NCBI GenBank assembly: GCA_945829235.1
Contig: CALZUA010000031.1
Coordinates: 1 to 36,826 of the forward strand
Origin: an uncultured Clostridia bacterium
GTDB taxonomy: Bacteria > Bacillota > Clostridia > Oscillospirales > Ruminococcaceae
Length of the DNA stretch: 36,826 bases
Reading direction: 5' to 3'
Shown: positions 1 to 36,826 of the stretch, in pieces
How the letters are laid out: every line of letters begins with the position of its first letter
Numbering within the stretch: position 1 is the first letter of the stretch
Program-made: the position numbers and the translations under genes
Notes under the pieces: generated by a model
What the model was told of the DNA's origin: nothing
Database searches by the model: none
The model's input: the letters and a program-made list of their open reading frames with translations, nothing else

Positions 1-122
1 CGGCTCACCGAAGACGGCGACCGGTTCAGCATTCGGGCAATTGCCCGAATGCTGAACCCATGGGCTTTCAAAACTCTTGACAACTCCCTCTCTTCTGTGG
101 TAAAATGAGTGTAATGACACAT
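1..122 (-). CDS. IS30-family transposase, N-terminal part (runs off window)
   Basis: Read on the minus strand from an ATG at 122, the sequence encodes 40 residues starting MCHYTHFTTEERELSRVL and continuing through a helix-turn-helix (GFSIRAIARMLNRSPSSVS). The tract TTEER...L...G.SIR.IAR.L.RSPS.VSR is the classic N-terminal DNA-binding region of IS30-family DDE transposases, which cut and rejoin the element ends. A ribosome binding site (AGGAGGAG on the minus strand, about 123-135) precedes the ATG and a good promoter lies at 159-187. The catalytic domain lies beyond the left edge, so activity cannot be judged. The HTH codons form a 36-bp perfect palindrome, listed separately. The family call is firm; completeness is unknown. 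Confidence 0.85.
   Translation of the reverse strand, partial: MCHYTHFTTEERELSRVLKAHGFSIRAIARMLNRSPSSVS
23..58. repeat. 36-bp perfect palindrome inside the IS30 HTH coding region
   Basis: Positions 23-40 and 41-58 are exact reverse complements with no loop (each arm 18 bp, outer bases GGTTCAGC...GCTGAACC). The palindrome encodes GFSIRAIARMLN of the transposase HTH in frame, so it is constrained on both the protein and the nucleic acid level. It could form a cruciform or an mRNA hairpin early in the transposase message. Confidence 0.8.
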
Positions 123-158
123 ATTGCTCCTCCTGTTTATGGTTGTGTGGTTACTCCC

Positions 159-187
159 ATTATAACACGAGCTGCCTTATGTGTCAT
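159..187 (-). promoter_or_regulatory. Promoter of the IS30 transposase
   Basis: On the minus strand an ATGACA -35 box (plus positions 182-187) is followed by a 17-bp spacer and a perfect TATAAT -10 box (159-164). This sits about 37 bp upstream of the transposase ATG. Confidence 0.65.
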
Positions 188-292
188 TATTTTTTTCGAG
201 TGTTGCATTAATATTATAAATCTATCATCAAAAAATTCTAATATCTCCCGCTATGTATTAAGTGGAAAATTGTTATGAAAATAGAAAAATAC

Positions 293-306
293 TTTTCCGG
301 AAAACC
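293..306. promoter_or_regulatory. Palindromic motif TTTTCCGGAAAACC upstream of the AAA+ gene
   Basis: TTTTCCGGAAAA is a perfect 12-bp palindrome. The 15-mer TTTTCCGGAAAACCT recurs exactly at 6339-6353, upstream of the minus-strand gene at 6314. It lies about 17 bp upstream of the -35 box at 323. A shared operator for a dimeric regulator is possible but not shown. Apart from this motif and the promoter, I see no gene between 123 and 433. Confidence 0.35.
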
Positions 307-322
307 TGACAGTTTATAGCAA

Positions 323-351
323 TAGACAATTGGCGAATGTATGAGTATAAT
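323..351 (+). promoter_or_regulatory. Promoter of the AAA+ ATPase gene
   Basis: TAGACA (323-328), a 17-bp spacer and a perfect TATAAT (346-351) match a vegetative promoter. It leads to the gene starting at 434 with a leader of about 75 nt. Confidence 0.65.
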
Positions 352-433
352 ATAATTATAAAACAACAGAAGGACAAGCCTGAAAGTGAGAATCTGTTGA
401 CGCATTTATAAATTTATGGGGAGGATAAGTGCT

Positions 434-1648
434 ATGAGTAATTTGCAGGAGAATAAGGATATCAATGATAGAATTTCATTTTTGAATCTGCTGTCGAAAT
501 TTGATGCAGATGAACTCAACGAGATTATACATTTATATTGCAGCCACAAGCCCAACATAATACAAGATGAAAAAAACAATCATTTTGATAATACTGAAAT
601 TATCGATGCTTTGGACTCTGCTATTGATGATATTTATATTTCGGCAGGATTTCGTAAGGTGAAGATTTTTGACCGTTTGAAAGTGGGAGATTTCAACTCT
701 CAAATCCGTTCTTTCGGGGAATACAGTCATCAAAGAAGAAGTGAATTGTGGGATAAAATGCCCGAATATGCGTACCTTCCAAATGGCGATGTAAAGAATT
801 ATATTGAGAATGCGAAAGAAGTATGGGATAACAATGTTGTTGGATTAGGCGACATTTTTGAGAAAGTGCTGCTCCATATTATATCGTACTGTAAGACAGG
901 AAAAACTCGCCCATTGCTTTTAGTAGGACAGCCCGGCTGCGGAAAAACTACGGCGGCAAAGGTGTATGCGCAAATGCTTGATTTGGAGTGCTTCTTTGTT
1001 AATGCACCAAGAATGGGCAACTCGCATGGACTTTACGGAGATGCGGGTACATATAAGGATGCCGATTGCGGTGCTGTGGCAGAGGCAATGATAATAACAC
1101 ATTCCGGAAACCCAGTAATAATCATCGATGAAATTGATAAAGCCAGCGAAAAATTCACCCATGCCAACTGCAATCTTCAGAATGAGGCATTAAATCTTCT
1201 TGATGAGGGGGCAGAAGAATTCAGGGATAATTTTTTGAAAATTACATTTAATGCAAGCTACTGTCCTATTGTTTTGACTGCCAACGAAATTGATGACATT
1301 TCTCCACCGCTTGCTGACAGATGTGAAATAATCCGTTTCCCCGAATGTGATATGGAGCATATTGCCGATGTGTCGAAAAAGAATATTATCCCCAAATTGC
1401 TGAATAAACTTGACTGCCAGGAAGAAGTAATGATAGAGTATAGATTTGTGGATGATGTTGTTGCGGATATGTATAAAGATGGCATAAGAAGTATTCGGGC
1501 ATATCAGTCGGTCTTTGAGAACGCTATATCTTCTGCTTATCTTCGTTCTGTTATGAAAGAGCAAAGACAAGGCTTGTGCAGGGCAGATATTGAAAACGCC
1601 CTTAATAATACAATGAATAAGTACAAGCACAAGATAGGCTTCGGATAA
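434..1648 (+). CDS. AAA+ ATPase, Lon/MoxR-like
   Basis: A 404-residue AAA+ ATPase. I chose the ATG at 434, not the in-frame ATG at 416, because GGGGAGG (418-424) stands 9 nt before it. Residues 1-130 are a helical N-terminal region without a recognised domain. The AAA+ core has Walker A GQPGCGKTT (165-173), Walker B VIIIDEID (228-235), sensor-1 LTAN (281-284) and an arginine finger region LADRC (293-297), so all catalytic residues are present. The YGDAG segment after Walker A and the LNLLDEGAEEFRDN segment recall Lon-type ATPase modules, but no protease domain follows. Family members use ATP to remodel or unfold protein partners. It is transcribed towards a small zinc-finger gene 163 bp downstream that was broken by IS21. 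Substrate unknown. Confidence 0.85.
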   Translation: MSNLQENKDINDRISFLNLLSKFDADELNEIIHLYCSHKPNIIQDEKNNHFDNTEIIDALDSAIDDIYISAGFRKVKIFDRLKVGDFNSQIRSFGEYSHQRRSELWDKMPEYAYLPNGDVKNYIENAKEVWDNNVVGLGDIFEKVLLHIISYCKTGKTRPLLLVGQPGCGKTTAAKVYAQMLDLECFFVNAPRMGNSHGLYGDAGTYKDADCGAVAEAMIITHSGNPVIIIDEIDKASEKFTHANCNLQNEALNLLDEGAEEFRDNFLKITFNASYCPIVLTANEIDDISPPLADRCEIIRFPECDMEHIADVSKKNIIPKLLNKLDCQEEVMIEYRFVDDVVADMYKDGIRSIRAYQSVFENAISSAYLRSVMKEQRQGLCRADIENALNNTMNKYKHKIGFG

Positions 1649-1709
1649 TTGAATATGCAGTTTATTATATTTTTCCGGAATACTTCTTGCTTCGATTTGC
1701 TCATCGTGC

Positions 1710-1774
1710 AGAATTAATCGTGAAAATTATTTGTTCGCAATGTCAGCACGGTATGACCGGAGCACGATAATTCT
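1710..1774 (+). other. Possible structured leader before the zinc-finger gene
   Basis: AGAATTAATCGTG at 1710-1722 can pair with CACGATAATTCT at 1763-1774, leaving one bulged base, with about 40 nt between the arms. The stem ends 37 nt before the ATG at 1812. No stop-associated T tract follows, so it is not an obvious terminator. It could be a regulatory leader or simply a chance repeat. Confidence 0.3.
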
Positions 1775-1811
1775 CACGAGAAAATTGAAACCTTGAAAGG
1801 AGGTGAGTGAT

Positions 1812-1878
1812 ATGACACATAAATGTTCATGCTGCAGTGGTACAGGTTTGATGAAATGTCCGCGCTGTGATGGTACCG
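1812..1878 (+). pseudogene. DnaJ-type zinc-finger mini-protein, 5' part (split by IS21)
   Basis: Strong RBS AAAGGAGGTGAG precedes the ATG at 1812. The first 22 codons encode two CxxCxGxG knuckles, CSCCSGTG and CPRCDGTG, as in the cysteine-rich zinc domain of DnaJ. At 1878 the coding sequence meets the left end of an IS21 element; translation then runs into the element and stops at 1901, giving a 29-residue product. Joining 1812-1878 to 4383 onward, after removing the element and one copy of the 7-bp duplication, restores the frame and adds a third knuckle, CYYCGGDG. The restored protein is 41 residues up to a UGA at 4439, or 53 if the UGA is read. Role likely zinc binding and protein interaction, perhaps with the Hsp70-like proteins downstream (inference). 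An anti-TRAP-like role is an alternative. Confidence 0.8.
1872..1878. repeat. IS21 target-site duplication, left copy (GGTACCG)
   Basis: GGTACCG abuts the left end of the element and recurs at 4376-4382. A 7-bp direct repeat fits the 4-8 bp duplications made by IS21-family elements. Removing the element plus one copy restores the zinc-finger frame, which independently confirms the boundary. Confidence 0.85.
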
Positions 1879-1898
1879 TGCGTTTGTCAAGAAAAAAC

Positions 1899-1955
1899 TG
1901 AGCCACCTGCTAAAAAAATTTTGAGCCACCAAACGCCAGAAAAAAATTGAGCCAC
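1899..1955. repeat. Left terminal repeat array of IS21 (three TGAGCCAC copies)
   Basis: TGAGCCACC occurs at 1899-1907 and 1922-1930, and TGAGCCAC at 1948-1955, all in the same direction and spaced 23 and 26 bp apart. Repeated end motifs of this type are known binding sites for IS21 transposases. Confidence 0.75.
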
Positions 1956-1980
1956 ATTCGACCTAAAAGTTATTGCCAAA

Positions 1981-2037
1981 CGCTCATAGCCCCATTCTTG
2001 AGGGAGCGTAGCGACCGATGGAATGGGGCTATGAGCG
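1981..2037 (-). terminator. Long hairpin at the end of istB
   Basis: A perfect 17-bp stem is formed by 1981-1997 and 2021-2037 (CGCTCATAGCCCCATTC against its complement), with a 23-nt loop. It overlaps the istB stop codon. Beyond the stem on the minus strand the sequence is only mildly T-rich, so it may act as a terminator, an mRNA stabiliser or a block to outside transcription. Its CCCCATTC/GAATGGGG core is also found in the hairpin at 4506-4530. Confidence 0.5.
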
Positions 2038-2792
2038 GCGCGGCTGCCGCGCGTTCAGCGCCGTTTCCATGCGGTATGACGTCGTACAGTTCATATTGAG
2101 AATCTGCGAGTTGAAGGTCACGCGGTCAACCAGCGCCGCGACCATCATCTCGTTCTCGAAAAGTTGCGTCCACTGCGAAAACTCGAGGTTTGTGGTTATG
2201 ATGACGCTCGCACGCTCGGAGCGCTCGGAAATCACCTGAAACAGCAGCTCCGAACGACTCCGGTTGAACGTCAGATAACTCAATTCGTCAATTATCAGCA
2301 AGTCGAATTTGCTCAAAGACCTTTCGAGCTTGGACAATCGGCTCTCCTGAAGCGCCTCGGAAAGCTCGTTTGCAAGCGCCCCCGCCGTGCAAAAACGAAC
2401 CTTAAATCCGGCGCGGCAGGCGTTTATACCGAGCGCAATCGCAAGGTGAGTTTTCCCGCTGCCCGGGTTTCCGACCATAATCACGTTCTGCCGTTTCCCG
2501 ACAAAATCGCAGGTCGCCAGCTCGCGAATACAGCCCTCACTGACGTGCTCCAACCTATGCGAGTCAAACTCGTCAAGCGTCTTTATTGTGGGAAATTTCG
2601 CGGTTTTGATGCGCTTTTCCTGCGCCGTTTCTGGCGGTCATCAAGCTCGGTTTTCATCAATTTCAGCAAAAAATCCGCGTAACTCTCGCTCGGCTCAAGC
2701 TGCTGAATAACCTTTGAAAACTTGTTGAACGAAGGCAGTCGAAGCTGCTTCGCGTACAGCTTTATTAGCTCGCTCACCGCATTTTGTTCCAT
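2029..2792 (-). pseudogene. istB: istB, IS21 helper ATPase (frameshifted)
   Basis: IstB is the DnaA/AAA-like ATPase that assists IstA in transposition. The N-terminal part starts at an ATG at 2792 that overlaps the istA stop (TGATG), preceded by GAGGAGGTGA, and runs to a TAA at 2583. The C-terminal part, from about 2616 to 2029, is in the -1 frame and holds Walker A GNPGSGKTH, Walker B LLIIDELSY and the sensor ITTN. The two frames meet at the AAAA run that is TTTT at 2615-2618 on the plus strand. Adding one A there gives a continuous protein reading ...RRRKKRIKTAKFPTIKT. The break is a one-base deletion, a sequencing error, or less likely programmed -1 slippage. Combined length of about 254 residues is normal for IstB. 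Confidence 0.85.
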
Positions 2793-4258
2793 CAAATCAC
2801 CTCCTCTCGAAGAAGGTCATCGTACGGTTGAAGATGAGGTGAATTGACAGGAATGTTGTTTTGCTCAACCCGCTTGCAGAGCGCGTTCGCGCACTTTTCC
2901 TTACCGACACTCAAATCGAATTTCAGCATAAATTCTTCGTAATTTGCAGCCGAAATTGCGCTCATCGCAGCGTCAGGATTGTTGAGATAACACCGAATTA
3001 TCCGAACGACTTCCTTCGGATTTTTCAGCGTCAAGATAAACTCGTAAAACGGCTTTGGTAGCGTCTTTTTGACGGGCGCTGCGTCGTATACGCTGCGCGG
3101 TTTTCGCTCGATGATGTCTATGTAATGCTCCAAGCGAAAATTCGTTTCATCGTGCCGGTAATCCCGGTCGTACTCCGCGATAATTTTCCCGCGATAAACG
3201 AAAACCACGCGGTCGCCGTAGCCCTTAACCGTAACCGTTTTATTTGAGTACTGATACGGCACGGAATACTTGTTCCCGTCGAATTTCACAAGCGAAAAGC
3301 TGTCCACCTTATGCTCGACGGTTTTTGACGTGTCAAACCTATATGCAGACAGCGGAATATAGCTTTGCAAAGCCATTTTCGCCATTTCGCCAACGCTCAT
3401 CGGCTTGCCGGGAATTTTGTTTTTTCGGTATCCCAAGCATTTCTCGCGAAGATAATTGTTCAGCTCGTCAAGGCTCTCGAACCGCGGCAGCGGCACAAGA
3501 AAATTGCGCCTTGAAAAGCCCACCAGCCCTTCTACCAAGCCTTTTTCGTGACCTTGAGCGACGTTGCAGAAAACAGGCGTGAACGCATAATGCGCAGCCA
3601 TCGCCTTGTACTTGTCGGTCGCCACAGCGTTTGCGCCGAACCCGTCCTTTACAGCAACCTTTGCGTTGTCGAAAATGAGTTTTTTCGGGACGCCGCCGAA
3701 GTACTCGAAACCGTTCATAATGCCCTCGAGAAAGCTCTCCTCGTTTTGCCGAATAAACGCCATCACGAAAATATCCGCGCTGAAACACTCGCGCATGCAC
3801 CAGATGTTGACCTTGGTTTTGATGCCTTTCAGAAAGACCGTTGTTTCGCCCCAGTCTATCTGCACCGACTCACCCGGCTCGTAGGCAAGCGGCACAAAGC
3901 TTGTTGTTATGCGCTTTCTGCGCTCTGCAACCACCGCCCGCACCGCCGATTCGCAGCCCCGATAACCCTTTTCCTCGCATAGTCGCGTGAAAATTCTGTG
4001 CGCTGTGTGACGCTGTTTTTTCGGCGCAAGCTTGTCCTCATCAAGACATTCGTCTATGAATTTTAAATGCTCATCGGTCAGAACATCGTTTTTGCGTCCG
4101 CTGCCTTGCTTGCGTTCCCACGGCACCGTTGTTCCTTCCCAATACTTTTTGACGGTATTCCGCGATATCCTCAGCAGCCGCGCCGTTTGCCGCTGCCCGT
4201 ACCCGTATATTTCCCGACACCGCCTGATTTCTTCGTAAATCTCCACTGCTATTGCCAC
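2792..4258 (-). CDS. istA: IstA, IS21-family DDE transposase
   Basis: About 488 residues. An N-terminal helix-turn-helix (residues about 18-40, GYGQRQTARLLRISRNTVKKY) is followed by an integrase-type core with IDWGE (D135), IFDNAK (D197) and HEKGLVEG (E243 of KGLVE as the likely third acid). The C-terminal part has a small beta-barrel-like domain (about 335-385). It cuts the element ends and inserts them into target DNA with IstB. The start is a GTG; GTG at 4258 overlaps its own possible RBS, and the GTG at 4246 stands 11 nt from GAGGAG, so 4246 may be the true start. Family length is typical and the triad is intact. Confidence 0.92.
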   Translation of the reverse strand: MAIAVEIYEEIRRCREIYGYGQRQTARLLRISRNTVKKYWEGTTVPWERKQGSGRKNDVLTDEHLKFIDECLDEDKLAPKKQRHTAHRIFTRLCEEKGYRGCESAVRAVVAERRKRITTSFVPLAYEPGESVQIDWGETTVFLKGIKTKVNIWCMRECFSADIFVMAFIRQNEESFLEGIMNGFEYFGGVPKKLIFDNAKVAVKDGFGANAVATDKYKAMAAHYAFTPVFCNVAQGHEKGLVEGLVGFSRRNFLVPLPRFESLDELNNYLREKCLGYRKNKIPGKPMSVGEMAKMALQSYIPLSAYRFDTSKTVEHKVDSFSLVKFDGNKYSVPYQYSNKTVTVKGYGDRVVFVYRGKIIAEYDRDYRHDETNFRLEHYIDIIERKPRSVYDAAPVKKTLPKPFYEFILTLKNPKEVVRIIRCYLNNPDAAMSAISAANYEEFMLKFDLSVGKEKCANALCKRVEQNNIPVNSPHLQPYDDLLREEVI

Positions 4259-4313
4259 TCCTCTTTCCTCCCGTGTACCATTTCCTTCTATTATACACGA
4301 GATTTTTCCACAA

Positions 4314-4355
4314 GTGGCTCAGTTTTTTCTTGGCGTTTTAGGATTGGGTGGCTCA
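4314..4355. repeat. Right terminal repeats of IS21 (two inverted TGAGCCAC copies)
   Basis: GTGGCTCA at 4314-4321 and GGTGGCTCA at 4347-4355 are inverted copies of the left-end motif. The left copy is followed outward by the same AAGAAAAAAC-type tract that precedes the first left-end copy. They define the right end. Confidence 0.7.
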
Positions 4356-4375
4356 GGTTTATTTTAGCAAATATA

Positions 4376-4382
4376 GGTACCG
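4376..4382. repeat. IS21 target-site duplication, right copy (GGTACCG)
   Basis: Exact match to 1872-1878 and directly adjacent to the right end of the element. Confidence 0.85.
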
Positions 4383-4477
4383 GGACTTTTACCGACGGAT
4401 CAAAATGCTACTATTGTGGCGGCGATGGTAAGGTAGAGTGAAAAGCATGCGACGGCAGCGGCGAGATTGACGACTAA
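4383..4477 (+). pseudogene. DnaJ-type zinc-finger mini-protein, 3' part with in-frame UGA
   Basis: This is the continuation of the gene starting at 1812. It encodes GTFTDGSK and the third knuckle CYYCGGDG, then reaches TGA at 4439-4441. Translation past that TGA in the same frame gives KACDGSGEIDD and a TAA at 4475-4477. The TGA thus occupies exactly the first cysteine position of a fourth CxxCxGxG knuckle. A full four-knuckle protein would match the layout of the DnaJ cysteine-rich domain. The TGA is either a nonsense change of TGT/TGC in a gene already broken by IS21, or a selenocysteine codon; I see no convincing SECIS hairpin just after it. Confidence 0.7.
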
Positions 4478-4505
4478 CCCATACACATTTCTTTAAAACA
4501 AAAGT

Positions 4506-4530
4506 GTCCCCATTCCACTGGAATGGGGAC
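4506..4530 (-). terminator. Terminator of the minus-strand gene at 4611
   Basis: GTCCCCATTCC (4506-4516) pairs perfectly with GGAATGGGGAC (4520-4530) around a 3-nt loop. On the minus strand the stem is followed by a T-rich tract (complement of 4490-4505). It lies 80 bp after the stop of the gene ending at 4611. Confidence 0.75.
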
Positions 4531-4610
4531 ATCAGTCTGTGGAAAAACGTAATTATCTTCAGCTGAAACATAGGTACAGGGCGGACGCTTCAATTTGGAA
4601 TGAGGACGAA

Positions 4611-6314
4611 TTATGTGTCGGCATTAAAGGCATTCAACATCTTTTCTGCCTTTTCCCTGTATGCCTGCGACATAAGCGGTATTCTGTCTTTCAGCAGATG
4701 AATTGCATATTGCCTATATGTTGAGGCGAGCGGCTCACCTTCCTTGGACGATTTGCGGAGCAGATACATCTCGGCAAGGTCGTAGGCTGCATCGTGGAAA
4801 TTAAGTGACAGTGCTTTTTCGTAGTATTCGATAGCCTCATCGTCTCGGAAATTAAACGCATAGACTTTTCCCAGACTGTGGCAGGCGCTTGCGATTCCTT
4901 TATCTGCGGCATACTTGAGATATTCTTCGGCTTGCTTGTAATTGCCCTCGCTCATCAGGATTTCACCTAAATGCTGTTGTGCTTCGCGCTCGTCCAATTC
5001 TGCGGCGACATCCAGATAGTAACGCATCTCCTTCATTTCAGACTCCTTGAGCTTTTTTCCGAGTTTGAGCCTGTTGTGATAATAAACCGCGAGGTTAACC
5101 ATTGCGTTGATATTACCAAAGTGAATAGCTGTGTCAAGATAGTTTTTAGCTAAACCAAATCTCACCTTGTCAATATCCTTCTTCGGTACTTGTTCAATTC
5201 CCTGAATATACTCACCGAGAATCAGTTTGCCAAGACTGTTGAACGCTTTCGGGAATGACAAATCCTTTTTTGCTATGTACAAATAAAGCTTTAGTGCATA
5301 GACAACGCATTTATCTTTAGTATATTGTGTGACTTGACTTACCTCGTTGTCATCAAAAGAAAATCCGAGAATATAATCTCGCAGGTTAAGCTTATTGTTC
5401 GGGTCAAAGCGTTGACCGATAATTTCATCGTCATCAAGCTTTAGCCTGCTGTTAACGGTATCGCTGATTCTTTTATCAATTCCGATAATGTTGTCAACAT
5501 AACTGATTTTGTTTTCGTTAAGCTTGTGATTTTCAAACATAAATGCAATTTCCCACAGCGCATTTGATTCAGTGTCGGACTTTGCCGGTCTTCCGCCATT
5601 TGGGTCTTCGTGACGCAAGCCACTTGCAATTATAAAGTATTCCAAAGCGGTATCGGGATCCGTTTCATAGACATGGTTTGCGTATACCAAAGCAGCGTAT
5701 CCATGACCGCAGTCAGCCGCACATTTCATAAGCTTCATATGCATTGCGGTGGTTGGTGTGAGCGATAATGCTTCGCGGAAAAAACGCTCTGCGGTAAAAT
5801 GAGGAAGGTTGATTGCAATGTTGGCCAAAGCGTGAAGAAAAAGCAATCCCATAAAATTCAAGCGCTCGGATACTTTTTCTTCAGCAAAACACTCGATAAG
5901 TTCGGCTATCTCATCTTCTTTGAAGAACATGCTGTTGCTGCTCTCCATAAATGATTGAAGCAGCTCTCTGCCATTCATATTGCTTGAACCGCGGTCATAG
6001 GTGTTCCGAATAGCGCGTTCAAGAAAAGCGCAGTTCTTCATAACAATACAGCGAAATTCCTTCTGCTCAATGTTTGGCGGAATCATTCGGAGAGAATCAA
6101 TAGAGCCGTTGCCGGAAGCGAGTTTGTTGATTTGTTTGATTTCTGCAGACCAATCATTGGTATCAGGCAGGATCTTTTTCAGAATAGCATCGCGCGACGA
6201 GTACATCGACAAACTCGAAGAGCTGCGATGACCTTTGCTGAATGCGATGATTTCTGCGCACAGGTCACGCAAATTTATTCTGTCATAGGTGTTGTAGTCT
6301 TTTTCTCCGAACAT
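4611..6314 (-). CDS. TPR/Sel1-like helical repeat protein
   Basis: 567 residues from the ATG at 6314, chosen because GGAGGT (complement of 6322-6327) lies 7 nt upstream. The frame stays open to a TTG at 6392, but that extension lacks an RBS and overlaps the promoter at 6370-6398. The C-terminal half (from about residue 340) contains tetratricopeptide/Sel1-like units such as AINAMVNLAVYYHNRL, EAQQHLGEILMSEGNYKQAEEY and IASACHSLGKVYAFNFRDDEAIEYY. The N-terminal half is helical and unrecognised. Repeats of this kind make curved scaffolds for protein partners. It is the only non-transposon gene on the minus strand, transcribed away from the rest, with its own terminator. It may be a sensor or scaffold of the neighbouring system (inference). 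Confidence 0.75.
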   Translation of the reverse strand: MFGEKDYNTYDRINLRDLCAEIIAFSKGHRSSSSLSMYSSRDAILKKILPDTNDWSAEIKQINKLASGNGSIDSLRMIPPNIEQKEFRCIVMKNCAFLERAIRNTYDRGSSNMNGRELLQSFMESSNSMFFKEDEIAELIECFAEEKVSERLNFMGLLFLHALANIAINLPHFTAERFFREALSLTPTTAMHMKLMKCAADCGHGYAALVYANHVYETDPDTALEYFIIASGLRHEDPNGGRPAKSDTESNALWEIAFMFENHKLNENKISYVDNIIGIDKRISDTVNSRLKLDDDEIIGQRFDPNNKLNLRDYILGFSFDDNEVSQVTQYTKDKCVVYALKLYLYIAKKDLSFPKAFNSLGKLILGEYIQGIEQVPKKDIDKVRFGLAKNYLDTAIHFGNINAMVNLAVYYHNRLKLGKKLKESEMKEMRYYLDVAAELDEREAQQHLGEILMSEGNYKQAEEYLKYAADKGIASACHSLGKVYAFNFRDDEAIEYYEKALSLNFHDAAYDLAEMYLLRKSSKEGEPLASTYRQYAIHLLKDRIPLMSQAYREKAEKMLNAFNADT

Positions 6315-6336
6315 AGCTATTACCTCCGATTTCGTG

Positions 6337-6352
6337 GGTTTTCCGGAAAACC
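6337..6352. promoter_or_regulatory. Palindrome GGTTTTCCGGAAAACC upstream of the minus-strand TPR gene
   Basis: A perfect 16-bp palindrome lying 10 bp upstream of the RBS of the gene starting at 6314 and 18 bp from the plus-strand promoter. Its core with the flanking CCT repeats exactly at 293-307. It could be an operator controlling both directions. Confidence 0.4.
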
Positions 6353-6369
6353 TCATTGTTTTTGGGGAC

Positions 6370-6398
6370 TTGACTTGATATGGCTTTTTCAATATAAT
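6370..6398 (+). promoter_or_regulatory. Promoter for the 6455-7493 genes
   Basis: TTGACT (6370-6375), a 17-bp spacer and a perfect TATAAT (6393-6398). It points into the small gene at 6455 and the phosphoesterase behind it, and it argues against the longer N-terminus of the opposing gene. Confidence 0.75.
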
Positions 6399-6454
6399 GG
6401 ATATATAGAAAAGAAATAATATTTGGTTTGGAAATACATTATATCATCAAAATA

Positions 6455-6808
6455 ATGAAAAGTCAAGGGCTTTTTGGAAAGAAGGACAAATTGTTGGATA
6501 TTGATGAGTACATTTCCGGAGAAAAGCCGCTTTCAGCTTTGTCGGAATTGCTTGAGTTAACCGGAACGCAGGTTTTCTTTAAGACAGAGAAGACTGTGAT
6601 AAATGGATTGCCGATTAGTCGCCGTTCTGCCGAGCGGATTATGGAATATGCCGTTGAATCAAGAAGCATAGCGGCTTGGGAAACGCTTATATTAAAATTC
6701 TGGAAAATGCTTTCCGTTGATGAGCAGAGAAATATGAAGGCAGTTGCGTATGAAACGCTCGATAAAAATATGGTTGATAATTGGTTTGCGTCCATAACAG
6801 GAAATTGA
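6455..6808 (+). CDS. Small hypothetical protein
   Basis: 117 residues from the ATG at 6455 (an in-frame TTG at 6428 would add 9). No clear RBS precedes either start. The protein is soluble, mostly helical, and I do not recognise a family. It begins MKSQGLFGKKDKLLDIDEYIS and has a tryptophan-containing C-terminal half. It shares the promoter at 6370 with the metallophosphoesterase 22 bp downstream, so the two are probably co-expressed. Coding is supported by frame length, codon use and the promoter; function is unknown. Confidence 0.6.
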   Translation: MKSQGLFGKKDKLLDIDEYISGEKPLSALSELLELTGTQVFFKTEKTVINGLPISRRSAERIMEYAVESRSIAAWETLILKFWKMLSVDEQRNMKAVAYETLDKNMVDNWFASITGN

Positions 6809-6830
6809 AGTCTTTATCGGAGGAACGAAT

Positions 6831-7493
6831 ATGATTTACATTACAGGGGATACACACGGGTCATTTGATGAATTTATAGGAAGATTTAATCATCAACCGA
6901 ATTCAGATGATATTGTTATAGTGTGCGGGGACTTTGGTTTTATATTCTCTGAAATGCAGAAACCGGACTTTGAGCGTCTGAAGGAACTGCCGTTTACAAT
7001 TCTATTTGTTGACGGAAATCACGAGAATTTCTCGGAGATATACAATTATCCCATCGAAGAATGGTGTGGCGGGAAAATTCATAGAATAGCGCCGAATATT
7101 GCGCACTTGATGCGCGGTCATTTGTTTTTGATTGACGGCAAGACCTTCTTCACAATGGGCGGGGCATATTCTGTAGACCGAGGTTGGCGGGTACGCGATG
7201 TGAGCTGGTGGGAGCAGGAGCTTCCTAATAATGAGGAGTATCGCACGGCGTCTGAAACTCTCGAGATGTGCAATCACAAAGTGGACTACATCTTGACTCA
7301 TGACGCGCCAGATTCTGTGATAATGCGTATGGGACTGTCGCCAAATCCTCGCGGCGCGGAATTGACGGGATTTCTTGAGTGGGTATTTCGGGAAGTCGAG
7401 TTTAGAAAGTGGTTTTTCGGGCATTATCACTCGGACTTGATGTTTGATGATAAGGTGTACTGTATGTATAAAAGCATTGTTACATTATGCTGA
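6831..7493 (+). CDS. Calcineurin-like metallophosphoesterase
   Basis: 220 residues with RBS GGAGG before the ATG. All metal-binding motifs of the family are present: GDTHG (residues 6-10), GDFG (33-36), GNHE (62-65), THD (156-158) and GHYH (197-200). Members use two metal ions to hydrolyse phosphoesters. The substrate may be a phosphoprotein, nucleotide or nucleic acid; short single-domain members like this often act on phosphoproteins or dinucleotides, but the sequence does not settle it. It lies between the small gene at 6455 and the promoter of the Sel1 gene. Within this island it could reverse a phosphorylation step or act on a nucleotide signal (inference). Confidence 0.9.
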   Translation: MIYITGDTHGSFDEFIGRFNHQPNSDDIVIVCGDFGFIFSEMQKPDFERLKELPFTILFVDGNHENFSEIYNYPIEEWCGGKIHRIAPNIAHLMRGHLFLIDGKTFFTMGGAYSVDRGWRVRDVSWWEQELPNNEEYRTASETLEMCNHKVDYILTHDAPDSVIMRMGLSPNPRGAELTGFLEWVFREVEFRKWFFGHYHSDLMFDDKVYCMYKSIVTLC

Positions 7494-7546
7494 TTGAATT
7501 CTGTTATGAAATGCTGTATGGTATATAAAAACATAACAAAAGTATC

Positions 7547-7575
7547 TTGACTATTTATATAAAGTGTGGTATAAT
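7547..7575 (+). promoter_or_regulatory. Promoter of the Sel1-repeat gene
   Basis: TTGACT (7547-7552), a 17-bp spacer and a perfect TATAAT (7570-7575), about 90 bp before the ATG at 7666. The leader contains a small inverted repeat, ACAAAGT (7584-7590) and ACTTTGT (7598-7604), right at the expected transcript start, which could serve as an operator or a 5' hairpin. Confidence 0.75.
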
Positions 7576-7665
7576 TTAAAATAACAAAGTTTATTCTACT
7601 TTGTGATAAAATGTGAAGATATCGTGCAATGGATTATAACAAAATGACTTAAAGGAGATTTGAGT

Positions 7666-10551
7666 ATGATTGATCCAGAATTGTTGAAAAAGGCAAAAGA
7701 AGGCGATTTTGATGCTCTTTTTCAAGTTGCAGACTCTTATTATTTTGGAGACGACGGAGAGCAGGATTACAAAAAGGCATATCTCTATTACACAAAAGTG
7801 TTTTCGATTGATCCTCGAAATGCTGATTTAAATAATATGCTTGGACTTTGTTTTATCCACGGACACGGTATTGCTCAAAACCAGGAAAAGGGTGTTGCAT
7901 TCTTTAAGACCGCGATTGCATTTGGCTCAATTGAGGCACACGTCAATCTTGGAAAGGCGTATGCTGATGGCAATGGGGTTGAACAAGATCTCGCTAAAGC
8001 AAAAAATCATTATGTTATTGCCGCTAATTCGGGTAACACTATGGCAATGATAAGATTGGGCGACATGTATAGTGAAGGAATTGGCGTAAATCAGGATTAT
8101 GAAAAGGCTTTCAACTATTACAAAAGGGCCGTTGATGCAGGAGATACCGGAGGATTGTATTGTCTAGGGTATTGTTATGCGGAAGGTAAAGGCGTTGAGA
8201 AAAACGTTCCGACTGCTATTGATTGTTGGAAGAAAGCGTCCGAAAATGGCAACGAATTTGCCGAATCTCAATTGGGATTTTGTTATAAAATAGGAGATGG
8301 AATAGAGAAAAATTTGAGAGAGGCGGCATTTTGGTACAAGAAAAGTGCTGATCACGGATATGATTATGCTGTAAGTGATTTTGCTTGTTGCATATTTGGT
8401 TTGGAAGATGCAACTCGCACGGAAATTGTTGAGGCAGTAAACTATTTAACTCGTGCATCAAATGCAGGTGCTCCCAAGCCAACATTTATTCTTGCAAGTG
8501 TATATAACGAAGGAAAGTTTGTTAATCAGAATAAGGAACTTGCATATAAGCTTTGGGCAAAGGGTGGAAATGCAGGTGATGGATCTTGTTCAAGAATGGC
8601 GGGAAATTGTTGCCGTGATGGAGAGGGAACAACAAGAGATATTGAGAAAGCTATGCGCTGGTATTCGCAGGGAGCAAAACAGGGTGATAGGGTAGCTACT
8701 ATGCTCGCAGGTTTTGAATATTATTCAGGAGAAAAAATCGTGCGAGACCATAAAAAGGCACTGTGGTTTTTTCTTAGAGCGGCTGATTTGGGAGATGTGA
8801 AAGGCAATTATTATGCTGCTCTTGTTTATGAGAGTGGAGAAGATATGGAACATAATCTTCCCGAGGCATTTAAACATTATTCGATAGCATCTGATGCCGG
8901 AGATGTTAATGCTATGGTTGCTAAAGCTTGTTATCACATGGATGGAATTGGTGGTGCAGAAAAGAATGAAACCATAGGTCTTGAACTCCTTGAGAGCGCA
9001 TATGACAATGGAAGTGAACTTGCCGGAGACTTGATGGCAGAGTATTTCAATAAGCTCACGGCTGATGAACTCAATAAAGAGTCCTATTTCAAAATTGTTT
9101 CAAAGCTTGCCGAATCAGGTAATCCCGATGCACAGTACATAATGTGGAAGCTTTACGATGAGGGGATATTTGTTGCTAAAGATGTGGACAAAGCGAATAC
9201 ATGGCTGAAAAAGGCGGCGGATGGTGGGAATGATATCGCTGCGGGTCTATACGGCTTAAAAATGGATATTGAGGGGAAACGCGCGGAGTGTGTAAGCTAT
9301 TGGGAAAAGGCGAAAAACAATAACGTTAAGATTAAAACGGATTTGGCAGTGTTGTACTTGAACGATAAAAGCGGGTTCAAGGATATTCAACAGGGAATAA
9401 AGTTATTGAATGAGGCTGTTGAAGTAGGGTTTCCGCAGGCAATGGCTGAACTTGGTCTTTGTTACGCCGGTGGGATTGGTGTTCCGAGTAATAGCAATAA
9501 GGCGGTTAATCTTTTGAGGGCGGCGGCAAATAAGAATTATGTACGAGCTCAATTTATTCTTGGGTGTATGTATCGTGACGGTGATCATTTGCCCGTTAGC
9601 GCGACTGACTCGATAATGTGGTTTACAAAAGCATCAGACGCGGGAGATTCAGATGCTCACTTTATGTTGGGCGTAATGTATTTTGACGGAAAACTTGTTC
9701 CAAAGGACGTTGATAAGGCAATATTCCATTTCAAGAAGTCGCTTGAGGATGAAAACATTCTACACCGTCAAGATGCTCAATATTTGTGTGGTTTGGCATA
9801 TGTGGAAAAGCAAAGGTATTCAGAGGCATTTGGTTATTTCCTAGAAGGCGCCAAAAGTGGCGATGGCGATTGTCAGTATCAAGTGGGAAATCTGTACACG
9901 TATGGAGAGGGCACCGAACAAGATTTTGCACAAGCGAAGCTCTGGCTTGAAAAAGCGCTCCAGAATGGTGTAAACGAAGCGGCGGTTCTCTTGAAACAGG
10001 TCGAAGATGAAAGAAAGATGGTCAACAGTGACTATGTCACCGAGTACCGAGGAGAGACTTCCTTGAAGGCAGATAATTTGTGGGAATTTATGCCGATAAT
10101 AAGAATGACGAGTTCTGAGAATGTTACGCTTGAGAATATTAAGAAGGAGTTTTCCTACTTTGCCGATGAATATGGCATTTCGCTTGCTATGGGCTATGGA
10201 GAAATAAGAAAGGGCGGTATGTTCAGTTCGGATAGCGTTCAGTGTTTGATTATTGCAAACTCAAATCATCAAAATGATTATTATAAATATTGCGTATCTC
10301 TTGCATTTCAAGGCAAAGTTCCTTTTGTAACTATTAACCAATTCGGAAGAAGTCCACAAATGGAAAAAGAAGGACGCGCCCAATTTGCTAAGGAAGACCG
10401 CAAGGGTAAGTCTTTATCGTATAAACTCGGCTCAAAATTCAGTGAAATGATTTTGAATGCCGGTAAAAGTGCGGATAAATTTCAGGAAGAACAGAGGTTT
10501 TATGCCGTGATGGAAGATATCATTTCAAATGTGTTTGGTGTGCAGATATAG
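7666..10551 (+). CDS. Giant Sel1-repeat protein with unique C-terminal domain
   Basis: 961 residues from the ATG at 7666; AAAGGAG (7651-7657) fits this start better than the in-frame TTG at 7660. Residues about 20-780 are some twenty Sel1 repeats of about 36 residues with the pattern A...LG..Y..G.GV..D..KA..W..KAA..G. Such repeats form a superhelical scaffold that gathers signalling partners. Residues about 800-961 form a distinct alpha/beta region (WEFMPIIRMTSS onward) without repeats, which I do not recognise. There is no signal peptide, so it is likely cytosolic. It has its own strong promoter and precedes the peptide-modification cassette by 90 bp. A role as sensor or assembly platform is inference. 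Confidence 0.85.
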   Translation: MIDPELLKKAKEGDFDALFQVADSYYFGDDGEQDYKKAYLYYTKVFSIDPRNADLNNMLGLCFIHGHGIAQNQEKGVAFFKTAIAFGSIEAHVNLGKAYADGNGVEQDLAKAKNHYVIAANSGNTMAMIRLGDMYSEGIGVNQDYEKAFNYYKRAVDAGDTGGLYCLGYCYAEGKGVEKNVPTAIDCWKKASENGNEFAESQLGFCYKIGDGIEKNLREAAFWYKKSADHGYDYAVSDFACCIFGLEDATRTEIVEAVNYLTRASNAGAPKPTFILASVYNEGKFVNQNKELAYKLWAKGGNAGDGSCSRMAGNCCRDGEGTTRDIEKAMRWYSQGAKQGDRVATMLAGFEYYSGEKIVRDHKKALWFFLRAADLGDVKGNYYAALVYESGEDMEHNLPEAFKHYSIASDAGDVNAMVAKACYHMDGIGGAEKNETIGLELLESAYDNGSELAGDLMAEYFNKLTADELNKESYFKIVSKLAESGNPDAQYIMWKLYDEGIFVAKDVDKANTWLKKAADGGNDIAAGLYGLKMDIEGKRAECVSYWEKAKNNNVKIKTDLAVLYLNDKSGFKDIQQGIKLLNEAVEVGFPQAMAELGLCYAGGIGVPSNSNKAVNLLRAAANKNYVRAQFILGCMYRDGDHLPVSATDSIMWFTKASDAGDSDAHFMLGVMYFDGKLVPKDVDKAIFHFKKSLEDENILHRQDAQYLCGLAYVEKQRYSEAFGYFLEGAKSGDGDCQYQVGNLYTYGEGTEQDFAQAKLWLEKALQNGVNEAAVLLKQVEDERKMVNSDYVTEYRGETSLKADNLWEFMPIIRMTSSENVTLENIKKEFSYFADEYGISLAMGYGEIRKGGMFSSDSVQCLIIANSNHQNDYYKYCVSLAFQGKVPFVTINQFGRSPQMEKEGRAQFAKEDRKGKSLSYKLGSKFSEMILNAGKSADKFQEEQRFYAVMEDIISNVFGVQI

Positions 10552-10641
10552 TTTTCATTATCGATTTGTGTGAATGGTGTTTCGGCGGATTGGTAGCGTA
10601 CCTGTATCGCTGTATTCTTATCACGAAAGGAAGTTATTCTT

Positions 10642-10923
10642 ATGTATATAAAAAACAGTTCAATTGTCGGCAGGCAAATCCATGATACATACTTTCTTAT
10701 TGATATCAATTCAAACTATCTTAACGATAGATGTTCTTTATATGAACTCAATGAAATTGCTTCTTTTATCTGGAATAAGATTGACGGTATAAGTGACGAA
10801 AATACAATTGCCCGTCAACTGAAGGATATGATTGTTGATGACACGGATTATGACGTCATACTCAATGATGTAAAAGAATATTTGCTTTCTTTGGAGAGAA
10901 ATGGTTTTATTATACTAGGTTAA
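10642..10923 (+). CDS. PqqD-like RiPP recognition element
   Basis: 93 residues with RBS GAAAGGAAG before ATG 10642. The length, the N-terminal beta-strand pattern, the LYELNEIASFIWNKIDG segment (residues about 33-49) and the C-terminal LNDVKEYLLSLERNGFI helix match PqqD-type recognition proteins. These bind the leader of a precursor peptide and present it to a radical SAM enzyme. It lies 12 bp before that enzyme and is co-transcribed with it. No enzymatic residues are expected. The neighbouring precursor at 12068 is its likely client. Confidence 0.85.
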   Translation: MYIKNSSIVGRQIHDTYFLIDINSNYLNDRCSLYELNEIASFIWNKIDGISDENTIARQLKDMIVDDTDYDVILNDVKEYLLSLERNGFIILG

Positions 10924-10935
10924 GGAGGAAGTTTC

Positions 10936-12015
10936 GTGGAGATTTCAGACACCCAAATGCAGCTTATTGATTTTGGATCAGATAAAATTTCAAAGTGGGA
11001 AAAAGAAAGGAAACTTTGTTCGGTCCATTTTGAGCTTACTCCCAAATGTAATTTTAAGTGTATTCATTGTTATCTTCAGAATGTTCATTCCCAGACGCAG
11101 CTTTCGTTTGAACGTGTTATAGAGATACTTGATATTTTGTATGAACAAGGAGTATTGTTTATTACATTTACCGGAGGCGAAATATTCCTTCGTGATGATT
11201 TTTTAGATATATATATGTATGCCAAAAAAAGAGGATTTCTCATAGAACTGTTTACGAATGCTTCTCTAATAACTGATTATGCAATCAATATTCTGGAGAA
11301 ATATCCGCCTATACTGGTAGATGTATCGTTATATGGTGCTTGTGAGGAAACCTATAAAAAAATTACCGGAATAAGCAATATGTTTGATAAAGTTATCGAC
11401 AGTTGTAAGAAAATGGTCGATAAGAATATACGAGTTGCCTTAAAATCACCAATATTAACCCTATCATTTTCGGAACTTGAAGAAATGAAGAAAATTGCTG
11501 AATCAATGAATGTTCCATTTCGAGCAAGTTTTGATATTACTCCAACGATTGAAAATGATATATCTACCAAAATATATCAGATACCATACGAATCTGTTTT
11601 GAAATGTGAATATGATGATTTTATTAGCTCCGAACCAGATAAATCATCTGTTCCTTCGATGGCTATTAGTGCTAGAAATAACAATTTGATATACCGATGC
11701 AAAATTGGAAAAATCAGCTGCGTGATTGATTACAATGGCAGATTGTGCCCTTGTATGAAACTTAAGCACAAAGGCTCTATAATAACAAGAGAAAATTTTG
11801 GGGAAATATGGAATAGTTTTGCTGCAATTCAGACCACAACAGCATCAAACAATTATAAATGTATCAATTGTCCGGCTTATGATTACTGCGATATATGCCC
11901 TGCTGAAATGGAATCATTGTATGGGGATGTTGAACATATCGATGAAACATTCTGTAAAGTCGCCTTTGCCAGAAAGGAGTTTCACGATACCAAGAAACCG
12001 CCGGTTTTAATATAG
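10936..12015 (+). CDS. Radical SAM/SPASM peptide maturase
   Basis: 359 residues from a GTG preceded by AAGGAGGAAG. The radical SAM motif C38-x3-C42-x2-C45 (CNFKCIHCY) binds the cluster that cleaves S-adenosylmethionine, and TGGE is at 79-82. A C-terminal SPASM domain carries cysteines at 255, 262, 271, 273, 309, 312, 318, 321 and 340, enough for two auxiliary clusters. Enzymes of this build install thioether or carbon-carbon crosslinks in ribosomally made peptides. The upstream PqqD-like protein and the downstream 44-residue peptide fix the context. The exact bond made cannot be predicted. Confidence 0.92.
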   Translation: MEISDTQMQLIDFGSDKISKWEKERKLCSVHFELTPKCNFKCIHCYLQNVHSQTQLSFERVIEILDILYEQGVLFITFTGGEIFLRDDFLDIYMYAKKRGFLIELFTNASLITDYAINILEKYPPILVDVSLYGACEETYKKITGISNMFDKVIDSCKKMVDKNIRVALKSPILTLSFSELEEMKKIAESMNVPFRASFDITPTIENDISTKIYQIPYESVLKCEYDDFISSEPDKSSVPSMAISARNNNLIYRCKIGKISCVIDYNGRLCPCMKLKHKGSIITRENFGEIWNSFAAIQTTTASNNYKCINCPAYDYCDICPAEMESLYGDVEHIDETFCKVAFARKEFHDTKKPPVLI

Positions 12016-12067
12016 TGGTTAAGCAATATCATTTGCTAGATCAAATATTGTTGGAAAGGAGGTTTAT

Positions 12068-12202
12068 ATGATGAGCTATGTAAAGCCTGACATCAAGAAG
12101 GTTGATGTAAATGTCGCAGTTGCAAAGCACTCTGATAACCAGTCGTCCTGCCAAGGCGGTCATTGTGTGAAAGCAACATACGAAAAAGATCCGTGGGGAT
12201 GA
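12068..12202 (+). CDS. RiPP precursor peptide (44 residues)
   Basis: A very strong RBS (AAAGGAGG, 12055-12062) precedes ATG ATG at 12068/12071; the peptide is 44 or 43 residues and ends with TGA at 12200. The N-terminal part (MMSYVKPDIKKVDVNVAV) is an amphipathic leader-like stretch. The C-terminal part has a serine-glutamine run and two cysteines, C33 and C38, in SSCQGGHCVKATY, and ends DPWG. The cysteines are natural acceptors for thioether crosslinks by the radical SAM enzyme 52 bp upstream; tyrosine and tryptophan near the end are alternative sites. No dedicated peptidase or exporter is seen next to it. Its small size makes it easy to miss in automatic annotation. Confidence 0.82.
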   Translation: MMSYVKPDIKKVDVNVAVAKHSDNQSSCQGGHCVKATYEKDPWG

Positions 12203-12243
12203 TTGTTCATCGACACTAATCAAGGAAATGCGATGAAAGGGGG

Positions 12244-12285
12244 ATCGGCACAGACAGTATATTTGTGTCGATTTCTTCTTTTATT
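12244..12285 (+). terminator. Terminator of the RiPP cassette
   Basis: ATCGGCACA (12244-12252) pairs with TGTGTCGAT (12264-12272) with one G-T pair, followed by TTCTTCTTTTATT. It separates the peptide gene from the large operon. Between here and 12402 I see no further gene and no convincing promoter, so the operon promoter is either weak or further upstream. Confidence 0.7.
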
Positions 12286-12401
12286 GTTACTAATATGTTT
12301 CGGGAGTTCTCAAAAGGAAGTGTATTCGTCAAACAATTTTAAGGCTATGTAAACAATCGTTGGGCATTTTTATATGGGATAAATGAAAGGGTGTGTTTGC
12401 A

Positions 12402-13403
12402 TTGATATATGATGTATTTTCACTATGGAGTGCTTATGGGGAGATTTTTTCCGGTAAGCCGGTTTGGTTTATAATTCTGTTTGCTGCAATTCACATCATA
12501 TCCCTTTTTCTCTGCATAAGGTTTGAAAAAAAGGGTATGCTTGGGAAGCGTCACAAGGGATTTTCTGCGTCACTTCATTATATGTTGTGGTGGCTTGTAA
12601 TTCTTGTTGTTCCTGTTTTTGGGGCATTGTGTTATGTGATGGGGGCGATTATACCGTTTCTAATTTGGAAAAAAGAACACCCCGAAGATGAGCGTTTTTC
12701 ATATAATTGCTCTCTACGGGTTGGACAGCTTTGGCTGATGGTCGCTTTTGGAGTGCTTGGAAAAATTCTGGAGTTTATATTGTCTTGGACGGGACTGATT
12801 TCTGTTGAGTTACATTTGGAGTTTATTGTAGCATTTGTTTTTTTTATCATAATAGTTTCTTGCGATATGATAACCGACTTTCTGAACAAGAGAGTTTATA
12901 TCTCGCTAAAATCTGCTGATAATCGTCCACTTGTTAACAAGGGAAAATTATTGGGGAAAAAATTACAAATTATTGATGATTTGAGATACGGTGAGGAATA
13001 TTCAAAAAGAATAAAGACAGAAATGAAGGCTGTTCGTATTGTCGCTGATGTTTTTTTTGATCAGCATCCTTTGGTTACTAAAAAAGCGAAGTCTTTTGTG
13101 CATAAAGATAAAGTTGATGCGGATGGTTATGTGTTTTTATATTCAATTCCGGAATATGGCAAGAAGAATATGCCCGATGTGGTAGAAACAAAGTGTATGA
13201 TGTTTCGGGGATTGACTCAACTGACTATAATAGAGGATTATGATGATAAATATATTCAGCGCACGATATATGTTGTAATGCCGAAAATAAGGTATATGTT
13301 AATGCGTTTTGGGATTTTACTTATGGTGCTGATTATATTATTTACGCCTGCTTTTATTGATCAACATTTAGAAACAATAAAGTTTTTTGCGAACTTAGTA
13401 TAA
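12402..13403 (+). CDS. Multi-pass membrane protein, unknown
   Basis: About 333 residues. Start is uncertain: GAAAGG (12385-12390) favours the TTG at 12402; an in-frame GTG at 12393 is too close. Hydrophobic segments lie near residues 18-38 (VWFIILFAAIHIISLFLCI), 60-85, 108-130, 138-158 and at the C-terminus (about 300-325). Between them is a basic soluble stretch (about 165-295) with beta-type pattern. I do not recognise the family. As the first gene of the operon it may anchor the complex to the membrane or act as a transport or pore component. It ends 18 bp before the Hsp70-like gene. Confidence 0.75.
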   Translation: MIYDVFSLWSAYGEIFSGKPVWFIILFAAIHIISLFLCIRFEKKGMLGKRHKGFSASLHYMLWWLVILVVPVFGALCYVMGAIIPFLIWKKEHPEDERFSYNCSLRVGQLWLMVAFGVLGKILEFILSWTGLISVELHLEFIVAFVFFIIIVSCDMITDFLNKRVYISLKSADNRPLVNKGKLLGKKLQIIDDLRYGEEYSKRIKTEMKAVRIVADVFFDQHPLVTKKAKSFVHKDKVDADGYVFLYSIPEYGKKNMPDVVETKCMMFRGLTQLTIIEDYDDKYIQRTIYVVMPKIRYMLMRFGILLMVLIILFTPAFIDQHLETIKFFANLV

Positions 13404-13421
13404 TTTATTTCGGAGGTAAAA

Positions 13422-15008
13422 ATGTTAAGGGTTGGAATTGATCTTGGAACAACAAATACTGTTGTAAGTTACATAGATAAAAATGGCGATTGGGAGAAGT
13501 TGAGCTTTAGCAACGGCAGACCCGATGACCGCTGTTTGTTGCCTTCAATGGTTGCTATTTGCAATCAGTTGCCTATAATTGGTCAAGGGGCAGTAGACCA
13601 TTCTATGAGTTTCCCGAAAGAGTGTTGCCCCAACAGAAAGAGGGAAATGGGACAGCGGAGTAACTCGTGGCTTATCGGTTCGGAGTACCTGTCGCCGGAA
13701 GAAATTTCGGAATACATCTTGAAGGAAGTCTATAACGAATTATGCAGAAAATTCCCAAATGAAACATTTAATGCGTTTGTCACTGTACCCGCCGGCTTCA
13801 CCAATAACGCAAGAATTGCCACAAAAAAGGCATTGATTGCCGCTGGATTTTATGTGGATGAAAATTGTTTGGCTGATGAGCCGGTTGCCGCTGCGATTGC
13901 TTATAGTTCCGAGCTGTCTGATAATGAATATGTTCTTGTTGTAGATATCGGCGGCGGTACATTTGATCTTTGCTTGTTGGAGTGCAATTATGTTGGCGGT
14001 ACAGATTTGCCTGACCGTATTATACCTATTGAGGTAGGGTGCGACTCGAATAGTGGGCTTTTTCTTGGCGGAGATGCAGTTGATGAAGTAATCTTAAAGT
14101 ATATGGTCAAAGAGTTCAATAAAGCTAACGGCTGTAATGTCCCGTATGATATTTATAATTCAAACACTGCTACGGATGAAGAATTGAAGGCAGCTGTTGC
14201 AATGAAATCAATGATTCTCGAAGTGAAGAAGGCTCTTTATGCCGGAAACGATGAGGCAAGATGTTTCAAGCAGAATATAATGTCCGGAAAAGACTTGGAT
14301 ATTACGATTACGAGAGAAAAGTACTGCAGACTTATGGCTGAACCTTTTGATGGAAACAAAGACAGAACGGATAAAGATAACAACAAGCCCTTTAGTATTA
14401 CCGAAGGTTTTGGGTTTTGCATTGACAACTTGTTTAGGGGAATTAAAACCGAAATCAGGCACAAGGTGAATACGGTATTGCTGGTTGGTGGAATGTCCCG
14501 CGAGATTTGTCTTAACCAAATACTTAATACGCAGTTTGCGAATGTTATTGTAGCTCCTGAAAACCTTGCATTGTATCTTGTTTCAAGGGGTGCCGCTATC
14601 TGTAATAGCAATTTGCGTGTGAAGGTTGAAAGCATCGCATACACATCAATAGGAATAGTCCTTCGCAATGGGGAGGCTGTTAGCAACATTATCGAAGAGG
14701 GCAGTAGGATTGATGGCAAAACAACCTATGAGCACACATTTAAGATTGAAGACAAAGACGCTACAGCCGTTAAGATTATGATTGTGGAATATCGCGGTGA
14801 ATATAACGAGCACGATTTTAAGAATGGCAGATATGCTGTAATATTGGACGAGAATGTCCAACTAATGGATAAATTTTCAAAGCTTAGTGGCTTAAAAAGC
14901 AGGGAAAAAGTCAAGTTGATTTGCAAGTTTACAGTTGATAAGATACTGCTGATTACAGTGAAGAATGGAAATAAGTCTAACTTGTTGGATGTAAAACTGG
15001 GGAGATAA
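13422..15008 (+). CDS. Hsp70-like chaperone lacking the helical lid
   Basis: 528 residues, RBS TCGGAGG. The nucleotide-binding domain shows phosphate-1 VGIDLGTTNT (4-13), VTVPAGFTNNAR (120-131), EPVAAA (153-158), phosphate-2 VVDIGGGTFD (173-182) and adenosine motif VGGMSR (355-360), all as in DnaK. A shortened substrate-binding beta domain follows (about 400-528), but the C-terminal helical lid of DnaK is missing; DnaK is about 610-640 residues. It should bind ATP and possibly client proteins. The phosphate motifs look intact, so it is probably active. It is followed 2 bp later by a second actin-like ATPase, and a DnaJ-type zinc finger was encoded earlier in the island. It is clearly not the housekeeping DnaK. 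Confidence 0.9.
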   Translation: MLRVGIDLGTTNTVVSYIDKNGDWEKLSFSNGRPDDRCLLPSMVAICNQLPIIGQGAVDHSMSFPKECCPNRKREMGQRSNSWLIGSEYLSPEEISEYILKEVYNELCRKFPNETFNAFVTVPAGFTNNARIATKKALIAAGFYVDENCLADEPVAAAIAYSSELSDNEYVLVVDIGGGTFDLCLLECNYVGGTDLPDRIIPIEVGCDSNSGLFLGGDAVDEVILKYMVKEFNKANGCNVPYDIYNSNTATDEELKAAVAMKSMILEVKKALYAGNDEARCFKQNIMSGKDLDITITREKYCRLMAEPFDGNKDRTDKDNNKPFSITEGFGFCIDNLFRGIKTEIRHKVNTVLLVGGMSREICLNQILNTQFANVIVAPENLALYLVSRGAAICNSNLRVKVESIAYTSIGIVLRNGEAVSNIIEEGSRIDGKTTYEHTFKIEDKDATAVKIMIVEYRGEYNEHDFKNGRYAVILDENVQLMDKFSKLSGLKSREKVKLICKFTVDKILLITVKNGNKSNLLDVKLGR

Positions 15009-15010
15009 CT

Positions 15011-17299
15011 ATGGAAATTACACTTGAAAAATGGGTTGAATTATTGCATAGGCATAACTCACCTGTTGAAGTTTACAACCGCAAAGTGGCCGATATTTTA
15101 TCACAGATGCTTAACTGGATTTTGGAAGGCAATGTTGGCATTACGTTACGTAATAGCAGTCTTATAATAGACGATAGGTATAATTTTCTTGATCCCGAGG
15201 TTTTTGGAGATTATAATTGCATTCCGGTGGATAAATATACTGAAGATGAGGACGGGGACATTAGACCTCGTTACGACGATTCGGATAGTGAGCTTAAGGA
15301 AAGCGATTCGGTATATGTAGCGGGTTTTATCCTCTATTTTATGGTGAAAGCAGACAAGCCTAAATTAGCTTTCATTTATAGAGGACAGCCGGATGGAGCG
15401 GTATTGAAACTGGAGAATTCCTCATTTGATAAGCTTGTACAGTCTATGACCGAGGCTAATCCCGAAAATAGAATCAGCGCAAAAGAGGTACTGAATGTAC
15501 TGGCAGAACAGTTTCCCTCGGATGCTAAAATTTTGCTCGTTGATAAAGACAGCGACGCCGAGATTTCGACCGAAACCATTTCACTTAAAAGTGCGGAAAC
15601 AGTGTGGGTATGCGGTGAGAGTCGCAGGGAGTTCCGAGGAATGCCTTACCGATTTTGTGAGAAAAAAATAAAGTTGCCTTACAGAACAGGGGGAATTACA
15701 CGGAAAGTCAAGGTAAGTTTTTTTAGGGAAGATGTTACTCTCACCAGTAAGCTTGGTAGCGGCGGAAAATTTATTGGAATTGACATCGGTAGCAACAGGA
15801 CAAAGGTATCCGTGCTCGAGAATAAAAAGATTTATACTTGTAAGATAGACGGAGAATATTCTATTCCCACTGCAGCAGAGTATAATGGCAACAAATACTA
15901 CTTCCTTTCCGATAAAGAAGAAAGAGTGTTCTTAAAGCGAAATGATGACTCGCAAATTGAGATATCTAGGCAGAATGCAGCAGAGACGTTTTTCAGAAAG
16001 CTTTTAGCCATTTGCAACGACTGCGACGGGATATGCTTTACTTATTCCGGTGAGCATTTTGAGATGCTCGACAAAGTGCGAAAAGACGTGTTTTCCGAAG
16101 CAAAGTATGTATCCTTTGTTTCCCCGCTCAAAAGCGCAGGTACTTCCTTGCTCCGTGAAAAAAATTTAAAAGGGAACGTACTGTTGGTGGATATTGGCGA
16201 GTCGGAGGCACGAGCAGGCATTGTTATTTGCGATAGTGAAAACTGTTCATTGGAGTGGAAAATTGAGAATAGCATTTCCGGCGGCAGAAGTGTTACCGAT
16301 AGAATTTATGAAAAGCTTATCTCTCACCTTGATGCAGTGAACATTCCTATGAGAAGTCTTGGCGAATCAAAGATTAGTTCTGAAAATTATATTCATAATA
16401 TTAGAACTCTTCGTTCTGCGGCAGAGAAATTGAAATGCCAAATGTCATTTTCTAAAGAGAATGATTCTATTATGATTGACATCGGTCTTGTTCGTCCGGA
16501 TTCCACAATTCAGACAATCACGGTAAATTCAAATGAATGTGGGTTAAGGGAAGTAATCGGAAGATATGCAGATGATGTTTCTGATATGATTAAAGAATCT
16601 ATAAGCAGAGCAGGATTGTCTGAACGTAATATCGGTTGTGTTATTATCAATGGAAAAGCAGCAGTTGTACCGTTGGTTTGTGATGGAATCAAAAATATTT
16701 TCAATAATATGAACTGTCAGATAATTGAAAATATGTCGGATATTACCCTTCAGGCGAGGGGCGCAGCGATGATCCCGTCTTTAAATTCTGCTGATAGAAA
16801 TGAGATAGCGGTACAGCATTTGTTTTCGGATATCGGAATTGTTGTTGCAAGTTCCGCTGGAGGAACTGCCCCCGAATTTAGAAAGCTTCTATCAGCGGAT
16901 ACTGCCTTCATAAATGGAAAGGTCTTTTTCGCTTACAGAACTGCTATACGGCGTGAAGAGTTAGAGGATGGTTGCTATGTCTTGCGGCTTTACAAGCGCG
17001 ATAAAGGGTGCAGCGAGAAATATCTCAATGGAATTAATGATGGGATTAAATATTTTGGACGCGTCCTTGTGAAGATTGAGGATGATTTTAATTACGAAAC
17101 TAATGTGCTTATGTTTAAATTGTGGGTTGATACCTATGGTAAATTGAGTGCTGAAGTAACAATCGAGAGGAAAGTCACCAACACCGAGAATGTGAAAACT
17201 TTATTTGGGAAATTGTTTGGGCGAGAAAAAAATATTGTGCGAGATGGTCATTTGATACTTGGCAGTCCGGATTATGATGTTGAGATAAAATTAAAGTAA
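15011..17299 (+). CDS. Pseudokinase-like domain fused to Hsp70/actin-like ATPase
   Basis: 762 residues, start 2 bp after the previous stop with GGGGAGATAACT as RBS. Residues 1-165 resemble only the C-lobe of a protein kinase: ESDSVYVAGFILYFMV (97-112) fits helix F, and MTEANPENRISAKEVLNVL (146-164) fits the closing helices; HRD and DFG motifs are not seen, so it would be catalytically dead. From about 250 comes an Hsp70/actin-like ATPase with FIGIDIGSNRTKVSV (about 254-268), LLVDIGESEARAG (about 391-403) and VIINGKAAV in the adenosine position. The last 170 residues look like a substrate-binding beta domain. Expected role: ATP-regulated partner of the Hsp70-like protein. The kinase part is inference from pattern only. 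Confidence 0.78.
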   Translation: MEITLEKWVELLHRHNSPVEVYNRKVADILSQMLNWILEGNVGITLRNSSLIIDDRYNFLDPEVFGDYNCIPVDKYTEDEDGDIRPRYDDSDSELKESDSVYVAGFILYFMVKADKPKLAFIYRGQPDGAVLKLENSSFDKLVQSMTEANPENRISAKEVLNVLAEQFPSDAKILLVDKDSDAEISTETISLKSAETVWVCGESRREFRGMPYRFCEKKIKLPYRTGGITRKVKVSFFREDVTLTSKLGSGGKFIGIDIGSNRTKVSVLENKKIYTCKIDGEYSIPTAAEYNGNKYYFLSDKEERVFLKRNDDSQIEISRQNAAETFFRKLLAICNDCDGICFTYSGEHFEMLDKVRKDVFSEAKYVSFVSPLKSAGTSLLREKNLKGNVLLVDIGESEARAGIVICDSENCSLEWKIENSISGGRSVTDRIYEKLISHLDAVNIPMRSLGESKISSENYIHNIRTLRSAAEKLKCQMSFSKENDSIMIDIGLVRPDSTIQTITVNSNECGLREVIGRYADDVSDMIKESISRAGLSERNIGCVIINGKAAVVPLVCDGIKNIFNNMNCQIIENMSDITLQARGAAMIPSLNSADRNEIAVQHLFSDIGIVVASSAGGTAPEFRKLLSADTAFINGKVFFAYRTAIRREELEDGCYVLRLYKRDKGCSEKYLNGINDGIKYFGRVLVKIEDDFNYETNVLMFKLWVDTYGKLSAEVTIERKVTNTENVKTLFGKLFGREKNIVRDGHLILGSPDYDVEIKLK

Positions 17300-17318
17300 G
17301 TCTGATAATGGAGGCTCT

Positions 17319-17933
17319 ATGGAACATTTAGATACCCCTGAAGGGCAAATCAGAATTTCTTGGTACACTCCCGCAACGGAATGTCTTGGTATGGGGAAAA
17401 GGTTTGCTGTATGGGTTCAGGGCTGTTACAAGTGCTGTAAGAACTGTATAGCCAAACAGTTGCAGAGCACCAAAGGCGGAGAATTGAAGAGTGTTGCAGA
17501 GCTTGCTGATGAAATAGTTTCGTTGAGTATAGATGGAATAAGTATAAGTGGCGGAGAACCATTTCTTCAGGCAAGGGAGCTTGCAAATTTGCTCAAGCTG
17601 GTAAAAGAAAAGCGTCCCGAACTTGGCGTGATAACTTATACAGGTTATCTATATGAGGAATTGAAGGACGATGAGTATGCAAAGCCGTTTCTTTCTCGGA
17701 TAGATATTCTCGTTGATGGTGCTTATGTGGAAGAACTTGACGATGGCGCTCCTATGCGTGGTTCATCGAATCAGCGTGTGCTGTTCCTTACCGATAGGTA
17801 CAGCAATGAAGAACTCCCGAAAGAGCGGAAAAACAAGATTATTTTTGAGGACGATTACTTTGCAATGATAGGTATTCCATCGGAGTCAACCAAACGTTTG
17901 ATTAAGTTATTTTCCTCCGATAAGGAAGAATGA
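17319..17933 (+). CDS. NrdG-like radical SAM activating enzyme
   Basis: 204 residues, RBS ATGGAGG. The cluster motif C36-x3-C40-x2-C43 (GCYKCCKNC) and SGGEP (77-81) mark it as a radical SAM protein; length and the N-terminal VWVQGC resemble NrdG, the activase of anaerobic ribonucleotide reductase. NrdG-type enzymes make a glycyl radical on a partner. No glycyl radical enzyme is in this window, so the target is either elsewhere or this copy has another job, such as modifying an operon protein. There is an extra cysteine at 39 within the motif. No SPASM domain. It overlaps or nearly touches the next gene. Not housekeeping nrdG, because nrdD is absent. Confidence 0.88.
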   Translation: MEHLDTPEGQIRISWYTPATECLGMGKRFAVWVQGCYKCCKNCIAKQLQSTKGGELKSVAELADEIVSLSIDGISISGGEPFLQARELANLLKLVKEKRPELGVITYTGYLYEELKDDEYAKPFLSRIDILVDGAYVEELDDGAPMRGSSNQRVLFLTDRYSNEELPKERKNKIIFEDDYFAMIGIPSESTKRLIKLFSSDKEE

Positions 17934-17953
17934 TTAAGAAAGGATGGCGCAAA

Positions 17954-18694
17954 ATGGCTGTTACGCTAAAACCAAACGAAATGTTTTACTTGAATTTGTT
18001 CAACATTTCCAATAATTACATCGGGAATACATTAAGAACGTTCTTAGAAATGTCTGATTCTAACGGAAGACGGGATACCGCAGAGGTTTCTGCCCAAAAC
18101 GCTGAGAAAATCAAGGCAATTACGTCGGATTGCAATTTAAGGATTCTCTTTGATTTTGATAAAGAAAAGAAACTTTCCGGTTGCATCATCACCATACGAA
18201 ATGACAAACAGGAGTGTTCGAGAATCATAGAAACTATGAAACTTCGCTTTGAGAGCGCAGATATTTCTGTTAGAAATCTTGAAATAAGATACAACGTTTT
18301 TGAAAGCGGGGAAAGTGCTCAAAAAGCAACTATCGGTCAATTTGAAAAGCTCTTTGTTGATACGCTTTCATTTGAAAAGAATGAATCGGGATATGAGATT
18401 TATCCCGTGACAACTGTTTTGCAGACGGACAGCTCAGGCGGCTTGAGTTTTACCGATGAGGACATTAAGGCGATGATACTTGCGGATTTGAAGGTGCTCA
18501 AGTGTTTTGCTAAAACAGAGAAAGTTGAAGATAATATCCGATTGCTTGAAGAAATGAAGAACGGAAACAGACCGTCGGATTATGGTTCGTTACTTGCGAT
18601 AGAGCAGCAAATTGCGGGGTTGATTGAAGATGCACTTTTAGATGTCAGAAGATACAGAGCGAGTTTATTATCCTACGAAAAGAAAGGAAAATAA
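17954..18694 (+). CDS. Unknown operon protein (246 residues)
   Basis: I start at ATG 17954, with AAAGGA (17939-17944) 9 nt before; an ATG at 17930 overlapping the previous stop would add 8 residues. The protein is soluble, without signal or membrane segments. Residues about 1-150 have an alternating alpha/beta pattern, the last 60 are helical and charged (EQQIAGLIEDALLDVRRYRASL). I do not recognise a family. Position between the radical SAM activase and a coiled-coil protein 6 bp downstream suggests a structural partner of one of them. Confidence 0.75.
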   Translation: MAVTLKPNEMFYLNLFNISNNYIGNTLRTFLEMSDSNGRRDTAEVSAQNAEKIKAITSDCNLRILFDFDKEKKLSGCIITIRNDKQECSRIIETMKLRFESADISVRNLEIRYNVFESGESAQKATIGQFEKLFVDTLSFEKNESGYEIYPVTTVLQTDSSGGLSFTDEDIKAMILADLKVLKCFAKTEKVEDNIRLLEEMKNGNRPSDYGSLLAIEQQIAGLIEDALLDVRRYRASLLSYEKKGK

Positions 18695-18700
18695 TATAAT

Positions 18701-20137
18701 ATGGCAGTATCAAATGCGCAAGTTGCTGAGCTCGAACGAAGACATAGAGACCTTTTGAATCAAATGGCAGACATTAACCGCCGGATTGAACGGGAAGAAC
18801 AACGGTTAAGGCAGGAATTTGAACAAAAGGTTGAAACTATCAAGCGAGATACGAGCATCAAATTGCAGGAGCGTGAGAAAGCAATTCGCGAACTGTATGA
18901 GGAACAGCTCAATCATGCGGTTTCCAAACAGGAGGAAGAACTTCGGCGCGAGTTTGATAGAGTTGAATGTGAATATGAAAAGGTATGTGCTGATATCAGT
19001 GCCGCAAAAGCAGAGCTTGTGCGGCAAACGGAGGTCATCAAGCTTGAACAAAAAGAGTTTGAGGAGGCATATAGAGCCCGCCGAGAGGCTGAAAAAATTC
19101 TGGCTGAACAGGTGTTGCAAGAAACAATTTCAGAGTATAAACGATTAGATGCGGAAGTGCCGATGGAGTGGTTTGCTCCGAGCCATCTGAAATTGTATTC
19201 AAATCGCATTAGCGACATAAGCGAACGTATTCGTAACACTTGGTACGAAATCGCTGCTGCCGCAGGCGAGAATGTTTTGCTTAATATGCGCCTTGACAGA
19301 CTTAATGTAAAAGCCAAATTGGAAAAGTGGCTGAACATTTACACGACAGTTTGCAGGTTGATCGAGAGAGCACGGGTACTACTTTATGACGAGTTTTTTC
19401 TGCTCCCTGAAAATGCTGTTAATACGGCGCGGGTTTTCAATATTATTGACAGAAAGATACCGAAGGATAAGGTTGAGCTTTGGTCACAAAACAAATATTC
19501 TTCAATCTGTTCCGACTATTTGGATTTCTATAAAAAAATGAGTCCTTTTTGTGTGGATGGAAAGTTTATTGCAGAGGAAAATATGGTGGCTTTTTTGCAA
19601 AAAAACTACCAAGAGTATGCGTCTTGTTTTCGGGATAGTGATTTATATGGGATGAAAAGGGAGTGTGAGAATCTTCTTGATCGTATCATAACCTTGATTT
19701 CAAGTCTTCGTGTTGATATTAACTCTTTTGAGGAACGTTTGAGTATCATATCAGACAACAGTGAGTGGGGAATAATCAGACTTCTTAAAAATGCGGGTTA
19801 TAACGTGAGTTCTGTTGAACCTATTTACGATGAGTTGTTGAATACTCCGATTTTAATTGAATTTTCCGATAACTTTAATACGATGGATTTTGAGGTGATA
19901 ATAAGTCCTGTACATAGATTAGGAGATGCAACTATAATCAACTTTGTTAGCTGGTTCTATCCTTCCAGAGCGGGAAATGAGACAGTTAGAGAGATTGAGC
20001 ATATTATGGCAGATGCATTTATTGCTAAAAATATTTCCGTTTCTCAGAAGGAAATTCAGCCAAGTGAAGATTTAATGACTAGAGTCAGAAATGCACTTAA
20101 TGAAAAAAATCGCCTGATTAACGGGCGGACAAATTAA
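18701..20137 (+). CDS. Coiled-coil protein, unknown
   Basis: 478 residues, RBS AAGGAAA. Residues about 5-150 are a long, highly charged coiled coil (RRIEREEQRLRQEFEQKV and similar heptads), followed by a helical middle and an alpha/beta C-terminal part (about 360-450). No enzymatic motif. No signal peptide. Such proteins form rods or oligomers that hold complexes together. Followed after 76 bp by another coiled-coil protein; this is the longest gap inside the operon and contains no obvious terminator. Confidence 0.78.
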   Translation: MAVSNAQVAELERRHRDLLNQMADINRRIEREEQRLRQEFEQKVETIKRDTSIKLQEREKAIRELYEEQLNHAVSKQEEELRREFDRVECEYEKVCADISAAKAELVRQTEVIKLEQKEFEEAYRARREAEKILAEQVLQETISEYKRLDAEVPMEWFAPSHLKLYSNRISDISERIRNTWYEIAAAAGENVLLNMRLDRLNVKAKLEKWLNIYTTVCRLIERARVLLYDEFFLLPENAVNTARVFNIIDRKIPKDKVELWSQNKYSSICSDYLDFYKKMSPFCVDGKFIAEENMVAFLQKNYQEYASCFRDSDLYGMKRECENLLDRIITLISSLRVDINSFEERLSIISDNSEWGIIRLLKNAGYNVSSVEPIYDELLNTPILIEFSDNFNTMDFEVIISPVHRLGDATIINFVSWFYPSRAGNETVREIEHIMADAFIAKNISVSQKEIQPSEDLMTRVRNALNEKNRLINGRTN

Positions 20138-20213
20138 ATGAAATATTAGTTATTCGATGAAATAATCGCAAGAATTTTCATAGCAGAGATTTATTTTTTG
20201 GAGGTAATTTGTT

Positions 20214-21653
20214 ATGAGTTATACAGGTCGTGCGTATTCAAGCAATGTTAATCCGCAGGTTGCAGGCAAGGCGGCTCAAACAGTTTCAACCGGAATTTTT
20301 GAAGTTGTTGCAGGCGTTGCGGTAGGTTTGGCTGCGTTGACAGTTGGTGTAATAAAGGCTGTTAACAGTGCTCAAAAAACTCTCAGAGTTGCTGGACTTG
20401 GGCACAGTCTTTCTTCGGTTGAAATGAAAATCAATACGTCAATGGAGAACCTTGATAATGCTTTGGTACGGGCATCTTTGGATTGCAGCGCAAAGTACGA
20501 GAAGGTTATTGGGGAACTCAATGAAATGATTTCTCGCGAACCTGATATGTCGAAATACAGTGAAAAGTGCGAACAAGCGCAGGAAATACTTCGCAGAGAG
20601 CTTGCTGAAAAGAGAGCAAAAATTCAGAATGAGTACTTAGGTCGGATTAACAGAGAAATCGCCAGTGGACAGGTAATTCTCACACAGACACGAGAAGAAA
20701 TCACAAAATCTATAAACAGAATATCCGATGATATGGAGAAACAGACATTGGCAAAGCCTTATGCGGAGCAAGCGATTGCAGAGGCAGAGATGAAAATTGA
20801 AGGTTTCAGGAGTAGATTCGGAAATTGCACTGCTGCAAATCAAATGCTGAACGAGCTTACCAACACTCTTAATAAGGCAAAAGGGAATCTTGCTTCCGGT
20901 TGCTTTACACTGGCGTTGGAGGAAGCTTATATCGTAAATGATGCTGCACTAATCAGAGTGAAGGATATGCTGGAAATCGAGATTCGTCAAAAACAGGCTT
21001 ATGCGGATACAAAAGCGCTTCAGATGAATTGTAAGAATATTTTGGAGAAATTCAGCACTGCAAGGTGTGAAAATGAATTTGTTGCAGAAAATGGCATAAT
21101 TGAAGATTTCAGTAGATTTTTCCGCGGAGATTATGAGAAATATGAGGCGGAGCTTTCAAAGCTCGGTGCAGAACTGGAGGCTGATTACCGCGATATTTCT
21201 GAAGAGCGGTTGAGTGATATCTACGCTCAATTATGCGAGTGGAAGAATGGATTTATAAAGAACGCAGGACTTGCTCACGAGCGTTTGGAAAATCTGTCTC
21301 TTCGATACAATTCCATTCGGGCAGTAGTGAACGATTTTTGTGAGGCGGGGTATGAACTGGACGGCCTTGATGAATTAAATCCTCTTGATCAAATGACCGT
21401 AGTTTTCAAAAACAGAGATGGAAAGAAACTTGACGTGAAATTTACTGCTGTTCTTGAAAAGGAACATATCGGAATGGTGGTTGATATCAACGACCATACA
21501 GATTACGAGGGAACCGATGAGGAAATTGAAAACAAGCGAGTCGGTGTACGCGACGAAATTTGTAAAACGCTTAACGAACACTCAAATGGTATGGTTGAGT
21601 ACAAGCAGATTTGCGTCAATCCCGGTGTTACGATGCGTAATGATAACGACTAA
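20214..21653 (+). CDS. Coiled-coil protein with one N-terminal membrane segment
   Basis: 479 residues, RBS TTGGAGGTAA. After 26 polar residues there is a Gly/Ala/Val-rich hydrophobic segment (about 28-48, GIFEVVAGVAVGLAALTVGV) that could anchor the protein or pack in the membrane. Residues about 65-300 are helical with coiled-coil character. The C-terminal 100 residues are alpha/beta. Family unknown. Paired with the preceding coiled-coil protein of almost the same length, it may form a membrane-tethered scaffold with it (inference). The tandem AAA+ gene begins 22 bp later. Confidence 0.78.
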   Translation: MSYTGRAYSSNVNPQVAGKAAQTVSTGIFEVVAGVAVGLAALTVGVIKAVNSAQKTLRVAGLGHSLSSVEMKINTSMENLDNALVRASLDCSAKYEKVIGELNEMISREPDMSKYSEKCEQAQEILRRELAEKRAKIQNEYLGRINREIASGQVILTQTREEITKSINRISDDMEKQTLAKPYAEQAIAEAEMKIEGFRSRFGNCTAANQMLNELTNTLNKAKGNLASGCFTLALEEAYIVNDAALIRVKDMLEIEIRQKQAYADTKALQMNCKNILEKFSTARCENEFVAENGIIEDFSRFFRGDYEKYEAELSKLGAELEADYRDISEERLSDIYAQLCEWKNGFIKNAGLAHERLENLSLRYNSIRAVVNDFCEAGYELDGLDELNPLDQMTVVFKNRDGKKLDVKFTAVLEKEHIGMVVDINDHTDYEGTDEEIENKRVGVRDEICKTLNEHSNGMVEYKQICVNPGVTMRNDND

Positions 21654-21675
21654 TTTATGATTGAGGGTGTGAGAT

Positions 21676-24543
21676 ATGAGTTCAATTTTTGAGAATGTAT
21701 CGACGAGAATGTTTTGCGTGTATGGTGAATTGAGCGATATTTTCTGTATGCCGGACAGCCGTATTTTGAATTTTGATGAGTTTCTTGTCAGAAGACTTGA
21801 AGATATGGGTTATGACGGTGTGGTATTTTGCTCGACTCAACGCAGTATTTTCTATGCAATCGATGGAGCGGGCATAAATTGCTTTAAGTCATTGAGTGCG
21901 AGAGAAAACAAGAAAAAATTCGGTGATGAAGTAAAAGAGCAATCTTCTCCTCAAGAACCGAAAAGCAAATTTTACAGTGCACTTCAAAGTGATGCAAGAC
22001 ATAGAACGCAAAACTCGGAGGAAACCGCTAAAGACAACACAAACTATATCGAGCACACCTTTAAGGCAGATCAGCTTGCAATAGCGACAAATAGATTTAT
22101 GTGCGACGCCTCAACGGCAAAAGTCTTGGTTTTTAACAGTATAGAGGATATCGTTAAAATAAGTACTTCCGAATACGGCAGGCAACTTATGGAGTATTTT
22201 GAAGAGTGGAAAGCACTTCCAAATGAGAACAGAAATATATGCATTTTTCTTTCAAAAACTTTGGGCAGTTCTGACCTTCAGAATCTTCTTCACGAAAGCC
22301 ACAATGCTGTACTTCAATCGTTGTTCGTTAAGAATAAAGTATTCAATGACAATGCCTGCCTCAACATCGGTTCACCGCTTAATGATGAGATAGAAAATCT
22401 TCTTGAGCATTTCAGAATTACCGGTTATACATATCTCAATTCTGAAAATGTGGAAGTTAAGTCGAGATTGCTGTTCCATCATACAGATGATGAAATAAAT
22501 ATGCTTGTTCGTACCATTGGTTTTTATTACAGAGAGAACGGATATAATCAGCTTAAGGATATAAAGGAGATTATCGAAAAATTTATCAGGGAGAGTGGGA
22601 AGCAAGAGGTGTGGTTTTCTCCGAAGGATGTCAAGTCACTTTTCCCGAATTCCAAAAATGAATACAAGGATGAAGAAGATCCGCTTGAGAGAATTAACAA
22701 AACCAAGGGTTGGGAGCCTGCGTACAATGTCATAAAAAGCTTTGTGGATACTCATCGTGCGCTTTATGGTGGTTCGGTTGACACTCCCCAGCCGGATAGA
22801 TATGAACTCACCGTTGATAGATTTTCCGGGAGCAGTTGCAATATAACTTCTCGTGGCAAAGTTCCGAATTTCGTTTTGCAAGGGCCTCCCGGTGTGGGTA
22901 AGTCAGAGATAGCAAGGCTTATTGGTCACATACTTCAGCGAGAGGGAATACTTAAATCCGGTCATACTGTAATTGGTACAAGAGATAAACTTGTCGGACA
23001 GTATATAGGCTCAACATCTATTCGCACTGCGGAACTTATTGCAGAGGCTCAAGAAGGTGTCCTTTTTGTGGATGAGGTGTATTCTATAGCGGAAAAGAAT
23101 GGAGAGAATACCACAACATTTTGCGAAGAGGTGTTTAACACAATCGTAGCCGCTATGACAAATCCCAATTATCATTTTTGCGTTATTTTTGCGGGATATG
23201 TTTCTCGTATGCACGAGGTGTGGGATATGAACGAAGGATTGTTCTCCCGCTTTAGCGCTTCCAATGTGATAACGCTCAATGAGTATCAACCGGATCTTCT
23301 TCAGTTAATATTCACAAACCAGTTTGGCATCCCTGAAGGCACGAACAATGTTGTTACTAATCTTTCAAAAGATGTTGTTGATGGTCTGCCAGTCTTTTTT
23401 CAGAATTATTTTGATGACCGTGACCGCAAGGATTTTGGTAATGCTCGTGATATCAATAATCTTGTATCCGATGTCAAACGTGCCGCAAACGACAGACATT
23501 TGAGTGAGCTGCGCGAAAAAGGCGATTTGGCTGAACCTATTAGTTTCACTAATGAGGTTCAACGATGTGACTTTGGCGAGAGACAGAGCCTTTTCGAGAA
23601 ACGCGGCTTATCAACCAATGATGTTTTCAGTTGCTTGAAAGACTATATAGGGCTTGACTTTCTTGCAGATATGTTCAATGATCAGCTTGCGTTGCGTGTT
23701 GAGTGCAGGGAAAAAGGACTTGAATATACAGGTCCCTCCCATATGATATGGAAAGGAAATCCCGGTACCGGTAAGTCAACCGCCGCTCAACTTACAGCAG
23801 GTCTGTATCATAGTCTTGGCATTCTCGGTGGCACAAAACCGATCTATGTTGATGCGTCTGAACTTATCAGCACTTATCGTAACGGAGGTGCTCTCGCAAT
23901 GAACAAGAAGGTAGACGAGGCCTGTCAAAAGAACGCAGTACTTGTTATCGAGGAAGCATATCAGTTGCTTTCATCTCCGGATGCAATTCATTCACTTCTC
24001 AATAGGATGGAAACTGACCGAAGGAACTTCAATCTTATACTTATCTTATACGAGAGTATGGTTGAGCCTTTTTTGGAAAAGAATGCAGGATTAAGATCAA
24101 GAGTGAGAATTTACTCATTTAAGGATTATAATTCAGAGCAGCTATTCCTTATTCTTGAGAAAATGTGTCAAAAGATGAATGACGAAATGACGCCCGAGTG
24201 TGCTGCCAAGATGAAGGAATTGCTTGAGACTCTTTATAACGAAGGAAAGACTGCAAATGGAAATGCACGAATTGTTCGTCAGTTCCATGAGTATATGCGT
24301 CAAAAGCGCTATCGCAGAATTAACAGAGTGCTTGCAGAGTCCGCAGGACTGAATGAATATGTTATTGCCGCTGCACGAGCTACCGATGATCTTGCTAAGT
24401 ACAATATTACAATTCCCGATTCATTGAAGCTCTTTCAAGTGGAGGATATTCCCTCGCCCGAAGAATACTTTGAATTTATTGAAGAAAGAAAAGAGGAAGA
24501 TTTAATTGGCTTTTTGGAAAAAATTCGAGCCGACCGACAGTGA
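21676..24543 (+). CDS. Tandem AAA+ ATPase, CbbX/SpoVK-like
   Basis: 955 residues, RBS TGAGGGTG. An N-terminal region of about 330 residues without clear motif is followed by two AAA+ modules. Module 1: Walker A GPPGVGKS (403-410), Walker B VLFVDEV with D466/E467, and the substrate-loop-like LVGQYIGST. Module 2: Walker A GNPGTGKS (694-701) and Walker B VLVIEEA, where the usual aspartate is glutamate (E759/E760). The style GxTxxxLVGxYxGxT resembles CbbX and SpoVK ATPases, which pull on the C-terminal tails of partners. It probably remodels another operon product. The next gene starts inside its last 38 bp, indicating translational coupling. The N-terminal region may be a degenerate third module. 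Confidence 0.88.
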   Translation: MSSIFENVSTRMFCVYGELSDIFCMPDSRILNFDEFLVRRLEDMGYDGVVFCSTQRSIFYAIDGAGINCFKSLSARENKKKFGDEVKEQSSPQEPKSKFYSALQSDARHRTQNSEETAKDNTNYIEHTFKADQLAIATNRFMCDASTAKVLVFNSIEDIVKISTSEYGRQLMEYFEEWKALPNENRNICIFLSKTLGSSDLQNLLHESHNAVLQSLFVKNKVFNDNACLNIGSPLNDEIENLLEHFRITGYTYLNSENVEVKSRLLFHHTDDEINMLVRTIGFYYRENGYNQLKDIKEIIEKFIRESGKQEVWFSPKDVKSLFPNSKNEYKDEEDPLERINKTKGWEPAYNVIKSFVDTHRALYGGSVDTPQPDRYELTVDRFSGSSCNITSRGKVPNFVLQGPPGVGKSEIARLIGHILQREGILKSGHTVIGTRDKLVGQYIGSTSIRTAELIAEAQEGVLFVDEVYSIAEKNGENTTTFCEEVFNTIVAAMTNPNYHFCVIFAGYVSRMHEVWDMNEGLFSRFSASNVITLNEYQPDLLQLIFTNQFGIPEGTNNVVTNLSKDVVDGLPVFFQNYFDDRDRKDFGNARDINNLVSDVKRAANDRHLSELREKGDLAEPISFTNEVQRCDFGERQSLFEKRGLSTNDVFSCLKDYIGLDFLADMFNDQLALRVECREKGLEYTGPSHMIWKGNPGTGKSTAAQLTAGLYHSLGILGGTKPIYVDASELISTYRNGGALAMNKKVDEACQKNAVLVIEEAYQLLSSPDAIHSLLNRMETDRRNFNLILILYESMVEPFLEKNAGLRSRVRIYSFKDYNSEQLFLILEKMCQKMNDEMTPECAAKMKELLETLYNEGKTANGNARIVRQFHEYMRQKRYRRINRVLAESAGLNEYVIAAARATDDLAKYNITIPDSLKLFQVEDIPSPEEYFEFIEERKEEDLIGFLEKIRADRQ

Positions 24544-25099
24544 GCTCTGCCCGTTTTGCAGAAAATCAATTAAGAGCGGCGTCGAACTTTTGCTTGAAGG
24601 GTATCAGGATAACAATAGGATGTGCAAGGATTGTTTTAAATACTTGTACAAAAATATCTCTGCGGGGAGAACTGTAGGATATATAGATAACAGCTCAAAC
24701 ATATTTCCCCGTTTCCTTCCTGCTCCTATCCTTGAGAAACCATTGTTTTCAAAGCGAAAGTATGCAATCGGATATGAGTATCGTATGTCTGCGGTGAATG
24801 AGATGATGATATTTTATCAAAACGCCGCTTGGTTGATTATGATGCTTTTGCTGTTCCTTGTTTTGGAGCTTTGCAAAACCTTTGTTTCGATAAACACCAT
24901 AAAGATATGCGAATTTTGTGTAGACATATTGTTTGTGCTGGGTTCGTCAATTGCAGCAATCTCTGATTTGATAAATCTTATTAAGGGATTTTTTCTGGGT
25001 ATGGGACATCCACGGAGATTGATGCTTATTTCATTTATAGCAATTTTGACGATGGTGATAGTAATTTGTATAATGCGAATACTTTTATTCATCGTTTAA
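24506..25099 (+). CDS. Zinc-ribbon membrane protein
   Basis: 197 residues from a TTG with AAGAGGAAGA 7 nt before, overlapping the AAA+ gene by 38 bp. An N-terminal zinc ribbon uses C15-x2-C18 and C40-x2-C43. Then come about three hydrophobic segments (roughly 108-130, 138-160 and 170-195). No signal peptide. I know no function; the zinc ribbon suggests binding of a partner at the membrane face. A second protein with the same design is encoded at 29352. Confidence 0.78.
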   Translation: MAFWKKFEPTDSELCPFCRKSIKSGVELLLEGYQDNNRMCKDCFKYLYKNISAGRTVGYIDNSSNIFPRFLPAPILEKPLFSKRKYAIGYEYRMSAVNEMMIFYQNAAWLIMMLLLFLVLELCKTFVSINTIKICEFCVDILFVLGSSIAAISDLINLIKGFFLGMGHPRRLMLISFIAILTMVIVICIMRILLFIV

Positions 25100-25125
25100 T
25101 CAAAAAAAGAAAGAGGTAATTTACT

Positions 25126-26442
25126 ATGGCAAAGAAAGAAATTTCACATGATTACGCAAGTATTTCAATTTGTTTGCTTGGACCTGTCGGTTCCGGAAAG
25201 ACGACGTTTTTTTCGGGAGTAAATCGGGCACTTGTGATGGACGAAGTTAAAATAGGAAATCACTGTATTCGTCTTAATTTGCGCAGCATAACAAATGGGG
25301 CTGCTGCGGCTAAAAAAGACTCTCCTAATGTTGAAGTATCCGAAACGGTAAGTCATATAGAAAACAGTCCACAGGATCAGCTTAAGGGAATGGCAAGTAA
25401 TATGGAAGTCGGAAATGCTTTTTCTATGTTTACGGGAAACTCCATTCCGCAAATCGGCAAAAATTCGTTTGAAAATGTAAGCGGCAATTCTTCTAATACT
25501 CCAGAAAAGGGCGCGGAAGAGAACGAACAGGTAAAAAATATTAACATTGCGGGTGGCTTTGACAATGTATTCAAACTCGGTGCTGAATTTGAAAAACAGT
25601 TTGAAATCAGTGAAGGATTCAGAGGCCATACAGCAACCGTGAGATATATCATTCTTTCTTATGATGTTATAATTGATGAAGAGGTCAGGTGTGTTCTTCA
25701 ATTTACAGATTATGCGGGAGAATTGATAACCCTAAAGCGCGCTTATCCTGAGTCCATTCTAAAATTGCTTGCTGGTCATTTGGAGAACAGTGAAGCTGCG
25801 ATTGTGCTGTGTAATACAAGAGATATGGCAGAGGTTATGACATCTCCAACACCTAATAATCCCAGTATGTTCCTTGTTGACAGGGCAAGGGCATTACTTG
25901 GCGCAAACAGGATAAATACTTTGATAACGAATATTGACAATGATGCGTTTACGTTCCTTCTTGCATTGACACAGGTTGATAGTCCGCAAGTTAAGCCTGA
26001 GGTTACACGGAATAATTTCAAAACTGTTTCAAGCGACCTCAGGCGAAATATCTATAATCTTGCATTTTCAAAGGTTGATCATAAAAGGAATTGGAGTACA
26101 GGCATTATTCCTGTATCTGCGATTGGAACAAAGCGCAACGGTGCTCCAAATGTTGATGATGAAAACAAAAATTTGCTTCCCGATGCGGAGTTAAATCAGA
26201 AGGGAATTGACAAGGCTCTTTTGTATTGTTTGTATACTTCTACACTTCAGAAAATGGATGCATTAGAGAAAAAAATTAAAGATGCCTCGGGGTTGTTTGG
26301 AGACAGAAGGTTGTGCAATATGCTTAAAGCTCAAAGGGAAGATCTTTTGGTTGTTAAGAATGTTTTTGCTGAAAACGAGCATTTTTTTGATGATATCAAT
26401 GATAAGAAAATTGCTCTGCAGAAGGTGTCAACACTTAAATAA
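25126..26442 (+). CDS. P-loop GTPase with long insert
   Basis: 438 residues, RBS AAAGAGGTAA. G1/Walker A GPVGSGKTT is at 19-27; G3 is DYAGE at 195-199; a G4-like TQVD is at 282-285. Between G1 and G3 is an unusual polar low-complexity insert (about 58-150). The set is that of a TRAFAC-class GTPase and brings to mind the DO-GTPase families found in bacterial NTP-dependent conflict systems, but I cannot confirm the exact family. It would act as a GTP-controlled switch. The following gene looks like a degenerate relative. No membrane segment is present. Confidence 0.82.
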   Translation: MAKKEISHDYASISICLLGPVGSGKTTFFSGVNRALVMDEVKIGNHCIRLNLRSITNGAAAAKKDSPNVEVSETVSHIENSPQDQLKGMASNMEVGNAFSMFTGNSIPQIGKNSFENVSGNSSNTPEKGAEENEQVKNINIAGGFDNVFKLGAEFEKQFEISEGFRGHTATVRYIILSYDVIIDEEVRCVLQFTDYAGELITLKRAYPESILKLLAGHLENSEAAIVLCNTRDMAEVMTSPTPNNPSMFLVDRARALLGANRINTLITNIDNDAFTFLLALTQVDSPQVKPEVTRNNFKTVSSDLRRNIYNLAFSKVDHKRNWSTGIIPVSAIGTKRNGAPNVDDENKNLLPDAELNQKGIDKALLYCLYTSTLQKMDALEKKIKDASGLFGDRRLCNMLKAQREDLLVVKNVFAENEHFFDDINDKKIALQKVSTLK

Positions 26443-26469
26443 TCATCTTGCTTATGAAGGGAGATACTT

Positions 26470-27315
26470 ATGCGCAGAATTGCTGTTGTTGCAGAGAACA
26501 GTTTCGACGCCAAAATCCTTATTGCAGCAATTTGTCAATCCACAATGAACACTTTTATCAGGGTGAATGACAAAGAAGTTCACATTGATATGCTTGAAGA
26601 AGGAAACGAGATGGTTTATGGTGCTGATAAATATGTTGGAGCATTAAAATCGTCTTGTGCGTCAGACGCATATTCCCTTTCGGAGGCATTGAAGAACCCT
26701 AATATTGTTCCTGATGGTGAGCTGGGCTTGTCTATTAGATATGATGAGCGTTATTGCGAGAGGATAAATCTTGGTTGTGTTAATTCGGTGGAAAGTCTTT
26801 TGGATTATCGTGCCGATGCAGTGATTTTTGTTTTGAAGATAAAGGCGGAGTCTGTACATAATGATATTATGTCAAAATGCTTAGAGATAGGAATCCCAAT
26901 GATCGCAGCAGGTATTCCTGAAAACTGGAATCAGTGCAGATATGATGAGCCAAGACCTGTATTCGAGCGGGTTATTAACGATTATGCAATCACACACAAC
27001 ATAAAATACTTTATCTGGTATGATCCTTATGGATTTAATTGTGGGGTTCGGTTAAGCGTGGAGAGCTGTAAACCTCACGGAGTTCTTGCGGTATTTTGGA
27101 GAAGTGTTGGGGCAGCCGCAGAATACGCATTGTCCTATCTCACCGATGAAATGAAGAAAAGTCAGCATACCATCAAGATGCGCACAAGCATTTTTCAGAG
27201 AGGTTCACTGCGGCGAAACAGGGAACTGATTAACGCAAGAAAATCATATGCAAAAAATGCCTCTGAGATTGTTGCTGCTGAAAACTTGCTTGAGTTGGTC
27301 AATATGTATTTTTAG
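26470..27315 (+). CDS. Probable degenerate GTPase-like protein
   Basis: 281 residues, RBS AAGGGAG. Its start, RRIAVVAENSFDAKILIAAI, can be laid against the P-loop strand of the preceding GTPase, but the GxxGxGKT glycines and the catalytic lysine position are lost. A hydrophobic strand VIFVLKIK followed by IGIPMIAAGI sits where G4 would be expected, again without NKxD. I infer a pseudo-GTPase partner; the resemblance is by pattern only and a different alpha/beta fold is possible. It lies between the GTPase and a 335-residue unknown protein with small gaps (27 and 10 bp), consistent with one complex. Confidence 0.65.
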   Translation: MRRIAVVAENSFDAKILIAAICQSTMNTFIRVNDKEVHIDMLEEGNEMVYGADKYVGALKSSCASDAYSLSEALKNPNIVPDGELGLSIRYDERYCERINLGCVNSVESLLDYRADAVIFVLKIKAESVHNDIMSKCLEIGIPMIAAGIPENWNQCRYDEPRPVFERVINDYAITHNIKYFIWYDPYGFNCGVRLSVESCKPHGVLAVFWRSVGAAAEYALSYLTDEMKKSQHTIKMRTSIFQRGSLRRNRELINARKSYAKNASEIVAAENLLELVNMYF

Positions 27316-27325
27316 GAGGGAAAAA

Positions 27326-28330
27326 ATGAAGGTTGATCTCCTTGTATATGGAAGAGGAGCAGAACGTGATAATGGATATCAATTATTTGCAAATCCTCCA
27401 TACTGGACAGAACAAATGCTGCTTGCTATGTCCGGATTCAATGACCTTTGGATTAACGGCGACCTCTCAAATTCACAAACTGCTGCATTTAGTGCCTGTG
27501 AAAATCCATGGGGACACACATATATGTTTATTGCTATGCCCGAGCCGTTTTGTTGTGCCTTGTTAAGATGCACTCGTGTTGAAGATAACAAAGGCGGCTG
27601 GCTCAAGGAAATAAGAAATTATGATGTTTGGTCGATGGAGGGCGTTTGCTGTCCATATAATGATAAAGAGTTGTTTTGGGCGATGATTCCGTCTATCATA
27701 CTTTGGCTGGAACGTGATAATAAATCCCTTTATAGAAGATTGATTGATAACAAGATAGGAAGATCGGTTGAGATTCCCGAAGACCTACTTTTCAATCCAT
27801 TCTATGAAAACTCTATGAGCGAGGAACTTTTATCAGTTATGGGTACGGAAACTGCTCGTAACGCTATGGTTAATCTATGTAATCATATTCATTGCTCAAA
27901 TGGACCGTCGCATTTTATTTTTGGACCTCTTGCGGATTATTTTAATGAGACGGTCGGCTCAAGCTATGCTATTGTTAATACTTTTTCCACACTCGGTAAT
28001 ATGGATTTGAACTTCAAAGACCCATTTGATGAAATTACTTGCATAAGGCGTCGAACATTTAAGAAGGAATCTGTAGAGTATAATTTAAGGATTAGATTTA
28101 ACAGAAATAATGATGACATTTCCGCACGTTACTGGGAACTCGCAGAGATCAGCGAAAAAGAACCGAGCCTTATTAGCAATATGATACCGGTGGACTGTGA
28201 AAAGGGAATAGATCTGTTTGATCTTTATGCCGAGGCGGAAACAATCATTAATTTCACCAAAAAACTTGATTTCTTTCAACCCGATCCGAGTGGTGATTCG
28301 TGTAAGAGATTTAATTTTAGGAAGGAGTAA
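27326..28330 (+). CDS. Unknown protein, possible GTPase-associated (GAP1-type)
   Basis: 334 residues from ATG 27326, chosen for the RBS AGGAGGG; an upstream in-frame ATG at 27248 lies inside the previous gene. It begins KVDLLVYGRGAERDNGYQL, a strand-turn pattern that recalls N-terminal domains of GTPase-associated proteins in conflict systems, but this is a weak memory-based match. Rich in tryptophan and cysteine, no signal or membrane segment. The next gene, of equal length, starts 4 bp later. Together with the GTPase pair upstream they may form one module. Confidence 0.65.
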   Translation: MKVDLLVYGRGAERDNGYQLFANPPYWTEQMLLAMSGFNDLWINGDLSNSQTAAFSACENPWGHTYMFIAMPEPFCCALLRCTRVEDNKGGWLKEIRNYDVWSMEGVCCPYNDKELFWAMIPSIILWLERDNKSLYRRLIDNKIGRSVEIPEDLLFNPFYENSMSEELLSVMGTETARNAMVNLCNHIHCSNGPSHFIFGPLADYFNETVGSSYAIVNTFSTLGNMDLNFKDPFDEITCIRRRTFKKESVEYNLRIRFNRNNDDISARYWELAEISEKEPSLISNMIPVDCEKGIDLFDLYAEAETIINFTKKLDFFQPDPSGDSCKRFNFRKE

Positions 28331-28334
28331 CTCA

Positions 28335-29345
28335 ATGGGAAATGCGTTTTTGATATGCTTTAATTCTCTTCATTTTCCTTGCGTTGACTCGAATGAATCG
28401 TCTTGGGAGAATGTCTGCGATGATAGTAAAAATCTTCTGATTGATTTTTATCAAGACCTAAAACATAGAATGATATCCACCAACTATGTAGGAGTAACCT
28501 CTGAACAGCTTGACGGTAGCCTTTTTGGAATATGTATTACGGAAGGTTATGTTATGCTGAAATGCAGTACCGATTTGACAAAACGTTCTGTGTCTTTGAA
28601 TGGTTTTTTACTCCGCTTTGATGAAAGCCTGCGGACTGCTTGGATGATGACGCGCTGGCAACTCCTCTTTATTTGTTCTGAAGGCTGGAAATGGAATGGT
28701 AAGGTTTGGCTTTCTCCTGATGAGATTATTAAGATGGCAGATGAAATAAAACTTCCCGAACGAAAACAAGAGCAGATAGTTGAACTTGCAAAGAAGATGT
28801 TACAAACAAGTATTCCTTTTAATTTTGCACTCACCGACTATATGAAAACCAGACTGCCTTTGATATTCGATAACGGTGGAGGTAAACAGTTGGATTTCGA
28901 TACATCTCCCGTTGGAGATTCTATTGTAATCAATCAATCTGCGGTGGAGAGTATGAGACGTAATTTGTCTATGAAATCTTTGGATACAGATTGCATTCTT
29001 ATTCGATGTAGTTCAAAAACATTTGTTTCTTATAAGTTGAGCGAGGCGCAATCTACCAAAGAGAAAAACGAAATCAAAGAAACCTATAAGACCTTGCTCA
29101 AGAATGTCAAAAGTGTGTGGTGTATTCGGGTGTTTCGAGGCGAAAAATCATTTACAGAGTGTTTACCCGAGTACTATGCAAAGGAATTTGACACAAATTG
29201 TGTAAATTATAATATTGTAGATTACCTGTTTACGCTGGTGAGAAAGAGCGCCGACCAATTTTTTACCTCTTTGACCGAAAATGAGTCTGCGCAGGAAGAA
29301 AAGAAATCAATCTTTTCCAAATTAAGAAAAAATGATGCGAGGTGA
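28335..29345 (+). CDS. Unknown protein (336 residues)
   Basis: Start at ATG 28335 with GGAAGGAGT as RBS; the longer in-frame ATG at 28218 falls inside the previous gene and lacks an RBS. The protein is soluble with mixed alpha/beta pattern and ends in a charged tail (KSIFSKLRKNDAR). No known motif seen. Nearly the same length as its upstream neighbour but no obvious sequence similarity. Its end is 6 bp before the GTG of the next gene. Function unknown. Confidence 0.7.
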   Translation: MGNAFLICFNSLHFPCVDSNESSWENVCDDSKNLLIDFYQDLKHRMISTNYVGVTSEQLDGSLFGICITEGYVMLKCSTDLTKRSVSLNGFLLRFDESLRTAWMMTRWQLLFICSEGWKWNGKVWLSPDEIIKMADEIKLPERKQEQIVELAKKMLQTSIPFNFALTDYMKTRLPLIFDNGGGKQLDFDTSPVGDSIVINQSAVESMRRNLSMKSLDTDCILIRCSSKTFVSYKLSEAQSTKEKNEIKETYKTLLKNVKSVWCIRVFRGEKSFTECLPEYYAKEFDTNCVNYNIVDYLFTLVRKSADQFFTSLTENESAQEEKKSIFSKLRKNDAR

Positions 29346-29351
29346 ACCAAA

Positions 29352-30302
29352 GTGATAGAGAAAGCGTGCACCAAATGTAAAATTTATTTTCCGAGTGCAA
29401 ATGGACTATATTCTTGTCCGAACTGCTATACACCTTTGGAAAATATTAAGGATTCCAGCGGATATACTCCAAAAGACTGGAATCCGGTTACAAATGAGGT
29501 GATTGACAAAAATGCAAATAATTCCGGAAAGAAAAAAATTAAACCCACTGTTTCCGATAAAACACGGCAAAGCGGTAATTGTTCTGACACTATGCCTATC
29601 GTAAATTCTGCTCCTGACACAACATCGAAAAAATATCACACGGGTGTGATTGATAGTTATAATCCGCGCGATGTCGGACATCAGAATTTCTTTGAGAGAG
29701 CGTCTTTGTTTTTTAGGGGAATGCATCACGGAAATACTCGCTATGACATTACATTCATAGATGATGACGACAACCAAACCTATACGGTTTACTATTATGG
29801 TGAGTATAGTGCTTTGAGTTCTGCTATTCCATATCAAGGTGCGCGTATCACTGTTGAGGGCAGTCCAAATGGAAACATCTTTGAAACCGAGAATGTTTAT
29901 ATAGGCGAAGGTCTCGGACAAAAAATCAAAATGAGAAATCAAAATCCGACCGGTCATAGAACAAATCCGCTACCTGCTCTTATTGTCATTGTAGTGCTTG
30001 TTGGATTGTTTTTCTTGGTTAAGACTATTATGAGCGGTGGTTTTGACTATCTTGGCAGTATTATTCAGACACTCTTGATTTCCACAGCAATTATATTCTT
30101 TTTGGGACTTATCTTCCTCTCAAGAAGGATGCAGTTTAGGACTTTGTGTATAGGTTCGCTGGTACTTGGCGGAATAGTCACAGCCTTAATATGTAGCAAC
30201 GGCGGAGTTGCAGATGACATACAGGTAATAGTGGCGTCGGTTCTTGTTTTAGGTGCGATGATTGCCGGATTAATCGTACTGATTAGAGGTTCTTTTAGGT
30301 AG
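29352..30302 (+). CDS. Zinc-ribbon protein with four membrane segments
   Basis: 316 residues from a GTG with GCGAGGTGA as RBS. A zinc ribbon C6-x2-C9 / C22-x2-C25 is followed by a polar linker (about 35-95), a beta-rich OB-like region (about 95-195, including RYDITFIDDDDNQTYTVYYY), and four hydrophobic helices (about 208-228, 238-258, 268-285 and 290-312). It likely sits in the cytoplasmic membrane with the ribbon inside. It is the second zinc-ribbon membrane protein in the operon, next to the HerA-type ATPase, which it might anchor (inference). Confidence 0.78.
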   Translation: MIEKACTKCKIYFPSANGLYSCPNCYTPLENIKDSSGYTPKDWNPVTNEVIDKNANNSGKKKIKPTVSDKTRQSGNCSDTMPIVNSAPDTTSKKYHTGVIDSYNPRDVGHQNFFERASLFFRGMHHGNTRYDITFIDDDDNQTYTVYYYGEYSALSSAIPYQGARITVEGSPNGNIFETENVYIGEGLGQKIKMRNQNPTGHRTNPLPALIVIVVLVGLFFLVKTIMSGGFDYLGSIIQTLLISTAIIFFLGLIFLSRRMQFRTLCIGSLVLGGIVTALICSNGGVADDIQVIVASVLVLGAMIAGLIVLIRGSFR

Positions 30303-30312
30303 GTGATGATAG

Positions 30313-32985
30313 GTGGCTGAAAATATCAATGAAAATGGACTTATCCAAAAGGAGCAGGAATACCAAAAGCTTTATGACGATGAGCTTGATTCATTTCATA
30401 ATAAAAAGTGTAGATTTAAGCAGGTTAATTTAAAGGAACATCACATTACATATATTAAAATCGTGTCTATTGAAAAAACCACAGCCTCAAATCCCGCATT
30501 GACTGTAAGGACACAGATGCACAAAGTGCTTATGTCGATGTGGGCGGTTGGAATGCATTTTAATATGGTCATTCATCACCACAAATCTGAAATAAACATC
30601 TATGTTGGAAGTGAATGTTGCAGCCAGTCAACTCAAAACATCTGTTCCGATCTTAAGGACATTCTTTCGGGTTCAATAACCGGGATCGATTTTGAGAAAG
30701 ACGAAAGTGCTCAAGAAATTAAGACTTATTCATTCGGAGATTTTAGTGGTTTTTTTCAAAATAGCCGGATTGGTTTTTTTGTTGGAAATCCCATAGTTTG
30801 CGATTATTCGGAAACCGGAAATAATGTATCACCCATTGACGAGATAATTACTGGTTCCGATGGAAGTGATTGGATTTTGTGTATCACGGCTGATCCGATA
30901 TCAAAAGCTGATATTACAAATAGCAGAAAGGGCTGGTATAAGGCGCTTGCAGAGTGTAGTCGTTACTCAAATGTTAGCTTTGGATATGGCGTCGTCGGAG
31001 TTAACCGTTCTATGTCGTTACAGGAAATGTTTCCCGGCACGAAATTGTACACTGAACTTGCGCAGAAAAGTTGCGATGAGCTTGATGAGGCAATGCGGTG
31101 CGGACAGTGGAACGTGGGGATGTTTTGCGCGGCAAGTGATGATAAGTGGAGAGATATTTTTGGCGGAATGTTTTCCGCGCACTTAAAGAGCGGAACGGAG
31201 CAAATCCAACGTCCTTTTCCGTTTGAATACAGGCAACAGAATCAAAATATTTGTTTTGTTGCTCCAATTCAATATCCGTCATGTGAAACCTCAACAAAAC
31301 TTACAACTAGTGAGCTTGCAACTATCAGCGCATTGCCGGTAAGGGATACTTGCGGATTTAATGTAGCAGAGCGTGTGGAGTATGACGTATATAGAAAAGA
31401 TGTTGGCGATCTTTGCTTAGGAAAAATAGTTAGCGGGAGAAATATCACATCTGCGGATTATAGACTAAATATTGACACGCTTAATCGTCACGGACTTATT
31501 GTTGGTCTTACCGGAGGCGGTAAAACCAATACTGTAAAAAGTTTACTTCATTCTTTTTATTCTTTGAAACGTCCATTTATGGTCATAGAGCCGGCAAAAA
31601 AGGAATACTTTGGGATTTACAATATGGGAATAACCGACCTCAAGATTTTTTCCGTGGGTTCAACAGATGGAATCCCGCTGATGATAAACCCGTTTGAAGT
31701 CCCGCAAGTAGAAGGACGGAGGGTATCTCTTCAATCGCATATTGATGCCGTTTTTGCGGCATTTAAGGCAAGTTTCATTATGTACACACCTATGCCTTAT
31801 GTTTTGGAGAATGCGATATATGCTATTTATCGTGATTATGGGTGGGATCCCGAAAATAATGAAAATCGTTTTGGGAGAACAGATTATCCCACTATTGAGG
31901 ACCTTTACTATAAGATAGGTCCGGTGGTTTGGGAGATGGGCTACGATAAGAAGATGCAGAACGATCTCATCGGTTCCCTAAAAGCGAGAATAAATTCCCT
32001 TCGTGTTGGTGCAAAGGGGAGCACTCTCAATGTAGCGAAGTCTGTAAATATGGAGAGCCTTCTTGAGGGAAATACAATTATTGAGCTTGATGATGTCAAT
32101 GATGAAGACGCAAAATCTTTTGTAATAAGTCTTTTGCTTTTGCAGATACAGGAGTGTAGAAAAGTGCAGTCTACTACTCAACAAAGTATAAGACACATTT
32201 TGCTTATTGAGGAGGCGCATCGACTGCTTAAGAATATTTCATCTGGAACAGGCGAGGGAGCAGATCCACGAGGAAATGCTGTGGAGTTTTTTTGCAATAT
32301 GTTGGCAGAGTTAAGGAGTAAGGGGCAGGGTTTTCTTGTTATTGATCAAAGTCCTACGAAACTTGCGCCCGACCTTATAAAGAATACGAATTTGAAAATT
32401 GTTCATAGAATAGTAGCAGGTGATGACAGAAACCTCGTTGGTTGTGCAATGAATATGACGAAAGAACAAATTGGATATCTTTCCTGTTTGAAGCAGGGAT
32501 ATGCTGCAGTTTATTCTGATGGTGATAATCATCCGAAGCTGGTAAGGTTCCCGTATGCCGGTGATTTTGAGCTGAAAGGGAGTGAAAAATTTTCGAGACG
32601 TGATATTTTGGAAAGAATATCAGTTAATTTCACTCAAGAAAACCGCGGTGATCCTGGGTTCACCAATCAGAATAGCATAAATCCAATATGTCGTCATTGT
32701 CGAGAATGTCGGAATTGGACATCGCCCGAAAGTAACCTTGCTAATTACAAGGAAGTTTTGGATGCAACCCGTAAGACATATACTGAATCGCTTCGTGAAG
32801 CAGTTAAAATGATACAGGACTCCGACTGTTTTAAAGGGTGGGAGATTTGCGTGCTTGCAAGTTGGTTTTCTGAAAATATGTCTGGAAGTGTATTCTATGA
32901 TAAATACTCAAAATCATTGACAAATGTTATTGATTGGCTTAATCGAATAAAAAGACGGGGTGATAGGGAGTATGGCATTAGATGA
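30313..32985 (+). CDS. HerA/FtsK-superfamily ATPase
   Basis: 890 residues from a GTG with AGGTGATGAT as RBS. The ATPase core has Walker A GLTGGGKT (398-405) with the following VIEPAKKEYF strand, Walker B LLIEEAHR (E633, E634) and the sensor strand GFLVIDQSPTKLAP. This layout is that of HerA-type hexameric ATPases (DUF87 type), which pump DNA or, in some systems, act with nucleases. The first 380 residues are an unrecognised N-terminal region. Near the C-terminus is a small cysteine knuckle C793, C796, C799. HerA proteins often pair with a nuclease; the next gene, which overlaps by 14 bp, may contain one. Confidence 0.88.
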   Translation: MAENINENGLIQKEQEYQKLYDDELDSFHNKKCRFKQVNLKEHHITYIKIVSIEKTTASNPALTVRTQMHKVLMSMWAVGMHFNMVIHHHKSEINIYVGSECCSQSTQNICSDLKDILSGSITGIDFEKDESAQEIKTYSFGDFSGFFQNSRIGFFVGNPIVCDYSETGNNVSPIDEIITGSDGSDWILCITADPISKADITNSRKGWYKALAECSRYSNVSFGYGVVGVNRSMSLQEMFPGTKLYTELAQKSCDELDEAMRCGQWNVGMFCAASDDKWRDIFGGMFSAHLKSGTEQIQRPFPFEYRQQNQNICFVAPIQYPSCETSTKLTTSELATISALPVRDTCGFNVAERVEYDVYRKDVGDLCLGKIVSGRNITSADYRLNIDTLNRHGLIVGLTGGGKTNTVKSLLHSFYSLKRPFMVIEPAKKEYFGIYNMGITDLKIFSVGSTDGIPLMINPFEVPQVEGRRVSLQSHIDAVFAAFKASFIMYTPMPYVLENAIYAIYRDYGWDPENNENRFGRTDYPTIEDLYYKIGPVVWEMGYDKKMQNDLIGSLKARINSLRVGAKGSTLNVAKSVNMESLLEGNTIIELDDVNDEDAKSFVISLLLLQIQECRKVQSTTQQSIRHILLIEEAHRLLKNISSGTGEGADPRGNAVEFFCNMLAELRSKGQGFLVIDQSPTKLAPDLIKNTNLKIVHRIVAGDDRNLVGCAMNMTKEQIGYLSCLKQGYAAVYSDGDNHPKLVRFPYAGDFELKGSEKFSRRDILERISVNFTQENRGDPGFTNQNSINPICRHCRECRNWTSPESNLANYKEVLDATRKTYTESLREAVKMIQDSDCFKGWEICVLASWFSENMSGSVFYDKYSKSLTNVIDWLNRIKRRGDREYGIR

Positions 32986-34960
32986 TGACAAAAGCTCTTC
33001 CGGCGGGGAGAGCGGCGGTTACGATTCCGGTGTAAGCGACAGTGGTATCGGAGAAGGTTCAGGCACTTTTGAGGGAAGCGACTCCGGAATAGAATCCGGT
33101 GGGAATTTCGATTTTAGCGATTCCGAAATTGATAGTGATGGAGTAAAATTTGACTTTGATGCCTCGGAAATAGATACCGCAGGGGATAAATTTGACTTCG
33201 ATTACGAAAATTTGGAAATGTCAAATTTGCCCGAAACGGAGGAATCTCAAGAAAAAATTAATCCTGCCGAAATAAATTATAATTCTGTAGTTGGAAATGA
33301 TGTTGAGAATAAAGAGAGTGTGGAGCATCAAAACGAAATACTCGATATTAACTCTCAACTTTCCGAAATAAGAGGATATCCTCAAGATGCAGAGAAGTTA
33401 ATAGGGAAAGATACGCTTAAAAATCGTATTGAGAAAGACACAACCGTTGACAAAGACGCTGATATGAGTTCGCGCTATATTGACATTACCAGAGCAAAGG
33501 GGTTTCTTCAGGAAGAGATGATCAAGTCAACCCTAATAAATGATTTTGAAGTATCCGAACATACGGTAAAGTCGGTGCATAATGATGGCACGGTTACTTA
33601 TACGGATATTGAGGCGGTTGCGAAACATAATCTAGAAATAAATGGTGGTTTGGTCATATCTGCGGGAGAGAAAATTGCTATTGAATCTAAAGCGGGCAAC
33701 GAAAAGTATATTGCCTCACAGATTGAACATATTGATAAGCAACTTCAGGGAATGCCTGATGATTCACATCGTTTGCTTTTTATAACCGCTGATGTCAATC
33801 GACTCAATGATGAGGACAGGGCGAGGCTTGAAAACGTTCTTCAAAAAAACAATGCCTCGATGAATGTAGTGCCCTATTACGCCTATGATTTGACGGATAC
33901 CATTATGCACATGAGGATTGATACAGATGTTAAGCTCAGGGATGACGAGTTTGAAGAAATAGATGATGAAAATCAAGCAACATTCAATTCTGACGAAAAG
34001 TTGTCATTTGGCGGTGCTGTAGAGGCTCTTTTTGGAAGCAGGACAGTGAAGGGAAATAATGCATCGGAATCAGTCAATGAGAGCATAAACAGATATCTTG
34101 AAGGTGATGAAAATACGCAGCCAGATGCTGATGAAAGAGAATCTCTTATTGCAAAGGAAGAGGAGCGCCTTGAGGCTGATAGGGAAACGGTAAAACGCCT
34201 TCTTGAGGAAAACAAAGAGTTGAGCGAACTTTCTGATGAAGAACGTGCGGCGGTGCTGAACGTTGCGATAGTTAAGGCAATGGAACATGACCCATCGCTT
34301 TCATTGGACAAGGCGGAGGATTATCGAAGCAAAATTCAGTTTGTCACACTTTCAGAGGTTGCCAAGGATATCGGTATGGACCTGAACTATGCAAGAAGAA
34401 TACAGGGATATTATTCCCCTGAAGGAGGAATGAGGATAAATGTTGACGCGTATGGCTCAGATACTGATGAGGCGCTTGTCACCATTGAACACGAGGCGAT
34501 ACATATGCTTGCACAACGCTACGACAGCAATGACAAGGCTATTCCTGGTATGACGGGATTAAAAAACAATAAACTTTCCGGAAGAGCAAATAATACCGGT
34601 ATGAACGAAGGAGTAACGGAGATGTATGCATCACGGGATATGTCGGAACTACTTCCAGATCGCCAAGAACGAAGTTATGTTCGAGAAGTTAAGGTTATGA
34701 CAAGGTATGAGTCTATTGTTGGCGCTGACATACTCCATGAGGCATATATGAAAAGCGGAGTAACTCCTCTCAAAGAGGATTTTGACAAGTATATGGGTGA
34801 ACGGCAATTTGATAATTTCTGCATTATTATGGATATAATGCTTTTAGCGGAAGAAAATCGTGATGGTGATGAGGCAGAAGATATGCATCAAGAGCTCAAT
34901 GCTATGATGGATGAGTATGCCAAGAGAAAGGAGAATAACGGCAATGAAAACAGTCGATGA
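32972..34960 (+). CDS. Acidic protein with nuclease-like core and HExxH metalloprotease
   Basis: 662 residues from ATG 32972, with GGGGTGAT (32957-32964) 7 nt before; a GTG at 32960 is the alternative. Residues 1-75 are Ser/Gly/Asp-rich and very acidic, a probable disordered tail. Residues about 165-300 have an alpha/beta pattern with IAIESKAGN (E238-x-K240), compatible with a PD-(D/E)xK nuclease-like fold, though the first acidic motif is unclear. The C-terminal part has HEAIH (H507, E508, H511) followed by NEGVTE (545-550), the signature of a gluzincin metalloprotease with the third ligand in the NEGxTE motif. This is the best effector candidate of the operon. No signal peptide, so it acts inside the cell. 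Confidence 0.78.
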   Translation: MALDDDKSSSGGESGGYDSGVSDSGIGEGSGTFEGSDSGIESGGNFDFSDSEIDSDGVKFDFDASEIDTAGDKFDFDYENLEMSNLPETEESQEKINPAEINYNSVVGNDVENKESVEHQNEILDINSQLSEIRGYPQDAEKLIGKDTLKNRIEKDTTVDKDADMSSRYIDITRAKGFLQEEMIKSTLINDFEVSEHTVKSVHNDGTVTYTDIEAVAKHNLEINGGLVISAGEKIAIESKAGNEKYIASQIEHIDKQLQGMPDDSHRLLFITADVNRLNDEDRARLENVLQKNNASMNVVPYYAYDLTDTIMHMRIDTDVKLRDDEFEEIDDENQATFNSDEKLSFGGAVEALFGSRTVKGNNASESVNESINRYLEGDENTQPDADERESLIAKEEERLEADRETVKRLLEENKELSELSDEERAAVLNVAIVKAMEHDPSLSLDKAEDYRSKIQFVTLSEVAKDIGMDLNYARRIQGYYSPEGGMRINVDAYGSDTDEALVTIEHEAIHMLAQRYDSNDKAIPGMTGLKNNKLSGRANNTGMNEGVTEMYASRDMSELLPDRQERSYVREVKVMTRYESIVGADILHEAYMKSGVTPLKEDFDKYMGERQFDNFCIIMDIMLLAEENRDGDEAEDMHQELNAMMDEYAKRKENNGNENSR

Positions 34961-35411
34961 GATTCTTAATCAAGTGGAGGCAGAGGCATTTGACGGAATA
35001 ACCTCCGACAGTATTAAAATCAGATTGAGGACAATGTATGAGCGTGTGTTGCAGTCTGCAAAGCCCGAGGATATAGACGCAGTGGTTACGGATATTGTTG
35101 AATATGAAAATGAATCGTCCCTTTCTACATTGAAGAAGCTCAACAAGTATCTCAACTTGACTGTTGAAACTACACTTTCAGATTATTCAAGGGCATCAAT
35201 GTATTTTGCGCTGAACAGAGCGGAAACCGGAAGGAAACACCCCGTAGCGGCGTACTTAATCGAGACATTTAATTCTTTTGTGGATGAGAATGAGCAGGAG
35301 ATTAAGGCGTTGGATGAACTTCTTCTTGTATCGGATATTCTTTTGGATTTCAATTATGCCTCTGGAAATTCTGATGTAATGAGCCTGCGCGTTAAAAATA
35401 TCCTTTTTTAA
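34944..35411 (+). CDS. Small helical protein, last gene of the operon
   Basis: 155 residues from ATG 34944, preceded by AAAGGAG (34927-34933) and overlapping the previous stop by 17 bp. All-helical by pattern, no known motif. The overlap suggests tight coupling to the metalloprotease, so an immunity or inhibitor role is conceivable but not shown. The stop codon lies only 2-3 bp before the end of an IS3 element, so the original C-terminus may have been altered. Confidence 0.75.
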   Translation: MKTVDEILNQVEAEAFDGITSDSIKIRLRTMYERVLQSAKPEDIDAVVTDIVEYENESSLSTLKKLNKYLNLTVETTLSDYSRASMYFALNRAETGRKHPVAAYLIETFNSFVDENEQEIKALDELLLVSDILLDFNYASGNSDVMSLRVKNILF

Positions 35412-35413
35412 AA

Positions 35414-35776
35414 TGTCCTGGAACTTATAACTGGACTGCCCCATTTTGTACAGACAGTACAAAAATCCCCCTATGGTATAAAATAAGCAACAAACTGGTG
35501 CCGAGTAGCAAGCGGTGCCAGTTTTGTTTTGAGCTGAATGCGTTCATTGTTGTAAAACCAGATGTAGTCATCAATCAGTTTTTGCGCTTGCTTGTAGGTG
35601 TCAATCTTCTGACGGTAAATGCATTCAGTTTTGAGAATTGAGAAGAAGTTTTCGGCTAAAGCGTTGTCATATGGGTTGCCACGTCTTGACATTGACGGCG
35701 TAATGTTGTATAATTGTGTTAGGCGATAATATTCATGAGAGACATATTGTGTGCCTTGGTCGAGTCTGAATAACCA
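35414..35776 (-). mobile_element. IS3-family element, remnant
   Basis: The 3' end of an IS3-type orfB and its terminal sequence (beginning TGTCCTGGAACTTATAACTG near 35414) are present. The 5' part is missing at the border with the IS256-type element. Both boundaries are approximate; no flanking duplication could be matched. Confidence 0.6.
35471..35776 (-). pseudogene. IS3-family transposase OrfB, C-terminal fragment
   Basis: The frame can be read from about 35776 to 35471. It contains LDQGTQYVSHEYYRL, where IS3 transposases have the second catalytic aspartate, then SMSRRGNPYDNALAENFF with the catalytic glutamate, and the closing IWFYNNERIQ motif. The first third of the integrase core is missing, so it is inactive. 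It is cut off near the start of the IS256-type transposase, which reads in the other direction. Confidence 0.85.
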
Positions 35777-36826
35777 ACCGTGTAAATGCCAATAATACCC
35801 ACAAGAAAGTGAGGTATTGCATATGAAAAGAACACACGGATTGGACGAAAGAGAGATGGAACTGGTAAAGCTGCTGATGGCAGATTGCCAGACGACAGGA
35901 GATATTCAAGCGAAGTTGAAACGGCTTTTGGCCGGGACGATTGAGCAGATGCTTGAGGCGGAAATGGACGAACATCTCGGCTATGAGAAGAATTCTGTTG
36001 AAGGAAACAACTCCGGAAACAGCAGAAATGGCTACGGTAAAAAGACAATAATCAGCGATTACGGCGAGTGCGAAATCGCTGTTCCCCGCGATAGAAACGG
36101 CGAGTTTGAGCCAAAAGTCATTGAAAAACGACAGACAAGAACCGACGAGATTGAACAGAAAATCCTGCAGATGTATGCGAAAGGAATGTCCCAGCGCGAC
36201 ATCGAAGATACGTTAAAGCAAATCTACGGAACCGAGATTTCGCAAGGGTTAGTTTCGAGGATAACCGACAAAATCTTGCCCGAAGTCAACGAGTGGCAGA
36301 ACCGTCCGCTTGAAGCTATTTATCCGGTGGTTTTCTTCGACGGTATCGTGTTCAATTCGCGCAAGGATAACAAAATCGTCACGAAATGCGTGTACTCGGT
36401 TTTGGGCATAAATATGGATGGTCAGAAAGAAATTATCGGCACTTGGATATCTGAAAATGAGTCGGCAAGCTTCTACGCGAGTATCTGCGCAGACCTCAAA
36501 AACCGCGGTGTAAAGGACATTTTCATTGCCTGTCACGATAACCTTACGGGACTTTGTGATGCGATAAACTCGATTTTCCCGAAGACAAAAAATCAACTCT
36601 GCATAGTCCATCAGATTCGCAACAGCTGTAAGTTCGTGCCGTACAAAGACCGCAAGGCAGTCTGCGCTGACTTGAAGAAAATTTACGGTGCTGTGAACCT
36701 TGATGACGCTGAATTTGCCAAGGAAGAGTTCCGTGAAAAGTGGGATAAGAAGTACCCGAATATTCTGAAATCCTGGGATAAAAACTGGGCTGAATTGACC
36801 GTATTCTTCGAATATCCGCAGGAGAT
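35777..36826 (+). mobile_element. IS256-family element, left part (runs off window)
   Basis: The element probably starts around 35777 (sequence ACCGTGTAAATGCC), about 45 bp before the transposase ATG. It truncates or abuts the IS3 remnant. The right end is outside the window, so the boundary is an estimate. Confidence 0.55.
35823..36826 (+). CDS. IS256-family (mutator-type) transposase, partial
   Basis: The ATG at 35823 is preceded by AAAGTGAGG. The open frame continues to the window end, giving 334 codons of an expected about 400. It shows the family tract MLEAEMDEHLGYEKN, then NSRNGYGKKTI, the first catalytic aspartate in VVFFDGIVF, the second in ACHDNLTGL, and the strongly conserved CIVHQIRNSCKFV. 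The catalytic glutamate lies near or beyond the edge. The visible part is intact, so the copy may be active. It forms the right border of the island. Confidence 0.92.
   Translation, partial: MKRTHGLDEREMELVKLLMADCQTTGDIQAKLKRLLAGTIEQMLEAEMDEHLGYEKNSVEGNNSGNSRNGYGKKTIISDYGECEIAVPRDRNGEFEPKVIEKRQTRTDEIEQKILQMYAKGMSQRDIEDTLKQIYGTEISQGLVSRITDKILPEVNEWQNRPLEAIYPVVFFDGIVFNSRKDNKIVTKCVYSVLGINMDGQKEIIGTWISENESASFYASICADLKNRGVKDIFIACHDNLTGLCDAINSIFPKTKNQLCIVHQIRNSCKFVPYKDRKAVCADLKKIYGAVNLDDAEFAKEEFREKWDKKYPNILKSWDKNWAELTVFFEYPQE

Follow-up and report, generated by a model that had tools for sequence, protein, structure and literature searches.

Our computational analysis of the window, the whole stretch of 36,826 nucleotides from a gut bacterium, revealed a run of 17 co-directional plus-strand open reading frames (12393-35411) that is made up of two modules: module A with 13 genes (12393-29345) and module B with the genes at 30313, 32972 and 34944. 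The genes from 12393 to 28335 were found in identical order in two Ruminococcus MAGs, G824 and G825 (17930 by position), the copy in G825 being split over contigs L052 and L145. For such a gene run, an order conserved in other genomes is better evidence than an estimate of chance. Modules A and B were seen together in this window only, and together they probably constitute a stress or conflict system belonging to a type that is only partly described.

A sequence-only reading of this DNA had counted sixteen genes on one strand; the strand held and the count did not. Its intergenic gaps of -38 to +76 bp were reproduced with starts set by ribosome-binding sites (chosen in this way for 27326, 28335, 32972 and 34944). 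It had also proposed at least five nucleotide-binding proteins, and five were found (13422, 15011, 21676, 25126 and 30313) by Pfam, or by the P-loop in the case of 25126. The Pfam scan covered 20 window proteins, with five further upstream reading frames set aside. A stem-loop of 16 pairs with a T-rich tail (12239-12277) lies between 10936-12015 and the operon. The front half of module A is composed as follows.

12393..13403, plus strand: membrane protein that opens module A
13422..15008, plus strand: Hsp70-family protein with a short C-terminal part
15011..17299, plus strand: protein with a pseudokinase-like N-terminus and a degenerate Hsp70 ATPase domain
17319..17933, plus strand: NrdG-like radical SAM enzyme
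17930..18694, plus strand: unknown protein, encoded between the radical SAM and CC1 genes
18701..20137, plus strand: coiled-coil scaffold CC1 with a C-terminal alpha/beta domain
20214..21653, plus strand: second coiled-coil protein CC2 with an N-terminal hydrophobic stretch (by eye)
21676..24543, plus strand: N-terminal 'YG' domain followed by tandem CbbX/SpoVK-type AAA+ domains

Orthologues of the 12393 protein, which has only a PLDc_N match below the Pfam cut-off, are likewise first in L051 and L052. The Hsp70-family protein (Pfam HSP70, 2.3e-32) carries DLGT and DIGGGT motifs, and an Hsp70 query found no match in viral contigs. The degenerate ATPase domain of 15011 was assigned by Pfam (HSP70, 4.5e-10) and by relatives, of which the one in L051 scores 1.6e-34 against HSP70; the pseudokinase-like reading comes from Pkinase C-lobe matches in relatives only, below cut-off (L055, 4.1e-5; L051, 0.021). 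Matches to 15011 were detected in 10 of 291 class genomes, its own among the ten, the other nine being weak (at most 22.4 bits) and discarded as generic Hsp70, and the plasmid search gave no match. The radical SAM enzyme contains CxxxCxxC and SGGEP (Fer4_12, 1.1e-32; TIGR02491 below cut-off). A housekeeping NrdG role was rejected for it: the window holds no nearby NrdD-like gene, and each of the two further NrdG-family copies in the genome adjoins an NrdD-like gene, recognized by eye. The sequence-only reading had left unnamed this enzyme, the pseudokinase-like N-terminus of 15011 and a possible immunity gene at 34944.

The 17930 protein has no Pfam match and is listed by position, a similar-sized gene occupying its slot in L051, L052, L094 and L068. 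Scaffold coiled coils had been predicted, and they are indeed present as 18701 and 20214; in CC1, W261 and R346 are invariant across 26 aligned sequences and G264 is nearly so. The tandem AAA+ protein (Pfam AAA, 3.2e-23) scores 1.7e-68 with TIGR02881, yet below that model's cut-off; its 'YG' domain is supported by hhalign, and its Calothrix homologue aligns over 900 columns at 26%. At E <= 1e-40 it was found in one of 299 phylum genomes, its own, and a search against genome contigs gave no match.

The remainder of module A, and the gene that separates it from module B, are:

24506..25099, plus strand: zinc-ribbon-like membrane protein
25126..26442, plus strand: P-loop GTPase (GPVGSGKT), probably a remote DO-GTPase relative
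26470..27315, plus strand: unknown protein
27326..28330, plus strand: GTPase-neighbour protein with an N-terminal YGR motif
28335..29345, plus strand: second GTPase-neighbour protein, last gene of module A
29352..30302, plus strand: zinc-ribbon membrane protein

The two zinc-ribbon membrane proteins noted earlier correspond to 24506 (homologues in L051 and L145) and 29352, whose Cys pairs and membrane segments were read from translations. The homologue of 29352 (BLASTP 6e-8 against L094:6559-7629) lies at the start of the L094 operon and was not found behind module A in G824 or G825. All Pfam matches of 25126 fall below cut-off (DO-GTPase2, E 0.016), as do those of its relatives (L094, 1.9e-4; L145, DO-GTPase1, 1.4e-4), and its assignment comes from profile-profile comparison, in which the clostridial GTPase profile matched a cyanobacterial DO-GTPase profile with a probability of 98.15 (E 6.4e-14). 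Paired GTPases occur in 38% of DO-GTPase/GAP1 systems; 26470, which has orthologues in the matching slot of G824 and G825, gave no significant match to GTPase profiles (probability 2.3 and 0.1) when compared as a degenerate GTPase. Orthologues of 27326 occur in L144, L145, L055 and L094, and 28335, which is also the final module A gene in G824 and G825, is possibly its paralogue (hhalign E 8.7e-5, probability 60). No GAP1 match was obtained at E <= 1 for reading frames 27248, 28218 and 26470, and the 27326 family reached an hhalign probability of only 0.5 against a GAP1-N set.

Many module A genes were also recovered in L094 and L055, and a core composed of the NrdG-like radical SAM enzyme, a coiled coil and the 'YG'-domain AAA+ protein was found in different phyla, with Hsp70, TerD, vWA/PP2C or DO-GTPase/GAP1 genes close by in some of the loci. 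Frequencies were taken from 80 loci, the matches listed for the radical SAM enzyme of the window, and are biased by this selection: among these listed matches, a co-directional AAA gene lies within 6 kb in 48 of 80, and in 40 of the 57 whose downstream sequence reaches 6 kb or more, compared with a divergent one in 1 of the 58 with at least 6 kb upstream. The partners in the listed loci were Hsp70 (21), TerD (14), DO-GTPase-like (8), vWA (4) and GAP1 (4), with none of these in 36 of 80; CC2-type genes, sought with seeds from the window and L068, were present in 19 of 80. GAP1-N2 was confirmed by Pfam in L077, L079 and L103, and the AAA protein of L056 carries a trypsin domain (8.7e-25). Module A is accessory and sporadic: CC1 was found in its own genome with one weak partial match in 42 other genus members, and the 25126-type GTPase in 1 of 197 genomes of the order.

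Module B begins after a 10-bp gap:

30313..32985, plus strand: HerA/FtsK-type ATPase
32972..34960, plus strand: candidate effector with a Gly/Ser-rich N-terminus
34944..35411, plus strand: candidate immunity protein

The ATPase (DUF87, 1.6e-10; NF033849, 1.3e-19, below cut-off) has six relatives that are 33-37% identical. Nuclease-toxin genes above the Pfam cut-off were detected at most two genes downstream of HerA in three of eight other HerA loci, followed in one of them (L143) by a YezG-like immunity gene; in five of the eight, dynamin-like GTPases precede HerA. Dynamin_N gave no match in the 20 window proteins scanned, and module A occupies that place. The 32972 protein, a candidate nuclease/peptidase-like effector, contains a D...ExK stretch (ESK at 238), whose nuclease reading was made by eye, and the HExxH motif reported earlier, at residue 507; the HExxH region matches a HerA-linked protein of L024 (E 4e-6, a single comparison of short similarity). 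It had no match in Pfam, PHROGs or PDB, its AF2 model has a pLDDT of 38.5, and reading frame 32960 had none among plasmids and phages. A match of its C-terminus in G920 was dismissed as spurious, lying inside a long unrelated reading frame. The earlier proposal of 32972 as effector agrees with its slot, which matches that of toxin-type effectors in some other HerA loci. The 34944 protein has no family match and was assigned by position, in the slot of the YezG-like protein of L143. The order of HerA, 32972 and a small gene fits the HerA/toxin/immunity arrangement of other loci, and the three genes resemble such a cassette. DUF4297, reportedly a partner in HerA-nuclease anti-phage complexes, and SIR2 had no match in the proteins scanned.

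The sequence-only reading had treated all genes as one defence or stress unit akin to NTP-dependent conflict systems. The NTP switches and scaffolds bear out the likeness; the single unit is not supported, as the 13 genes recur without HerA in G824 and G825 and HerA relatives occur without module A. HerA had no match in either genome; overall, seven of the eight searched genomes with A-type genes gave none, and the two strong matches in the eighth (G830) are on contigs other than L063. It was absent at E <= 1e-6 from the flanks of all 80 radical SAM loci among the matches listed; at 1e-3 one 453-aa coupling-protein-like reading frame appeared, in L117. In the flanks searched around eight HerA relatives at E <= 1e-3, the sole module A-type match was an NrdG beside NrdD, 17 kb away. 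Scattered homologues, which that reading had named as evidence against itself, were found for HerA and 32972; those of 13422, 21676 and 25126 stay together.

From gene order, families, the conservation of module A and the HerA-toxin association elsewhere, we infer how A and B might act together, and tentatively prefer a membrane-linked, DO-GTPase-like sensing and switch machine (A) with a HerA/toxin/immunity output (B). Hsp70 13422, the pseudokinase-Hsp70 protein 15011 and coiled coils 18701 and 20214 would form a scaffold binding abnormal or foreign protein, which the tandem AAA protein 21676 would remodel with ATP, while radical SAM enzyme 17319 may modify or mature a component. GTPase 25126, with 27326 and 28335, would act as a threshold switch, and 24506 and 29352 as membrane anchors. 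Once the switch is tripped, HerA 30313 would load or drive the 32972 effector, which 34944 would otherwise restrain.

A rather doubtful extension is that machines of one cross-phylum class share the radical SAM, coiled-coil and 'YG' AAA genes as their core, with a radical-dependent modification arming an AAA-driven scaffold; here the machine would drive an undescribed HerA/toxin/immunity output for toxin deployment. Our literature search found no description of the core or of the HerA/toxin cassette, and the core has so far been encountered only in dispersed Ter, Hsp70, vWA/PP2C and DO-GTPase/GAP1 neighbourhoods. The locus connects a number of poorly understood stress and conflict neighbourhoods of bacteria with a single recurring gene core, for which it supplies a defined, clonable set of genes. 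It also points to a cassette of HerA and toxin (plus immunity), in many cases preceded by dynamin-like GTPases, that looks like a gut-bacterial toxin-deployment system. If the radical SAM enzyme does modify the scaffold or the AAA protein, this would be an unusual arming of an immune or stress complex.

Second in plausibility to the preferred sensing and switch machine, and short of probable, is that module A works in proteostasis or envelope stress with no conflict role, and that module B landed directly behind it as a mobile toxin cassette. Module A stops before HerA in G824 and G825, and both window ends carry what we take, from translations and family names, to be transposase-like sequences. 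Ter stress systems involve TerD/TelA, and TerD/TelA-linked versions of the core exist in Ruminococcus loci; those in L068 and L081 stand beside nusG/rplK/rplA look-alikes (by eye), a neighbourhood that rather suggests stress or housekeeping genes. Against this reading speak the sporadic distribution of module A, the GAP1/DO-GTPase, trypsin or vWA/PP2C partners of some relatives, the 10-bp gap to HerA, and a consensus scan that listed no plus-strand terminator-like site in 29254-36826 (chance level 6.9 per region), so none between the modules.

Interbacterial competition appears unlikely; HerA would then export 32972 as a polymorphic toxin, with 34944 conferring self-immunity and module A assembling or gating the export site. 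The toxin-type genes behind HerA relatives, one with a YezG-like gene, are consistent with export, as are the L117 core, which adjoins WXG100-like, FtsK-like, coupling-protein-like and endonuclease genes, the below-cut-off EccA score of the 21676 AAA protein, and the FtsK/HerA ATPase that serves as T7SS motor (accessible part of PMC3482391). It is countered by the lack of any WXG100 or T7SS membrane-part match in 17 proteins at E <= 0.1, and HerA-nuclease complexes can serve anti-phage defence (accessible part of PMC11291478). A conjugation or ICE locus is highly improbable: the scores of 30313 against VirB4-like and TraG models stay under the cut-offs, HerA and NF033849 models match it better, and no relaxase or mating-gene Pfam match occurred in the 20 scanned window proteins.

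Compared with known systems, the preferred sensing and switch machine has several partial relatives. PADLOC, run on nine window proteins (six from module A), returned AAA/HerA models and two weak Hsp70-type matches only, a further scan being similar. Ruminococcus loci place TerD before the same radical SAM/CC1/CC2/AAA genes as the window, which differs from Ter systems in having no TerD match in the scanned proteins of either module. With DO-GTPase/GAP1-N2 systems, as far as the accessible part of PMC7159879 describes them, the window shares a TRAFAC-type GTPase, the HSP70 theme (Hsp70 and a second Hsp70-domain protein), zinc ribbons, transmembrane proteins and variable effectors, and window-related loci join the radical SAM/CC/AAA core to DO-GTPase and GAP1-N2 genes. 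The window itself lacks GAP1, GrpE and FNIII matches, and no FNIII or GASH partner was found by Pfam in 17 proteins at E <= 0.1. A conserved Walker B glutamate is among the features of DO-GTPase/GAP1 systems. The accessible part of PMC7159879 describes neither the radical SAM, coiled-coil and tandem AAA core nor the HerA cassette, and it calls such systems nearly absent from cyanobacteria; in contrast, one cyanobacterial plasmid gave clear DO-GTPase2 matches and a second one carries close homologues. T7SS toxin/immunity loci (PMC3482391, accessible part) likewise combine an FtsK/HerA ATPase with toxin-type genes, and the EccA-like AAA is below cut-off here; the window differs in having no Pfam match to a WXG100/LXG substrate or an EssB/EccB-type membrane part in 17 proteins. 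HerA-nuclease anti-phage complexes (PMC11291478, accessible part) share with the window a HerA ATPase gene adjoining a nuclease-like effector gene, whereas the HerA relatives examined here are followed by effectors of the polymorphic-toxin nuclease or HExxH type, in one case with an immunity gene, and five of the eight loci have dynamin-like GTPases upstream.

The window represents the entire contig C31 of a 3.23-Mb genome, and its + strand carries 17 ORFs between 12393 and 35411, separated by intergenic gaps of -38 to +76 bp with starts chosen by ribosome-binding sites. A stem-loop of 16 pairs with a T-rich tail (12239-12277) lies upstream of this run, and a scan of 29254-36826 revealed no + strand terminator-like site. 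The Hsp70, Hsp70-like, NrdG-like radical SAM (Fer4_12), tandem AAA and HerA proteins of the operon scored above the Pfam cut-off; no match above it was obtained for the GTPase, the two coiled coils, the membrane proteins or ORFs 17930, 26470, 27248, 28218, 32960 and 34911.

Directly upstream of the operon, with a strong terminator-like stem between, a short ORF, presumably PqqD-like, precedes a radical SAM/SPASM protein (10642-12015; Radical_SAM 2.2e-20), resembling a peptide-modification pair. The contig also encodes a Sel1-repeat protein of 963 aa with 13 repeat stretches and an apparently distinct C-terminal part (7660-10551), and an AAA ATPase (416-1648; PADLOC DolB match 9.2e-12) adjoined on the opposite strand by a transposase, which we take to be IS21-like. 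A sigma-70 promoter-like site (35686-35714, 12/12) stands directly before transposase-like sequence extending past the contig end.

The first 13 genes, module A, recur in the Ruminococcus MAG G824 (L051, L144) in the order 12393-13422-15011-17319-17930-18701-20214-21676-24506-25126-26470-27248-28218, the 17930 equivalent being assigned by position alone, and the genes behind the 28218 orthologue are unrelated. The same order is split over two contigs in the MAG G825 (L052 carries the genes through 20214, L145 those from the 21676 end onwards), where thiS/thiF/thiG-like genes, named by eye, follow module A. Locus L094 runs from a 29352 homologue, a TM protein with a zinc ribbon, through Hsp70, radical SAM, both coiled coils (CC1, 18701; CC2, 20214) and AAA to the GTPase, and two proteins, the second without a phmmer match, occupy the 27326 and 28335 positions. 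Since CC1 is nearly confined within the genus to the window genome, with one weak partial match among 42 others, module A is accessory.

Scanning contigs with an alignment of three radical SAM sequences confirmed 479 loci, and in the best 80 of these, with families assigned by phmmer at 1e-6, we counted radical SAM in 80, AAA in 51, the coiled coil in 49 and CC2 in 19. Partners were Hsp70 (21), TerD (14), DO-GTPase-like (8), TelA (6), vWA (4), GAP1 (4) and PP2C (3), and 36 of the 80 lacked any partner family counted; HerA was found in none at 1e-6, the one match at 1e-3 being a coupling-protein-like ORF in L117. Pfam recovered TerD in L068, vWA barely under cut-off in L057, DO-GTPase above cut-off in L077 and below it in L079 and L094, and GAP1-N2 in L077, L079 and L103; the L056 AAA contains a trypsin-like domain. 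Within the best 80, AAA was co-directional within 6 kb in 40 of the 57 loci having at least 6 kb downstream, and divergent within that distance upstream in 1 of the 58 whose upstream flank reaches at least 6 kb. At least four of the 17 loci without co-directional AAA (L103, L104, L105, L125) carry another AAA type, ClpB-like by eye; the N-termini of this type and of the tandem AAA are related (hhalign 95.6, E 1.3e-8, with pieces cut by motif expression). Among the best 80 and one Calothrix plasmid, the radical SAM-coiled coil-AAA core spans Clostridia, Bacteroidota, Chloroflexi (Anaerolineae), Actinobacteria (Frankia) and, via the plasmid, Cyanobacteria.

In L068 and L081 the TerD, radical SAM, coiled coil and AAA genes stand directly ahead of apparent nusG, rplK and rplA (by eye). 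The L117 core with CC2 (1-19313) adjoins WXG100-like (4.5e-4, below cut-off), FtsK-like, coupling-protein-like and Endonuclea_NS_2 (9.1e-19) genes, a set hinting at a link of the core to toxin secretion. A Treponema succinifaciens plasmid (L046, 4582-16183) carries a related radical SAM and AAA pair amid genes annotated as contractile-injection and baseplate. NrdG-like radical SAM accompanies AAA and DUF2997 on plasmids L043, L044 (here with DUF1257) and L047, and in L045, L048, L049 and L050 it accompanies AAA adjoining large AAA-domain genes, with a PIN-domain gene in three of the four.

HerA (30313), the candidate effector 32972 and the candidate immunity protein 34944 constitute module B. 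A search of 100 relatives revealed six loci with strong HerA matches besides the window (15 genomes at 1e-3), and two further loci in G830 bring the HerA relatives to eight; of the four matches in G830, the two strong ones fall on contigs (26.6 and 13.2 kb) other than the 70.6-kb contig bearing the radical SAM locus L063. Dynamin_N lies upstream of HerA in five of the eight (L020, L142, L022, L024, L143), a resolvase-like gene takes its place in L025 (by eye), and the contigs of L018 and L019 start <0.5 kb ahead of HerA. Nuclease toxins above the Pfam cut-off occur downstream in three: Endonuclea_NS_2 (9.2e-29, L143) and WHH (1.6e-15, L019) in the first gene, and Colicin-DNase (2.1e-24, L024) in the second. 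Two matches fell below cut-off (L142 NERD, 5.4e-4; L020 HNH, 0.012), and Pfam gave no convincing toxin downstream in L022, L018 and L025. The gene after the toxin encodes YezG-like immunity in L143 (7.3e-15) and DUF6985 in L019 (1.7e-16); that after the NERD gene of L142 has only a weak DUF7832 match. HExxH proteins were seen by eye in L024 and L025, and the HExxH stretch of 32972 matches the L024 protein over 42 residues (E 4e-6, single comparison). A D...ExK stretch in 32972 reads by eye as a possible nuclease; AF2 gave no usable model of this effector. Module B fits a candidate toxin/immunity deployment cassette.

The available flanks of the eight HerA loci contained no module A genes at 1e-3 except one NrdG, which lies beside NrdD about 17 kb from HerA in G019, and no HerA match was found in G824, G825, G826, G827, G828, G829 or G831. 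From operon continuity, a single instance, we infer that the two modules may act jointly, and the mechanism proposed for the locus is likewise inference.

Searching plasmids by tblastn with the AAA protein revealed the Calothrix plasmid, which carries a row leading from Hsp70 and a TPR protein through radical SAM, coiled coil and AAA to a zinc-ribbon protein, with GTPases close by. Over most of their length, the window and Calothrix proteins share 40% (radical SAM, 189 columns) and 26% (AAA, 900 columns). Three Calothrix GTPases matched DO-GTPase2 (2.4e-14, 3e-15 and, below cut-off, 0.0013), and on a Geminocystis plasmid radical SAM is followed by homologues of this GTPase cluster (closest pairs 43-56%). 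Clear DO-GTPase2 genes on the Calothrix plasmid and close homologues on that of Geminocystis (L039, L042) occur despite the near-absence of DO-GTPase systems from cyanobacteria reported in PMC7159879.

In the sections consulted, that account makes no mention of a core of radical SAM, coiled coil and AAA. Because GAP1 was sought and not found in module A, the module is not assigned to the DO-GTPase/GAP1 systems. It does have parts in common with their HSP70 theme as described in PMC7159879, and might at most work in a manner resembling that of a DO-GTPase system.
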